DNA of 64,000 nt, taken from assembly GCA_013215375.1 (NCBI GenBank), contig JABSRB010000014.1, forward strand, positions 1 to 64,000. Direction: 5' to 3'. The position numbers and the translations under genes are program-made. The notes beneath the pieces are model-generated. The model ran no database searches. It was not told the DNA's origin and was given only the letters and a program-made list of their open reading frames with translations. This DNA is from Oceanospirillaceae bacterium. Lineage in GTDB: Bacteria > Pseudomonadota > Gammaproteobacteria > Pseudomonadales > Balneatricaceae. Shown one piece after another: positions 1 to 64,000 of the stretch (positions within the stretch are counted from its first letter, which is position 1; every line of letters starts with the position of its first letter).

Positions 1-57
1 TTAAGCCGAAGCTTAGTGAGTCGCTGATGTTTGCGGCTCCGTTTAAGTGAGGTGCGT

Positions 58-85
58 ATTATATATTTGCGCCTCGTCAAGTCAA
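58..85 (-). promoter_or_regulatory. strong sigma-70 promoter, proximal of a tandem pair, reading out of the window
   Basis: On the minus strand a TTGACT -35 (80-85) is followed after 16 bp by a perfect TATAAT -10 (58-63), with AT-rich sequence upstream (about 93-130) like an UP element. The discriminator and start region is GC-containing (ACGCACCTCACTT). The strength and the pairing with an almost identical promoter 207 bp upstream suggest an rRNA or other stable-RNA operon to the left of the window; that target is inference. Confidence 0.7.
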
Positions 86-264
86 TCATTAATTTGTTTA
101 TTTTTGAATTTTCTTTTTAGCCAGAAGCTAAACTAAAAACCCAAAACAACTTGATTAAAACCTAACCAGAAATTAGTTTAAACGTTATAAAGCAATGCGT
201 TACAACAATTAAAACTCAACTTCTCTCGCGCTGTTTTTCGGGTCACCCCGTTGCGAGGAGGCGA

Positions 265-292
265 ATTATATACAGATCAGCGAGGGCGTCAA
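265..292 (-). promoter_or_regulatory. strong sigma-70 promoter, distal of a tandem pair
   Basis: Minus strand: TTGACG (287-292), 16-bp spacer, TATAAT (265-270), followed by TCGCCTCC. The stretch upstream (about 300-345) is very AT-rich. It points the same way as the promoter at 58-85 and has the same 16-bp spacing. No ORF or RBS lies between the two, so the transcript probably starts a non-coding RNA operon outside the window. Confidence 0.7.
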
Positions 293-299
293 CTGTTAG

Positions 300-786
300 T
301 TTGATTTAATTTTAAATGGTTATATTTTGATTATTTAACACTCATAAAATGGTGCTTTATAGGGTTTTAAGGCCAATGTGGTTTTAAATAGGGCCTGATA
401 GCATTAGGTCGAGTGTTTCTTTGCAGCCAAGAGTGGTTGTTCTAATCTGAATAAGACTCGCGTCGCGGAAATGAACATCTGGGTTGGTGGGGAGAGGTAT
501 TGTCTATCAAATCGGTTTTCAATGACATATAGGGGACATAAACTGTGCATCCCGCTCTTTGTACTGGATAGTTATACTGCGAGTTTAGTTCGTTTGAGAT
601 CGTAGCTTCAAGGCGATGCTGTCATAAACATTAAGCGTACCAACCCCGCTCTTTGGATATACATAGATTGGTTGGGGAGTCTTTTCCGTTTGAAGCGTAA
701 CTTATAGGTATATTTATCGTGATGATTAAGCGTACCAACCCTGCTCTCGACATCCATGTCTTCGCAGGATAAGGCCATCCCTGGCC
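300..786. other. non-coding spacer between outgoing promoters and the atp operon end
   Basis: No convincing coding frame. It holds AT-rich sequence next to the distal promoter (300-350) and, from about 470, imperfect copies of a short motif related to AAGCGTACCAACCCCGCTCT in both orientations. The 82-codon plus-strand frame starting at 756 runs through the atp terminator and antisense to atpC and is not a gene. Confidence 0.6.
631..747. repeat. two imperfect direct repeats with inverted relatives
   Basis: AAGCGTACCAACCC(C/T)GCTCT occurs at about 633-652 and 728-747, 95 bp apart, each preceded by TT. Related inverted pieces (GGTTGGTGGGGAG near 481, GGTTGGGGAG near 669) lie around them, so CCAACC/GGTTGG can pair. 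This is possibly a degraded intergenic repeat family; function unknown. Confidence 0.45.
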
Positions 787-815
787 AAAAAAAAGCCCGC
801 GAGAAGCGGGCTTTT
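787..815 (-). terminator. rho-independent terminator of the atp operon
   Basis: GCCCGC (795-800) and GCGGGC (806-811) pair around a GAGAA loop, extended by AAAA/TTTT. On the minus strand the stem is followed by an uninterrupted run of eight T. It lies about 30 bp past the atpC stop. Confidence 0.9.
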
Positions 816-841
816 AATATTTCAATATGTCTTAGCTTACA

Positions 842-1264
842 TTACTTCAGCTTGTTTCTAATTGCCTTCAAGGTACGGATTTGCGCCGTTGCCTCTGCCA
901 ATTGTGCCGCAGCAGCAGCGAATTCGAATTCACTGTTGTTGTCGCCAATGGCTTTTTCAGCATCAAGCTTCGCCTGTTCTGCCGCCGCTTCATCTAGATC
1001 GTGAGCGCGTAGCGCCGTGTCAGCTAGAATGATCACTTTGGTAGGCTGCACTTCAAAGAAGCCGCCAGAGACGTAGAAGATTTCATGCTCGCCGTTCTGC
1101 TTGCGCAGCTCGACAGGGCCTGGTTTTAGTTCCGTTAAAAGCGGAGTATGACCTGGGTAGATACCCAGCTCACCCAGACTACCTGTGACGGATACGAATT
1201 CGATCTCACCTGAGAAAATTTCTTCCTCGGCACTAACGATGTCGCAAAGTACAGTTGTAGCCAT
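842..1264 (-). CDS. atpC: ATP synthase F1 subunit epsilon
   Basis: 140 aa, the normal length. Epsilon joins the c-ring to the gamma central stalk and inhibits ATP hydrolysis. The N-terminal beta-sandwich (about residues 3-85) carries the conserved [13 protein letters not shown] segment and VSGGFFEV; the C-terminal part is the two-helix regulatory domain with an alanine/glutamate-rich helix. The ATG follows AGAGG at good distance. Last gene of the operon, 62 bp after atpD and directly before the terminator. Confidence 0.97.
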
Positions 1265-1326
1265 GTTAATTACCTCTTTTTAAAACCCCTTGGTTATCCC
1301 AAGAGGCTTTATGGTGCTAAACCAAA

Positions 1327-2766
<1,440 letters not shown>

Positions 2767-2769
2767 CTA

Positions 2770-3633
2770 TTAAACTGCTGACGCGCCGCTTACGATCTCA
2801 GATATTTCCTGAGTAATCGCCGCTTGACGTGCCTTGTTGTATATCATCTGCAGTTCATCAATTAAGTCGCCAGCATTATCTGTTGCGCTCTTCATGGCTA
2901 TCATACGAGCTGCCTGTTCGCAGGCATTATTCTCGATAACCGCTTGATAAACTTGAGACTCTACGAAACGTGCTAGCAAGCTGTTAAGCAGCTCTTTAGC
3001 ATCGGGCTCGTAGATATAGTCCCAGTGATGGTCCAGCAGTTTTTCGTCGTCTTCTGCTTTCAGTGGTAGCACTTGCTGAACGCTTGGAGATTGCGTCATA
3101 GTATTAACGAAATCGTTACACACTATGTACAAACGGTCCAAGTTGCCTTCGCTGAAGGAATCTAACATGGTTTTAACAGAGCCGATTAAATCAGCTACTG
3201 CAGGCTTATCGCCCAATTGCGATTTTGCCGCAACCACATTGCCGCCAAAGCTTTTGAAAAAAGCTGCCGACTTAGCTCCCAACGCGCAAATGTCAACTTC
3301 GACACCGGCATCGTTATATTCTTTCATGCTTCTCATCGCCGCTTTGAACACGTTAATGTTCAAACCGCCACAGAGACCGCGATCGGATGAAACTACAATG
3401 TAGCCCACACGTTTTACTTCGCGCTCTAACATGTACAAATGCTTGTATTCAGGATTTGATTTACTCAAATGCTGAATCACACCACGGATACTTCGAGCGT
3501 ACGGACGGGAAGATTGCATGCGTTCTTGGGCCTTACGCATCTTACTAGCGGCAACCATTTCCATGGCGCTAGTAATTTTACGTGTGCTACCAATACTGGC
3601 AATTTGCGTTTTTATCTCTTTTCCGACTGCCAT
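2770..3633 (-). CDS. atpG: ATP synthase F1 subunit gamma
   Basis: 287 aa, the rotating central stalk. The N-terminal helix has the conserved [32 protein letters not shown]; the C-terminal helix has [43 protein letters not shown], which enters the alpha3beta3 hexamer. [10 protein letters not shown] is the conserved Rossmann-like core motif. No unusual features. Confidence 0.98.
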
Positions 3634-3725
3634 AGCTATTCCGCCTATGTTATTTAAGTAACTTTGCTAATTTTAAGTCTTTACCTGTAGACACTGCTGC
3701 CTACAGGTACGCATTTAAGCGTCGA

Positions 3726-5270
3726 CTACCAAGTGCTAGTTGCCTTAAATTTCTCGATACCCGCTTTAAATGTCGCAGAAATCTCATCGTTATACGCGCC
3801 AGTGTCGTTGATCTTATCCATTACATCAGCGTAATCGCTGTTGAAGAATGAAATCAATGCCGCCTCAAAGTCACCGATTTTCTTGATCTCGATGTCTTTC
3901 AGGTAGCCTTCGTTAGCGGCGAATAGGGATAGACCCATTTCAGCCACTGACATTGGCGTGTACTGCTTCTGCTTCATTAGCTCTGTTACAGACTGTCCGT
4001 GTTCTAGCTGGGCGCGAGTCGCGTCATCTAGATCGGATGCGAACTGGGCGAATGCCGCCAATTCACGGTACTGTGCAAGTGCCAAACGAATACCACCACC
4101 AAGCTTCTTGATGATTTTAGTCTGAGCTGCACCACCAACACGTGATACAGATAGACCAGCGTTAATCGCAGGACGGATACCGGCGTTGTACAAATCTGTC
4201 TCAAGGAAGATCTGACCGTCAGTAATCGAAATAACGTTAGTAGGAACGAATGCTGATACGTCACCACCTTGTGTTTCGATGATAGGTAGCGCAGTTAATG
4301 AACCTGTCTTACCTTTTACTTCACCGTTAGTGAACTTCTCAACGTACTCAACGTTTACGCGAGCAGAACGCTCAAGTAGACGGGAGTGGAGATAGAACAC
4401 ATCACCAGGGTACGCTTCACGTCCTGGAGGACGGCGTAACAATAGTGAAATTTGACGATAAGCCCAAGCTTGCTTAGTCAGATCATCATATACAATCAGT
4501 GCGTCTTCACCGCGGTCACGGAAGTATTCACCCATTGTGCAACCAGCATACGGTGCTAAGAACTGCATTGCTGCAGGATCTGATGCACCAGCGGCTACCA
4601 CAATAGTGTGTTCCATTGCGCCGTGTTCTTCTAATTTGCGTACTACGTTAGCGATAGTAGACTGCTTTTGACCAATGGCGACATAGACACAAGTAATGCC
4701 CTTGCCTTTTTGGTTGATGATTGCGTCGATAGCAATCGCAGTTTTACCGATCTGACGGTCGCCGATGATCAGCTCACGCTGGCCACGTCCGACAGGAACC
4801 ATCGCGTCAATCGCTTTAAGACCAGTCTGGATAGGCTGATCAACCGATTTACGTTCGATAACGCCCGGTGCTACTTTTTCAACAGCATCGGTCAATTTTG
4901 TGTCAACAGGTCCCTTGCCGTCGATTGGGTTACCTAGTGCGTCTACAACGCGACCACGTAACTCAGGTCCGACTGGAACTTCTAGGATGCGGCCAGTACA
5001 ACGTGCCGTCATGCCTTCTACTAACTGTTGGTAGTCACCTAGGACTACCGCGCCTACTGCATCGCGCTCAAGGTTGAGTGCCATACCGTATACGCCGCCA
5101 GGGAATTCAATCATTTCCCCGTACATTACATCTGCCAGACCGTGGATCAAGATGATACCGTCGGCTACACTGACAATCGTGCCCTCATTTTTTGCTTGAG
5201 AAGACACATCCAGCTTGTCGATGCGCTTCTTGAGGATCTCGCTGATCTCTGATGGATTCAGTTGCTGCAT
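3726..5270 (-). CDS. atpA: ATP synthase F1 subunit alpha
   Basis: 514 aa, usual length. The non-catalytic nucleotide-binding subunit keeps the P-loop GDRQIGKT at residues 170-177. The N-terminal [17 protein letters not shown] helix is the delta-binding segment. It starts 16 bp after the atpH stop, so translational coupling is likely. Confidence 0.98.
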
Positions 5271-5286
5271 GGTTATTCCTCGATAC

Positions 5287-5820
5287 TCAGGAATTTAATA
5301 CTTCGGCCAGTTTCGCAATTTTTGCGCGAACTGAACCGTCGATTACTAGGTCTTGGGTGCGAATCACCAAACCACCTAAGATAGATTTATCTACCGTAGA
5401 AGTTATAGATACGTCACGACCTAGTTTAGCGCTTAACGCCTGAGTTAATTTTTGTTGCTGTTGCTCGTCAAGCTCATAGGCTGTAGTCACGTCGATTTCA
5501 ACGTTTGACTGCTGATTTGCCTTGAGCTGCTCAAACTGCGCTGAAATTTCAGGAATAAGAGCCAGACGGTTATTCTCTGCTAGAAGACCGATGAAGTTTT
5601 TACCACTTTCATCTAAATCTGTCAGCACAGTAATTACCGCGTCTGCCTTTTGTTCACTGGTCAGTGCAGGGTTGCCCAATATACTCTTCATCACGTTATC
5701 AGAGGCAACTTGTGCCGCTTCAAGCAATGATTTAGACCAGTTATCGATAGTGCCCGCATCGCGAGCAAATTCGAAAACTGCTTTAGTATAAGGACGAGCT
5801 ACTGTATTGAGTTCAGCCAT
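5287..5820 (-). CDS. atpH: ATP synthase F1 subunit delta
   Basis: 177 aa. Delta caps the alpha3beta3 head and holds it to the b-subunit stator. The N-terminal six-helix bundle begins [18 protein letters not shown]; the C-terminal end has the conserved [28 protein letters not shown]-type segment (here ILGG). It lies 12 bp after atpF and 16 bp before atpA in the operon. Confidence 0.97.
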
Positions 5821-5832
5821 CGTAAACCTCGC

Positions 5833-6303
5833 TTAAAGCTCCGCTGCTAGTTTATCAACTAGTTTAGCGTGGGCGGCTTTGTCAACCTCTGCTTCAAGAA
5901 TTTTCTCTGCGCCTGCAATTGCCAGTACGGCAACTTGAGAACGCAAATCTTCTTTAGCACGGTTAATTTCCTGTTCGATATCAGCGTCTGCTGCTACTTT
6001 AATGCGGAATGCTTCCGCAGTAGCTGCTTCTTTTGCTTCGTCGATAATCTGGCTCGCCCGCTTGTTAGCCTGTTCGATGATGGCGGCTGACTGCTCTTTG
6101 CCTTCCTGCAGATCTGCTTCGGCTTTTTCTTGAGCCGCACGCAAATCGCGTTCTGCACGGTCAGCAGCGTCTAGACCTTCAGCGATCTTCTGCTTACGCT
6201 CTTCTAGGGCAGCCGTAATCGGTGGCCATACGTATTTCATACAAAATACGACGAAGAAGAAGAATGCAATGATCTGACCAATAATGGTTAGATTAATATT
6301 CAC
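5833..6303 (-). CDS. atpF: ATP synthase Fo subunit b
   Basis: 156 aa, same length as the Escherichia coli protein. One N-terminal membrane helix (about residues 4-26, with KYVWPPI at its cytoplasmic end) is followed by a long charged Ala/Glu/Lys-rich coiled coil forming the peripheral stalk. One copy only, so the stator is a b homodimer rather than a b/b-prime pair. Confidence 0.97.
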
Positions 6304-6358
6304 GCCATTACCTCTCGTAGTTAATTAAGTGTTATCTAAAAAGTAGGGTGCTACTTAA

Positions 6359-6616
<258 letters not shown>

Positions 6617-6652
6617 TTAAAAATTTAAAGTTTAAAAAATTCAATTACAACG

Positions 6653-7567
<915 letters not shown>

Positions 7568-7572
7568 TCAGA

Positions 7573-7998
7573 TTAAAGTTTTATGAATCGTTTATCGGCA
7601 CGCATCTGCAAATACCAGCCTAGAGCCTGTACTGCGATGTACGTGCCAAATAGGGAAAATGGGCTCAGTGGCTTCACTAGAACAAAAACCAGTGCAAACA
7701 ACAATGCACCTATTACCATTTTCCATATTTGGCCAATATATAAATCTGCCAAGGTACGGTTTGCCGATTGCTCAGCCGTTGTATGTGCTGCATCAATAAG
7801 TATGCGATTTGCTGCATAAGCATAGGGTATTAGGTAGATCAGACCGCCTAACAGCGCTGAGTATCCCCATTCCCACGACTTTAAACTAACCAGTAACGCA
7901 ATCGCGCCAATGGCAATTAATTGATACACAATATTTAGGAGTGTTTTCTGTCGTACTACTTGAGTATGACCTCGTGTACTACGGCTGTTTTTTAGCAT
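7573..7998 (-). CDS. atpI: ATP synthase assembly protein I
   Basis: 141 aa with about four hydrophobic helices (roughly residues 22-40, 47-64, 92-110, 115-131). AtpI is a small non-structural membrane protein thought to help c-ring assembly; sequence conservation is weak, so the call rests on topology plus position as first gene of the atp operon. Basic N-terminus, no cleaved signal. Confidence 0.9.
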   Translation of the reverse strand: MLKNSRSTRGHTQVVRQKTLLNIVYQLIAIGAIALLVSLKSWEWGYSALLGGLIYLIPYAYAANRILIDAAHTTAEQSANRTLADLYIGQIWKMVIGALLFALVFVLVKPLSPFSLFGTYIAVQALGWYLQMRADKRFIKL

Positions 7999-8060
7999 TT
8001 TTTAGCGCTCTTCACTCTTTTTTTATTTTTTGCTACATACAGCTTTAAATTAGGGGGCTG

Positions 8061-8090
8061 ATTATATGGGGTTGTCTATCCCGAGACAAC
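8061..8090 (-). promoter_or_regulatory. atp operon promoter with overlapping inverted repeat
   Basis: On the minus strand TTGTCT (8084-8089), 17-bp spacer and TATAAT (8061-8066) make a near-consensus promoter about 60 bp upstream of atpI. GTTGTCT (8071-8077) and AGACAAC (8084-8090) form a perfect 7-bp inverted repeat with a 6-bp centre covering the -35 and most of the spacer, the position of a typical repressor operator. No regulator is identified. Confidence 0.75.
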
Positions 8091-8205
8091 TAATTCTGCG
8101 GTGATTTTAGCAAAACAACCCCATTTCTTGAAATACACCTATAAAACCAAATATTTAACTGCTAAGTTTTTTAAAATGTATTTTGTTTAGCAACAGCTTC
8201 GAAAC

Positions 8206-9105
8206 TTACAAACCCGCTAGTAGTTCTTCTAGTTTTTCTGCATTTTCGAAGGAGATCGTGATTTTTCCACGCCCTTTAGCGTTTTGTTTGATATCTACTT
8301 TAGCGCTATATTTAGCGGTTAAATCAGCCGATATCTTTTCTAAATTCACATCTGGGGCAGGTTTAGGCGTTATTACTTTGGGTAATTCTCCCGATTGCCA
8401 TTTACGCACTAATTCCTCTGTCTGACGAACAGACATCCCCTTACCAGCGACTTCGCGAGCAACACTTATTTGTATATCACCTTCAAGGCCCAATAGAGCC
8501 CTAGCATGGCCCATATCGATATCACCGTATTCTAGTAATTTTCGGACATCTTCAGTTAACTTGGTTAAGCGTAATAAGTTAGTCACAGCAGAACGGGATT
8601 TACCAACAGCTGTAGCCACTTCTTGCTGAGTTAGATCAAACTCATCCTGAAGACGTTTAAGGGCTATTGCCTCTTCCATCGCATTGAGGTTTTCACGCTG
8701 GATATTTTCAATCAACGCCATGGCGATAGCTGCTTCATCACTCACATCTTTGATAATAACCGGAATGGTGTCTAAGCCGGCTAATTGGGTAGCCTGCCAG
8801 CGACGCTCCCCGGCTATTATTTCATACATGTCCGCAGACACAGGACGAATAATGATGGGCTGCATTACTCCTTGGGCTTTAATCGAATTGCACAAATCCT
8901 CGAGAGCTTGTGGCTCCAAATCACGGCGAGGTTGATATTTACCACGTTGGATTCTGGTCACATCTAAGATGCGATACCCTTCCGTTGGAGATGCAGTTTC
9001 TGATGCTAAGTTTTGCTCAGCCATATCTGCATTCACTTGCTCTTCCAGGGAAGCGCCAGATAGTAGTGCGTCTAAGCCTCGACCTAAGCCTCTTTTCTTT
9101 GCCAT
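8206..9105 (-). CDS. parB: chromosome partitioning protein ParB
   Basis: 299 aa. ParB binds parS sites near the origin, spreads as a CTP-dependent clamp and acts with ParA to segregate the origins. N-terminal KKRGLGRGLDALL is the usual ParA-stimulating tail; GKYQPRRDL (residues 55-63) and GERRW (99-103) are the CTP-binding boxes; a helix-turn-helix follows (LTQQEVATAVGKSRSAVTNLLRL). It starts 24 bp after parA. I found no perfect parS in the window. Confidence 0.97.
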   Translation of the reverse strand: MAKKRGLGRGLDALLSGASLEEQVNADMAEQNLASETASPTEGYRILDVTRIQRGKYQPRRDLEPQALEDLCNSIKAQGVMQPIIIRPVSADMYEIIAGERRWQATQLAGLDTIPVIIKDVSDEAAIAMALIENIQRENLNAMEEAIALKRLQDEFDLTQQEVATAVGKSRSAVTNLLRLTKLTEDVRKLLEYGDIDMGHARALLGLEGDIQISVAREVAGKGMSVRQTEELVRKWQSGELPKVITPKPAPDVNLEKISADLTAKYSAKVDIKQNAKGRGKITISFENAEKLEELLAGL

Positions 9106-9129
9106 TTTAATACCTTTAGTCAGAGCGTC

Positions 9130-9939
9130 TTATTTAGTTGCTGCTGATTCATCTAAAACTTGTTGTTTACGTTCCTGTTCCGTTTTACGGCTTAATTCGC
9201 CTGCTAAAGCGAGATAAGCGAGTGCTCCGCGGGAGTTCTTGTCGTACATTAACGCTGGTAAACCGTGTGATGGCGCCTCTGCTAAACGGATGTTACGTGG
9301 AATAATAGTACGGTAGACCTTATCGCCAAAATATTCTATCAAGTGATTGGAAACATCTTTAGTCAAGGTCATTCTTGGATCGTACATAGTGCGCAAAATA
9401 CCCTCTATTTTAAGCGAGGGGTTGAGACGTGAATTTATTTTCTCAATGGTCCCAATTAACGAACTTATCCCCTCTAACGCATAGTACTCACATTGCATGG
9501 GAATAATGACCCCGCTGGAAGCTGCCAGCGCATTGACCGTCAGTAAGTTCAGTGAGGGGGGATTGTCGATCAATATGTAGTCGTAATCATCTAATACTGG
9601 CATCAGTGCCATTTTTAAACGAAACTCTCGTCTAGGTAATTCTAAAAGCTCTACTTCTGCAGCCGTTAATTCACCGTTGGAACCAATCACATCATAGCCA
9701 ATTTCGGCATTTTTGATGATGGCATCGGTAGCGGATGCCTTACCGGTTAATACTTCATAAGCGGAGTTTTCTAGATCGTATTTATTTACTCCACTCCCCA
9801 TAGTGGCGTTACCTTGCGGATCTAAATCGACCATTAACACGCGGTTTTTAGTTGCAGCCAGAGATGCCGACAAATTCACACAAGTTGTGGTTTTACCAAC
9901 GCCGCCTTTTTGGTTAGTAATTGTCAGTATTTTTGCCAC
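9130..9939 (-). CDS. parA: chromosome partitioning ATPase ParA
   Basis: 269 aa deviant-Walker ATPase. KGGVGKTT is at residues 11-18, with a MVDLDPQGNAT switch and YILIDNPPSLNLLTVNAL. The second line normally reads DCPPS; here the motif is DNPPS, a mild deviation. It starts 2 bp after the rsmG stop, so the two are translationally coupled. Works with the downstream parB on the origin region next door. Confidence 0.97.
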   Translation of the reverse strand: MAKILTITNQKGGVGKTTTCVNLSASLAATKNRVLMVDLDPQGNATMGSGVNKYDLENSAYEVLTGKASATDAIIKNAEIGYDVIGSNGELTAAEVELLELPRREFRLKMALMPVLDDYDYILIDNPPSLNLLTVNALAASSGVIIPMQCEYYALEGISSLIGTIEKINSRLNPSLKIEGILRTMYDPRMTLTKDVSNHLIEYFGDKVYRTIIPRNIRLAEAPSHGLPALMYDKNSRGALAYLALAGELSRKTEQERKQQVLDESAATK

Positions 9940-9941
9940 GC

Positions 9942-10580
9942 TTAGGCTCTCCTTATTTCCATCAAATGCCGAGCACCCTCACAACCGGGTACTGCTAAGA
10001 CATGATTCGCAATTAGAGCATATCCAACAGGTAGTTGCGATATCTCTTGGGTGGAAATTGACGCTTTCATTGCAAGAAATACGCCATCACTGCCACAGAG
10101 ATGATCTGTCCAAGTCAACATATCATTAACGGAGGCAAATGCCCTGGAGATAACCGCTGCAAAAGGCCCACTTTTACAATCTTCCGCTCTGCCGCGAATC
10201 ACTTCTAAGTTTTTTAAGCCCAACTCTATTTTAACTTGGTTCTGGAAGCGGGTTTTTTTACCATTACTATCAATGCTAGTAACTGCTAATTGAGGCCGAC
10301 AAATCGCTAGTAATAATCCAGGTAACCCCGCACCACTACCTACATCAACAATATTTTTATAACCCGCTTTATCGATCAGCGATAAGACGCTGAGACTATC
10401 AATAATATGGCGGTTAATCATTTCGATGGGATCGCGAACAGCCGTTAAATTAAACGCTTTGTTCCATTTTATTAGCAGCGCATGGTAAGCCAGCAATTGA
10501 TCAATTATTTGCTGATCTAATTCTAGACCCAGTAGCTTTAACTGTTTATTCAATAAATTTTGATATTCTAAATCGTACAT
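9942..10580 (-). CDS. rsmG: 16S rRNA (guanine-N7) methyltransferase RsmG
   Basis: 212 aa from the chosen start. RsmG (GidB) methylates 16S rRNA G527 with SAM; the SAM motif is DVGSGAGLPG at residues 79-88. The frame opens 16 codons upstream at 10628, but that extension is encoded by the palindrome at 10603-10634, and MYDLEYQNLL at 10580 has AAGGG upstream and gives the family length (about 207 aa). First gene of rsmG-parA-parB. Confidence 0.93.
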   Translation of the reverse strand: MYDLEYQNLLNKQLKLLGLELDQQIIDQLLAYHALLIKWNKAFNLTAVRDPIEMINRHIIDSLSVLSLIDKAGYKNIVDVGSGAGLPGLLLAICRPQLAVTSIDSNGKKTRFQNQVKIELGLKNLEVIRGRAEDCKSGPFAAVISRAFASVNDMLTWTDHLCGSDGVFLAMKASISTQEISQLPVGYALIANHVLAVPGCEGARHLMEIRRA

Positions 10581-10597
10581 TTCCACAACCCTTTTGA

Positions 10598-10634
10598 CAA
10601 AAAAGGCTGTGAATAAGATTTTATTCACAGCCTT
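10598..10634 (-). terminator. perfect 14-bp hairpin with T-run, built from two facing DnaA boxes
   Basis: AAGGCTGTGAATAA (10603-10616) and TTATTCACAGCCTT (10621-10634) pair perfectly around GATT. On the minus strand it is followed by TTTTTTG, so it should end transcription coming from mnmG. The arms contain TGTGAATAA (10608-10616) and TTATTCACA (10621-10629), both exact DnaA-box sequences. It sits only 18 bp upstream of the rsmG start. Confidence 0.8.
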
Positions 10635-10644
10635 ATAAAATTAT

Positions 10645-10803
10645 TTACTTGTTAGTAACTTTACCTGTATCAGTGACTCCTGAATGGTACTTAGCGCAAC
10701 CTCTTGATTCTATGACGGTTCTAAATATATTTTCTGAACCTATGGGTGCAACCAAAATTTTCCAAATCCACCACAAAACCAATATTTCAAACTCTGCTTC
10801 CAT
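10645..10803 (-). CDS. possible small protein, 52 aa, unknown
   Basis: An open frame of 52 codons fills the space between mnmG and the terminator: ATG at 10803, TAA at 10645-10647, 15 bp after the mnmG stop. The translation has a tryptophan-rich hydrophobic start (ILVLWWIWKILVAP) and a polar C-terminus (ESRGCAKYHSGVTDTGKVTNK). AGAGG abuts the ATG with no spacing, a poor RBS. The terminator directly behind the stop favours a real gene; length and RBS argue against. I recognise no family. Confidence 0.3.
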   Translation of the reverse strand: MEAEFEILVLWWIWKILVAPIGSENIFRTVIESRGCAKYHSGVTDTGKVTNK

Positions 10804-10818
10804 CCTCTAATCGCGGAT

Positions 10819-12714
10819 TCAGCTATTTGACTTTTTACTTTTAGCCAGCATTTTATGCTTTTTAATATAGACCAATAACAGCGATAAAGCCGCCGGCGTC
10901 ATACCTTGAATTCTGCCAGCTTGAGCGATGTTTTCCGGTAGAGCAGCTTTTAATTTACTGGTTAATTCGTTGGATAACCCGCTGATATTACTATAATCGA
11001 AATCTTTGGGAAGCTTAGTATTTTCTTGACGACGCATCTGTTCAATATCAGTCTTTTGACGCTCTATATAACCTGAATATTTAAATTCAATTTCAACTTG
11101 ATCTTTCACTTGGCGATCTAAAACCCCTTCGCCTTTTAAATTTGCCACATCATCGTATTTAAGCTCAGGTCTTTTTAATAAGTCAGCGAGAGAATACTCT
11201 CTCGATAATGGGGAACTGAACTTTTTATTTAATATTTCAGCCTCTTCAGTACCCGGTTGAATCCAAGTACTTTTTAATCGTTCATTTTCACCGTCAATGG
11301 CGGCTTTTTTGATCGAGTATGCCATCCAACGCTCTTCGGAGACCACGCCTAATTTATAACCAATTTCTGTCAGACGTAAATCGGCATTATCTTCACGTAA
11401 GATAAGTCTATATTCAGCACGAGAGGTAAACATGCGATAAGGCTCAGATGTACCATGGGTTATTAAATCGTCTACTAATACTCCAATATAAGCTTCATCT
11501 CTGCGCGGATACCATTGTTCTTGTTCAAGCGCGAGAGCAGCAGCGTTTATTCCAGCGAGTAATCCCTGTGCAGCAGCTTCTTCGTAACCGGTGGTACCAT
11601 TGATTTGTCCCGCAAAAAACAATCCCTTGATAAATTTAGTTTCCAAGGTGTGTTTAAGATCTTGCGGATTAAAATAATCGTATTCAATGGCATAACCCGC
11701 TCGAGTAATATGTGCATTTTCGAAACCAACAATAGAACGTACTGCCTGTAATTGGATATCAAAAGGCAAACTGGTTGATATTCCATTAGGATATAACTCG
11801 TGAGTGGTCAATCCTTCAGGTTCAACAAATACTTGATGTGAGGTTTTATCGGCAAAACGCATGATTTTGTCTTCAACCGATGGGCAATATCTTGGGCCTT
11901 GTCCTTCAATCACACCTGTATATAAAGGCGACCTGTCTAAACCGGTACGCAATATGTCATGAGTGCGCTCATTAGTATGAGTGATGTAACAACTAATTTG
12001 ACGTGGGTGATCTTTAACATTTCCCATGTAAGACATCACAGGCAGTGGCGTATCACCAGGCTGTTCTTGCATTTTCGTAAAATCTACCGAACGTGCGTCG
12101 ATGCGTGGTGGAGTGCCTGTTTTTAAACGATCAATTCTAAATGGCATTTCGTGTAGACGTTTTGATAGCGTCATAGATGCTGGATCACCAGCACGACCTG
12201 CCTGGTAATTAGATAAGCCAATATGTATTAATCCAGCTAAAAAAGTACCGGCGGTTAATACCACAGAATTTGCTTTAAATCTTATTCCCGTTTGAGTGAC
12301 TACACCTTTGATGACATCTTGTTCGATAATTAAATCATCAACTGCCTGTTGAAATATCTGTAAATTCTGTTGGTTTTCTAAAATATGACGAATGGCTGCT
12401 TTATATAAAACTCTGTCGGCTTGAGCACGTGTTGCTCTTACCGCTGGCCCTTTTCTAGAATTTAATATGCGAAATTGAATACCTGCTAGATCAGTAGCTT
12501 TAGCCATAGCACCGTCAAGTGCATCAATTTCTTTTACCAAGTGTGATTTACCAATACCACCAATAGCGGGATTGCATGACATTTGGCCTAAAGTTTCAAT
12601 ATTGTGGGTCAACAATAGCGTTTTGGCACCTTTTCGAGCAGATGCCAGTGCTGCTTCGGTTCCTGCATGTCCACCACCGATGATAATTACATCAAATTGA
12701 TCGGGATAATCCAC
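10819..12714 (-). CDS. mnmG: tRNA uridine-5-carboxymethylaminomethyl modification enzyme MnmG
   Basis: 631 aa FAD enzyme (GidA). With MnmE it installs (carboxymethyl)aminomethyl groups at wobble U34. FAD-binding [10 protein letters not shown] is at residues 13-22; [24 protein letters not shown] and [15 protein letters not shown] are family hallmarks. Its partner mnmE lies about 40 kb away at 52.4 kb. The gene is transcribed away from the candidate oriC, as in Escherichia coli. Confidence 0.97.
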
Positions 12715-12841
12715 TTAGTAAACCTCTCTTTTCTTGTTAACCGATATTCGTGGGTAAAAATTTATAACGTTTGATTTTCGAAGCAGGAGTATACAGCTTT
12801 GGTTTGAAATTAGGAATGTATAGAAAATAACCAAGGGCTTT

Positions 12842-13634
12842 TCGTCTCTCTATTAATTAGTTATATATTAAAGATATATATATAAGATTGTTATTGTTGT
12901 TATTATTAAGCAGGCGCTTTTCTGTTAATAAACAAAATAATTAGTAATAAAACAACAAGTTACGAGGGTTATAAGTAGGCGGTTTTCCTGATTATCCACA
13001 GTGACTAAGGGGCATATAATCTGTGCATAAACTAGGGAGTTATCCAGAGCCAATTTTATCCACAAAACTACCCAACGCTAAAGGCACTGTTCCTGACAAG
13101 TTACTCACATAAAACTTTTTTCGCGGAAACGGATAATAGCAGAAAAACGATAAATGTGAATAAAAGAGTGTATAGGGAGTGAATAATTTGTGGATAGTGG
13201 ATAAACCTCTGCATATCTTCCGTGGAACATCTTGAAAGGTACTAGGATAGCCTGTGTATAAAAATGGCTAGTAATATTAATTCGCACATAAATGAACATT
13301 TGCCACTAGATAAAATTTTGAAAAAAAATGTAAATTATTTAATTATATATTCTAACTTTTAGAGGAAAAATGTGGATAAGAGTGTGTATCAAACATATAG
13401 GCTCATTAATTTGTCCCGAGGACTGTAGTTACTTTGATACAATATTGAAATCGTTCAACAGCCAAAATGTACTGTGTGAAACAAATGTTCTGTTTCATAA
13501 GTTATTGTTATTGAAGTGTTATAAGGTGTTTTATATTATTTTTATTACAATGATAAGAAGTGCTAAAAGCTACTTTTAATGGGCATATTTAAAAGAGAAA
13601 TTTGGGTATAATTATTTTTAGCAAATGTGGATAA
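12842..13634. other. oriC: candidate chromosomal replication origin (oriC)
   Basis: About 930 bp between mnmG and batD hold no credible gene. Exact DnaA boxes (TTATNCACA, either strand) lie at 12992, 13022, 13056, 13155, 13253, 13371 and 13626; one-mismatch boxes at 13040, 13189, 13196 and 13383. A very AT-rich stretch at 12842-12960, rich in TATATA and TTATTGTTG, is the likely unwinding element; a second lies at 13320-13360. I find no GATC anywhere in 12715-13646, so SeqA/Dam-type control is unlikely here. The position beside mnmG matches E. coli and Vibrio oriC. Confidence 0.8.
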
Positions 13635-13646
13635 AAAACTGACTGA

Positions 13647-15005
13647 CTAACGTTTTTTTCGACTGCTAACTAACCAACCGGTGGTTGTAGCGACCAAAAG
13701 AATGAATAAGAGGGCAATTATTGCGTTGAGTTGGTTTTCGGAAAGTAACTTTTCTGTGGAATCTGAGGTCTTTGTCGTGGGAGTGTTTACTGGGGGTGGT
13801 GTTGCAACAGAAGATTTTTGGTTGTTATTGAGTGTTTTATTACTAGCGTTGGTGATAATGGCTGGTGCTTTAATAACGTTAAAGGTCTGTGCTGATAAGG
13901 TTGCTACCCTCGCTTGGTCTAAGCGGGTATTCCACCAATGTATATCAACAGGGTCAATATTGACTGAACCCTGAGTGTTAAACGTCATAGCGACAGTTTC
14001 ACTGCGTTTACCGATTAGTACACCATCCTTTATGATGTTTTCCACACTGACATCCTCCAAGCTCATGTTAATGCTTTCATGTGTCATAGCGCTCATTAGT
14101 GGTAGGCTGTCTGCATCTAATCCCTGTGCTTCTAAAGTGATGGTGCGTCGAATTGTATCGCCTTGGTTAAGATCTTTATAGGGCTCAATGTATTGTGTTA
14201 AGTGTATTTTAGGACTTGGTAGCCAATATCCTAAATTGGTTTGATTACCTTTAGCTTTAATTTCAAAATGTAAGTTATTGGCTTTTAAAGTGATGGGTTT
14301 AACAGCGATTGAGTTCTCGACATCACTAAATACCAATTGTGCGGGATCTATCTGATAAATAGCTATCTCTTGCGCAAAAATGGCAAAGCTTTGGTGGCGA
14401 ATTTCACGCTCTTTTCCCCGTATTTTTGACTGCTCGAAAGTCGGTGTGGCTAGGGGTAATATTATTGCACCTGCTATAAAGGGAGGGGTTACTTTAATGT
14501 TATTGGTACTGCCTTTAGGCGCATTAATAGTTAATTGATAAACCAGCATTTCATTGGGGTAAAGCACCTTTTTATTGAGCGATGCCTGCACAATAATATT
14601 ATGGGTATTACTAGGGATATTGACAGATTTTTTGGTCACGGCGTTGGACTTAGTGCGTCTCTTTTGAATGACTTTAATACTGATAGCTGAGCTTTTTTCA
14701 CGGTTTACTGTCATTGGAGGTATTGTCAGTGTACCGGCGTGTTTGGGCTGTAGAATATAGAACCAGAGCGTTTTGGTTCTTCGCTGGCCATTAACTATAT
14801 AGGGCCGGCTGACTTTACTGGAACCTATAATCTTAAAACTTCTTTTTAGCAGAGTTAGGTTAGGGGTTTTTCCCGCAGCATTATCTGATTTAAGATTGAG
14901 CTGAATCGATTGTCCGTAGTTTATTCTCTTTTGATCGACACTGGCTGTAACGCTGGCATTTATTTGAAAGCTAATAAGGAGGGATAGGAGAACAATTAAA
15001 TGCAT
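13647..15005 (-). CDS. batD: BatD-family protein, solitary
   Basis: 452 aa. A signal-like N-terminus (about residues 1-18) is followed by several beta-rich domains typical of BatD (ASVDQKRINYGQSIQLNLKSD; GTLTIPPMTV), a low-complexity linker and one C-terminal membrane helix (about 425-445) ending SSRKKR, so most of it faces the periplasm. BatD normally sits in a bat operon with MoxR, DUF58, VWA and TPR genes; none is here. No clear RBS precedes the ATG. Family call is good; role unknown. Confidence 0.8.
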   Translation of the reverse strand: MHLIVLLSLLISFQINASVTASVDQKRINYGQSIQLNLKSDNAAGKTPNLTLLKRSFKIIGSSKVSRPYIVNGQRRTKTLWFYILQPKHAGTLTIPPMTVNREKSSAISIKVIQKRRTKSNAVTKKSVNIPSNTHNIIVQASLNKKVLYPNEMLVYQLTINAPKGSTNNIKVTPPFIAGAIILPLATPTFEQSKIRGKEREIRHQSFAIFAQEIAIYQIDPAQLVFSDVENSIAVKPITLKANNLHFEIKAKGNQTNLGYWLPSPKIHLTQYIEPYKDLNQGDTIRRTITLEAQGLDADSLPLMSAMTHESINMSLEDVSVENIIKDGVLIGKRSETVAMTFNTQGSVNIDPVDIHWWNTRLDQARVATLSAQTFNVIKAPAIITNASNKTLNNNQKSSVATPPPVNTPTTKTSDSTEKLLSENQLNAIIALLFILLVATTTGWLVSSRKKR

Positions 15006-15197
15006 AAAACAGCCATGTTTATATGATTGAAGATACGGCTATTTTAGCAGTTAAATTTATATTAAGTATTAAAGCTGCAGATTTTTCTCAGATATTGGTT
15101 ATAAATTCGAGGCTTATAGATCGCTTGCTAAGGTAGAGCACCTTTAAAGATTAATAATCTGTTTACCCTAGTTGCGTATTACTTTTTGGAGAATATC

Positions 15198-15296
15198 TTA
15201 GCCGAAAATGGGCAAGAATAATAAACAGAGTAATAAAGATGCAACTGTGACAGCAATAGGATAAGTCGTGGCGCTGTACTTTTTATTAGTTTGCAT
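15198..15296 (-). CDS. possible 32-aa single-span membrane peptide
   Basis: ATG at 15296 and TAA at 15198-15200 on the minus strand. The peptide has a short polar N-terminus (MQTNKKYSATTYP) and one strongly hydrophobic segment (IAVTVASLLLCLLFLPIFG), the layout of small bacterial membrane proteins. It is divergent from fagA and about 60 bp downstream of the Fur-like stretch near 15358, so iron control is conceivable. RBS is weak. No family recognised. Confidence 0.3.
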   Translation of the reverse strand: MQTNKKYSATTYPIAVTVASLLLCLLFLPIFG

Positions 15297-15399
15297 GAGA
15301 AAATCTTTTTGAAAAGTTGATAAACAGATAATAATTGATCATCTATCTAAATACAAACGATTATCATTAATAATAAAAAGGGTAAATCGCAAAATATTC

Positions 15400-15448
15400 T
15401 TGACAGATTGAGCAATCACAAATGATAATGGTATTGAATATCATTATC
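15400..15448 (+). promoter_or_regulatory. fagA promoter with Fur box
   Basis: TTGACA (15400-15405), 18-bp spacer and GATAAT (15424-15429) form a promoter. GATAATG (15424-15430) and CATTATC (15442-15448) are inverted arms of a Fur-type operator lying on the -10. Iron-loaded Fur would therefore block transcription of fagA-fumC. This matches the known iron regulation of the fagA-fumC locus of Pseudomonas aeruginosa. Confidence 0.75.
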
Positions 15449-15462
15449 GGTAAGTTGTGTTT

Positions 15463-15834
15463 ATGTGTCAGTGTTTTCCTGCCTTTAGCACCCAAGATCC
15501 CGCTATTAATCAATTGCGGCACAAAATTCGCTATGCCTTAGAAGAAGATAACCCAGGCTTAGTGACGCTTTGGCTGTCTATGGAAGACAGTGTTAAGAGC
15601 GCTGAGATCAGTAGCTGCTGGCATCTTTATTGCGCGCAGTACAAACTGTTGATTGATACTTTAAGCGATGATTTATTGCCAAAACACTGGCGGGTCTGTT
15701 GCCTTGATAATATTTACCGGCCGCTCAGCTCTCTTCAACGTATCGCTATCACTCATGATCAGCGCCAACATTTAAATAAACTCTATTACGAACTAAGAGT
15801 TATCAGTCTCTTCTTTCAAAATGGGCTTAGTTAA
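15463..15834 (+). CDS. fagA: FagA-like Fur-associated protein
   Basis: 123 aa from ATG 15463 (the frame also has a GTG two codons earlier). It resembles Pseudomonas FagA, the small protein encoded just upstream of fumC: KIRYALEEDNP, YKLLIDTLSDDLLPKHWRVCCLDNIYRPLSSLQRIA. Molecular function is not established. Two cysteines at the start (MCQCF) and a CC pair (VCCLD) are visible. Transcribed from a Fur-controlled promoter, with fumC 197 bp downstream and a MITE in between. Confidence 0.8.
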   Translation: MCQCFPAFSTQDPAINQLRHKIRYALEEDNPGLVTLWLSMEDSVKSAEISSCWHLYCAQYKLLIDTLSDDLLPKHWRVCCLDNIYRPLSSLQRIAITHDQRQHLNKLYYELRVISLFFQNGLS

Positions 15835-15998
15835 TCCTAAATTCGACAGTTGAATCCGATAAGTAAACACAAATTCTTGATGCACCTAGAAAACCAGAAA
15901 ATATTATTATCACCAATCAGGTGAATACAAAATTTTCTAACTCCCTATGTGCACCAATATATACACTCCTTTTTCGCGCTCAATCGCCGAATCTAGGA
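15835..15998 (-). mobile_element. MITE, copy A (164 bp)
   Basis: Terminal inverted repeats TCCTAAATTCGACAGTTGA (left) and the complement of TCCTAGATTCGGCGATTGAG (right). Direct TAA duplications flank it (15832-15834, 15999-16001). The interior matches copy B at 53807 in reverse orientation along its whole length, with scattered substitutions. No coding capacity. It separates fagA from fumC and ends 33 bp before the fumC ATG. Confidence 0.85.
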
Positions 15999-16031
15999 TA
16001 ATAGTTCAGATAATCAACTAAAGGAAAAAAC

Positions 16032-17408
16032 ATGAGTTATAGAATTGAAGCCGATAGTATGGGCGAATTACAAGTTCCTAGCGAGGCATTGTATGGCGCT
16101 CAGACACAGAGAGCGGTCAATAATTTTCCGGTCAGTGGTCAATCTTTGCCCAGGTCCTTTATTGAAGCCTTGTTACTGGCGAAATCAGCGGCGGCATCAG
16201 CCAATGCAGAGTTGAATTTGATCTCCCAAGAGATGGCGACTGCGATTATTGAATCTGTAGATGAGTTATTGAGCGACCCGCAGATGATGCGACACTTCCC
16301 GGTAGATGTTTACCAAACAGGTTCTGGTACTAGTTCGAACATGAATGCGAATGAAGTGTTAGCCACTTTAGCCAGTATAAGATTAGTCGACAAAGTCGGT
16401 GCTAATGATCATGTTAACTATGGACAGAGCAGTAACGATATCATCCCTAGTGCCATACACATTAGCGCGGCTATCGGTGTTGAAAAGAAGTTGTTACCGG
16501 CACTTACACATTTAATGACAGTGATTAAAGCCAAGGCGAAAGACGTTGATCACCACATTAAAACTGGCCGTACCCATTTAATGGACGCTATGCCGGTGAG
16601 AATGAGCCAAAGTTTGCTAAGCTGGGCTTCACAAATTGAGCAAAACATAAAAGTGTTAGAGGCTTCACAAGACGCATTACAAAGCTTGGCGCAAGGGGGC
16701 ACTGCTGTCGGTACTGGCATTAATGCACATCCAGAATTTGCGAAAAAATTCAGTGAAAATATCAGTCGCTTAACCGTGGTTAAATTTACCCCCGCGGATA
16801 ATTTATTCAGCCATATTGGTACCCAAGACATCGCTGTTTCTGTTTCAGGAGCGCTAAAAACAGTGGCGGTATCACTGCTTAAAATATCCAACGATTTGCG
16901 TTGGATGAACTCAGGCCCTCTGGCGGGTTTAGGTGAAATAGCCCTCGAGGCTCTGCAACCAGGCTCTTCTATAATGCCGGGTAAAGTAAACCCGGTAATT
17001 CCAGAAGCTACGGCTATGGTGGCAGCGCAAGTAATAGGCAATGACAGTGCCATTACTATCGCAGGTCAATCGGGCAATTTTGAGCTGAATGTGATGTTGC
17101 CGTTAATCGCCAATAATTTATTGAGCAGCATTGAATTAATCAGTAATGTGAGTGTATTACTGGCTGATAAGGCGATAGCGACTTTTACAGTGAATGAAGA
17201 AGCGCTAAAGTTTGCTCTTTCCCGTAATCCTATCTTAGTTACTGCTTTGAACCCTATTATAGGTTATGAAAAAGCGGCGTTAATTGCCAAGAAAGCTTAC
17301 GCAGATGGCCGTCCGGTATTAGATGTGGCAGAGCAAGAGACGGATATTCCACGCGTTGAACTAGAGAAATTACTGGATCCTACAAAACTGACCCACGGCG
17401 GGATTTGA
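16032..17408 (+). CDS. fumC: class II fumarate hydratase
   Basis: 458 aa, iron-independent fumarase converting fumarate to malate in the TCA cycle. The superfamily signature GSSIMPGKVN lies at about residues 311-320; TGSGTSSNMNANEV and GRTHLMDAMPV are intact. The ATG follows AAAGGAAAAAAC. Expression behind Fur-regulated fagA fits replacing iron-sulphur fumarase when iron is short. The sodA that follows in Pseudomonas is absent: the next gene is convergent. Confidence 0.96.
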   Translation: MSYRIEADSMGELQVPSEALYGAQTQRAVNNFPVSGQSLPRSFIEALLLAKSAAASANAELNLISQEMATAIIESVDELLSDPQMMRHFPVDVYQTGSGTSSNMNANEVLATLASIRLVDKVGANDHVNYGQSSNDIIPSAIHISAAIGVEKKLLPALTHLMTVIKAKAKDVDHHIKTGRTHLMDAMPVRMSQSLLSWASQIEQNIKVLEASQDALQSLAQGGTAVGTGINAHPEFAKKFSENISRLTVVKFTPADNLFSHIGTQDIAVSVSGALKTVAVSLLKISNDLRWMNSGPLAGLGEIALEALQPGSSIMPGKVNPVIPEATAMVAAQVIGNDSAITIAGQSGNFELNVMLPLIANNLLSSIELISNVSVLLADKAIATFTVNEEALKFALSRNPILVTALNPIIGYEKAALIAKKAYADGRPVLDVAEQETDIPRVELEKLLDPTKLTHGGI

Positions 17409-17541
17409 TATAGACAATCACTCTCAGTTTTTGATTGTGGGTGATTATTTACTGATTAAGATAAATAGCAGTAAATTGAAGAGGGTATTATCTGGCTAAG
17501 GGGGCATCAAGCGATGATAAATGCTGTATTAGCCGTTCTAG

Positions 17542-20500
17542 TTACATTGATACTTCTACATCGGCAAGGAGTTTATCAATGATTTGGTGCTGCTCATTAC
17601 TGAATATCGCTAAGTTTTGCAGAAATAGAGAGGTAGGTTCTGAAGTTTGAGTATCGTGCTCATTTGCTTGCGTTAAAATGGCACTAGATGTGTAATGAGA
17701 GAAAATATAGCGGAATATATCTTCGGCATTATCAGCGCTTATTTCATCGCCTGAATCAGTCTCTAACAGATCAGTGAGAGATAGCGACTGATCAGTATTG
17801 TAATACAGTTGAAAATTAAAGGTGTCTAATGGGCTGGTATCAATCCCTTCCATTGACAGTTTGCTGATCGCGTCACTGACAAATTGCAGGTTATCAGTGG
17901 CGTCCACAATAAGATTTTCAGCTTGGGCTGTGGCACTATTATCGATGTAGCTAAACCATACATCGGACAGTGATTGCTGGTTGCCGTCTGCATCGATATA
18001 GTAGCCTTCTAACGCTGTTGTATTACCGTTATTGTCTATACTCACCTGCTCTGAAAATAAACTTAATTGGCTAACGCCTAATTCTTCAAGTGAAAATAGC
18101 TCATCAGTTTGTGATATACCATCAGAGTTAGCATCAACCCAGAGTTGTAACTGAGAAAATATTTGATCTTCGCTGTCAATAACTCCATCTTTATTAGCGT
18201 CATATTCAGTTAGGGCATCGAAGCCATCACTTGCCTTGTTGCCATCAGCTTTTAGCATATGTTCACCAAAAAGCTCGGAAGCATTGTTTATTAGACCATC
18301 CTGGTTCAAATCTAATACTAGCAATGCATCGTCAGCTGAGACCCATCCCGTTTGCTCTTCGGTGCCGTCAGCGTTTATGTCAAACGTTACACCTTGGCTA
18401 TAATTAATAGTTTCAATGCCGTCTTGGTCTAAATCTAAAATCAATGGACTAGAAAAAGAGATATCGTGATTGTTTGGGCTTAAAAATTCATGACCTATAT
18501 GGACAAAACGAGTAGTTCCTCCATAAGTGACAGTGGCATGTACGTTTTGACCTGGAGTCATTGGAAAATTACCAGTGACGCTAAACCCTCCATTACCCCC
18601 GTTAACCGAAACCGTGAGTGACCCCACCTCGCCATGGCTACCTACAAAAAGCTTAACCACTGATCCGGCTGGCAACCCACTGACATTGACATGAGGATCG
18701 GTAATATGGGCACCACCATTACCTCCCCATCGAGCTGATCCGCTAGTTACCGCCGAAATAAAAGCTGAAACCTCATCGTAAGTATCAACGGTCAATGAAG
18801 AACTTGCCGAACTGCTCGAGATGTTACCTGCCGCATCAGTGATAGCCGCACTTAAGTTGTAGCTGCCATCTGCTAAATTACTACTGGGTGTGACACGCAC
18901 TAGAACGTTAACAATATCTAATGCAGTAAGTACATGCGAACCTATTGCAGTGCTGTTGTTGTATAAAATTAAGATATCGCCGGCGACTGCATCAGCTGGT
19001 AGGTTAACAGTAAATTCAGGTCTTTGATCATCGGTGGTTGCACCATTGGCAATACTTCCCTGAGAGCCACCAACATCATCTAAAACAGATACTAAGGAGG
19101 GCGCACTAGAGGCTGCAGTATCGGTATTTATATCGTAGCTGTTAGAAGTTGATCCTGTATTTCCAGCAGCATCGACCACCTCGGCTGTGTAAGTGTAGTT
19201 AGTAAGATCAGTTAGTGCTGCATCGTCATAACTCCAGTTTGTACCAGTGACAACCGCCTGCCCAATCACGAAACCATCACGCAGTACATTAACCACCTCA
19301 TTTGCCGCCAATGCACTGTCTAAATTACCATTAATCTGTGGTGATAAATCATTGCTACTTCCCCCATCCGCGATGGTGCCTGTTTGGGGCGCTACATTAT
19401 CTTGAATATCCGTAATGGTCACTGTCTGACTAGGTGCTGTGGTATCTATGTTTATTATATACGGGCTAAGTTCTGCGCCTGTGTTACCTGCATCATCAAT
19501 TATTTGTGTAGTATAGGTGTAGCTATTGCCATCAATTAAACCGCTGTCATTATAATCCCAGCTGGTGGTAGTAACTGATGCTTGACCTATGATCACCCCG
19601 TCGCGCAATATATTCAGAACTTCCGCTGTGGCTAATAATGCACTTAGAGTTCCGTTTAATACTGGGGTCGTATCATTGGTGGTGCCACCATTGCCAATAC
19701 CTGCAATAATTGGCGATACGTTATCCTGAATGTTAGTGATAGTTGCGGTTTGAGTGGGAGCACTGCTGTCGATATTTATCGTATAACTACCTGAAATACC
19801 ACCAGCGTTACTAGCACTATCAATTACTTGCGCAGTGTAAATATAACTGTTGCCATCGATTAAGCCTGAATCTGCATAGCTCCAGGTAGTTCCAGAAACC
19901 GTGGCTTGTCCGATAACTACACCAAACCTTAAGATATTCAAGCTTTCGCCTGCCTGTAGAGTAGTACTGAGAGTGCCATTGAGCACTGGGGTTGTATCGT
20001 TAGTAATGCCGCCATTAATAATAGTGCCTAACAATGAACCGACATCGTCCTGAATATCAGTAATAACGACACTTTGTATGGGCGCGATAGTATCGGTATT
20101 AATGGTATAGCTAGGGCTTATACCGCCAGTATTTCCAGCACTGTCCCGCACTTGCGCGGTATAAACATAACTATTGGCATCAATGAGCCCTGAATCGTTA
20201 TAGCTCCAGGCTAATCCTATAACACTGGCCTGACCTATCAATGCCCCATCTCTAAAAATATCTAGCACTTCATTGGTAGCCAAAGTTACATCTATAGTAC
20301 CGATAATGGCGGGGCTTAAATCATTGGTAAAACCACCATTGGTAACATTACCCAAAAAGAGGGGAATATCATCGATAACATTAGTAATGGTCACAGTTTG
20401 AGTGGGGGCAGAGGTGTCTACGTCAATACTGTAGATTGTTGATAGCAGGCCTGTATTACTTGCTGCATCGATAATTTGAGTGGTGTAGATGTAGTTATTA

Positions 20501-22800
20501 CCATCTATAAGTCCTGTATCGTTGTAACTCCAGCTAGTACTAGTCACACTTGCCTGGCCAATAACAGTACCATTTCTGAGAATATTAAGGCTCTCGCCTG
20601 CCAATAAAGCAGCACTGAGTGTGCCAGTTAATACTGGTGCAGTATCATTGGTGGTATCACCGTTAGCCACAGTACCCGTGATAGGCCCTACATCATCTTG
20701 AATATCAACGATAGACGGGGTTTGAGTCGGGGCACTTGTGTCTAAATTGATAGTATAAGTGCTGGAGAGTGCACTTATATTACTGGCAGCATCGATAACT
20801 TGGGCAGTATAAATATAGCTATTGCCATCAATAAGTCCTGTATCAGTATAGCTCCAATTGGTGGTGGTGACGCTTGCCTGGCCGATAATCACTCCATCTC
20901 TGAATATATTAACGCTTTCACCTGAGAGTAAGGCAAAGCTTAAAGTACCATTTAAAAGTGGCGTGGTGTCGTTGGTGATGCCACCATCGGCAATGGTGCC
21001 TGATGCTGGCAACTGGTTATCTTGAATATCGGTAATCGATAAGGTTTGTAAAGGGGCGCTAATATCAGTATTTATAGTGTAACTGTTACTTAATGCGCTG
21101 ATGTTACCGGCACTGTCTCGCACGAGCGCCGTATAGTCATAATTATTGGCATCTGTAAGACCACTATCGTCATAGCTCCAAGCTAAGCCTATCGTGCTGG
21201 CTTGCCCTAAAAGCGATCCATCTCTGTATATATCAATCACTTCACCCGCTGCTAAGGGGTTATCTAAGGTGCCGATGATTTGCGGACTGAGATCATTTGT
21301 TGTAGCGCCATTGCTCACATTGCCGGTATAGGGCGAAAAATTATCTAATATTGTGGTAATGGCAATTACTTGTGTGGGCGCACTGATATCGATAGCAATG
21401 GTGTAGGTATTGGAGAGAGGACCTATGTTACTGGCGGTATCTACCACTTGTGCGGTATAGGCATAGCTACTGCCATCCACTAGTCCGGTATCGTAGTAGC
21501 TCCAACTTGTGCCTGTCACACTGGCTAGGCCAATCACCACGGCGTCTCTGAGAATAATGACATTTTCACCTGCGAGTAATGTAGCGCTGAGGGTACCATT
21601 GAGCAGTGGTGCGGTATCGTTAGTAGCGCCTCCATTTAGAACGGTACCTAAGACGAGTGAAATGTCGTCTTGAATGTCGGTAATGGAGACGTTTTGAGTA
21701 GGGGCATTGGTATCAATGATGATGGAATAGGTATTGGAAAGTGCTCCAAGATTACTAGCGGCATCAATAATTTGTGAGGTGTAAACATAAGTATTGCCGG
21801 TGCTAAGCCCTGTGTCTTGGAAGCTCCAGGAAGTATTTATCACACTCGCTTGGCCAATAATAGCCCCGTCTCTGATAATGTTAAGCTGTTCGCCCGCCTG
21901 TAAAGAGGTAGTTAAACTGCCATTTAGTTGTGGGGAAGTATCGTTGCTAACTCCTAAGTCGGCTACTGTATGTATATTGGGTACTACATCGTCATGTATG
22001 TCGGTAATGGTCGCCGTTTGCGTGGGTGCTTTGTTGTCAATGTTAATAGTAAAAATAGGGGAGAGTTGGCCCAATAAGTCTCCAGGCCTAACAACTTGGA
22101 CGGTATATTGGTACTCGTGCGCTGTGTCTAATGAAGAATCCTGAAATTGCCAAGAAGTACCAGAGACAGTGGCGATACCAATAATTCTGCCATTGCGCAG
22201 TACTTGAAGATGTTCAATGGGGGTCAAGCTTTGTGACAATACCCCCATCAGCAATGGTGAGGTATCGTTACTGTATCCCTTATGGCCAATGTCACCCAGT
22301 GTCGGATATTGATCATCGTAGATGCCATTGATGGAGCCATTGGTTCTAGGTTTTATTTTGGCAGGGTCTTCCAGTTCTCTACTATTGATATCGGGAAAGG
22401 CATTGGAAGTTGTCACGTCAAAACCGGCGGTTGGGTTTATCTCTAGTGCACTGCGATCAACCAAAGTGAAATTTGTATGTTGTTCACGGTGTAAATTGGA
22501 GAAGTCATAGGTACTTAAATTAAATGAAGAGCCTTGGACTCTAACGCTGTCGGATAACAATACTGGGACTTCAATATCAGAAGTTGCATATTTAGACTGT
22601 ACAGATTGGTGTAAGCTTTCATTAAGATAAACTGTCTCGCCATTGTATAAGTCTATTTCTAATCTTGAATTGGCTGGGATATCGATATTGTCATCAGCAA
22701 AGACAGGATCGCCTAAATGCAGCGATCTAACTTCCCCACGATAATTCGTCGCTAAAATATTACCAATTTGTAAACTAACAACGCCAATAACCCACTGCAT
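17542..22800 (-). CDS. giant LapA-like repeat adhesin
   Basis: 1752 aa. The first ~75 residues (VIGVVSLQIGNILATNYRGEVRSL-type start, GDPVFADDNI) resemble the outer-membrane retention module of LapA-type adhesins. Then come Ig-like repeats of 108 aa: one divergent, nine close, one divergent (about residues 150-1337). A Gly/His-rich module follows, then five EF-hand-like Ca2+ loops (DLDQDG, DINADG, DLNQDG, DANKDG, DANSDG; about 1450-1560) and an acidic C-terminus. It has no RTX nonapeptides. Probably type I secreted and cell-surface; no secretion or LapG/LapD genes are nearby. Function in attachment is inferred. Confidence 0.75.
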   Translation of the reverse strand: MQWVIGVVSLQIGNILATNYRGEVRSLHLGDPVFADDNIDIPANSRLEIDLYNGETVYLNESLHQSVQSKYATSDIEVPVLLSDSVRVQGSSFNLSTYDFSNLHREQHTNFTLVDRSALEINPTAGFDVTTSNAFPDINSRELEDPAKIKPRTNGSINGIYDDQYPTLGDIGHKGYSNDTSPLLMGVLSQSLTPIEHLQVLRNGRIIGIATVSGTSWQFQDSSLDTAHEYQYTVQVVRPGDLLGQLSPIFTINIDNKAPTQTATITDIHDDVVPNIHTVADLGVSNDTSPQLNGSLTTSLQAGEQLNIIRDGAIIGQASVINTSWSFQDTGLSTGNTYVYTSQIIDAASNLGALSNTYSIIIDTNAPTQNVSITDIQDDISLVLGTVLNGGATNDTAPLLNGTLSATLLAGENVIILRDAVVIGLASVTGTSWSYYDTGLVDGSSYAYTAQVVDTASNIGPLSNTYTIAIDISAPTQVIAITTILDNFSPYTGNVSNGATTNDLSPQIIGTLDNPLAAGEVIDIYRDGSLLGQASTIGLAWSYDDSGLTDANNYDYTALVRDSAGNISALSNSYTINTDISAPLQTLSITDIQDNQLPASGTIADGGITNDTTPLLNGTLSFALLSGESVNIFRDGVIIGQASVTTTNWSYTDTGLIDGNSYIYTAQVIDAASNISALSSTYTINLDTSAPTQTPSIVDIQDDVGPITGTVANGDTTNDTAPVLTGTLSAALLAGESLNILRNGTVIGQASVTSTSWSYNDTGLIDGNNYIYTTQIIDAASNTGLLSTIYSIDVDTSAPTQTVTITNVIDDIPLFLGNVTNGGFTNDLSPAIIGTIDVTLATNEVLDIFRDGALIGQASVIGLAWSYNDSGLIDANSYVYTAQVRDSAGNTGGISPSYTINTDTIAPIQSVVITDIQDDVGSLLGTIINGGITNDTTPVLNGTLSTTLQAGESLNILRFGVVIGQATVSGTTWSYADSGLIDGNSYIYTAQVIDSASNAGGISGSYTINIDSSAPTQTATITNIQDNVSPIIAGIGNGGTTNDTTPVLNGTLSALLATAEVLNILRDGVIIGQASVTTTSWDYNDSGLIDGNSYTYTTQIIDDAGNTGAELSPYIINIDTTAPSQTVTITDIQDNVAPQTGTIADGGSSNDLSPQINGNLDSALAANEVVNVLRDGFVIGQAVVTGTNWSYDDAALTDLTNYTYTAEVVDAAGNTGSTSNSYDINTDTAASSAPSLVSVLDDVGGSQGSIANGATTDDQRPEFTVNLPADAVAGDILILYNNSTAIGSHVLTALDIVNVLVRVTPSSNLADGSYNLSAAITDAAGNISSSSASSSLTVDTYDEVSAFISAVTSGSARWGGNGGAHITDPHVNVSGLPAGSVVKLFVGSHGEVGSLTVSVNGGNGGFSVTGNFPMTPGQNVHATVTYGGTTRFVHIGHEFLSPNNHDISFSSPLILDLDQDGIETINYSQGVTFDINADGTEEQTGWVSADDALLVLDLNQDGLINNASELFGEHMLKADGNKASDGFDALTEYDANKDGVIDSEDQIFSQLQLWVDANSDGISQTDELFSLEELGVSQLSLFSEQVSIDNNGNTTALEGYYIDADGNQQSLSDVWFSYIDNSATAQAENLIVDATDNLQFVSDAISKLSMEGIDTSPLDTFNFQLYYNTDQSLSLTDLLETDSGDEISADNAEDIFRYIFSHYTSSAILTQANEHDTQTSEPTSLFLQNLAIFSNEQHQIIDKLLADVEVSM
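19114..22029 (-). repeat. nine 324-bp tandem Ig-like repeats in A-A-B triplets
   Basis: Repeat starts (APTQ/APLQ) at 22029, 21705, 21381 and 21057 are exactly 324 bp apart, and the block ends where nine such units would end. Each unit runs from a variable T-ITDIQDD segment through ND(T/L)xP, GTL, RDGxxIGQAS, WSYxDxGL and AxNxGxLS to a final DT. Units 3, 6 and 9 carry NDLSP; the others carry NDTxP, giving a 972-bp higher-order period. Confidence 0.85.
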
Positions 22801-23236
22801 TTTTTCACGCTATCTACATTCATCATTTTAGAGTCCATACAGACTAAGTATAGAAGTAGAATTTACGCTTTGCGTAGTGTGACTTAAGTTATTTTTAAGC
22901 ATTAAGCTTTCGTGTTTTCAGATGCCCGAAAATCACCTATTTATGCTAGTATTTGCGCTCGATTTTACAAGCCTATATATTTCATGTGTCCTTTACTAAA
23001 TGTATACAAAACAACCAAACAATAGCTTTTTATACTGTAAAAAGAGTTGAATCCGGAAAATTAGCCAAAAAAAAGCTGTCTTTTAGGTCAGGTTTTTTAT
23101 AGATTCTGTACTTGTATAAAAATAATAAACCAATTTGTTAGTTATTTAATGTGATGTTGACCTATAGATATATTAGAAAAACAAGCTTGAAAATTGTCAA
23201 AAATATCGCATTTGAACCACAAGGACACAACACAAG
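22801..23236. other. intergenic region before the nucleoside ABC operon
   Basis: 436 bp between divergent genes, AT-rich. I see no clear promoter, riboswitch or ORF. Its last 24 bp (TTTGAACCACAAGGACACAA, about 23211-23230) are a degraded copy of the widespread CCACAGAGGACACAGAGG intergenic repeat, and they supply the AAGGA that may serve as RBS for the next gene. Confidence 0.5.
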
Positions 23237-24811
23237 ATGAGCAGACCCGTCGCCGAGTCATCAGAAAAGTATCGTCTGCAGTTGCACGGCATTACCAAGC
23301 AATATCCAGGTTGTCTGGCAAACGATAAGGTAGATTTAGAAATTGCCCCCGGTGAAATCCATGCGCTATTAGGTGAAAATGGAGCCGGTAAAAGCACCTT
23401 AATGAAGATGATTTACGGTGTGACTAAACCCGATGCCGGAAAGATTATCTGGCAGGGGCAGGAAGTTGATATAAAAGATCCCTCTATGGCCAGAAGCATG
23501 GGCATAGGCATGGTTTTTCAGCACTTCTCGCTGTTTGAAACATTGAGCGTGACTGAGAATATTGCGCTGGCTTTAGGCGATGAAGCCAAAGATCTAAAGC
23601 AACTTGCCAAACGTATTAGCACTGTCTCTAAGCAGTACGGTATGGAGCTCAACCCCGATAGATATATTCACTCTTTAAGTGTCGGTGAGCGCCAGCGAGT
23701 AGAGATAGTACGCTGCTTGGTCCAAGACATTAAACTACTGATATTAGATGAGCCTACTTCAGTGTTAACGCCTCAGGAAGTGGATACTTTATTTATCACT
23801 TTGCGCCAACTGTCCAAAGATGGCTGCTCTATCTTGTTTATTTCTCACAAACTCAAAGAAGTGCAGGCGCTGTGCCACAACGCTACCATTTTACGTGGCG
23901 GAAAAGTGACTGGAGATTGTATACCCGCAGAAGTCGGTGCCACCAAAATGGCGCAGTTGATGGTGGGCGAAGATACTCCGATCAGCACTGACTATCCTAA
24001 GTCCTCAGGCGAAAAAGTATTCTTAGCGGTCCATGATCTTAACCAAGTTAGTGATGATCCCTTTGGTGCAACGCTAAAAGATATTAATTTTGTAGTGCGC
24101 AGTGGTGAAATCTTAGGTATTGCTGGGGTTGCTGGTAATGGTCAGGAAGAATTGCTGGCAGCACTCAGTGGAGAACATATTGTCAGTAGGGCCGAGCAGG
24201 TTACTTTTGATGGTACCGCAGTGGGTTTGAAGGACCCAAGAGAGCGCCGTGAGTTGGGGTTGGCGTTTGTTCCCGAGGAGCGTTTGGGACGTGGTGCAGT
24301 ACCTGAGATGAGTTTGGTTGATAACAGCTTGTTGACTGGTTTCTTGCAAGGGCTGGTGCACATAGGTTTTATCAATCATAAAAAAACAGAGTTGTTTGCC
24401 GATCAAATCATCGATAAATTCAAAGTAAAAACCCCCAATAACCGCGCCCAGGCGCAGAGTTTGTCGGGCGGTAATTTACAAAAATTTATTATTGGCCGTG
24501 AAATTCTACAAAATCCTAAATTGCTGGTGGCCTCTCACCCTACTTGGGGTGTCGATATTGGCGCCGCCACGGCTATTCACAAAGCGTTAATTGAATTGCG
24601 TGATCGCGGCGCAGCCATTTTAGTCGTGTCAGAAGATATTGATGAATTATTCTTAATCAGTGATCGCCTCTGCGCGATTTGTGATGGTCAATTGTCCCCG
24701 GACAAACCTACTCTAGATACCACCATTGAAGAGGTAGGGCGTTGGATGACGGGTGTATTTGAAACGCCTGATAAGAGCGTTTGTGATGATCTTCAAAGCA
24801 GCAGAGCTTAA
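23237..24811 (+). CDS. BMP-family nucleoside ABC transporter, ATP-binding protein
   Basis: 524 aa with two fused ATPase domains, as in sugar and nucleoside importers of the RbsA/YufO type. Domain 1: Walker A GENGAGKST (residues 46-54), signature LSVGERQRVEI. Domain 2: degenerate P-loop GVAGNGQEELL and signature LSGGNLQKF (about 409-417). Followed after 11 bp by two permease genes and, further on, by the BMP-type binding protein. The substrate is probably a nucleoside or purine, inferred from family and neighbours. RBS AAGGA is 11 nt from the ATG. Confidence 0.9.
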   Translation: MSRPVAESSEKYRLQLHGITKQYPGCLANDKVDLEIAPGEIHALLGENGAGKSTLMKMIYGVTKPDAGKIIWQGQEVDIKDPSMARSMGIGMVFQHFSLFETLSVTENIALALGDEAKDLKQLAKRISTVSKQYGMELNPDRYIHSLSVGERQRVEIVRCLVQDIKLLILDEPTSVLTPQEVDTLFITLRQLSKDGCSILFISHKLKEVQALCHNATILRGGKVTGDCIPAEVGATKMAQLMVGEDTPISTDYPKSSGEKVFLAVHDLNQVSDDPFGATLKDINFVVRSGEILGIAGVAGNGQEELLAALSGEHIVSRAEQVTFDGTAVGLKDPRERRELGLAFVPEERLGRGAVPEMSLVDNSLLTGFLQGLVHIGFINHKKTELFADQIIDKFKVKTPNNRAQAQSLSGGNLQKFIIGREILQNPKLLVASHPTWGVDIGAATAIHKALIELRDRGAAILVVSEDIDELFLISDRLCAICDGQLSPDKPTLDTTIEEVGRWMTGVFETPDKSVCDDLQSSRA

Positions 24812-24822
24812 GCGGAGCCTAT

Positions 24823-25905
24823 ATGTTTAAATTAGAACCACGTGGTGAAGCATCGTCTACCATGTCTTACCTATCCCCGGTTTTAGCGGGGGTGTTAACC
24901 TTAATTACTGGCGGTATATTTTTTGCCTTCTTAGGGCATGATCCACTACATGCACTGAGCATATTCTTAATCGCGCCGGTATCTGATTTGTACGGTGTGG
25001 CCGAACTCTGTGTTAAAGCGGCTCCGATCATGCTCTGCGCGATTGGCTTGGCGTTAACCTTTAAAGCGCAAGTGTGGAATATCGGCGCGGAAGGGCAACT
25101 GTTAATGGGCGGCCTATCAGCCAGTGCAGTAGCGTTGTTTCTGATTGATGTCGAATCGGGCTGGGCGTTAGTGGCTGTGTTAATCAGTGGCATGATAGGC
25201 GGTGGTTTGTGGGGTGTGTTAGCCGCATGGTTACGCAATCGCTTTAATGCCAATGAAATACTCACCACCATCATGTTCAACTACATAGCACTCTATATAT
25301 TATTGTATTTTGTGCATGGCTCACTGAAAGACCCCGAGGGTTATGGTTTCCCTGAGTCGGCACTGTTCTCTGATTTTACCTTGCTGCCTATATTGCTAGA
25401 AGATACCCGACTGCATATCGGTATTTTGTTCGCTACTTTTGCCGTAGTGGCCGCCTGGGTGTTTTTGTCACGCTCATTCTTAGGTTTTCAAATCAAAGTA
25501 TTGGGCATGGACAGCAATGCCGCTAAGTTATCAGGCTTTAAACACAAACGTTTAGTGATACTAGTGATGTTAATTAGTGGTGCACTGGCGGGGTTGGCTG
25601 GCGCCAGTGAAGTGACCGGACCGATAGGGCAGTTAATACCTTCAATATCACCAGGTTATGGCTATGCGGCGATTATCGTGGCTTTCCTGGGGCGATTGCA
25701 TCCCGTGGGGATCTTCTTTGCCAGTTTATTGATGGCGCTGATCTACATGGGCGGTGAGCTTGCACAGATAGAATTAAAGATGCCGCTCGCAGTGACCTCA
25801 CTGTTCCAGGGCATGTTGTTATTTTACCTGCTGGCCTGCGATGTATTTATCAACTTTAAAATAAAATTGGCCAAGCCAAAATCTATCACAGCGGAGAGCC
25901 TCTAG
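24823..25905 (+). CDS. nucleoside ABC transporter permease 1
   Basis: 360 aa, about ten membrane helices, BPD_transp_2 family (YufP-like). GLALTFKAQVWNIGAEGQLLMGG is the characteristic EAA-like loop. GCGGAGCC upstream is the RBS. Its stop codon TAG shares a base with the GTG start of the next permease, so the two are translationally coupled. Confidence 0.92.
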   Translation: MFKLEPRGEASSTMSYLSPVLAGVLTLITGGIFFAFLGHDPLHALSIFLIAPVSDLYGVAELCVKAAPIMLCAIGLALTFKAQVWNIGAEGQLLMGGLSASAVALFLIDVESGWALVAVLISGMIGGGLWGVLAAWLRNRFNANEILTTIMFNYIALYILLYFVHGSLKDPEGYGFPESALFSDFTLLPILLEDTRLHIGILFATFAVVAAWVFLSRSFLGFQIKVLGMDSNAAKLSGFKHKRLVILVMLISGALAGLAGASEVTGPIGQLIPSISPGYGYAAIIVAFLGRLHPVGIFFASLLMALIYMGGELAQIELKMPLAVTSLFQGMLLFYLLACDVFINFKIKLAKPKSITAESL

Positions 25906-26831
25906 TGGATATCGATTTAATAACAAACGTACTCTACGCTATGGTACGCACAGGCACACCACTGCTCATCGTAGCACTGGGAGAAATGGTCTGTGAGAAG
26001 AGCGGCGTACTCAACTTAGGGCAAGAGGGCATGATGCTGATGGGCGCAGTCATCGGCTTCATCGTGACGCTTACCACCGGTAGTTTGTTGCTGGGCTTTA
26101 TCATGGCGATTATCGCCGGTATCTTGATGTCGATGTTGTTTGCCGCTTTAGCGCTGGGTCTCAATGCCAACCAAGTTGCCACAGGTTTAGCCCTTACTAT
26201 TTTTGGTACAGGGCTATCTGCTTTTATCGGTTCATCTTACGTTGGTGTACCTATTACCGGTTTGGATCCAATTGCTATACCAGTACTGAGTGAAATTCCA
26301 TTGATTGGAAAAATGCTGTTTGCTCAGGATTTAATTGTCTATCTGTCTTTTGTCTTGTTCGGTCTTGTTTACTGGTTCTTTAAATCCTCTCGCCTTGGAC
26401 TAACGGTGAAAGCGGTGGGTGAAAATCCTCATGCGGCTAACGTGCTTGGACTGCCAGTGATGCGCACTCGTTATTTGGCGATTGCTTTTGGCGGCGGTAT
26501 GGCTGGCCTTGCTGGTGGCTATTTATCACTCGCCTACACACCTTTATGGGCCGAGAACATGACAGCAGGTCGCGGTTGGATTGCACTGGCACTGGTAGTG
26601 TTTGCCACATGGCGAGCGGAGCGCATTATTTTAGGCGCTTATCTATTTGGTTTAGCCAGCATTTTGAATTTAGTCGCGCAGGGCCTTGGCTACCCAGTAT
26701 CACCGAACTTATTGGCGATGATGCCTTACGCAGCCACGGTACTAGTGCTAGTAATGATCTCTAGCAATGTGATGAAGGCGCGGATGTATACACCTATGTC
26801 GCTAGGCAAACCTTTCCATCCGCATGGGTAG
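25905..26831 (+). CDS. nucleoside ABC transporter permease 2
   Basis: 308 aa, BPD_transp_2 family (YufQ-like), starting with GTG at 25905, overlapping the preceding stop by one base. EMVCEKSGVLNLGQEGMMLMGAV is the family loop; about nine hydrophobic helices. Forms the heteromeric inner-membrane channel with the preceding gene. Confidence 0.92.
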   Translation: MDIDLITNVLYAMVRTGTPLLIVALGEMVCEKSGVLNLGQEGMMLMGAVIGFIVTLTTGSLLLGFIMAIIAGILMSMLFAALALGLNANQVATGLALTIFGTGLSAFIGSSYVGVPITGLDPIAIPVLSEIPLIGKMLFAQDLIVYLSFVLFGLVYWFFKSSRLGLTVKAVGENPHAANVLGLPVMRTRYLAIAFGGGMAGLAGGYLSLAYTPLWAENMTAGRGWIALALVVFATWRAERIILGAYLFGLASILNLVAQGLGYPVSPNLLAMMPYAATVLVLVMISSNVMKARMYTPMSLGKPFHPHG

Positions 26832-27031
26832 ACAAGGTTGCGAGTGGCGGGTTACGAATTACGGGTAAGTTCAAGCCAAGTGATGCGGTAAGTGGTAAAT
26901 ACTATTTACCAGAGAGGAACTGGAGGAAAGCTTAAGACCAATATCGGTAACAGGTTTTTTCTTTTCTCGGTGTAGCGCAGCGCCTCTGTGTCCTCTGTGG
27001 TGAAATATGTTTGAAAGGTTGAGGAGCGTTT
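26832..27031. repeat. spacer with degraded intergenic repeats
   Basis: The first part has a GTTGCGAGTGGCGGGTTACG-like stutter; TGGTAAAT (26893-26900) and ATTTACCA (26904-26911) form a perfect small hairpin. On the minus strand 26968-27005 reads CACCACAGAGGACACAGAGG followed by CGCTGCGCTACACCG, the widespread bacterial intergenic repeat. The 61-codon minus-strand frame here (TTEDTEALRYTEK) is the usual false ORF made by that repeat. Confidence 0.6.
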
Positions 27032-28396
27032 GTGCAGCAAGTAGAACGGTTGTGGATTAAGAATCCGCTGGCTATCTTGAGTGAAGATCAAGATGCGCGT
27101 GGCGGGATCGTTATTAGCCAGGGAAAAATTGTTGAGCTGGTGGCTGTGGGCCAGCAGCCTTCTGCCTATAACAAAATTTATGATGCCTCAACGTCTGTGG
27201 TACTTCCAGGGCTCATTAACAGCCATCATCACTACTACCAAACACTCACCAGAGCTTATCCCGGCGCCCTTAATCAAGAGCTGTTTAGTTGGTTACAGAA
27301 CCTTTACCCGCTGTGGGCCGGGTTAGAGCCAGAGATGTTGGCGGCAGCCACTAAGCTGGCACTCGGTGAACTGCTTTTATCTGGCTGCACTTTATCTGCG
27401 GATCATCACTATCTATTTCCCCAGGGGATGGAGCAGTCTATTGATGTGCAGGTTGAAGCGGCACAATCAATTGGCATACGCACTTTATTTACCCGCGGCT
27501 CAATGAGTTTGGGACAAGATGATGGCGGCTTGCCACCACAGAGTACCGTGCAGCAACAAGTAGATATTTTAGAAGATTCAGAGCGGCTGATTAATAAGTA
27601 CCACCAGCGCGGTGAGGGCGCGATGTTGCAAATTGCCCTAGCTCCATGTTCGCCCTTCTCTGTAACGCCAGAAATAATGCGTGAGAGTGCAAAGTTGGCA
27701 GAGCGCTTGCAAGTGCGTTTGCACACTCACTTAGCTGAGACCAAAGATGAAGAGCAGTTCTGCCTAGAGCGCTTTGGTTTACGCACTGTGGACTATTTAG
27801 AAAGTGTCGGTTGGTTGAATAAACGCACCTGGTTGGCGCACGGCATTCACTTTAATGATGCAGAAATTAACCAGCTCGGTAAGGCGGGTGTGGGAATTTG
27901 TCACTGCCCTACCTCCAATATGATGTTGGCATCTGGCATCGCTAGGAATTTAGAGTTAGAAAAGGCTGGAGTACCGGTAGGATTAGGCGTTGATGGCAGC
28001 GCTTCCAACGATGGTTCCAATATGATTCAAGAGGTACGCCAAGCCCTGTATTTGCAACGCTTGCGTTATGGGGCGGCTAAAGTCACTCATTTTGATGCCT
28101 ATCGCTGGGCAACCAAAGGTTCTGCTAAAATTCTTGGACGTGAGGATGTCGGAGAAATCTCACTGGGCAAACAGGCCGACTTAGCGTTGTTTAAATTAGA
28201 TGAGATGCGCTTTAGTGGTGCCCATGATCCTTTGGCTGCACTGTTGTTATGTGGTGCTCAACGCGCTGATCGAGTGATGGTGGCAGGTAAGTGGCAAGTT
28301 ATCGATGCGCAGCTGGTGGATTTTGACGTCGATGAATTAATGGCACAACACAGCGCACTGGCGACAAAGCTGGTCGCGAAGCTCAACGGCAGTTAA
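27032..28396 (+). CDS. 8-oxoguanine deaminase (amidohydrolase)
   Basis: 454 aa, GTG start with GAGGAG eight bases upstream. Amidohydrolase superfamily: HxH in NSHHHYYQT (His65/67), HTH at about 231-233, AHGIHF His near 270 and Asp near 320 in VDGSASND. The HHHYYQTLTR string and overall sequence match the Pseudomonas enzyme that hydrolyses 8-oxoguanine to urate. Related triazine hydrolases and guanine deaminases are alternatives. It sits between a nucleoside importer and gpt, so a purine-base substrate is well supported. Confidence 0.85.
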   Translation: MQQVERLWIKNPLAILSEDQDARGGIVISQGKIVELVAVGQQPSAYNKIYDASTSVVLPGLINSHHHYYQTLTRAYPGALNQELFSWLQNLYPLWAGLEPEMLAAATKLALGELLLSGCTLSADHHYLFPQGMEQSIDVQVEAAQSIGIRTLFTRGSMSLGQDDGGLPPQSTVQQQVDILEDSERLINKYHQRGEGAMLQIALAPCSPFSVTPEIMRESAKLAERLQVRLHTHLAETKDEEQFCLERFGLRTVDYLESVGWLNKRTWLAHGIHFNDAEINQLGKAGVGICHCPTSNMMLASGIARNLELEKAGVPVGLGVDGSASNDGSNMIQEVRQALYLQRLRYGAAKVTHFDAYRWATKGSAKILGREDVGEISLGKQADLALFKLDEMRFSGAHDPLAALLLCGAQRADRVMVAGKWQVIDAQLVDFDVDELMAQHSALATKLVAKLNGS

Positions 28397-28429
28397 AAAG
28401 CGTATTAATTTCAGGTATTATGGGTCGTT

Positions 28430-28435
28430 TATAAT
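28430..28435 (+). promoter_or_regulatory. possible -10 element before gpt
   Basis: TATAATCGC 26 bp before the gpt ATG is a perfect -10 hexamer; the -35 (ATTTCA at 16 bp) is poor. It may give gpt and the binding-protein gene extra transcription. Confidence 0.3.
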
Positions 28436-28461
28436 CGCTCAAAATAAATTCGGAGTTTTAG

Positions 28462-28968
28462 ATGTCAGCCACACCTTACAGTAGAGACTTTCCCGTATCT
28501 TGGGAAGAATTACACAGAAACTCCAGAGCATTGTCTTGGCGCCTGCTGGAATTGGGGCCTTGGAAAGGCATTATCGCTATTACCCGTGGTGGCTTAGTAC
28601 CCGCGGCGATTTTGGCGCGCGAGATGGATATCCGTCTGATAGATACTATTTGTATTTCCAGTTATTCCTCTTCAGACTCTGATGCAGACAGTGATGGCGA
28701 TAAAGCGCAAGGCCAGTTGCAATTGATCAAAGCGGCGGCTGGTGACGGTGAGGGCATGCTGCTGGTGGATGATCTAGTGGATACTGGTAAAACCGCTAAA
28801 TATGTCCGTGAACTATTGCCAAAAGCACATTTTGCGACGGTGTATGCCAAGCCATCAGGCAAGCCTTTAGTCGACACCTTTATTACCGAAGTGAGCCAAG
28901 ATACTTGGATTCGCTTTCCCTGGGATATGGAATACTCATTCTCTACCCCATTAGCAGATAGAAAATAA
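28462..28968 (+). CDS. gpt: xanthine-guanine phosphoribosyltransferase
   Basis: 168 aa. It salvages guanine/xanthine (and hypoxanthine) with PRPP to nucleotides. Closely parallels E. coli Gpt: [33 protein letters not shown] loop [12 protein letters not shown] (residues 100-111), [11 protein letters not shown]. About 16 aa longer than E. coli because of an acidic Ser/Asp insertion at residues 69-84. RBS CGGAG. Its place in the transporter/deaminase cluster fits uptake and salvage of purine bases. Confidence 0.94.
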
Positions 28969-29003
28969 CAACAAGCTCAAATTAACTGATTAAGGATTTA
29001 ACC

Positions 29004-30083
29004 ATGAAACACAGTGTAAAAAAATTATTATCTAGCGCTGCTCTAGGCCTTAGCCTTTTAGCAGCGGGTGGCGCGCAAGCTGCTGAGCCGCTCAAAGTTG
29101 GTTTCATCTACGTTGGCCCTGTTGGCGATCATGGCTGGAGCTACCAGCACGATCAAGGCCGTTTGGCAGTAGAGAAGCATTTCGGCGACAAAGTTGAAAC
29201 TACTTTTGTTGAATCTGTTCCTGAAGGCGCTGATGCTGAACGTGTTATTCGCAACTTAGCCAAGGCTGGTAACGATCTTATTTTCACCACCTCTTTTGGT
29301 TACATGAATCCAACCTTGAAAGTGGCTAAAGCTTTTAAAAAGGTTAAGTTCGAGCATGCTACTGGTTACAAAACGGCAAAAAATGCTGGTAACTACTTAT
29401 CAAAAACGTTTGAAGGTCGTTACGTTGCAGGTTTTGTTGCCGCTAAAATGACTAAAACCAATAAAATTGGTTATATCGCTTCTTTCCCAATTCCAGAAGT
29501 CATTCGCGATATCAATACAGTGCAATTGGCTTTACAGAAGTACAATCCTAAAGCTGAACTTAAAATCATTTGGGTAAACAGCTGGTTCGATCCAGGTAAA
29601 GAAGCCGATGCTGCGAATGCGATGATGGATCAGGGCGTTGACGTAATCTTGCAACACACTGATAGCCCTGCGCCAATGCAAGCTGCTGAGCGTCGTGGTA
29701 AGTTCGCGGTTGGTCAAGCATCTGACATGTCTAGCTTTGGTCCTAAAGCGCACCTAATGTCTGTAGTAGATGACTGGGCGGCTCTTTACATTCGCAAGAC
29801 TCAAGAAGTGATGGATGGTACATGGAAGCCTGAAAGCTACTGGGGTGGCATGGCTGAAAAAGACATCATTATCCCTGAGTTCACTAACATGCCTGCAGCA
29901 GTTGCCAAAGAAGCGCAGCAGTTAGTTGACGATATCACTAGCGGTGCTTTCTACCCGTTTACTGGTCCTATCAAGAACCAAGCTGGCGAAATCAAAGTTA
30001 AAGCGGGCGAAGCAATGCCCCTTGGCGATCTAGTTGGTATGAACTGGTATGTTGAAGGCGTACAGGGCGATATCCCTAAGTAA
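29004..30083 (+). CDS. BMP-family substrate-binding protein
   Basis: 359 aa with a classic cleavable signal peptide (MKHSVKKLLSSAALGLSLLAAGGAQA, cut before AEP) and no lipobox, so soluble in the periplasm. PnrA/BMP fold: VGFIYVGPVGDHGWSYQHDQG at the N-terminus, then IIWVNSWFDPGKEADAA and ILQHTDSPAPMQAAE. It is the likely binding partner of the ABC genes at 23.2-26.8 kb; substrates of the family are nucleosides and purines. RBS AAGGA. The gene is set apart from the permeases, which allows higher expression. Confidence 0.9.
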   Translation: MKHSVKKLLSSAALGLSLLAAGGAQAAEPLKVGFIYVGPVGDHGWSYQHDQGRLAVEKHFGDKVETTFVESVPEGADAERVIRNLAKAGNDLIFTTSFGYMNPTLKVAKAFKKVKFEHATGYKTAKNAGNYLSKTFEGRYVAGFVAAKMTKTNKIGYIASFPIPEVIRDINTVQLALQKYNPKAELKIIWVNSWFDPGKEADAANAMMDQGVDVILQHTDSPAPMQAAERRGKFAVGQASDMSSFGPKAHLMSVVDDWAALYIRKTQEVMDGTWKPESYWGGMAEKDIIIPEFTNMPAAVAKEAQQLVDDITSGAFYPFTGPIKNQAGEIKVKAGEAMPLGDLVGMNWYVEGVQGDIPK

Positions 30084-30090
30084 GCCTTTT

Positions 30091-30220
30091 TAACAGCACG
30101 CAAGAACCGAAAGGTTGGGGCTGTGGTGCGGCCCTTTTGAGAACTGCTAGTTCTCAAAAAATAACACACTGGCTGCCAGCTTCGTTGGCAGCCATTCTTT
30201 TCTCAAAAAGGAAGTGTGTT
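30091..30220 (+). promoter_or_regulatory. hairpin-rich leader of the oxygenase gene, candidate cis-regulatory RNA
   Basis: Successive elements: ACAGC...GCTGT enclosing AACC-GAAA-GGTT; TTTTGAGAACT (30135-30145) with AGTTCTCAAAA (30149-30159); TGGCTGCCA (30170-30178) with TGGCAGCCA (30186-30194) followed by TTCTTTT, terminator-like. AACACACT (30163-30170) can pair with AGTGTGTT (30213-30220) directly before the ATG, and TTTTGAGAA can alternatively pair with TTCTCAAAA (30200-30208) beside the RBS. This matches no riboswitch class I know. Confidence 0.45.
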
Positions 30221-31195
30221 ATGAATAATAGTTATCTCCCCGTTATCGACATATCCCCGCTCTATTCAAAAAATCCTGATCACTGGCAATCCGTCGCGTT
30301 AGACATTGATAGCGCCTGTCAAAAAAGTGGTTTTTTTTATGTCACCGGCCATGGTATTACCCCTGAGCGCATTACCCAGTTAGCTGCGATGTATCAAAAA
30401 TTTTTTGCACAACCTCTCGATCAAAAACTGCAAATAGACATCACTAAAACTCGTCATCATCGCGGTTATGGCGCCATCGGTACTGAACAATTAGACCCGA
30501 AAAGACCGGGTGACTTTAAAGAAACGTTTGATATGGGCCGAAATTTAGCGCCTGACCATCCGCATGTGCTCGCTGAAAAACCGTTACATGGTACCAATCA
30601 ATATCCTGAGTTGGTGGGCTTTAAGGAGTTAGTTGAGACTCACTATTGGGACATGCTCGAACTAGGAAAAACGATCTTGAGAGGACTGGCGATCGCCCTT
30701 GGTTTAGCGCCTTACTATTTTGATAAAAATTTTACAGAGCCTTTGAGTGTGCTGCGCTTTATTCACTATCCACAAGTGGAAAAGATAGCGCTGAAAAACC
30801 AAATAGGCGCGGGCGCGCACACTGATTACGGCTGTATCACTATCTTGCATCAAGACGATATAGGGGGCTTGCAAGTACAGGACAAACAGGGGCAGTGGCT
30901 CGATGCGACGCCCATTGCAGGCAGCTTTGTGATTAATATCGGTGATATGATGTCGCGTTGGAGTAATGACAGATATACCTCTACCCCTCATCGGGTCATA
31001 AACCCTAGCGGAAGTGAGCGTTACAGTATGCCATTTTTTGTAGAACCCAATTTTGAGACGAAAATAGCGGCGTTACCGGGCTGTTTTGATCAGGCTAATC
31101 CGGCCAAATACCAGCAGATAAGTGCGGGTAATTATTTACTGTCACGCTTTGCAGAAACTTACGAGTATTTTGATAAAGAGCCTAAGACGCACTGA
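30221..31195 (+). CDS. isopenicillin-N-synthase-family 2-oxoglutarate/Fe(II) oxygenase
   Basis: 324 aa from ATG 30221, chosen for AAGGAAG upstream and the family start LPVIDISPLY; the frame is open 28 codons further but that part is the hairpin leader. DIOX_N domain then 2OG-Fe(II) core: iron ligands His200, Asp202 (AHTDYG) and His257 (TPHRV), with Arg267-x-Ser269 for 2-oxoglutarate. Substrate unknown. Proteins of this family sit in purine clusters of Pseudomonas, so oxidation of a purine or related base is a reasonable guess. Confidence 0.85.
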   Translation: MNNSYLPVIDISPLYSKNPDHWQSVALDIDSACQKSGFFYVTGHGITPERITQLAAMYQKFFAQPLDQKLQIDITKTRHHRGYGAIGTEQLDPKRPGDFKETFDMGRNLAPDHPHVLAEKPLHGTNQYPELVGFKELVETHYWDMLELGKTILRGLAIALGLAPYYFDKNFTEPLSVLRFIHYPQVEKIALKNQIGAGAHTDYGCITILHQDDIGGLQVQDKQGQWLDATPIAGSFVINIGDMMSRWSNDRYTSTPHRVINPSGSERYSMPFFVEPNFETKIAALPGCFDQANPAKYQQISAGNYLLSRFAETYEYFDKEPKTH

Positions 31196-31269
31196 TAGCT
31201 AGTTGCAATCGTCTAGTACTAGCTCAGACAGCCGGAGCTTATACCCCGGCAAAAGCTCAGTGAATAAAG

Positions 31270-31360
31270 TTGTACACAGAGAGGCGGGGCAATGTGCTTG
31301 TGGGTAAAATTACTTGTTATAGTTGTGCACAGCACAATTGTTTCAGGGGCTTGTGTACAA
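31270..31360. repeat. nested inverted repeats between convergent genes
   Basis: TTGTACACA (31270-31278) and TGTGTACAA (31352-31360) are perfect inverted arms about 73 bp apart. Inside lies TTGTGC-ACA-GCACAA (about 31322-31336). It sits between the oxygenase gene and the DUF2750 gene, which converge. It may be a bidirectional transcription end or a small structured RNA. Confidence 0.4.
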
Positions 31361-31362
31361 AG

Positions 31363-31758
31363 TTATTTTTTGGCTTTGTTAGCTTTTTTGATTTGTTTTC
31401 TAAAATCACCGTCTAAGTCTTGCGGGTGGATCACACTGCCCTCTTGCTCTTCGAGTGGGAATACCACCACGTAAAAACCATCTTGCTCAAGGCCTTCGCT
31501 CCAGCGCAGCTGCCAAGTCTTAAGGGGGACGGCTTCGGCTTCACAGTGCTTCCAGTCTCCGGTAGCCCATGCTTGGGCGCTATCGAAGCTCGGCCACACT
31601 GGCACGCACTCTTCCTCTTCTGTATTTAACATCACACAGCCTTCTTCATCCGTCAGTATCCAAACTTCTTTAGTGGCCACAGCCTGCTCGATAAAGTATT
31701 GGAAGCGCTGTTCAGCAGTGTAGTCGGTCAAATGTTGGTTCGATAAAACTTGGGACAT
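31363..31758 (-). CDS. DUF2750 domain protein
   Basis: 131 aa cytoplasmic protein without signal or membrane segments. Recognisable DUF2750 pattern: RFQYFIEQAVATKEVWILTDEEG, VWPSFDSAQAWATGDWKHCEAEAVPLKTW, GLEQDGFYVVVFPLEEQEGSVIHPQDL; basic C-terminal tail. No function is known for the family. Promoter region contains MITE copy C (31805-31857). Confidence 0.8.
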   Translation of the reverse strand: MSQVLSNQHLTDYTAEQRFQYFIEQAVATKEVWILTDEEGCVMLNTEEEECVPVWPSFDSAQAWATGDWKHCEAEAVPLKTWQLRWSEGLEQDGFYVVVFPLEEQEGSVIHPQDLDGDFRKQIKKANKAKK

Positions 31759-31804
31759 AAATTAAAGCCTAAATAAAAATGTGTGGGACGTGAAAAGTGC
31801 ATTA

Positions 31805-31857
31805 TCCTAGATCCGGCGATTGAGCTTACTTATCCAATTCAACGGCCTAATTTAGGA
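31805..31857. mobile_element. MITE, copy C, internally deleted (53 bp)
   Basis: Starts TCCTAGATCCGGCGATTGAG and ends with the inverted counterpart ...GGCCTAATTTAGGA, i.e. little more than the two terminal repeats of copies A and B. Flanked by TTA on both sides (31802-31804 and 31858-31860). Lies 46 bp upstream of the DUF2750 start. Confidence 0.75.
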
Positions 31858-32032
31858 TTATAAACTAAGCGATGCTATTGGGAAACATATCGAAAGCCCG
31901 ATAGCGCTTTTGCTACACCAGTAAATACAGGGGGTCAGTTTCCTAACTCGGTCGGTATTCTTGTTCAGCACAAGACTTTGTCTTTAATCTCTGATTAAAT
32001 GCCCTTTCATAGGGAGTGACACAGAGGTGAGT

Positions 32033-32590
32033 ATGCAAAAAATATTAATCGTTTTAGGGATGGTATTAAGCCAATGGCACAGTGTTGTTGTGGCGGATAC
32101 TACCGATCATGCCAGCCTTTTTTTTACTCAGCTCTATACCAATACTTGCGTTAAAAATTCCGCAGATATGCAGGCCCTCAAAGAAAACTTTAGCGCTATC
32201 CAAACCAAGCAGCTACCCGCTGCAAAAGCGGTGTTTTTCCTGGAAAATAAGCAGGGGACTGTCTGGATAATACCTAACGTAGTTGGTAACTACTTGGTCT
32301 CCATTGATAGTGCAGCTGCTTGTGCTGTGTATACTCATAATGTGAATATCAATGCAATAGAGCGCCAATTTATCACACTATTAGAAAAAACTCCGAGTTC
32401 TTTTCTATTAGAAAAAGTGCAGGATGAAACGCTGGCCACCCCGTTGGGACCGGCGCATTTTATCCGTTATTTGCGTACCAATAAGGCCGATAATTCGCAG
32501 CAAGAATTTAGCTTGCAAACAAGTATTGCACAAGGCGCTGACATTCAGGCAAAGGCAATGGTAGGCCCCGTTATTTTTGTCGATGAGTAA
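32033..32590 (+). CDS. secreted protein of unknown function
   Basis: 185 aa from ATG 32033; a GTG two codons earlier overlaps the AGAGGTGA RBS, so the ATG is preferred. N-terminal signal peptide (MQKILIVLGMVLSQWHSVVVA). Mature part begins with an FTQLYTNTCVKN segment and contains GTVWIIPNVVGNYLVSID and a second cysteine (AACAVY), compatible with one disulphide; it looks like the NMCC_0638-type small periplasmic proteins, but I am not sure. Followed 17 bp later by a binding-protein gene, probably one operon. Confidence 0.6.
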   Translation: MQKILIVLGMVLSQWHSVVVADTTDHASLFFTQLYTNTCVKNSADMQALKENFSAIQTKQLPAAKAVFFLENKQGTVWIIPNVVGNYLVSIDSAAACAVYTHNVNINAIERQFITLLEKTPSSFLLEKVQDETLATPLGPAHFIRYLRTNKADNSQQEFSLQTSIAQGADIQAKAMVGPVIFVDE

Positions 32591-32607
32591 AAGCGCTTGG
32601 AGGTTTA

Positions 32608-33360
32608 GTGAAGCGTTTTTTAGTGTTAATCACCGCATTATTAGTATCAGATTTATTACTCGCCCAGTGTCGTATAGCAGTTAGAGCGACATCATTTCCT
32701 CCCTATTTCATCATTGAACAGCATAATAACTATCAAGGTTTAGATGTTGAGTTAACAAATGCGTTGCTTAAGGAGGCTAATTGTCTGTTTGAGTTTCAAA
32801 AGTTACCTTGGAAGCGCGGTCTACAGTTGTTAAAAATCGGTACTTTAGATTTAATGTCAGGCATGTCTATTAGTGTTAAAAGACAGCAATATATTCGCTT
32901 TATAGGGCCTATGCGTGAAGAGTCTATGGCGTTGTTAGTGCCTAAACACAGCAATTATCAAATAACCTCGTTAGATGATCTCAAGGTCCTAGATAAGCCT
33001 ATAGGTATTGTTAGCGGTCTTTTTTATGGGGCTGTTTTTGCCAAAAAATATAAAAAGGATGCAGCTTTTGCAGCAAATTTCGATGTGGCTAATTCTTCTC
33101 AGAGCAATCTTAGTAACCTAATAAACCATAGATTATCTGCGGTAGTCGGTGATTTGTTTAATATGGTGCACTGGTTGAAAGCAAACAAGTTAAACAATCA
33201 GTATGAAATACATCCCTTTTTTATCAATCGCGATGATGTCTATTTTGGTTTCAGTAAACGCAATGTGTCCGCTGACAATATAGCCAATTTAACAGCGGCG
33301 AATGCAAGATTAATGGCAGCGGGCACCTATCGCAGTATCATTGAGCAATATAGGCAGTAA
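32608..33360 (+). CDS. periplasmic solute-binding protein, family 3
   Basis: 250 aa, GTG start with GGAGG six bases upstream. Signal peptide (MKRFLVLITALLVSDLLLA). SBP_bac_3 fold: PPYFIIEQHNNYQGLDVELTNALLKEANCLFEF, WKRGLQLLKIGTLDLMSGMS, then IGIVSGLFYG and a C-terminal YFGFSK lobe. No permease or ATPase gene adjoins, so it may be an orphan amino-acid-type binding protein or a sensor-like relative. Confidence 0.8.
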   Translation: MKRFLVLITALLVSDLLLAQCRIAVRATSFPPYFIIEQHNNYQGLDVELTNALLKEANCLFEFQKLPWKRGLQLLKIGTLDLMSGMSISVKRQQYIRFIGPMREESMALLVPKHSNYQITSLDDLKVLDKPIGIVSGLFYGAVFAKKYKKDAAFAANFDVANSSQSNLSNLINHRLSAVVGDLFNMVHWLKANKLNNQYEIHPFFINRDDVYFGFSKRNVSADNIANLTAANARLMAAGTYRSIIEQYRQ

Positions 33361-33371
33361 GCCGATAAGGG

Positions 33372-33406
33372 CGCTCTGAGTTTAGTGGAAAGACCAGCTC
33401 AGAGCG
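33372..33406. terminator. hairpin between convergent genes
   Basis: CGCTCTGAG (33372-33380) and CTCAGAGCG (33398-33406) pair perfectly, with an inner TGG/CCA helix. It lies between the binding-protein stop and the pilY1 stop and could end both transcripts, although neither side has a strong T-run. Confidence 0.5.
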
Positions 33407-33412
33407 TGGCCG

Positions 33413-36400
33413 CTAACGAATTTGTTGCCAAGATAAACGTCCTGTATCAGGCGAATCTGTGGCTAGGTCTGTGGCTATTACCTCTCCCTCGGAATTGTTA
33501 GTAATCAATATGGTTTGTCCATTTGAATTCTTCACAATAATTCCTCCGGTGATCATCCGGTCCTGTTTAAAACCGACTCTGATAAAAGCGGTTTCATTTC
33601 CCTGAGCGTCCGTAATAATGATTTTGTCTTTATCATCTATTACGCCGTCGTTATTTTCATCAGTAAAGGCTGTATCACCAGCTCTACCATCAATTGCATT
33701 AAGTATCATGGTCCAGCTAATACCTCCTGTTTGACAGGGGTCTGAAGTGGGAACCACCGTAAAAAATATTACTTTTTCTTGATAGAACAACGCTTGTAGG
33801 ATTACTTTTTCGCCATTGGCTGAATTCGTTATTATATTTTTTAAGTCCATATACCAGCCATTTTTCTGGCTATAATCCAGCGTGTTATTGGAGGTTATTC
33901 GGTAGGGCTCTATGTTCGGATCATTATTTTCATAGAGGATTTTTTGTTCAAGTAAGTAGGCTCTACTGCCTGCCACTTGCGATAAATCATCGTGAATACC
34001 GTAAAAGCTATTTACCGGATCCCCGCTTAATAATTTATTGTCTTGTGCTGCAAAATACTTACCGGTGCCAAACAGCAATACATAACCTTTTACATGGTGT
34101 TTGGTGATAGTGGGGGCCACCGTAATTGGCTGCGCAATAGTAATATTTTGGCCGTTGCCATCGGTAGTGTCGTAGCTTGCTTTAAACAGCGGGACAGGAT
34201 TTAAGCTAGTATCCTGGTTAGCAATCGCCCAATCATTAATCACTGTAGAGCTCAGGTCAAACTTCCAAAGATTACCTTGTAGGTCTCCGGCATAGACGTA
34301 ATCTATTTTATGATCACTGTCTTTATCGACAATAGAAATTTCGGATAAGCCGTTAATACCGGAGGTGGGAGGGGTGATTTTTTTGATTAAATCTCCAGTT
34401 TCTAAATCGACAATATATAACACAGCTTTTGCATTGGGGTTCGCACTCGGGCTGTCTTTTTGATAGCCATTACCAAACAGCGCTGCCCATTTACCATTAT
34501 TGAGGCGAACAATTTTAGCGCTGCCTAGCTGTACCCCAAGATCGCTAAAGTCACTGTCACTAGCAGATATTTCCCAGAGAACGTCGCTGCTACTTATGTT
34601 ATTGGGATTAGATACGTCCAAGGCAAACATGCTAGACCCACCGCGGCCTCGAGAGCCAATTAAAACGCTTTTCCAACTTGAATTAAAGTAGGCATCAGCT
34701 AAAGAAATTTGACCATCTACATAAAAGCGGTGCTGGTAGGCTGGGTCAGTTAGCTCGGCTAGTTCGGTTAAAAAGGATCCTGGTACGTAGCTGAAAACTT
34801 CCTCGCCATTATCGGTATTGATGCCGTGTATCATGCCATCGTTTGCGCCAATATAGAGCATTTTCGGGCGATTTATGTACAGGCTTGAGCTTCTGTAACT
34901 ATTGTAGGTAGAGCCTTCGCTACTAGGGAGAGAGCTAAAGCCATAATTGTATTGGTGATCAACAACGGGTGAGGAGTGAATAATGTCGCCAATTTTTGAG
35001 CTACGATTTCTAAAGCTACCCCCGTTATTAAGCTCTTTAGATTGCTCGCCACGCAGGTAGTTTAACTGATCTTCGCTTAATTGGATTTTTTGTGAGTTAG
35101 ACAGTTGCCCATGTTTAAACTCAATACCATTATCACCATCATAGCTGAGTATATTTCTAAGCTGCTGAGCGGGAATGCCGTCAGTGGCCCGCCATTTTTC
35201 GTTATCTAAGGTCACGCCATCATCGATGATATATGCCTTTAAATCTCCATCCCAACTTTCGTTGCTAAAGGTAGATTGGAACAATAGTGAATCGGTTTGT
35301 AACTTGCTGTTGCTCATTGAGACACCGCCGCCAGAGGCACTGCGCTCGATGATATGACGAAAAGCATCTGCTAGCCCGCTGACAATGCGCTGCGGATTAC
35401 TGGCTAATACGTAGTTATCTGGCATGCCATCACCATCTGCATCCCACTCTCTATTTGTCCCATCAACATTTTTTGGTGTGCCATCACCATCCTCATCGAT
35501 GTAACCCCCGTATTTTCCTGCGAGCCACAGCATGTTGGTGTTACCCGTTGAAGGATTGTTGCTATATTCCTGAGAATCGATGATAAAACTGGAGATGGTC
35601 TGCTTATCCTCAATATCACTGCGGATGTCTTGAGTATTGGCATAGTGGGCTAAGCCTGCGATGTAAAAAGAGGCATGGCGGCTAGTGTAGGCACACTTTC
35701 CCAAGGTTTTTGTGCCATTGGCACAGCTTAAACTAGTAATGCCTTCAATGGATCCTACCGCATCGGTGAGCGCTGTTACATTAATATCGGGATCGGCATT
35801 AGTCGGTGCGCCATAGTCTTGGTTGGTGACGTTAAATGTCCCCATCGTCTCCTGAGTAAAGTAAGTACCAGGTAGGCGCTTGTCCAGCCAAGAATAAGCA
35901 TCGTTCATGCCGATGATAAAGTTCTTTTGACAACTGTGCTGGATTGGATCCTGCCAGTTGGTAATCACCGGGAAAGGCTCGTCTGCCGGATTGATGCCTG
36001 TGTAATAATCTGGCGTAGGCCCCAAGTTTTTGAAGTAGCGAATTGACTCATAAAACAGCTCAGAAGCTGGGTCGTAGGATTTATAGCCAAATTCGTTAAA
36101 GCGGTTAATATAATTGATGATACCGGTGTACTGGTTGTGACTGTAGGTCGTGTTATCACTGCGGCTATCTGGAAACTGGATAAAAGTGCCCTTATCAGTG
36201 TACTCCTTGTTTGGATTATCGCTGGATACGCCTAAAGCATCAGGCATTTGGATGCCAACGTACTTCATGTTGGATCTCAATACGCCACCATTACGGGATT
36301 TGGAGTTATCTCTGGCGAAACTGGTGGCAGCAAAACGCATGTTGCTAGCGTTTTTTTGAATCAGCCCTTGGGGTTTGTAATAGTCGCCGTTGACAGGGTC

Positions 36401-37114
36401 GCTGTATTTATCACAGTTTTCTTCCAGACCGTTGAGCCCTAACCCCGAGATATTTGCATTACAAACTCTCACGTTGACGTTATAGCTCTGATTAAAAGTG
36501 CCATTTTTGAAGATGACGGATGCACCGCTGTATTCTATGACTAAGTGACTGTAATTATGCGGGGTGACTTTATAGGGAGCGGTATTTTCAGTGCCTGATA
36601 TATATTTCTTATGAAAAAAACCAGTGGCTTTGGCCTTCTTGATCACGGTTTTTGCATTGCTGCCACTACTTTCATCAATGAGGCGGTTACCACCAGTCGT
36701 GGTCATGATGAACATGTCGATGGAAGTCATGGTCGCCCAGTTCATGAAGTTACCACTGAACTTCCCCGAGCACTCTCTATTGGTGTTTATAACGGCAGAT
36801 GTTGGGTCAAAGTAATTATCACTGCTACTGTAGCTGTAGCATTTTTCGCTGTCAAAATAGCCGAGGTAAGTCTCGGTGGGGAAATAACAACGGCCGTAAT
36901 TTGTACCGCTCATTCTGCCACTACAAGTACTGCCTCCGCTGAGCGTGCCCGCCTCGTCATTATAAGCGGCACCACCCATGGGTGTTTCAATGGAGAGATT
37001 AAACAGTACATTGGGATCGACACTGTTACTCAAAAAAAGCGGGTAGTTAACCACATCGGCCCTAGTCATATTGCATAAAAGTAGCAAACTCAATAAACCT
37101 AAGAATTTTTTCAT
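33413..37114 (-). CDS. pilY1: type IV pilus tip/biogenesis protein PilY1
   Basis: 1233 aa, signal peptide MKKFLGLLSLLLLCNMTRA. N-terminal von-Willebrand-like region, then the C-terminal beta-propeller (from about residue 690: KIGDIIHSSPVVDHQYNYGF, MLYIGANDGMIHGINTDNGEEVFSYVPGSFL). The calcium loop DKDSDHKIDYVYAGDLQGNLWKFDL is near residue 927; further Ca-type loops are DEDGDGTP, DADGDGMPDN, DENNDGVIDD. PilY1 promotes pilus extension, adhesion and surface sensing. Last of a minor-pilin operon. The small pilE that follows in Pseudomonas is missing. Confidence 0.93.
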   Translation of the reverse strand: MKKFLGLLSLLLLCNMTRADVVNYPLFLSNSVDPNVLFNLSIETPMGGAAYNDEAGTLSGGSTCSGRMSGTNYGRCYFPTETYLGYFDSEKCYSYSSSDNYFDPTSAVINTNRECSGKFSGNFMNWATMTSIDMFIMTTTGGNRLIDESSGSNAKTVIKKAKATGFFHKKYISGTENTAPYKVTPHNYSHLVIEYSGASVIFKNGTFNQSYNVNVRVCNANISGLGLNGLEENCDKYSDPVNGDYYKPQGLIQKNASNMRFAATSFARDNSKSRNGGVLRSNMKYVGIQMPDALGVSSDNPNKEYTDKGTFIQFPDSRSDNTTYSHNQYTGIINYINRFNEFGYKSYDPASELFYESIRYFKNLGPTPDYYTGINPADEPFPVITNWQDPIQHSCQKNFIIGMNDAYSWLDKRLPGTYFTQETMGTFNVTNQDYGAPTNADPDINVTALTDAVGSIEGITSLSCANGTKTLGKCAYTSRHASFYIAGLAHYANTQDIRSDIEDKQTISSFIIDSQEYSNNPSTGNTNMLWLAGKYGGYIDEDGDGTPKNVDGTNREWDADGDGMPDNYVLASNPQRIVSGLADAFRHIIERSASGGGVSMSNSKLQTDSLLFQSTFSNESWDGDLKAYIIDDGVTLDNEKWRATDGIPAQQLRNILSYDGDNGIEFKHGQLSNSQKIQLSEDQLNYLRGEQSKELNNGGSFRNRSSKIGDIIHSSPVVDHQYNYGFSSLPSSEGSTYNSYRSSSLYINRPKMLYIGANDGMIHGINTDNGEEVFSYVPGSFLTELAELTDPAYQHRFYVDGQISLADAYFNSSWKSVLIGSRGRGGSSMFALDVSNPNNISSSDVLWEISASDSDFSDLGVQLGSAKIVRLNNGKWAALFGNGYQKDSPSANPNAKAVLYIVDLETGDLIKKITPPTSGINGLSEISIVDKDSDHKIDYVYAGDLQGNLWKFDLSSTVINDWAIANQDTSLNPVPLFKASYDTTDGNGQNITIAQPITVAPTITKHHVKGYVLLFGTGKYFAAQDNKLLSGDPVNSFYGIHDDLSQVAGSRAYLLEQKILYENNDPNIEPYRITSNNTLDYSQKNGWYMDLKNIITNSANGEKVILQALFYQEKVIFFTVVPTSDPCQTGGISWTMILNAIDGRAGDTAFTDENNDGVIDDKDKIIITDAQGNETAFIRVGFKQDRMITGGIIVKNSNGQTILITNNSEGEVIATDLATDSPDTGRLSWQQIR

Positions 37115-37157
37115 AGTGCTTCCTTAGCCTGAATATTACATGCAATATCCGGGCTAG

Positions 37158-37712
37158 TTATTTTTTGAAAGTAGTTTGCAGTACTACTTCAGAATTTGGC
37201 GATAATCCTACCGCCCTAGCCGTTATTCTGTAAAAAGTATTGATCACCGGCGGAGCGCCCCCGATTGAATCACTCAACGACTGTATTTCCTCAATAATAT
37301 AAGAGGGCGGTGTCTGTAAGACGGTTTTTAAATAACTGTCAGCGGTCTGATAAATAATCACCGCGTTGGCATCTTGCCACAGCGGGTTTTGCGCATCATC
37401 TACATGTCGCCAGCTTTCAATTTGCGCACCCGCTATGGTTAGGTAAGCGGGATATTGTCCGGGAATGGTGCTGATGGTCTCACCCACCTTTTGCGTGAAT
37501 GCAGTGGCGATGTTGGGGATTCGCCTCTCTGCTTCTCGCAAGGTGGCCTCTGCGGCTTGAAAGGCTGCGGATCGATCTCTAATGTTGCCTGCCAAACGCT
37601 CGTTAGTGGTGGTAGCCTGCATGCTAGAGGCGGCGAGTGTTGCCATAATGACTAAAAATATGAGCGCGATAATTAACACTGCCCCCTGTTGGGCTTGTCT
37701 AGGAGCCATCAA
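37158..37712 (-). CDS. pilX: minor pilin PilX
   Basis: 184 aa. Type III prepilin signal with cleavage after QQG, then hydrophobic AVLIIALIFLVIMATLAASSM. As usual for PilX, the Glu at mature position 5 is absent. PilX_N family, part of the tip-priming complex with PilV, PilW and PilY1. Its ATG overlaps the pilW stop by 4 bp. Confidence 0.88.
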   Translation of the reverse strand: MMAPRQAQQGAVLIIALIFLVIMATLAASSMQATTTNERLAGNIRDRSAAFQAAEATLREAERRIPNIATAFTQKVGETISTIPGQYPAYLTIAGAQIESWRHVDDAQNPLWQDANAVIIYQTADSYLKTVLQTPPSYIIEEIQSLSDSIGGAPPVINTFYRITARAVGLSPNSEVVLQTTFKK

Positions 37713-38638
37713 TTTATCCTATTTCGCAGTGTGTAAGTGGCATTAAATACTCTACGCATTTTTTTATCAGTCGGCATAACATTGGTGCCATTAAAACGGT
37801 AGCCAACAGGTTCTGATAAAACCTCAGCAGAGCTCAACAACAAGCTAATACGGACACTGATCACATCACTAAAGTCCGCGGCATTAATATCAGATTCGGG
37901 TGTGTAGCCGGTTAAATTACCGTCTGCATCAGCGAGCCCGTAGAGAACCTGCATGTCCTCTACGTCACTGATCAGTTCAATACCATCTCCCGCTTCATTG
38001 TTTAGTTTTCTGAACAAAGATTTTGAGCCATCGGCATCGGTGATTATATGGTAAGTAATTTTGACGATAGGATAAGTTTTGGCGTTTTCATTGTAGGGAT
38101 AGCTCAGATCATTACTGAGATTTTTAGTACTTTTATGCTCGAATAGATTCCCGGTTTTTTTGCTGATGGTAAAGATATCAGCGCGATTACAATCGCCGAT
38201 AAGTACTTCATCATCTACTTCGAAGGTGCTACCTGTAATAGAAATATCCGATGAAATGCTGGCCATGTTGGCGCTTAAGGGAAAGCTCTGATCGAGTATA
38301 GTTAATATCTCTATGGTATCGCTAACACCGTCTGTGGCCAGTAGAGAGCCCTGTAGGGTGTTTAATTGATCGCCAATAGCACCACCAGCTTTACTAACGA
38401 CATTAACCTCCGCTTCGCCCCCTTCAAGGCAGCCCCAAAAACCTAAGCTGCGAAAATCTCGACTAAAAAAATGACTGGCGAAACGACTGTTCTCTTGCAG
38501 GGAGCCAATAGCATTGCGTATTTGTTGATTATTGATCGAGTTAATGAAGACGCTGAGAATCATAGCAATTAATACTAAGCTCAAGGTCATCGCTATCATT
38601 AGCTCGATAAGGGAAAACCCGCTCTCTTTATTGCGCAT
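37709..38638 (-). CDS. pilW: minor pilin PilW
   Basis: 309 aa with prepilin motif KESG/FSLIELMIAMTLSLVLIAMILSVF, including the conserved Glu5. The C-terminal globular part is characteristic of PilW (SRDFRSLGFWGCLEGG; VEDMQVLYGLADADG). Overlaps pilX by 4 bp and pilV by 1 bp; clearly one transcript. Confidence 0.92.
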   Translation of the reverse strand: MRNKESGFSLIELMIAMTLSLVLIAMILSVFINSINNQQIRNAIGSLQENSRFASHFFSRDFRSLGFWGCLEGGEAEVNVVSKAGGAIGDQLNTLQGSLLATDGVSDTIEILTILDQSFPLSANMASISSDISITGSTFEVDDEVLIGDCNRADIFTISKKTGNLFEHKSTKNLSNDLSYPYNENAKTYPIVKITYHIITDADGSKSLFRKLNNEAGDGIELISDVEDMQVLYGLADADGNLTGYTPESDINAADFSDVISVRISLLLSSAEVLSEPVGYRFNGTNVMPTDKKMRRVFNATYTLRNRIN

Positions 38639-39201
38639 TAGAGTTCAAAGCTGGTGGCAAACAGTTGATCGGGAGTACTCGGATCTCGGTCATCGTTCCA
38701 CCAAATTTTTATTACGAAGGGGCTTGTCAGTGCGTTGTCACAACCGTGCGCTGCGATACTAGTACCATTATTTGGGTTATTGTCGCGACACAGAATGCCT
38801 TGCCCATTGAGTACCTGGACGAGACTTTGCTGCCAGTCGTAGAGATCTTGCTCTGCCATGTTGGCGGTACTGCAGCTATTGGTGAGAGGGCCAGTATAGT
38901 TAACACAATTAGTGCCATGGTTAACGCCTTGTGCAGAAGCGGTGAGGTAAGTGGTCGCGGTTTTACTCGCCTCATTGATATTGGCGCGCATTCTATCGGC
39001 AATATCGTCGGCCAATAGTGTCGCTTGGGATCGCTGATAAGCACTGTGAGTGAGTTTCAAACTCGAGATCTGGGACGCGGAAATCCCGAGCAGTCCGATG
39101 GAAATTAGCACCATGGAGATAAGCACTTCGATTAAAGAAGCGCCTGATTGTCGCTCTGGCAGTGATTTACCATCAATATAGCCGCGAGTTAGAGTCTTCA
39201 T
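38638..39201 (-). CDS. pilV: minor pilin PilV
   Basis: 187 aa; prepilin motif ERQSG/ASLIEVLISMVLISIGLLGISASQ with Glu5. A-D-x-A-D-R-M (LLADDIADRMRANINEA) is typical of PilV. Its start and stop each share one base with the neighbouring genes. Confidence 0.92.
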   Translation of the reverse strand: MKTLTRGYIDGKSLPERQSGASLIEVLISMVLISIGLLGISASQISSLKLTHSAYQRSQATLLADDIADRMRANINEASKTATTYLTASAQGVNHGTNCVNYTGPLTNSCSTANMAEQDLYDWQQSLVQVLNGQGILCRDNNPNNGTSIAAHGCDNALTSPFVIKIWWNDDRDPSTPDQLFATSFEL

Positions 39202-39791
39202 TAATGTTTATAGCTTTTTAGGCTAATTTTACCCACGATCGAAATTAAAATTTGCCGCCGATATTTGCCATTCGCTTCATTTTTTGCATCAACCATAAAA
39301 TCACTTTGTTGATCTTTATCTGAACAGAGCATGCCATAGCCATTAAAACAGATGGTGGAGCGCAGTGGGTTCGTTCCGCTTACCAGACGTGTAAAGGATG
39401 TGTCATTAGCGAGGGTTGCCGATGTTTTGAGAATTTTATCAGCGAGAATGCCACTGATAATGACATCACTGTCATCTTGCGCATCTACATACACCAGCCA
39501 TCCCTCACTCCAATCATTAGTTGCCGGTAAGTTGCACTGGTTTTGCGCAGCCTGACGGCGGCAGACTTTAACTATTTTGTTGCGTTTAATGGCTTCGCTC
39601 CGAGCGAAGAGCAACGCATTATAAAAACTACTTTGCACCGCATCGACACTAGCGCTTTGAGTAAAGTTTCTAAAACTGGGAATGGCAATAGTGAGCAGAA
39701 TTGACAATACACTGATGCCCACCATTAACTCAATCAGTGAGAAACCTTGTTGCAATAGAGGAGGTGGATGAATGTGATTGCGTGCTTTCAT
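39201..39791 (-). CDS. FimT/FimU (GspH)-type minor pseudopilin
   Basis: 196 aa; prepilin motif LLQQG/FSLIELMVGISVLSILLTIAIPSF with Glu5, then the GspH/FimT globular domain (FYNALLFARSEAIKRNKIVKVCRR; LRSTICFNGYGM). First gene of the minor-pilin cluster; in Pseudomonas both fimT and fimU are present, here only this one. It could be either. Confidence 0.88.
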   Translation of the reverse strand: MKARNHIHPPPLLQQGFSLIELMVGISVLSILLTIAIPSFRNFTQSASVDAVQSSFYNALLFARSEAIKRNKIVKVCRRQAAQNQCNLPATNDWSEGWLVYVDAQDDSDVIISGILADKILKTSATLANDTSFTRLVSGTNPLRSTICFNGYGMLCSDKDQQSDFMVDAKNEANGKYRRQILISIVGKISLKSYKH

Positions 39792-40092
39792 AGCGATATT
39801 TTGTAGGTACGCGTTGTTTAATTGATCAAATATAGTCTATAAATTATAGGCAACAACTTGATAAATCAATAGTTATAAGCTACTTAGATAAAATGTAATT
39901 TATGTGTTTTTTTATAGAGACACTATTAGCTTTCGCAAGGTTTTGTTCTGTGTCTACTGTCTCTTTATGCGAGCCTATAAAGCGATCATTTATCTTTTGA
40001 TGAGCGGGTGTTGTCGATGAGCTAGAACTTAAGTTGCTTTATTTGTAGTTTTTCTAGGTAAAAAAAGGGCCTAATTAAAGGCCCTGAAATCT
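39792..40092. other. intergenic region, minor pilins / sugar transporter
   Basis: 301 bp, AT-rich next to the pilin start, presumably holding the pilin operon promoter, which I cannot place with confidence. It ends with the terminator of the sugar transporter operon at 40060-40085. No ORF or repeat seen. Confidence 0.5.
40060..40085 (-). terminator. rho-independent terminator of the sugar ABC operon
   Basis: AGGGCC (40066-40071) and GGCCCT (40080-40085) pair around TAATTAAA; on the minus strand a run of seven T follows. Lies 8 bp after the ATPase gene stop. Confidence 0.85.
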
Positions 40093-41190
40093 TTATATAA
40101 GTTCTTCTGTCTCAGGATCAAAGAACACTGCTTTGCTCATATCAAACATGAACTCGCAGGGCTTGTTAACTTCAACAAGGTAGCTTGGGTTAACACGACA
40201 TTTTAGCTCCATATCACCAAACTGGGTCAGTACCATAGTATCGGCACCCATAGCCTCAGTTAATAGCGGGGTTAGATTAAGTACTTTCACGTAATCTAAA
40301 GCTGCTTTGTGCGCGAGTGGCTCTGTGATCATCTCAGGTCTAATGCCCAGGGTAACTTCTTTGCCAATGTAGCTTGCAAGTGCCTTGCCTTGAGTAATAG
40401 GCAAATGATAGGTCTCGCCTTTTGTTTCAATACTTAATAGTGTTTCACTTTCAATTTTGGCGGTGATGAAGTTCATTGGCGGTGAGCCCATGAATCCAGC
40501 AACAAAGACATTCACAGGTCTGTCGTAAATTTCTTGAGGCGTGGCCAACTGCTGTAAGGTACCATCGCGCATCACGGCTATTCTATCGGCGAGTGTCATC
40601 GCTTCCACTTGGTCGTGAGTAACGTAGACAATGGTGGTGCCCAAACGCTGGTGCAGTTTTTTGATCTCTGCACGCATCTCTACACGCAATTTGGCATCTA
40701 GGTTCGAAAGTGGCTCATCAAACAAGTAAATCTTAGGCTCACGTGCGATGGCACGGCCCATAGCGACACGCTGGCGCTGACCACCTGATAATTGAGCAGG
40801 CTTGCGATCTAGCAATAACTCAAGTTGTAGCAACTTAGCCACTTTGTCGACTTGAATTTCACGCTCAGCTTTAGGCATCTTGCGAACTTCTAAGCCAAAA
40901 GAGATGTTCTGGCGCACAGTCATGTTTGGATACAGTGCGTAAGATTGGAAGACCATGGCGATATCGCGATCTTTAGGGTTGGCGTGAGTTACATCCTCAC
41001 CACCGATTAAGATACGACCTTCAGTGATTGTCTCCAATCCGGCGATCGAGTTCATCATAGTGGATTTACCGCACCCTGATGGACCGATGAGGACTAAAAA
41101 CTCACCCTTTTCGATGTCGATGTTAATGCCTTTTAAAACTTGGGTTGAGCCGTAGCTCTTTTTGACGTTTTCTATCGTTAATGCAGCCAT
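40093..41190 (-). CDS. sugar ABC transporter ATPase (UgpC/MsmK/GtsD type)
   Basis: 365 aa. Walker [10 protein letters not shown] (residues 36-44), signature [14 protein letters not shown] (from 134), Walker [17 protein letters not shown], switch [10 protein letters not shown]-terminal OB-fold regulatory domain (TLGIRPEMI) as in MalK-type ATPases. Last gene of the binding protein-permease-permease-ATPase operon; the order matches Pseudomonas gtsABCD. Confidence 0.93.
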
Positions 41191-41195
41191 TTTTA

Positions 41196-42074
41196 TTATG
41201 CTCCTTTTACTGCACCGGCTGATAAGCCACGTACAAAATATTTACCGGCAAAGACGTATACAAGAATAGTAGGAAGGGCTGCTAGCAGTGCTGCGGCCAT
41301 GTCTACGTTGTACTCTTTACCACCAAAACTGGTGTTTACTAAGTTGTTCAGTGCCACTGTGACGGGCAAGTTATCGACGCCTGAGAAAACCACGCCAAAC
41401 AGGAAGTCATTCCAAACTTGGGTGAACTGCCAGATAACGGTTACGACGATAATTGGCGGTGACAATGGCAATACAATGCGCCAGAAAATGAGGAAAAAAC
41501 CGGCCCCATCTATTTTAGCGGCACTGATTAGCTCTCTTGGTAAGCCTACATAGTAGTTACGGAAGAATAGGGTAGTGAATGCCATACCGTAGATAACGTG
41601 TACTAAGATTAAGCCACTCGCACTACTTGCAAGGCCTAACCAACCTAGTGTCATCGCCATTGGGATAAGTACGACTTGAAAAGGAATAAAACATCCAAAC
41701 AGTAATAGGCCGAAAAACAACTCACTACCTTTAAAGCGCCACATGGCTAAGACATAACCGTTCATTGCGCCAAGCAGTGTAGAGATTATGACCGCTGGGA
41801 TAACGATTTTGAAAGAATTAAAGAAAAAAGGTGCGATTCCATCACAAGTGCTGCCCGTACAGGCTGAACTCCACGCTTTAGACCAAGCCGCTAAGCTTGG
41901 GTCTTGTGGCAGTGCCAATAAGTTACCGGAGCGGATTTCTTCAACGTCTTTCAGGGAGTTGAGTATCATTACCACGAGTGGCAATAGGTAAATAGCCGCC
42001 ATAAAGATCAATACGGCGTATAGAGCGACGCGCAAAAGCTTTTGTATTGGGCTGGTTTTTTGAGTATATATCAT
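41196..42074 (-). CDS. sugar ABC transporter permease (MalG/GtsC type)
   Basis: 292 aa, six membrane helices; EAA loop [27 protein letters not shown]. Ends [10 protein letters not shown] as MalG-like permeases do. Overlaps the preceding permease gene by 4 bp, and the ATPase gene follows 5 bp later. Confidence 0.93.
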
Positions 42075-42970
42075 TGTTTTTTACCTCGTAACTCTGAGTA
42101 GAGGTAGGGAATTAGTATCGCCAATACGCCACCGAGCATCATCATACCACTGGCTGCACCTAGGCCCATTTGCGAACGGGTGAAAGCGTGTGCGTACATG
42201 AAGTTAGCCGGGAGGTCAGAGCTATAACCGGGACCGCCGCCGGTTAAGGCTGTTACTAAGTCGAAACTCTTGATCGCGATGTGTGACAAGATCACAAATG
42301 CACTGAAGAACACAGGCTTCAAACTTGGTAAGATAATACGTCTGTAGACTGTTGGTAAGCTAGCACCGTCTAATTGCGCCGCTTTAATCATCTCTTGGTC
42401 AACACCGCGCAGGCCCGCTAAAAACAGCGCCATGACAAACCCTGATGATTGCCATACCGCTGCAATTACTAAGCAGAAAACGACCATTTCTGAATTGACT
42501 AACCAATCGAAGGTGAAGTCGGTGTAACCCCAATCGCGGACGATTTGTTGGATACCCATGCTTGGGTTTAATAACCATTTCCAAGCGGTACCAGTCACAA
42601 TAAACGAGATAGCCATTGGGTAGAGGTAAATGGTTCGCAAGAAACCTTCCTGGCGAATTTTCTGATCGAGTAAAATCGCCATGGTGATACCTATAACGAG
42701 GCAAATCAGAATGAACATACCGCCGAAAATAATTAAATTTTGACTCGAGACGGCCCAGCGATCGTTCGCCATTAGCTTAGTATATTGATCAAATCCAACG
42801 AAGTCCCACTGGGGCAACATTCTAGATTTAGTAAAGGACAGAGCTGCTGTCCAAAGTATATAGCCGTATATGCAGACCATCATGATTACGAATGATGGCG
42901 CGAGTACGAGCTTAGGCATGCTATCGGCAAGCATGTCTGTAAAGGGGCGTTTATTAGCCACGGTTGTCAC
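42071..42970 (-). CDS. sugar ABC transporter permease (MalF/GtsB type)
   Basis: 299 aa, six membrane helices; EAA loop EMIKAAQLDGASLPTVYRRIILPSLKPV. Pairs with the MalG-type permease that overlaps it by 4 bp. Confidence 0.93.
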   Translation of the reverse strand: MTTVANKRPFTDMLADSMPKLVLAPSFVIMMVCIYGYILWTAALSFTKSRMLPQWDFVGFDQYTKLMANDRWAVSSQNLIIFGGMFILICLVIGITMAILLDQKIRQEGFLRTIYLYPMAISFIVTGTAWKWLLNPSMGIQQIVRDWGYTDFTFDWLVNSEMVVFCLVIAAVWQSSGFVMALFLAGLRGVDQEMIKAAQLDGASLPTVYRRIILPSLKPVFFSAFVILSHIAIKSFDLVTALTGGGPGYSSDLPANFMYAHAFTRSQMGLGAASGMMMLGGVLAILIPYLYSELRGKKQ

Positions 42971-43019
42971 CAGGGGTTTTTATAGGTTATTGCTTAGGGA
43001 ATTGCTTAAGACTAAACGA

Positions 43020-43042
43020 AGAGGGCTGCATAGCAACCCTCT
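43020..43042 (-). terminator. intra-operon hairpin after the binding-protein gene
   Basis: AGAGGGCTGC (43020-43029) and GCAACCCTCT (43033-43042) form a 10-bp stem with one G-U-type mismatch and a 3-nt loop, 10 bp past the stop of the binding-protein gene. There is no T-run. Such hairpins protect the 5' mRNA and keep binding-protein levels above permease levels, as known for malE. Confidence 0.6.
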
Positions 43043-43052
43043 GGTGGAGATT

Positions 43053-44300
43053 TTACATGCTAGCTTTGATTGCGTTAGCTAGTTTTACTACCACTTCTTC
43101 AGCAGACTGATCGCTGTTGTAGAAGTTGGTAACTACATCAGAAATAGCGCCTAGAGCAGCAGATGTAGTCGCCATTCCGTGTGCGAATGATGGTACTAAA
43201 TTACCCGTTTTAGCAGTTTCTGAGAAATCTTTCATAGAAAGTTTTGCACAGCTATCAAACGGCGTTTGATCCATTCCCTGACGAACTGGGATAGAACCTT
43301 TGTTGAGGTTGAAAGCTTCTTGGAAAGTAGGTTCCATGATGAGACGCGCCAAGGTATTTTGCGCTTCTTTTGCTTCGTCTGACTTCAAGTTAAACAGTGC
43401 GAAACTGTCGATGTTGAATGTGTACTGGTGCTCAGTTTGCGGAGCAGGTGCACAGATGAAATCTTTACCAGGTACTTTACCTGCTGCAGTGAACTCGCCT
43501 TTAGCCCAGTCACCCATGATTTGCATAGCGGCTGTACCATTGATAACCATTGAGGTTGCAATGTTCCAGTCACGGCCAGGGCTGTCGGCATCGATTAGGT
43601 CGCGAGTCGCTTTAAACATTTTGAAAATTTCAATCATCTTGTCACTGCGAAGTGTCGCATCGTCATGCTCTACAAATGCTTTATTGTAGAACTCAGATCC
43701 GCCCATACCTAAAGCAATCGCTTCAAAGACAGTCGCATCCTGCCAAGCTTGGCCACCGTGTGCTAGCGGGATAATACCTGCAGCTTTAAGTTTAGGACCA
43801 GAGGCAATCATCTCAGCCCAAGTTGTTGGGATAGAGATACCTGCTTTTTTGAAAGCTTCTGGGTTAGCCCACAACCAGTTTACGCGGTGTACGTTAACAG
43901 GTACGGCAACATACTTGCCTTCGAACTTCATGATGTCGCTTACAACGCTAGGAAGTAATTCATCCCAGCCCGCTTTTTTCGCAACGCCATCAAGGTCCGC
44001 TAGGAAACCTAGGTCAGCCCACTCTTGAATGTCTAAACCTTTCATTTGTGCAGCAGCAGGAGCATTACCTGATACAGCACGAGACTTAAGAACGGTCATG
44101 GCAGCTTCGCCAGCACCACCGGCAACGGCGAAGTCTTTCCAGTCGTGACCTTCTTTAGTCATTAAATCTTTTAACACAGCGACAGATTTAGCTTCACCGC
44201 CTGATGTCCAGTAGTGTAGTACTTCAACTTCGCCAGCTTGTGCAACAACAGCTGAAACGGCTAGAGCTAGGCCAGCAATGGCGGCTTTAGTTTTATTCAT
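43053..44300 (-). CDS. sugar ABC transporter substrate-binding protein (GtsA-like)
   Basis: 415 aa, signal peptide MNKTKAAIAGLALAVSAVVAQA cut before GEVEV. SBP_bac_1 family; the stretches EVLHYWTSGGEAKSVAVLK and WKDFAVAGGAGEAAMTVLKSRAVSGNAPAAAQMKG closely recall the Pseudomonas glucose/mannose binding protein GtsA (GltB). Substrate is therefore probably glucose or a related hexose or glucoside. First gene of the operon. Confidence 0.88.
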   Translation of the reverse strand: MNKTKAAIAGLALAVSAVVAQAGEVEVLHYWTSGGEAKSVAVLKDLMTKEGHDWKDFAVAGGAGEAAMTVLKSRAVSGNAPAAAQMKGLDIQEWADLGFLADLDGVAKKAGWDELLPSVVSDIMKFEGKYVAVPVNVHRVNWLWANPEAFKKAGISIPTTWAEMIASGPKLKAAGIIPLAHGGQAWQDATVFEAIALGMGGSEFYNKAFVEHDDATLRSDKMIEIFKMFKATRDLIDADSPGRDWNIATSMVINGTAAMQIMGDWAKGEFTAAGKVPGKDFICAPAPQTEHQYTFNIDSFALFNLKSDEAKEAQNTLARLIMEPTFQEAFNLNKGSIPVRQGMDQTPFDSCAKLSMKDFSETAKTGNLVPSFAHGMATTSAALGAISDVVTNFYNSDQSAEEVVVKLANAIKASM

Positions 44301-44446
44301 CTCGATACCTTATTATATTTATTAGCAGCGCTTTAGTGGTCCCATTGTTAGGGAGTAAACATCTAGCGCTAGATAAATCCTCAGAAAACTGAGGCCCTGT
44401 ATTAAACTAACAAAGCGGCGACAAGAAAGGGGTCACACTGTGCAAT

Positions 44447-44461
44447 ACTTTGTCACAAAGT
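44447..44461 (-). promoter_or_regulatory. 15-bp palindrome upstream of the sugar operon
   Basis: ACTTTGT-C-ACAAAGT is a perfect 7-bp inverted repeat with a 1-bp centre, about 150 bp before the binding-protein ATG. A related half-site pair (TCACACTGTG, 44433-44442) lies next to it. This is likely a transcription-factor operator; which factor cannot be told. Confidence 0.5.
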
Positions 44462-44523
44462 GTAACGATTTGATGGGAAACGTTTTTTCTAAGCTATAGA
44501 GGCTTAAAATTTTCATTTAGTGG

Positions 44524-45528
44524 TTAAGATTTTTGCACGCTCACGACCTTTAGTTCAATGAATGCCTTTAGTAATGCAACGGCACCACACTGAGCGGATT
44601 TAGCATTCTCATCCCATTTTCCATCAGCAATATATTTTCCCTTAGAATATATACTGGTGAAACTCCATAAATAGGGGCTGGGAACTTGTTTGCTGCGATA
44701 ACCTAAACCGTTGTAACACTCCCATCTAAACAGAGTCTTACTGAGGCACCAGTCGTGTAAATTATCTAATTTTTGTTTTTTAAGTGCATCGGTGGCGCTT
44801 TGCTCCCAGGTAAAAGGTGCACTACCAGTGTTAGGTCGCCCTTTGGGTACGTGGGTTGTTTTGGCTTTCAAAGGGTCACCATTGTGTAGGTGAGTTTGAA
44901 AGTTATAACTAGATTCGAGTAAGTGCAAGGCTGCAATAAACCACCAGGGGATATTTAATGGCTCCCCAACCGCTTGATAACGCTCTTTATTTTTGATGGC
45001 TATCAGTGCATATTTTTTATTTTTATCCATTTTATTGGTATTTAAAAAAGCACCTTGGAAAAAGCTGAGGTACTCCGTCGCTAAAGAGCTATATTTTCTA
45101 CTGTTCAGTGGCACTGGGCTGTTTAATCTAGCTTGGCTAGCAGCAGTAGTGACAGGGTTGGTCACTGTGCTTGCACTGATTTTATCTTCAGGCAGCTCAA
45201 TAGCTAGGGAGTCTTCTTCCATAAATGTCTTAGCTAATTTGTCAGTGTTATGTAATTTGCTGTGCAGCAAGCGCAGCTGCTCACGCATAGCGGCAATAGT
45301 GTCATTATTTATATGGTTAGCAGCCGCTAAAAAATTAATATGCTCTAACATGGGGGCTGCCAACTTTAAGAATTTAAAAGAATTTCTTTTTATTATTTGT
45401 TCAGCACCAACAATGCTTGCCTGTGAGGCCAAGTCCCATAGCTTCTCTATGTGATCTAATTCTTCAAGGGTATTCGCCTTTTCCAGTAGCGAGTCCAGCT
45501 GGGCTTGCGAAAAATTAAATTGCGACAT
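44524..45528 (-). CDS. lysozyme-like peptidoglycan hydrolase, putative
   Basis: 334 aa, no signal peptide or membrane helix. Residues 1-110 are helical and leucine/glutamate-rich; 111-185 a linker; the C-terminal ~145 aa contain IPWWFIAALHLLESSYNFQTHL-type sequence with likely catalytic Glu205, HNGDPL, GRPNTGSAPFTWEQSATDAL, CYNGLGYR, SPYLWSFT and Y-ADGKWD. This pattern matches the lysozyme-family domain seen in cyanobacterial and phage proteins. Lies 42 bp after a lipoprotein gene on the same strand. How it would reach the periplasm is unclear. Confidence 0.65.
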   Translation of the reverse strand: MSQFNFSQAQLDSLLEKANTLEELDHIEKLWDLASQASIVGAEQIIKRNSFKFLKLAAPMLEHINFLAAANHINNDTIAAMREQLRLLHSKLHNTDKLAKTFMEEDSLAIELPEDKISASTVTNPVTTAASQARLNSPVPLNSRKYSSLATEYLSFFQGAFLNTNKMDKNKKYALIAIKNKERYQAVGEPLNIPWWFIAALHLLESSYNFQTHLHNGDPLKAKTTHVPKGRPNTGSAPFTWEQSATDALKKQKLDNLHDWCLSKTLFRWECYNGLGYRSKQVPSPYLWSFTSIYSKGKYIADGKWDENAKSAQCGAVALLKAFIELKVVSVQKS

Positions 45529-45570
45529 GGCTAATCCTCAATGGAGATGAATTTGGCGGAACCTTCCTCG

Positions 45571-46539
45571 CTAGGGGGCGGTTGATTTTTTTTCAATATT
45601 TAAATCACTCGCTAGTTGCTTGGCAAGCGTTTGTATTTCAATAGACTGCGCTACTATAGTGCTTATTCGTGCCACTAAGTCTGCGGTATTAGTGCCTTGG
45701 TGTTGACTGAGCTTGGTCAGTGCTATGGAAGTCTTGTTCAGTATCTTTATATAGCTAATTAAGGCCAATTCGAAGCTCCTAACTTTATGGGGTTGGTCAT
45801 TGCTACTTTGTAATGCACTTAATTGCCGTTGCAATCGTGTCGTCTGTTGAGGGTTATTACTTAGAGTGGCCCTCTTTAAAGCTATTTTAGTGCTGCCCAA
45901 ACGTTTGTTGTAGTGCGCTAGGTACAGTTGATATAACGCGGGGGTATCTTCAACAATAAAAGAGATTAAATTTTGTATATCACCACTGGCCGCCATCAAA
46001 GATTTGGCGCTACGCTGCTGAGCTTGGGCAGTTTCTAATTTAGTCACTAGTGCTTTAATGCTGGTTATAGGCAAACTTGATAAGAGGCTGCTGCCCACAT
46101 CTAATGGCGACGCAGCGAAAATATTGGTTACAGAGGCCGATAGATTTAATAGCTGATCAATTTTACTATTGATAGGCCCTGTGGGCTTTTCCAGTAAATG
46201 ATCTAGTAATAAAGCATTGTAGGTGGCAATGATTGCTAGCACTTGGCGTCGCAGTTTTATATCTGCAGAATCATTATCTCTATTTACCGCCTGTCCATTG
46301 GCAAGGGCAATATAAAAACAAGGTCTAAAGCCCATTTTAATATCGATATCACAGTGTCTATTATCAGCGCTGCTGTCTGAAGGCAAGACAAGATTCAGCT
46401 CATCCAAAATCAAATCACCAGAGTCTTGTACCCGGGAATATAAATTACTGTAAGCGGTTAACTCAATAGGGTTAATAGTCGAGCAGGCATTGAGTGAAAG
46501 TGCCAAAATAATAGCGAAGAGGGAGGTAATAGCGGGCAT
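45571..46539 (-). CDS. lipoprotein of unknown function
   Basis: 322 aa from ATG 46539, chosen because MPAITSLFAIILALSLNAC is a lipoprotein signal (Cys19) and AAGGA lies upstream; the frame is open 15 codons further. The mature part is mostly alpha-helical and rich in Leu, Ala and Ser, with two cysteines (RHCDI, RPCFYI). No family recognised. Co-transcribed with the lysozyme-like gene behind it, so it may anchor, regulate or neutralise that enzyme (inference). Confidence 0.6.
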   Translation of the reverse strand: MPAITSLFAIILALSLNACSTINPIELTAYSNLYSRVQDSGDLILDELNLVLPSDSSADNRHCDIDIKMGFRPCFYIALANGQAVNRDNDSADIKLRRQVLAIIATYNALLLDHLLEKPTGPINSKIDQLLNLSASVTNIFAASPLDVGSSLLSSLPITSIKALVTKLETAQAQQRSAKSLMAASGDIQNLISFIVEDTPALYQLYLAHYNKRLGSTKIALKRATLSNNPQQTTRLQRQLSALQSSNDQPHKVRSFELALISYIKILNKTSIALTKLSQHQGTNTADLVARISTIVAQSIEIQTLAKQLASDLNIEKKSTAP

Positions 46540-46806
46540 ATTCAGATATATCCTTAGGCTGGCTCTATTACAATTTACTGTCATAGAGCGATCAGACCTA
46601 CCACTTTAAAGATGCCTATTGATCGTTATGTCCTATTAGTGGATTGCAAAAACGAGAGTGCTAAGTTGATGTTTATCTGCAATAACTTTATAAAAAACAA
46701 TAAACTAAAATATTTATGCCCAGATCTGAAAAATTGATATAGACTTAATTGTAAGTGAAGTGTCATCGGCACTAACACTGTAAAATAGTTTAAAGGAGAG
46801 TTTATA

Positions 46807-47487
46807 ATGATAAGAGCACCTCAAAAATTGTTAGCTATCGCCTTATTTTCAGCCACGGCCTCGGTCAGTGCCGCAGGCTTTGAGCAAGACAATTTAAGCG
46901 TTGGCGCGCAAATTGGTATGTTAGGTTATGGTTTGAACGCCGAGTATCAATTCACTGATCAGTTCAGCGGCCGGGCTGAATTTAATACTTATTCCAGGAC
47001 GCTCAATAAAACAGAGAGCGATGTAGATTATAAGTTTAAAGCGAAGTTAAATACTTTTGGGTTATTGGCGAACTATCAACCGTTCAATAATGGCTTCCAT
47101 GTCACTGGTGGTATCTATCACAATGGTAATAAATTAACAGGCAGTGGTCAGTATATCGGTACACAGAATCTAGTAATTGGTGATGTTTCATACGCTGGCA
47201 CTGAATTAGCGAGTGTGGATACTAAAATCGATTTTAATAGTATAGCTCCCTATCTAGGTGCTGGCTATAAAGCCAATTTTGGCGCTATAAGTGTTGGTTT
47301 TGATGTTGGTGTGCTGTTTCAGGGAACTCCAGATGTGTCGCTTACCGTCGTGCCTACAGCGACTCTAGTGGGCTCAGTTGCAGCATTACAAACAGAAGTA
47401 GACAAAGAAATAGCCGAGCTAAAAGACGATCTTAAAGATTTCAAATACTTGCCTGTGGTTAAAGTAACCTTTAGCTATGAATTTTAA
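46807..47487 (+). CDS. outer-membrane beta-barrel protein
   Basis: 226 aa; signal peptide ending VSA-AGFEQ; alternating amphipathic strands (LSVGAQIGMLGYGLNAEYQFTDQFSGRAEFNTYSR; KLNTFGLLANYQPFNNGFHVTGGIYHN; PYLGAGYKANFGAISVGFDVGVLFQG) and a C-terminal aromatic VKVTFSYEF, the usual outer-membrane insertion signal. A short charged coil (EVDKEIAELKDDLKDF) precedes the last strand. Specific role unknown. RBS AAAGGAGAG. Confidence 0.8.
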   Translation: MIRAPQKLLAIALFSATASVSAAGFEQDNLSVGAQIGMLGYGLNAEYQFTDQFSGRAEFNTYSRTLNKTESDVDYKFKAKLNTFGLLANYQPFNNGFHVTGGIYHNGNKLTGSGQYIGTQNLVIGDVSYAGTELASVDTKIDFNSIAPYLGAGYKANFGAISVGFDVGVLFQGTPDVSLTVVPTATLVGSVAALQTEVDKEIAELKDDLKDFKYLPVVKVTFSYEF

Positions 47488-47502
47488 GTTTTATTTTTCT
47501 AG

Positions 47503-47528
47503 AAAAAGCCTCGGATTCGAGGCTTTTT
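47503..47528. terminator. bidirectional rho-independent terminator
   Basis: AAAAAGCCTCG (47503-47513) and CGAGGCTTTTT (47518-47528) around GATT, with T-runs on both strands; shared by the convergent barrel-protein and histidine-kinase genes. Confidence 0.92.
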
Positions 47529-47536
47529 TGTAGAGG

Positions 47537-49000
47537 TTATGCGGATCTAGGGATTGAAAGTGGTAGTCTCAAGCTCACTTTAAGGCCGCTTGGCTGTAAA
47601 TTCTCCAGCTCAATATCACCCCCATGTGCCCGAGCTATATTACGCGCAATTGATAATCCTAAGCCCATCCCACCGCTGTGTCCCTCTTTGGGTAATACCC
47701 TGATATAGGGTTCAAAGACTTGTTCTATGTCACCGTTGGGGATGCCTGGTCCGTCATCATAGATATCGATAAATAAATGTTTGTCTGTCTCTCGCAAAGT
47801 AATACTGACATAGTTGCCATAGTGCAGTGCGTTGTCCAATAAGTTACCAATGCAGCGCTTGAGGGCCAGTGGTTTGCCGATAAAATGGGTGACTTTAGAG
47901 CCCTTGATGAGTAAGTTTTTACCGGCAATTTTAGAATCTTCTAAAAAGTTATCTAACAGGCGGGAGATATCAACCGCGGTTTGGTTTTCGTGAATATCTG
48001 TTTCACTGACGCTCTGTAAAGCCCCTTTCACCATTAAATCCAAATCTTCTAAATCACGGTTAAAGGCTTCGCGCGCAGTGTCGTCATCCAATAACTCTGC
48101 GCGTAATCTCAAGCGTGTTATGGGTGTTTTTAAGTCGTGAGATATTGAGGCAAACAAGCGCTCTCGGTCATTTAAATAACGTTGGATACGCTGCTGCATG
48201 TTGTTGAACGCTTGTGCAGTGAGTTGCTCCTCATTACTGCCACGCACGGGAACTAACACCGCTTCACCGCGGCCAACACGCTCTGCTGCGCGCCCTAGTC
48301 GGCGTATCGGGATAGTGATATAACGCACCCCCCAAATGCCTATTAACATCACGGTCAAGAGGGAAACGAGTAATGAAATTAGCCGCTCACCAGATAGTGG
48401 CGAGCCGCTGTCTTCCAAAAGTAAGCTGGGGATGACGGTCGCGACATATAACCACTCTTTATCGTTAATCGGAAACTGTACGACTAAGATAGGAGTGTCG
48501 TAAGGCGCGAGCATTAGTGTTTGATGGCCCCAGCGCTCAGGTAAGTCAGAAAGTTTGGTGTGGTTATTGAGTACTTTCAGGTCTTTTGGCTGAGAAAATA
48601 CAATACTGATCGGCGTGTTATCTCCAAGCTCTTTGTGCAGAGCTTTATTAAACGCTTCAATTACAATAGATTTTGCCGGGGTGTCTACCGCATCTTCAAG
48701 AATGATTTTTACTTGGTTTAAGGTGACAAAAAATCGAGTGCCGCCCATATCTCGCAACTGATCTAACACTAAGTGGCGGTAGGAATTAGGCAGTTTAATA
48801 AAAAACCTGACCGTAGAGGTCACTCGGTTGGCCATTGCCACTGACATATCAGCGACGCGAGTTTCATAATCTGAACGCCACTGGGCGGTCCAAATGGCAT
48901 TGCTGATCAACTGCGCCAGCACTACTCCAATCGCCATCATGAGAATGATGCGCAGGTTCAGAGAGATAGGGTTTTTGAAGCGATTAATGAATTGAAGCAT
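47537..49000 (-). CDS. EnvZ-type sensor histidine kinase
   Basis: 487 aa inner-membrane kinase. TM1 about residues 16-36, periplasmic sensor 37-205, TM2 206-226, HAMP (RYITIPIRRLGRAAERVGRGE), phospho-acceptor His288 in SISHDLKTPITRLRLRAELL, N box IGNLLDNALHYGN, G1 DDGPGIP, G2 GMGLGLSIARNIARAHGG. Start overlaps the regulator gene by 17 bp. In Pseudomonas a similar pair (GtrS/GltR) controls the gts sugar operon; the Gts-like operon lies 3 kb away, so that role is plausible. Confidence 0.92.
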   Translation of the reverse strand: MLQFINRFKNPISLNLRIILMMAIGVVLAQLISNAIWTAQWRSDYETRVADMSVAMANRVTSTVRFFIKLPNSYRHLVLDQLRDMGGTRFFVTLNQVKIILEDAVDTPAKSIVIEAFNKALHKELGDNTPISIVFSQPKDLKVLNNHTKLSDLPERWGHQTLMLAPYDTPILVVQFPINDKEWLYVATVIPSLLLEDSGSPLSGERLISLLVSLLTVMLIGIWGVRYITIPIRRLGRAAERVGRGEAVLVPVRGSNEEQLTAQAFNNMQQRIQRYLNDRERLFASISHDLKTPITRLRLRAELLDDDTAREAFNRDLEDLDLMVKGALQSVSETDIHENQTAVDISRLLDNFLEDSKIAGKNLLIKGSKVTHFIGKPLALKRCIGNLLDNALHYGNYVSITLRETDKHLFIDIYDDGPGIPNGDIEQVFEPYIRVLPKEGHSGGMGLGLSIARNIARAHGGDIELENLQPSGLKVSLRLPLSIPRSA

Positions 49001-49715
49001 CCGATTGCTCCACAGGTACGGTTAATACATAGCCTTTGCCACGCACTGTTTTTATGATGACGGGGTTTTTAGCATCTTCAGCGAGAACGTTGCGCAACCG
49101 GCTTACGTGCATGTCGACAAATCGATCCAGTGGGGCTGCTTCACGTCCGCGGGTGCTGCCGGCGATGGTTTCGCGCGAGAGGGTCTCTCCAGGATTCAGT
49201 AAAAACAACTTCAATAATTCAAAATCAGAGCCGTTTATCAGTACTTTTGTCGCATTGTTATCAAGCAGTTCTCTGCAGGTAGTGTCTAGCTGAAACCCGG
49301 AAAATTGATAATAGCGTTTGGTGCTGCTCTCGGGTTCAGCGGGACTGGAACGCCTGAGAATCGCTTTAATTCTAGCTAATAACTCACGTGGGTTGAAAGG
49401 CTTCGCCAAATAGTCATCTGCACCAAGCTCTAGACCAATGATTCGGTCTGTTTCATCTGAATTTGCAGTTAACATCATCACCGGGATTTGGCTAAAGGTG
49501 CGCAGCCTGCGGCACACTTCAAAACCGTCTATATCAGGCAGCATAATGTCTAAAACGATCAGATCATAACTTGGATCTTGTTCTATGGCCGCTAAAAAAC
49601 TTAGGCCATTGATCGCACAAGCTACTTCAAAGCCATTTTTGCTGAGGTAAGTTTGTAAAAGTACGCCAATTTCAGGATCGTCGTCAACGACGTATATTTT
49701 TCTATTTTCAATCAT
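48984..49715 (-). CDS. OmpR-family response regulator
   Basis: 243 aa. Receiver domain with acidic pocket DDD (11-13), phospho-accepting Asp56 in LIVLDIMLPDIDGFEV, Thr in MLTAN and Lys in LAKPFNPRELLARI; C-terminal winged helix (about 140-235; TLSRETIAGSTRGREAAPLDRFVDMHVSRLRN, TVRGKGYVLT). Transcribed ahead of and overlapping the kinase gene. Confidence 0.94.
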   Translation of the reverse strand: MIENRKIYVVDDDPEIGVLLQTYLSKNGFEVACAINGLSFLAAIEQDPSYDLIVLDIMLPDIDGFEVCRRLRTFSQIPVMMLTANSDETDRIIGLELGADDYLAKPFNPRELLARIKAILRRSSPAEPESSTKRYYQFSGFQLDTTCRELLDNNATKVLINGSDFELLKLFLLNPGETLSRETIAGSTRGREAAPLDRFVDMHVSRLRNVLAEDAKNPVIIKTVRGKGYVLTVPVEQSDASIH

Positions 49716-49953
49716 ATAGACAATATTTATGCTGCAAGATTAATAGGAATAATGATAAACATACTACCTATGTCAGTCTTATAAGTATGTAAGTGGCAAT
49801 ATTAGAATTGTAACAAAGTGTAGATAAGGTTTGAATTTATACGATTATCTTATCATTTTCTAGATTATATATCTGGCGTCGAATAAAGGCTGAGGCACTG
49901 TTTAGTGCGTTGTAGTACTATTTTAGAAAAATCAAAACTAAAGGGACATTGGA

Positions 49954-50664
49954 ATGACAGCAGTAGTTGGAGTGGGATTAATTGCTTTTTTGGCGGGTCT
50001 AGCGATGCCTTTTGGAGCATGGTTGGCGAAGCTAGAGGGGAAAAGGTCGCCGCTTTATAACGAAGCTCTGCACCATACTATTATTGCCTTTGGCGGGGGA
50101 ACCCTGCTCGCCGCCGTCGCCTTAGTCCTAGTGCCTCAAGGCACTGAAAATCTATCGGCAATCGCCAGCGCGGTGTTCTTTATTCTCGGAGGCCTTGCCT
50201 TCATGGGCTTGGATATACTCCTTTATCGATGGAAAACCCCCGCTAGCCAATTAATGGCGATGTTGACCGATTTTATCCCTGAGTCCTTAGCGCTCGGAGC
50301 ACTTTATCTCTTTCACCCGCGAGCCGCTTTGCTCTTGGCTATGTTCATAGCACTACAGAATATACCTGAAGGATTCAACGCATATCGGGAGCTGCGCAGT
50401 GGTGGAAAAATGAGTGGCAATAAAATATTACTATTGTTTTTCGCGATGTCTTTTGCAGGGCCTATCGCAGCGATTGTGGGGTTGGTTTTTTTGTTTGACT
50501 CTCCCAAGAGCATTGCGGCGATCATGTTAATTGCCGCAGGCGCCATACTCTATTCTCTGTTTCAAGACATAGCACCCAAAGTGGTTCTTCAGCATCACTG
50601 GCTACCGCCGATGGGCGCGGTGTTAGGTTTTACTTTAGGCCTGCTTGGATATTTAATCATTTAG
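49954..50664 (+). CDS. ZIP-family divalent metal transporter
   Basis: 236 aa with about eight hydrophobic helices. Metal-site motifs: DFIPESLALGA (Asp106, Glu110) in helix 4 and ALQNIPEGF (135-140) in helix 5; the usual histidine of the second motif is replaced by Gln. Probably imports Zn2+ or another divalent cation. Divergent from the two-component genes; RBS AAAGGGAC. A Fur-like AT-rich stretch lies at 49843-49860. Confidence 0.87.
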   Translation: MTAVVGVGLIAFLAGLAMPFGAWLAKLEGKRSPLYNEALHHTIIAFGGGTLLAAVALVLVPQGTENLSAIASAVFFILGGLAFMGLDILLYRWKTPASQLMAMLTDFIPESLALGALYLFHPRAALLLAMFIALQNIPEGFNAYRELRSGGKMSGNKILLLFFAMSFAGPIAAIVGLVFLFDSPKSIAAIMLIAAGAILYSLFQDIAPKVVLQHHWLPPMGAVLGFTLGLLGYLII

Positions 50665-50758
50665 TCGCAGGCAACAATTTGGAACGGTGATAGGATTTTT
50701 TGGTCACTTACAGTTAATTATAGATATAGCTATTTTTAGGATTTAAAAGGAATTAAGC

Positions 50759-52228
50759 ATGCAAAATAGACGACCTCGACTCACTAGTGGTTACACTTTG
50801 GTTATTCACGAAGTGACAACAAGTAGCGTCAAAGTTTGGGTAGGGGCGCTGAGTCCCTCAATGGTAAAACCCGAGAAATGGCGCTTATGCCTAGCACAGG
50901 TAGATAGCTTTAGCGATGAGATGGCGTCTGAGCAAGCTTTGGTGCAAGTAGACTTTGTTAAAGATGTCTGGAAACGGCCCTTTAATGCGCTCAATAAACG
51001 GTTTTACCATGTGCATACCTTGCATGATTTGCCGGCAACTACGGATTTTGTATTACGTTTTGAAGTGGAGCGTGACGGACAGTGGCACGTTCTCGAAACG
51101 GCATATTTCTCTACGCTTCCAGAGCAACTACCAACCAGCGGTAAAGCATTCACCATCGGCCTGGGCTCTTGTTTTTATGCCAAGCATGATGGCGGGCGAG
51201 CAGCGAATGCCTATGAGGCATTGTATAAAAATGAGCAACTGCGACCCGACATAAAATTTTTGGTGGGCGATCAGGTCTATGTGGACATAGGGCTCGGCTT
51301 ATACCCTTTGAGCGACGATGACTGCCAGGACCGGATCGCCGATGAATATGTAAAAAGTTGGGAGTTGCTACGCAGTATGTTGCGCCGCGGGGGAACTTGG
51401 ATGCTGGCTGATGACCATGAGTACTGGAATAATTATCCTTATCTCAAAGGTTTTAATCCCTATTTGATTACTTTAGGGCTTAGTGATCGTTTTAAAGACC
51501 GCTGGGAAAAGGCCGCCAAAATGGGCGTGGATGTCGTGCAACAAATGCAGCCACTACGTACCTTTAATATAGGTTCACAGCTGTCTTTTTGCGTGGCAGA
51601 TATGCGCTCCAACAGAACTGATCAAGGTTTTATGACCCCCGTTGCCTTTGAGCAACTGATTGCTTGGGTGAAAGGTTTGACTTGTCCGGGGATTCTAGTG
51701 ATTCCGCAACCGTTGATAGCAAAAAATGGCGATGATAATGACTCTAATCTTCCTGATTGGCCACAATACGAACAACTACTATTGGCGATGCATAACGGAA
51801 ATCACGATCTAGTAGTGTTGACTGGTGATGTACACTACGGGCAAGTATCCCAAGTGCAAATAGGCAATAGTGGCAATAAATTAGTAGAAATAATCACCTC
51901 TCCTATGTCTAATCTTTCGGAGCTCGATGGTATTGCCACTGCCGTACCTCCCAAAGCTTACCGACAGAAATTTCCTTTCAATGCTATCCCAGGGATTGAG
52001 CGACAAAAAATCACTCGCAGCGCTAAAGTATCGACTCAGAGCAAGTGGTGGGATTTACGTTTTCCCAGCAAGCGCACCACAGAGCACTTTATGACTTTAG
52101 ATTTCAAACCCACATCAAAGGGGATAATGATGAGCGTGCATGCGTGGGATGCGCGTAATATCGACCGACGCACTAAACTTCCCAAGACCATAGCGGGATT
52201 TAAGCCGAAGCCGATATTGATAAAATAA
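50759..52228 (+). CDS. PhoD-like metallophosphatase
   Basis: 489 aa, no signal peptide seen. An N-terminal beta domain is followed by the PhoD-like metallophosphatase core: GLGSCFYAKHDGGRAANAYEAL, VGDQVYVD (Asp about 170), ADDHEYWNNYP (about 217-226), LTGDVHYGQ (about 355-363). Family members are phosphodiesterases/phosphomonoesterases using Fe/Ca or similar metals. Lack of a Tat or Sec signal suggests cytoplasmic action, unlike classical PhoD. RBS AAAGGAATT. Confidence 0.82.
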   Translation: MQNRRPRLTSGYTLVIHEVTTSSVKVWVGALSPSMVKPEKWRLCLAQVDSFSDEMASEQALVQVDFVKDVWKRPFNALNKRFYHVHTLHDLPATTDFVLRFEVERDGQWHVLETAYFSTLPEQLPTSGKAFTIGLGSCFYAKHDGGRAANAYEALYKNEQLRPDIKFLVGDQVYVDIGLGLYPLSDDDCQDRIADEYVKSWELLRSMLRRGGTWMLADDHEYWNNYPYLKGFNPYLITLGLSDRFKDRWEKAAKMGVDVVQQMQPLRTFNIGSQLSFCVADMRSNRTDQGFMTPVAFEQLIAWVKGLTCPGILVIPQPLIAKNGDDNDSNLPDWPQYEQLLLAMHNGNHDLVVLTGDVHYGQVSQVQIGNSGNKLVEIITSPMSNLSELDGIATAVPPKAYRQKFPFNAIPGIERQKITRSAKVSTQSKWWDLRFPSKRTTEHFMTLDFKPTSKGIMMSVHAWDARNIDRRTKLPKTIAGFKPKPILIK

Positions 52229-52253
52229 AAGGGAGGGGGGTCTTAAGTCGCTG

Positions 52254-52398
52254 GTCGTTAGTTCAAAGACTAAGATAAGAATCTTTGAACCACAGGGTGC
52301 AGAGTTGCTGCGGTAAATGACACACTTAGTCCCATACAGCTAATTAATCACAAAGGTCTTGTATAAGCGATTAATTTGGCTCGAACTTGACTAACGAC
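52254..52398. repeat. inverted-repeat-bounded intergenic segment
   Basis: GTCGTTAGT (52254-52262) and ACTAACGAC (52390-52398) are inverted and bound about 145 bp. Inside, GTTCAAAGA (52261-52269) pairs with TCTTTGAAC (52282-52290), and TTTGAACCACAGGGTGCAGAG (from 52285) is a degraded copy of the CCACAGAGG repeat. No ORF. It separates the phosphatase gene from mnmE, which converge. Confidence 0.45.
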
Positions 52399-52404
52399 TG
52401 ATCC

Positions 52405-53772
52405 TTATTTTCCGATACAGAAGCTGGAGAAAATCTTGCCTAACAAATCATCGCTGCTGACCTGGCCAGTAATTTCGCCGAGTGCCTGCTGTGCTTGACG
52501 TAAATCTTCAGCGAGTAATTCGCCGGCGTTGTTGTGAATTAACTGGGCTAAACCGGTGTTTAGTAACTCGTCGGCGCGATCTATGGCATCTAAGTGACGG
52601 CGCCTAGCGAGGAAGCCACCCTCTGCCGTCGCCTGGTAGCCCATGCAAGTTTTCAAGTGCTCACGTAAGACATCCACGCCTAAATCGGCTTTTGCCGATA
52701 AGTTGATGATTTCAGTACCTTGGGTGCTGTGAATGCCGATAGTCTCGCCGGTTAAATCAGCTTTGTTGCGCACAATCGTGATTTTACTATCGTCGTTTAA
52801 TTGATCGACAAATTCCGGCCATATTTGATGAGGATCATCTGCGGCGGTTTGAGTACTATCGACGATCAATAAAATTCGGTCTGCATTTTGGATTTCCTGC
52901 CAAGCTCGGCTGATGCCGATGCGCTCTACTTCGTCAGGAGCATCCCTTAGGCCTGCAGTGTCGATAATATGTAAAGGCATGCCGTCGATATGGATGTGTT
53001 CGCGTAATACGTCTCTGGTGGTGCCTGCGATGTCTGTGACTATTGCAGCATCTTTGCCGGCCAAGGCATTTAATAAGCTGGATTTTCCGGCATTGGGGCG
53101 TCCTGCGATGACTACGTTCATGCCCTCGCGGATGATGCTGCCCTGTTTAGCTTCCGCTTTAACCGCCCGCAAGTTGGCCATAATGCCCTCAAGGCGATTT
53201 AATACGATGCCATCGGCGAGAAAGTCAATTTCCTCCTCGGGGAAATCAATAGCGGCCTCGACATAGATGCGTAAGTTGGTTAGCCCTTCAACGAGTTCAT
53301 AAATACGTTTGGAAAATTCGCCCTGCAATGATCTAAGTGCGCACTTGGCGGCCTGTTTGGATGAACTGTCGATTAAATCGGCAATGGCTTCAGCTTGGGC
53401 TAGATCCATTTTATCGTTGAGGAAAGCGCGTTCAGAAAATTCGCCAGGGTTTGCCAAGCGACAACCCAGAGCTTGTACTCGCTCCAGTAAAAAGTCCATC
53501 ACGATAGGGCCACCATGACCCTGTAGCTCTAATACATCTTCACCGGTAAAAGAGTTGGGGCCTGGAAAATACAGTGCTATTCCCTCATCAAGCTCAACGC
53601 CTTGTTCATCCAAGAAAGGTCCATATTGTGCATAGCGAGGCTTGGGCACTTTGCCTAACACTTGCGTCGCTATTTCACTCGCTTTGGGGCCAGACACTCG
53701 AATAATGCCAACACCACCGCGTCCGGGTGCTGTTGCCTGCGCGGCAATAGTATCTGTAGAGGTGAATGGCAT
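52405..53772 (-). CDS. mnmE: tRNA modification GTPase MnmE
   Basis: 455 aa. N-terminal tetrahydrofolate-binding domain ([21 protein letters not shown]), central helical domain, G domain with G1 GRPNAGKS (224-231), DIAGTTRD and DTAGLRD, and the catalytic C-terminal CIGK. Partner of MnmG in wobble-uridine modification. Downstream of yidC in the ancestral rpmH-rnpA-yidC-mnmE order, with a MITE inserted in the gap. Confidence 0.97.
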
Positions 53773-53806
53773 AGTGGTGGCTCCGATTAAGTAACAAGTA
53801 TTGTGA

Positions 53807-53971
53807 CCCTAGATTCGGCGATTGAGCGCGAAAAAGGAGTGCAAGATATTGGTGTGCATAGGAAATTAGAAAATTTTGTGGTCACCTTATTGGTGATGAA
53901 AATATTTTCTGTTTTTCTAGGTGCATCAAGAGCTTGTGCTTACTTTCGTGACTCAACTGCCGAATTTAGGG
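53807..53971 (+). mobile_element. MITE, copy B (165 bp)
   Basis: Begins CCCTAGATTCGGCGATTGAG and ends with inverted GCCGAATTTAGGG; TGA is duplicated on both sides (53804-53806, 53972-53974). Reverse complement of copy A (15835-15998) over its full length with scattered changes. It lies between yidC and mnmE, just upstream of the mnmE start, and creates a false 85-codon plus-strand ORF. Confidence 0.85.
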
Positions 53972-53988
53972 TGATTAGTCTAAACGCA

Positions 53989-54012
53989 AACAAGGCCCAG
54001 AAGGGCCTTGTT
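53989..54012 (-). terminator. terminator-like hairpin after yidC
   Basis: AACAAGGCCC (53989-53998) and GGGCCTTGTT (54003-54012) pair perfectly around AGAA, 19 bp past the yidC stop on the minus strand. The T-run is short and interrupted (TTTGCGTTT). Confidence 0.7.
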
Positions 54013-54031
54013 GGTGGTGCGATGTTAATCG

Positions 54032-55687
54032 CTAATCTTCTTTTTCGATCTGCTTGTTGATCACGTATTGCTGTGCAATAGACAGTACGTTGTTCACTAC
54101 CCAGTAAAGGGTAAGACCAGCCGGGAACCAAAGGAAGAAGAAAGTGAAAATGATAGGTAACATTTTCATGATCTTAGCTTGCATCGGATCTGGTGGCGCA
54201 GGGTTTAAAGACTGCTGAATGAACATACTTGCACCCATCAAAATAGGGAGGATGAAGTACGGATCTTGTACGGATAGATCGTTCAAGTATAAAAAGCTGG
54301 CGTGGCGTAATTCAACCGATTCCATCAGTACCCAGTAGAGGGCGATGAAAATTGGCATCTGCGCAACGATTGGCAAGCAACCGCCGAGGGGATTGATTTT
54401 CTCTTTTTTGTAGAGTTCCATCATCTCCTTAGACATTTTCTGCTTGTCGTCACCGTGCTTTTCTTTAAGGCTGGCGATAATAGGGCCAAACTTACGCATT
54501 TTAGCCATTGATCTGAAGGCTTTAGCGTTAAGGTGGAACAGCGCTGCCTTAACGGTCATCGTGATACCGATAATCGCTAGTCCCCAGTTACCCAAGAAAC
54601 CATGAATAGTGGTCAGTAACCAGTACAAAGGGGATGCTATCCACCACAAGAAACCGTAATCAACAGTGAGGTTTAGATCGGGAGCCGTTTCTTCCATTTG
54701 TGCTTGGTCTTTGGGGCCAGCATAGAAAGTAGCCGAGACTTTACCGTTAGTGCCAGGAGCTACGTCAATAGTGGGTGAGACAAAGCCTGCAATGTAGTTA
54801 TTGCCCGTTTTGCGAGTACTGTAGTTATACTCTGCGCCGGGAGAGGGCACCCATGCACTGATGAAATAGTGCTGTACCATCGATACCCAACCGTCTTGCG
54901 TTTTCTTATTGAAATTAGCATCGTCGATATCGGAGAAATCGTACTTTTGGTAACTGTCTTCAGCTGTTGAGAAGACCGGACCTAAGTAAGATTGCATACC
55001 CATTTCTGTCTGGCTAGTCGGGTCAGAAAAGTTGCCGCGCTTTAATTGCGCAAACAAGCTGCCCTGCCAGTTTTCAGTGCTTTGGTTATCAATTAGGTAC
55101 TCTAACTCAACGGCGTATTTACCTTGAGTGAAAGTATAGCGCTTGGTAATAGTGACGCCGTCTTTGACTAACAGTAGGTTGACCTCAACGGTCTCTCCAG
55201 TCAAAGTATAGCTAGTGCTGGTGGATGTATATGTTGGGCGACCGTCTTTAGCAGCATCTGGGCCGTTAGTGCCAATCAAGCCACTTTGCGCAATGTAAGT
55301 ACGCTCAGAATTTTGCTCTAGAAGAACAAAGGGAAGCTCTTGGCCAAGCTGGGCTTTATATTGAGGCAAAGTAACTTCAATGATGTCACCGCCCTTGCTG
55401 TCGATAACGACATTCAGTACATCAGTTTTAACGCTGATTAACTGACCATTAGTGGTTACTTCTTTAACAGAACTACTTGCAGCGGGTAGATCAGTACCGG
55501 TTTTCTCTGCTGTTATTACAGCGGGTAGATCGCCAGTGTTTGATTTACCTGTGCTGCCGTATGCAGAAACACTAGTAACTTGTTCTGCGCTAACGGGTTT
55601 TACGCCGTAGTCTTCATTCCACTGTAAAACCAGCATATAAGAAACTACTGCAAGTGTGGCGCCTAAAATTATTCGCTGAAAATCCAT
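54032..55687 (-). CDS. yidC: membrane protein insertase YidC
   Basis: 551 aa, similar to E. coli (548). An N-terminal anchor (IILGATLAVVSYMLVLQWNEDY) is followed by the large periplasmic P1 domain and the conserved C-terminal membrane core with KKEKINPLGGCLPIVAQMPIFIALYWVLMESVELR, ending in a basic/acidic tail NKQIEKED. It inserts inner-membrane proteins, including ATP synthase subunit c. Starts 14 bp after rnpA; the yidD commonly found between them is absent. Confidence 0.97.
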   Translation of the reverse strand: MDFQRIILGATLAVVSYMLVLQWNEDYGVKPVSAEQVTSVSAYGSTGKSNTGDLPAVITAEKTGTDLPAASSSVKEVTTNGQLISVKTDVLNVVIDSKGGDIIEVTLPQYKAQLGQELPFVLLEQNSERTYIAQSGLIGTNGPDAAKDGRPTYTSTSTSYTLTGETVEVNLLLVKDGVTITKRYTFTQGKYAVELEYLIDNQSTENWQGSLFAQLKRGNFSDPTSQTEMGMQSYLGPVFSTAEDSYQKYDFSDIDDANFNKKTQDGWVSMVQHYFISAWVPSPGAEYNYSTRKTGNNYIAGFVSPTIDVAPGTNGKVSATFYAGPKDQAQMEETAPDLNLTVDYGFLWWIASPLYWLLTTIHGFLGNWGLAIIGITMTVKAALFHLNAKAFRSMAKMRKFGPIIASLKEKHGDDKQKMSKEMMELYKKEKINPLGGCLPIVAQMPIFIALYWVLMESVELRHASFLYLNDLSVQDPYFILPILMGASMFIQQSLNPAPPDPMQAKIMKMLPIIFTFFFLWFPAGLTLYWVVNNVLSIAQQYVINKQIEKED

Positions 55688-55701
55688 GGAATTTGCAACC
55701 C

Positions 55702-56070
55702 TTATTTAGCTGAATGTGCTTGTTTGACTTTTTTGTTTAAACGAGACCAACATTTCTTCGCTAGGCGATGTAAATCTTCAGAGTCTATCTCGCCTGCACC
55801 TTTTCTCGCCATGATAATCATGTCGTGCGCTGGGAGTTTCTCTTGATTGAGACGAAAAGATTCACGCATGATACGTCGAACGAGATTACGTTTCACTGCT
55901 CTGCGAATGTTTTTCTTAGAAATGATGAAGCCGATTCTAGGATGATCGAGTCCATTAGCGCGGGAGAGGATTAAAATGCGCTGGTCAGGTACTTTGATTT
56001 CAACTGCGTCGAAAACTTTTTGAAAGTCCCCGCCAGTTAATAGTCTTAACTCGCGGGGGTAGTTTTGCAT
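55702..56070 (-). CDS. rnpA: ribonuclease P protein component
   Basis: 122 aa from ATG 56070. The frame has a TTG six codons upstream (56088), only 2 bp after the rpmH stop, but MQNYPRELRLLTGGDFQKVFD is the usual start. The RNR signature region reads KKNIRRAVKRNLVRRIMRESFR. Binds RNase P RNA for tRNA 5' processing. Immediately downstream of rpmH as in nearly all bacteria. Confidence 0.95.
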   Translation of the reverse strand: MQNYPRELRLLTGGDFQKVFDAVEIKVPDQRILILSRANGLDHPRIGFIISKKNIRRAVKRNLVRRIMRESFRLNQEKLPAHDMIIMARKGAGEIDSEDLHRLAKKCWSRLNKKVKQAHSAK

Positions 56071-56090
56071 AGCTCTTTTATTCCGCAATA

Positions 56091-56225
56091 TTAAGCGGAA
56101 AGCTTCGCACGGCCTTTAGCACGACGGCGATTAATAACGGCACGGCCGCTTTTTGTCGCCATACGAGCGCGGAAACCATGAGTACGTGCACGCTTTAAAA
56201 CGCTAGGTTGGAAAGTTCTTTTCAT
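56091..56225 (-). CDS. rpmH: 50S ribosomal protein L34
   Basis: 44 aa: ATG at 56225, TAA at 56091-56093. Translates to [20 protein letters not shown] followed by the basic [24 protein letters not shown], an unmistakable L34. AGAGGAC upstream is the RBS. Head of the rpmH-rnpA-yidC-mnmE unit, divergent from dnaA. Confidence 0.98.
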
Positions 56226-56292
56226 TTGTCAGTCCTCTGAACGATTATTTGTTTAGTGGCCTGATGCCCACATAGCAAAATTTAGTCGCGAG

Positions 56293-56321
56293 ATTTTATA
56301 GAATTTACGCGAAAAATACAA
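56293..56321 (-). promoter_or_regulatory. rpmH promoter
   Basis: Minus strand TTGTAT (56316-56321), 17-bp spacer, TAAAAT (56293-56298), then a GC-rich CTCGCGAC discriminator typical of growth-rate-controlled ribosomal promoters; 68 bp upstream of the rpmH ATG. Confidence 0.5.
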
Positions 56322-56583
56322 TACCTATTCAGACATAAACTTATATATTTCGCATAATAATTTAAGGGTGGTTTTGTGTTGGATTTTACAGAGCTTATAT
56401 AACAGTTTTGTTGATAACAATTTAAATTATATGTAAATCAATGGCTTAATCTGTTGTTAAAATATGTATTCAAATTTTGCTGTTGGTTTTTCTCTGATAT
56501 ATCGAATAAAAAGAAGGCTAATCTAGGCAGTTTTGCACAGAATAAATATTTTTTTGGCACAATAGTTAAATAAATTGTGAATA

Positions 56584-56614
56584 TGTGGATAACCTCAAAA
56601 AAGAGAGGTAGAAT
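56584..56614 (+). promoter_or_regulatory. dnaA promoter with DnaA box
   Basis: TGGATA (56586-56591), 17-bp spacer, TAGAAT (56609-56614). The exact DnaA box TGTGGATAA (56584-56592) covers the -35, so DnaA can repress its own gene. The -35 is only a partial match. Confidence 0.45.
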
Positions 56615-56698
56615 GTCGCCTTTAATCACCAGAACTGGCTTAAGGCGAATATACGTGTGCGCTGTTGTTAGTAATAATGTTTATTTGGAGCGCATTGT

Positions 56699-58183
56699 AT
56701 GTCTATAGAGTTGTGGGATCGCTGTTTGCAGAGCTTGCAAAATGAATTCCCTGCTCAGCAGTACAATACTTGGATTCGGCCACTGCAGGCCCAAGAAAAT
56801 GATACTGCTCTTATTTTAATAGCGCCAAATCGGTTTGTTCGCGATTGGGTGAATGACAAATTCATTTCACGTATCTCGCAAGTGGTGCGCGATGTAACAA
56901 ATGACCCAGGAATTGTAGTCCGTGTTGAAGTCAGACAAGATACCGGCGCAGCACCTATTAGTATGCCTGTGGTTCAACCGCGGATTCGCCCCTCTCCAAG
57001 AATCAGTCTCAATCAAAGTTTTCATTCACAATTAAATGACCCAATGCCTGTGCCTGCTCCTGTTGTCTCCAATTATAATGAGCCTGCACCGCAGTTAGAG
57101 CTCGATGTGGGTGATTTTGGTAGAGGCCATAGAGTTGTCAATGTAGAAGGTGGGTTGCGCCATCAGTCAAACCTCAACGAAGCTTTTACTTTCGATTCAT
57201 TTGTACAAGGTAAATCCAACCAGTTGGCCATGGCCGCAGCGCAGCAAGTCAGTGAAAATCCAGGTGGTTCTTATAATCCATTATTTATATACGGCGGCGT
57301 CGGCTTAGGTAAAACACACTTAATGCATGCGGTGGGGATGGAGCTATTAAAGAAGAATCCCAACGCACGTATTGTGTATTTGCACTCTGAACGTTTTGTG
57401 GCGGACATGGTTAAAGCGCTGCAACTCAATGCGATTAATGATTTTAAACGCTACTATCGTTCGGTCGATGCGCTATTAATAGACGACATTCAATTCTTTG
57501 CTGGAAAAGAGCGCTCCCAAGAGGAATTTTTCCATACCTTTAATGCCCTGCTAGAGGGCGGCCAGCAAATGATTTTAACCAGTGATCGATACCCTAAGGA
57601 AATAGCTGGAGTAGAAGATCGCCTCAAGTCCCGTTTTGGCTGGGGGCTTACTGTCGCAATCGAGCCTCCTGAGTTAGAGACTCGTGTGGCTATTGTGATG
57701 AAAAAGGCTCAGGAAGCGGGCGTAATGTTACCCGATGATGCCGCATTCTTCCTCGCTCAAAAAATTCGCTCTAACGTTCGCGAACTAGAAGGGGCCTTAA
57801 AAAGGGTAATTGCCAACGCACATTTCACCGGTAATGCCATTACTACTGCTTTTATTAAAGAATCGTTAAAAGACTTATTAGCATTACAAGATAAACAAGT
57901 TAGTATTGATAATATTCAGCGAGTTGTCGCTGAGTACTATAAAATTAAGATTTCCGATTTGCTGTCTAAAAGACGCAATCGTTCAGTGGCAAGACCCAGA
58001 CAAGTAGCGATGAGTTTGTCGAAAGAGCTCACCAACCACTCACTGCCGGAAATCGGTGATGCATATGGTGGGCGAGATCACACCACAGTATTGCATGCTT
58101 GTCGTAAGATTAAAGAACTGCGTGAATCCGATGCGGATATCCGTGAAGATTATCAAAATCTACTGCGCCATTTGACAGCGTAG
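56699..58183 (+). CDS. dnaA: chromosomal replication initiator DnaA
   Basis: 494 aa. Domain I ([30 protein letters not shown]), variable proline-rich linker (about 85-150), AAA+ domain with Walker A GGVGLGKT (199-206) and Walker [11 protein letters not shown], and C-terminal DNA-binding domain with the signature [15 protein letters not shown] (from 457). Binds the DnaA boxes at the candidate oriC. RBS TTGGAG. First of dnaA-dnaN-recF-gyrB. Confidence 0.98.
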
Positions 58184-58208
58184 CATCGATTAAAAAGGTA
58201 GCGAAAAC

Positions 58209-59312
58209 ATGAGATTTGTCATTTCCCGTGAAGCACTAATTAAGCCGTTACAGTTGGTGGCCGGAGTCGTTGAACGCCGTCAGACTTTACCGGTGTTGTC
58301 TAATATTTTGCTGGTTGCTGAAGGCGATCAACTTTCTATGACAGGTACCGACCTGGAAGTAGAGCTGGTCGGGCGCGTTACTTTAAATGAGCCTGCCGAG
58401 GCGGGATCTATCACCGTACCTGCACGCAAACTTATGGATATCTGTAAATCTTTACCCGATAACGCCATTATCGAAGTAAAGCTGGAAGATACTAAGGTTA
58501 TCATTAAAGCGGGGCGCACTCGTTTTAGTCTGACTACCTTACCCGCTACTGAATTCCCCAATGTTGAAGATAGCGATGAGAGCTATGAGTTGAGTCTGTC
58601 CCAGGACAAGATGAGACATCTGATAGACCAGACGGGCTTCTCCATGGCACAGCAAGATGTGCGTTATTACCTTAACGGGATGATGATGGAAGTCAGTGAT
58701 GGCATGTTGCGTACCGTGGCAACTGATGGCCATCGTTTGGCCACTAGTGTGACTGTCGCCGAGACAGCAAATGAAACGGCCGAGCAGATTATTATACCTC
58801 GCAAAGGTATTTTAGAGCTTGCCAGATTATTACAAGGTGGCGATGAACTCGTTAAATTAGTGGTGGGTGCCAATCACATTCGCGCCCATGTCGGAGGTTT
58901 CATCTTTACCTCTAAATTAGTGGACGGGAAGTTTCCGGATTATCAGCGAGTTATCCCGCGCGGTGGTAATAAAACAGTGTTGGGTAATCGTCAGGAATTA
59001 CGTCAAGTATTTAGCCGTATTGCGATTTTATCCAACGAGAAGTACCGCGGTGTACGTTTGACTCTCACCAGTGGTTTCCTGAAAGTAATGGCAAATAACC
59101 CAGAGCAGGAAGAGGCGGAAGAAACCATCGCTATCGATTATCAGGGTGAATCTCTAGAAATTGGCTTTAACGTCAATTATTTAATTGATGTGCTGTCTAT
59201 CATAAATTCCGATATTGTACGTTTCACTCTGTCTGATTCCAATAGTTCAGCACTGGTTGAAGGCTACGATGAGGAAGGCAGTGTCTTCGTTGTTATGCCA
59301 ATGCGTATGTAA
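58209..59312 (+). CDS. dnaN: DNA polymerase III beta subunit (sliding clamp)
   Basis: 367 aa, standard length for the three-domain clamp. MRFVISREALIKPLQLVAGVVERRQTLPVLSNILL at the start and VVMPMRM at the end are typical; the hydrophobic cleft that receives clamp-binding motifs is in domains 2-3. Starts 25 bp after dnaA. Confidence 0.98.
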   Translation: MRFVISREALIKPLQLVAGVVERRQTLPVLSNILLVAEGDQLSMTGTDLEVELVGRVTLNEPAEAGSITVPARKLMDICKSLPDNAIIEVKLEDTKVIIKAGRTRFSLTTLPATEFPNVEDSDESYELSLSQDKMRHLIDQTGFSMAQQDVRYYLNGMMMEVSDGMLRTVATDGHRLATSVTVAETANETAEQIIIPRKGILELARLLQGGDELVKLVVGANHIRAHVGGFIFTSKLVDGKFPDYQRVIPRGGNKTVLGNRQELRQVFSRIAILSNEKYRGVRLTLTSGFLKVMANNPEQEEAEETIAIDYQGESLEIGFNVNYLIDVLSIINSDIVRFTLSDSNSSALVEGYDEEGSVFVVMPMRM

Positions 59313-59444
59313 ATGCATCCGGTTCTGCATAAAGCCTTTGCCGGTTAATTCCCGCAAGGGCTTTTGCGTCTATTAGCTCATAAATTAATTTGTTCTTTGG
59401 TGATTTTATAGTGTTTGCAATTTTAGCCAATAGCCGCAATTAAC

Positions 59445-60545
59445 ATGGCGATTAAATCACTAAAAATTCAAAACATCCGCAATTTGTCGACATTAGATTT
59501 TTTTCCTTCTCACCATGTTAATTTACTCTACGGTGTTAATGGTAGTGGTAAGACCTCGGTGTTAGAGGCGATCAATTTTCTCGGTCTCACTCGCTCATTT
59601 CGCACCCGAAAATTCCAATACTTTGTCTCACATGGACAGCCTGAGTCGCTGGTGTTCGCCCAATTACAAAAAAAAGGGGCTCAGGGGGCGCAGCCTTTGG
59701 GCGTCAGTCGTGATACCAGTGGCAATGTCAGCATTCGTCACAGTGGCTCAAATATTGATATTTCACAGCTTGCCAGCCTGGTTCCGCTACTGGTCATCAA
59801 CACCGATACTTTTCAAATTTTAGAGGGTAGCCCCTCAGTTAGACGCCAATTTATCGACTGGGGCTGTTTTCATGCGGATCAAGGCTATATTCAGGCATGG
59901 AGAAGCTTTAAACGGGTATTACAACAGCGAAATTCTCTACTAAAGTGTGGTAAAATAGATCCTCAAATTCGTCTTGTCTGGGATGCTGAATTTGTAAAAT
60001 TTGCTCAGTTAATCACCCAGATGCGTCAGCGTTATATAAATCAATTGCTACCTGACTTTTTAGCCATTAGCCAACGCTTAATGGGGGAGGTCGATTTGAG
60101 CTTAAGCTTCTCGCCGGGATGGGATCAAAAGCGGCCATTGGATGAGTTGCTAGACGAGCAGTTTCAGCGTGATTTAAAGCAAGGCTACACCGCAGCGGGC
60201 CCTCAGCGGGCGGACATGCGTATTAAAATTGATGGAGTGAGCGCTACTGAGCGTTTATCTCGCGGGCAAAAAAAATTGGTAGTGAGCGCTTTAAAGCTAG
60301 CCCAGGGGGCGCTGTATAATCGTCATGCAGAAGATGGTTGCATCTATCTGATTGATGATTTGCCCTCAGAGTTAGACGCACAGCACTGCCAACTGTTTTG
60401 TCAGTTTTTAGAAGAATCTGAAAGTCAGTGTTTTATTACCTGTGTAGAACCTGATGCCCTACGTGACTTTTGGCGTGAGGATACAGAGGTAAAAAGTTTC
60501 AAAATTGATGATGGTCAGCTAAGTGAGTCATTTAAGGCTCAGTAA
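59445..60545 (+). CDS. recF: DNA replication/repair protein RecF
   Basis: 366 aa SMC-like ATPase loading RecA at gaps with RecO/RecR. P-loop GVNGSGKTS (residues 30-38), signature LSRGQKKLVVSALKLAQ, Walker B CIYLIDDLPSELD. The gap from dnaN is 132 bp, longer than usual, and no clear SD precedes the ATG. Confidence 0.97.
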   Translation: MAIKSLKIQNIRNLSTLDFFPSHHVNLLYGVNGSGKTSVLEAINFLGLTRSFRTRKFQYFVSHGQPESLVFAQLQKKGAQGAQPLGVSRDTSGNVSIRHSGSNIDISQLASLVPLLVINTDTFQILEGSPSVRRQFIDWGCFHADQGYIQAWRSFKRVLQQRNSLLKCGKIDPQIRLVWDAEFVKFAQLITQMRQRYINQLLPDFLAISQRLMGEVDLSLSFSPGWDQKRPLDELLDEQFQRDLKQGYTAAGPQRADMRIKIDGVSATERLSRGQKKLVVSALKLAQGALYNRHAEDGCIYLIDDLPSELDAQHCQLFCQFLEESESQCFITCVEPDALRDFWREDTEVKSFKIDDGQLSESFKAQ

Positions 60546-60605
60546 GCGATCCAACAAATTTATGCAGGGATGCGATACAGATCGCAGTTTACCCATATTA
60601 GCTAG

Positions 60606-63029
<2,424 letters not shown>

Positions 63030-63061
63030 TCATCCGCATTTGAGTTGAAGTCTTTTATATT

Positions 63062-63084
63062 AGCAGCCTAAGGGCTGCTTTTTT
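63062..63084 (+). terminator. rho-independent terminator of gyrB
   Basis: AGCAGCC (63062-63068) and GGCTGCT (63073-63079) around TAAG, followed by six T; 33 bp past the gyrB stop. Confidence 0.93.
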
Positions 63085-63153
63085 GTGGCTAAAATAAATA
63101 GAATTGAAAGGTTCTTAACTGAGCGCTGTGCACTAAAACAACAAGAGATGTCT

Positions 63154-63205
63154 AGAGCCATAGCCGAGGGAAAAATCTCCCCTAAATAGCTAATATAGTG
63201 GCTCT
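63154..63205. repeat. nested inverted repeat
   Basis: AGAGCCA (63154-63160) and TGGCTCT (63199-63205) are perfect inverted arms; inside, GGGA and TCCC flank AAAATC. Sits between the gyrB terminator and the convergent EAL gene. Could be a terminator for that gene or chance. Confidence 0.3.
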
Positions 63206-63300
63206 GTGTTGGCATTGACTCAGGCTTTGTTTAGTTATTGTATTTACCTCTTGGCTGTTATATAAACCCAATAAAGGTAGTGATTGATTGAGTCGATTAA

Positions 63301-64000
63301 TTAATAGTTAACTAATCGGCTAGTGGCCGTTTTTGGCAATAGCGACTTCCTGCGCAGCTCTTGTTCTGGGTCTGCTAAGTTGCGCTTTAGCTCCAGCCAG
63401 GGCATAGGCTTAGCAAATAAGTAGCCCTGCATCATATCGCAACCTAATTCAGCCAGAAAATGATATTGTTCTACATCTTCTATGCCTTCGGCGATGGTGG
63501 TTAATTGATAGGATTGAGCAATGGCTATGATGGCTTTAACGACAGTGGCTTGCGTTTGATCTGGTGAGTCTAAGTGATCAATAAATGACTTATCAATTTT
63601 CAAGCAATCAACGGGATAGTTAACCAATTGCGAGAATGCAGTGTAACCGGTACCAAAGTCATCCAGAGCCAGTTTAATTCCCAGTGAGCGGATTTCATGA
63701 AGGGTGTTGATACTCATCTCGTCCGTTTCTATTAAACTGGTTTCAGTTATCTCCAGCTCTATACGACTAGGGTCTATTTGGTAGCGTTCTAAAAGGGATT
63801 GCAACTGTTGGCTGAACAGTGGGTTGTGCAATTCAGCGGCTGAAATGTTGATGCAAAAGACTAAGGGTTGTTTCGCTAGGTAGGTAGCTTCTTGTGCTAT
63901 TTGTTTAAAGCTTGCTTCGATTACCCAGAGGTCTATATTTTTAATCAGTTCGTATTCTTCAGCGATAGGAATGAAAATGTCAGGCCCTATTCCCTCTAAG
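63301..64000 (-). CDS. EAL-domain cyclic-di-GMP phosphodiesterase, partial (5' end outside window)
   Basis: The minus-strand frame is open from 64000 to the stop at 63301, about 232 codons; the start lies beyond the edge. The sequence is the C-terminal two-thirds of an EAL domain: FCINISAAEL, IELEITETSLIET, LALDDFGTGYTAFSQL, LKIDKSFI, TTIAEGIEDVEQ, MQGYLFAKPM. The catalytic residues visible here (Glu in ITET, DD in DDFGTGY, Lys in IDKSFI, Glu in AEGIE) are intact, so it should hydrolyse c-di-GMP. Upstream sensory or GGDEF domains cannot be seen. Confidence 0.9.
   Translation of the reverse strand, partial: LEGIGPDIFIPIAEEYELIKNIDLWVIEASFKQIAQEATYLAKQPLVFCINISAAELHNPLFSQQLQSLLERYQIDPSRIELEITETSLIETDEMSINTLHEIRSLGIKLALDDFGTGYTAFSQLVNYPVDCLKIDKSFIDHLDSPDQTQATVVKAIIAIAQSYQLTTIAEGIEDVEQYHFLAELGCDMMQGYLFAKPMPWLELKRNLADPEQELRRKSLLPKTATSRLVNY

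Follow-up and report, generated by a model that had tools for sequence, protein, structure and literature searches.

Three palindromic elements upstream of genes in the window

The window analyzed here is the whole 64,000-nucleotide stretch at positions 1 to 64,000 of contig JABSRB010000014.1 of Oceanospirillaceae bacterium GCA_013215375.1 (hereafter, the host genome). Three short elements with inverted ends were found where the original prediction had placed them, and each lies within the predicted 50 bp of a gene start, at 34 bp from fumC, 47 bp from a DUF2750 gene, and 35 bp from mnmE (identities assigned by Pfam). Their end pattern matched six times within the window, compared with 0.08 matches expected. 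Because the 5-bp duplications described below were counted as target, the element limits (Table 1) are 1 bp narrower per side than those first proposed. The stop codon of the upstream open reading frame (ORF) at 15457-15834 falls inside the left duplication of copy 1.

Table 1. Coordinates of the three elements and of their target duplications in the window
Feature	Position	Strand	Description
Left duplication, copy 1	15831..15835		TTAAT
Copy 1	15836..15997	-	162-bp palindromic MITE; minus strand is the best-folding strand
Right duplication, copy 1	15998..16002		ATAAT (4/5 match)
Left duplication, copy 2	31801..31805		ATTAT
Copy 2	31806..31856	+	51-bp short form, essentially two termini only
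Right duplication, copy 2	31857..31861		ATTAT (5/5 match)
Left duplication, copy 3	53803..53807		GTGAC
Copy 3	53808..53970	+	163-bp palindromic MITE; plus strand folds as a single hairpin
Right duplication, copy 3	53971..53975		GTGAT (4/5 match)

BLAST comparison confirmed that the two long copies are the inverse of each other (88% identity in inverse orientation), and the description of copy 2 as little more than its two termini was likewise accurate. The elements had been called noncoding: among frames of at least 25 amino acids, none of transposase size was present in the two long copies, although frames of 26 to 85 amino acids cross them. A search of the window against Rfam at gathering scores was negative, and scanning the surroundings of copy 3 for promoter and terminator patterns gave no promoter-like site and one terminator-like site, which lies outside the element.

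The elements belong to a large, dispersed family

The proposed family size of three holds for the window but not for the genome. Copy 1 returned 34 BLAST matches in the host genome, a count that may be a lower bound because scoring covered 40 of the 59 initial candidates; these further copies agree with the prediction of a transposed, multicopy MITE family. The end motif matched 89 times in the host genome versus 4 times for a reversed control pattern, and a scan of 58 host loci recovered 47 two-ended elements. The family thus consists of numerous copies that have terminal inverted repeats and target duplications but no transposase gene, dispersed mainly in intergenic DNA and often just upstream of genes.

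The proposed comparison of orthologous loci revealed an empty site for copy 3 in a congener (G003). At the loci of copies 1 and 2 in the same congener no element was evident, and the flanks were too diverged to place the break. Farther afield, two-ended relatives were detected in Pseudomonadota (several gammaproteobacteria, Burkholderiales) and Verrucomicrobiota. The 18-base end pattern is expected to match about 60 times by chance in the whole named-genome collection (uniform-base estimate), and at 58 of the 105 loci examined a second end is lacking; we therefore counted an occurrence only if it had two ends or lay beside a transposase. Plasmid and phage collections contained no match to a 164-bp query.

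The target duplication is 5 bp long

The original prediction described 3-bp T-N-A target duplications and guessed at an IS5-family (IS1031-like) donor, in keeping with the 3-bp T-N-A target duplication rule of the IS1031 group. Instead, the duplication measured 5 bp, of the form N-T-N-A-N: identity between flanks was 0.79 in the host genome and 0.86 in other genomes at length 5, versus 0.19 to 0.38 at lengths 3, 4, 6, 7, and 8. Among the 47 two-ended host copies, 14 matched at 5/5 positions and 35 at 4/5 or more, whereas 8 matched at 3/5 and 4 at only 2/5; in other genomes, 29/49 elements matched at 5/5 positions and 40/49 at 4/5 or more.

Under the IS1031-like reading, the outer base on each side would belong to the inverted repeat rather than to the duplication. 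The inner three positions are indeed mostly T-N-A, the bases next to T-N-A at the two ends complement each other in 37/47 host and 40/49 other elements, and 13/47 host and 9/49 other elements combine complementary outer bases with a failure of duplication at one or both of them, a pattern that favors this reading. However, the outer two positions are duplicated too, matching in 73/94 cases in the host genome (39 expected by permutation) and in 84/98 in other genomes (38 expected), and a preference of the enzyme for palindromic pentamers would be expected to produce the complementarity. Perfect duplications with noncomplementary outer bases (GTTAT, GTAAT, GTGAT, TTGAC, TTAAC, ATGAA, TTAAT, and ATTAA) contradict the alternative outright, since an inverted repeat plus 3 bp is impossible there. 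Together with the IS1380-type identity of every transposase found beside such ends (see below), this makes IS1031-like MITEs very improbable.

Repetitive extragenic palindromes of the REP/RAYT kind would also be palindromic and mostly intergenic, with short forms like those of 25 to 33 bp seen here. REP/RAYT palindromes are not known to carry target duplications. The present elements have such duplications, and DDE-type elements with ends of this type exist. Moreover, neither end bears the GTAG/CGTC tag that, according to PMC3733652, marks REP. An origin as REP/RAYT palindromes rather than DDE-type MITEs is thus exceedingly unlikely.

Autonomous elements with matching ends encode IS1380-type transposases

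Autonomous elements with matching ends were found in other bacteria. L241 (445-2078; duplication ATGAT/ATGAT), L283 (5941-7599; TTAAA/TTAAA), and L325 (1318-3005; TTCAA/TTCAA) each carry an IS1380-type gene between a MITE-type end and, on the opposite side, a CCTAAAAAC variant; the MITE-type end is the exact pattern in L241 and L283 and has two mismatches in L325. One copy of the L325-type element of genome G096 (L334) lies between dissimilar flanks, ATAAT and TTGAA.

The proteins of all three autonomous elements exceed the Pfam PF13701 cutoff, and their best NCBIfam model is IS1380 (NF033539). Four proteins scored above the PF13701 cutoff of 34.7 bits (L325, 53.5; P0001, 63.1; P0002, 66; P0003, 69.5), although the family alignment of P0002 is lost towards the C terminus and P0003 derives from part of a broken gene; P0004, a contig-cut fragment, fell below it (26.1 bits). 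NF033539 was the best model in every case and yet scored only 49 to 131 bits in five proteins, under its cutoff of 180, which argues for a divergent IS1380 clade rather than typical members. The transposases beside such ends form a separate, well-supported clade. A Y-2-R-3-E-6-K motif, typical of the IS4 superfamily, occurs in L325, L241, and L294 and also in 3/16 other IS1380-type proteins, and DDE catalysis by the divergent clade is putative. With duplications of 5 bp and all transposases found beside such ends being IS1380-type, the guess at an IS5/IS1031 donor was abandoned.

No transposase of the divergent clade was found in the host genome or in six congeners, and PF13701 had no match in the host genome. 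The MITE interior showed no significant DNA similarity to an autonomous element; one 9-bp word is shared with the G096 element at nearly the same offset, but 110/2000 shuffles were equally good. Two other IS1380 elements of the same order, L151 (ATATT/ATATT) and L127 (ATGAC/ATGAC), likewise begin with CCT and are flanked by 5-bp duplications, and a pair of CCTARATTCGGC ends was present in 0/30 loci of the order's classical IS1380 elements. At L143, CCTAAATTC followed by other sequence lies about 0.9 kb downstream. Some of the family's loci were also checked for ends; congener G003 has a multicopy IS1380 whose ends read CCTAGCCCGCATRTTGCA.

Taken together, ends starting with CCT, 5-bp target duplications, and PF13701-type transposases point to a family of nonautonomous palindromic MITEs with CCTARATTCGGCNNTTGA-type ends, moved into N-T-N-A-N pentamers by a transposase of a divergent IS1380 clade, a reading to which we assign a probability of roughly 90%. 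In the proposed mechanism, the transposase would recognize ends of the CCTARATTCGGCNNTTGA type, insertion would occur at quasi-palindromic N-T-N-A-N pentamers with subsequent duplication of the pentamer, and the elements would spread chiefly between genes, frequently to positions immediately upstream of them. The host copies would have been transposed in trans by such an enzyme, whose source has presumably been lost from the host genome or is unassembled.

Short forms as probable deletion products

Within this IS1380-linked family, the 25- and 33-bp forms probably arose when the stretch between short repeats close to either end was deleted. The commonest short form in the host genome is exactly 25 bp (13 copies), and six copies are 33 bp. 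Among repeats of at least 5 bp within the 163-bp consensus, GAATC alone gives a deletion product shorter than 50 bp; this product is the exact 25-mer seen at 4/13 sites, and deletion between AATC repeats yields the 33-mer. The commonest short form fits deletion between GAATC repeats.

Alternatively, these palindromes could be separately mobile, as a minimal transposon of overlapping ends. That both lengths recur would suit such mobility, as would the full duplications on a few short copies (ATTAA/ATTAA and TTAAA/TTAAA at 25 bp, TTCAA/TTCAA at 33 bp), a 25-bp copy in Legionella gratiana flanked by TTTAA/TTTAA, and the distance from the predicted deletion product (2 to 6 bases in 9/13 25-mers and in five 33-mers, 7 in a 32-mer). 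Set against this are the exact products just described, the apparently greater age of short-copy duplications (middle position matching at 0.50 in 22 short copies versus 0.92 in 24 long copies), and the overlap of the two 18-bp ends at 25 bp, which would leave little room for paired-end binding. Separate mobility is accordingly an improbable, though not negligible, explanation, and we favor deletion.

Strand bias of the hairpin

Each long host copy forms one hairpin, with G-U pairs mostly on the same strand; copy 3 folds at -81.8 kcal/mol on the plus strand and -47.7 kcal/mol on the minus strand. Transitions that preserve pairing are more numerous than those that disrupt it in the host family (57 versus 16) and in a second, 234-bp family (66 versus 23). 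A tree-based count restricted to tip branches of the host family gave 41 kept versus 15 broken. When changes present in single copies were counted without a tree, the bias was small (12 kept and 9 broken in the host genome, 8 kept and 10 broken in a wider set), which speaks against selection after insertion. The two counts agree poorly with each other.

A strand bias of mutation may underlie the same-strand excess. Most of the excess in the 234-bp family comes from C>T changes relative to G>A (52 to 21, with A>G against T>C at 9 to 7), while the host family has an excess of C>T relative to G>A (25 to 14) as well as of A>G relative to T>C (27 to 7). Selection at the host level through flanking genes was considered and rejected: neighbors of the 24 long copies showed no orientation preference (22 sense versus 24 antisense, tallied by eye with a crude ORF rule). 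We tentatively raise the possibility, itself rather doubtful, that one strand's hairpin is conserved while the element is mobile, with G-U-making mutations kept and A-C mismatches lost. Such hairpin selection would imply a role in propagation for a strand-specific hairpin, in RNA or single-stranded DNA, even though DDE elements are generally regarded as moving in double-stranded form. The bias of G-U pairs towards the same strand, seen in two families, gives a measurable indication that selection in mobile elements may act on a hairpin as well as on the ends.

Comparison with known systems

We found no name for these small palindromic elements in the open-access literature searched. They are now linked to a divergent lineage of IS1380, the family of the resistance-gene mobilizer ISEcp1, and the donor lineage is apparently a known but divergent insertion sequence family; this provides a testable donor, end, and target rule. 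With the IS1031 group of IS5 they share T-N-A at the duplication center, but their duplication is 5 bp and the linked transposases are IS1380-type. Like TIMEs, Correia repeats, and the Coxiella elements QMITE1/2, as portrayed in the available parts of PMC5896051 and PMC4133298, they are noncoding, multicopy, and hairpin folding, with inverted ends. Those accounts give duplications of 5 to 6 bp for Tn3-type TIMEs and of 2 to 3 and 7 to 11 bp for QMITEs, describe QMITEs as a source of small RNAs, and in these parts report no IS1380 link.

ISEcp1, the best-known member of the IS1380 family, offers a further comparison. The accessible portions of PMC10101111 and PMC2887853 give its ends as CCTAGATTCTACGT and CCTAAATTCCACGT, with 5-bp repeats that include TATGA and TTTTC. 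These lie off the N-T-N-A-N form, as does the ATATT of L151, so the target rule is not family-wide. By the same excerpts, the ends diverge in their inner part (GGC..TTGA here, TACGT/CACGT in ISEcp1), whereas the first nine end bases, CCTAGATTC and CCTAAATTC, are alike, down to the G/A difference that distinguishes one end from the other, as is the 5-bp length of the duplication. The transposases found here match PF13701, but they fall below the NCBIfam IS1380 cutoff and form a well-supported clade of their own.

Distribution of the element family

All three elements described in the original prediction exist where it placed them, and their end motif occurs six times in the window versus 0.08 times expected. 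Their nearness to gene starts is likewise borne out, with start codons 34, 47, and 35 bp downstream of copies 1, 2, and 3 (fumC, the DUF2750 gene, and mnmE, respectively); the stop codon of the preceding open reading frame (ORF) falls within the left target duplication of copy 1. Window positions 26954 to 27018 hold another dispersed repeat (..CTCTGTGTCCTCTGTGGTGAA..), distinct from the MITE copies, with dozens of matches of ~30 to 65 bp in congener G003, part of them in ~105-bp-spaced arrays, and a few in congener G004.

In the element's own genome, assembled as 96 contigs totaling 5.0 Mb and 95% complete, copy 1 extended by a base at each end (a 164-bp query) gave at least 34 matches. A 19-base end pattern allowing two mismatches matched 89 times, versus 4 times for the pattern read backwards, and 47 two-ended elements were paired out of 58 loci. 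Short copies comprised 13 of 25 bp, 1 of 32 bp, 6 of 33 bp, and 2 of 51 bp; one copy measured 75 bp; long copies comprised 21 of 160 to 163 bp and single copies of 186, 213, and 233 bp. Among the 24 copies 155 bp or longer, pairwise identity averaged 0.89 (maximum, 0.975). Under a crude ORF rule applied to loci above 1.5 kb, 3 of their 40 elements lay within a called ORF, and 25 of the 40 lay within 50 bp of a gene start (counted by eye, without a chance control). Across relatives, the 165-bp copy 3 was matched in 7 of 57 genomes searched, own genome included, with weak matches in two of them (G001 and G056). In G003 the sequences on either side of copy 3 adjoin (contig positions 2889 and 2891), the copy and one duplication being missing and a few further bases differing. 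Comparison of orthologous loci, one of the checks originally proposed, revealed an empty site for this copy, with base-level resolution at copy 3 only.

Coordinates and features of elements. Limits of the window copies are given with the target duplication counted outside the element.
Element	Source	Position or length	Duplication or flanks	Remarks
Copy 1	Window	15836-15997
Copy 2	Window	31806-31856
Copy 3	Window	53808-53970
L241		1634 bp	ATGAT	Complete at both ends
L283	Terrimicrobiaceae, Verrucomicrobiota	1659 bp	TTAAA	Complete at both ends
L325	G096		TTCAA either side	Open 521-aa frame
L337	G096		TTAAT/ATAAT	Broken frame
L334	G096		Unlike flanks	Broken frame
L034, L040, L043, L046, L054, L058	G051			MITEs; both tips AAACC type; interior related to the window's

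Target duplication length

Match rates at duplication positions 1 to 5 were 0.74, 0.81, 0.72, 0.87, and 0.81 across the 47 own copies. The outer two positions were alike in 73/94 cases (permuted mean, 39) and, for 49 elements of other genomes, in 84/98 cases (permuted mean, 38); the latter set omits, as congeneric, three loci of the MAG Oceanospirillaceae bacterium DT_74, which an identical stretch shows to be G004. A target duplication exists as predicted, but it is 5 bp long rather than the proposed 3 bp, because the outer bases assigned to the inverted repeat are also duplicated. These outer bases are complementary in 37/47 own and 40/49 other elements, as would follow if the enzyme preferred palindromic pentamers. 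Among elements whose outer bases do not complement each other, 5/10 own and 6/9 others retain a direct duplication at both outer positions; among those whose outer bases do, at least one is not duplicated in 13/37 and 9/40, respectively.

Short forms

The consensus has two GAATC repeats, and deletion between them would leave a 25-mer; 4 of the 13 25-bp copies match this product exactly, with the other nine 2 to 6 bases off. The 33-mer predicted from AATC repeats has one mismatch at one of six sites and 2 to 6 at the others. Of the products predicted from other 4-bp repeats, a 31-mer was not seen among own copies and a 32-mer is unlike the single 32-bp copy (7 mismatches); no deletion product is predicted for the two 51-bp copies. 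Target duplications are more decayed in short copies. We favor the reading that the 25- and 33-bp forms are deletion remnants; that they are separately mobile is a live alternative.

Hairpin and strand asymmetry

Copy 3 folds along its full length, at −81.8 kcal/mol (z = −13.0) on the plus strand and −47.7 kcal/mol (z = −6.9) on the minus strand. All 24 long own copies have 10 to 17 G-U pairs on one strand and 0 to 4 on the other, and this asymmetry is slight or absent in many elements of other genomes (e.g., L225, L226, L250, and L295). L226 (6927 to 7101, a gammaproteobacterial MAG) is a 175-bp near-perfect palindrome of the same end type, with 75 pairs and no G-U.

In an alignment of 30 copies (21 own copies of 160 to 163 bp, omitting the three longer forms, 8 from congeners, and 1 from Psychrobium DT_95; 29 of the 30 distinct), 95.9% of cells were paired under the own family's consensus structure, and 16 pairs had two-sided changes, versus 3.3 in shuffles and 5 to 11 with partners slid. 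On a tree of 29 copies (DT_95 omitted), 57/73 transitions at Watson-Crick pairs retained pairing (inner branches, 16/17; tip branches, 41/56). A second set of 20 copies (231 to 235 bp; Roseateles, Paucibacter, and MAGs), whose interior has no clear likeness to the own family (best E value, 0.06), shares its stronger strand in 20/20 copies and retained pairing in 66/89 such transitions. Selection on the hairpin would account for retained pairing; however, tree-free counts of single-copy changes retaining versus disrupting pairing are near even (12 versus 9; 8 versus 10), and long copies have no orientation preference relative to neighboring genes. Strand-biased mutation in source copies may instead be responsible.

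Ends and transposases in other bacteria

In named genomes, the exact 18-base end occurred in at least 108 stretches, where ~60 are expected by chance over the whole collection. Among the matches listed, 47 of 105 loci examined hold two-ended elements, and 40 have one with a duplication match of at least 4/5. By record title, these 40 lie in Pseudomonadota (Legionella, Roseateles, Paucibacter, Thiorhodococcus, Nitrosovibrio, and MAGs, one of Magnetococcales), Verrucomicrobiota (e.g., Methylacidiphilum), and one further MAG. The motif also occurs in five viral contigs (L320 to L324); the two-ended scan listed no second end there, and these matches may therefore be chance.

IS1380-like frames adjoin such ends at four of the loci listed, two of which (L241 and L283) have both ends and perfect 5-bp duplications; the L283 frame drops out of the family alignment close to its end. 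At L243 (3 to 732, a MAG titled Acidobacteria), the contig start truncates an IS1380-like frame that adjoins the exact motif, which hints that the clade extends to another phylum. Of the clade proteins scanned, all except the contig-cut P0004 pass the Pfam PF13701 cutoff; the NCBIfam IS1380 model is their best match, yet they score under its cutoff, and a 19-protein tree sets the clade apart (support, 1.000). When 242 relatives were searched using the aligned transposases, 9 gave matches, four of them weak (E values, 8e-6 to 8e-4); the own genome and the six congeners gave none. G096, of a different family in the same order, carries several copies of the autonomous-type element, and G051, a carrier of related MITEs, has a fragment of the clade transposase. 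G003 carries, beside the MITEs, a multicopy IS1380-family element (L187 and L211; 470 aa) whose ends are of another type (CCTAGCCCGCATRTTGCA).

Each autonomous element pairs one CCTAAAAAC-type end with one CCTARATTC-type end. Both ends of own MITEs are of the ATTC type, and both ends of G051 MITEs are of the AAAC type around a related interior, as if the palindrome's two ends had been homogenized. In the portions consulted of the open-access literature on IS1380, ISEcp1, piggyBac, MITE hairpins, Legionella MITEs, end sequences, and IS families, we found no IS1380-derived MITE. End and duplication data for ISEcp1 come from PMC10101111, PMC2887853, and PMC7864471; PMC4133298, PMC9208149, and PMC5896051 were also consulted.
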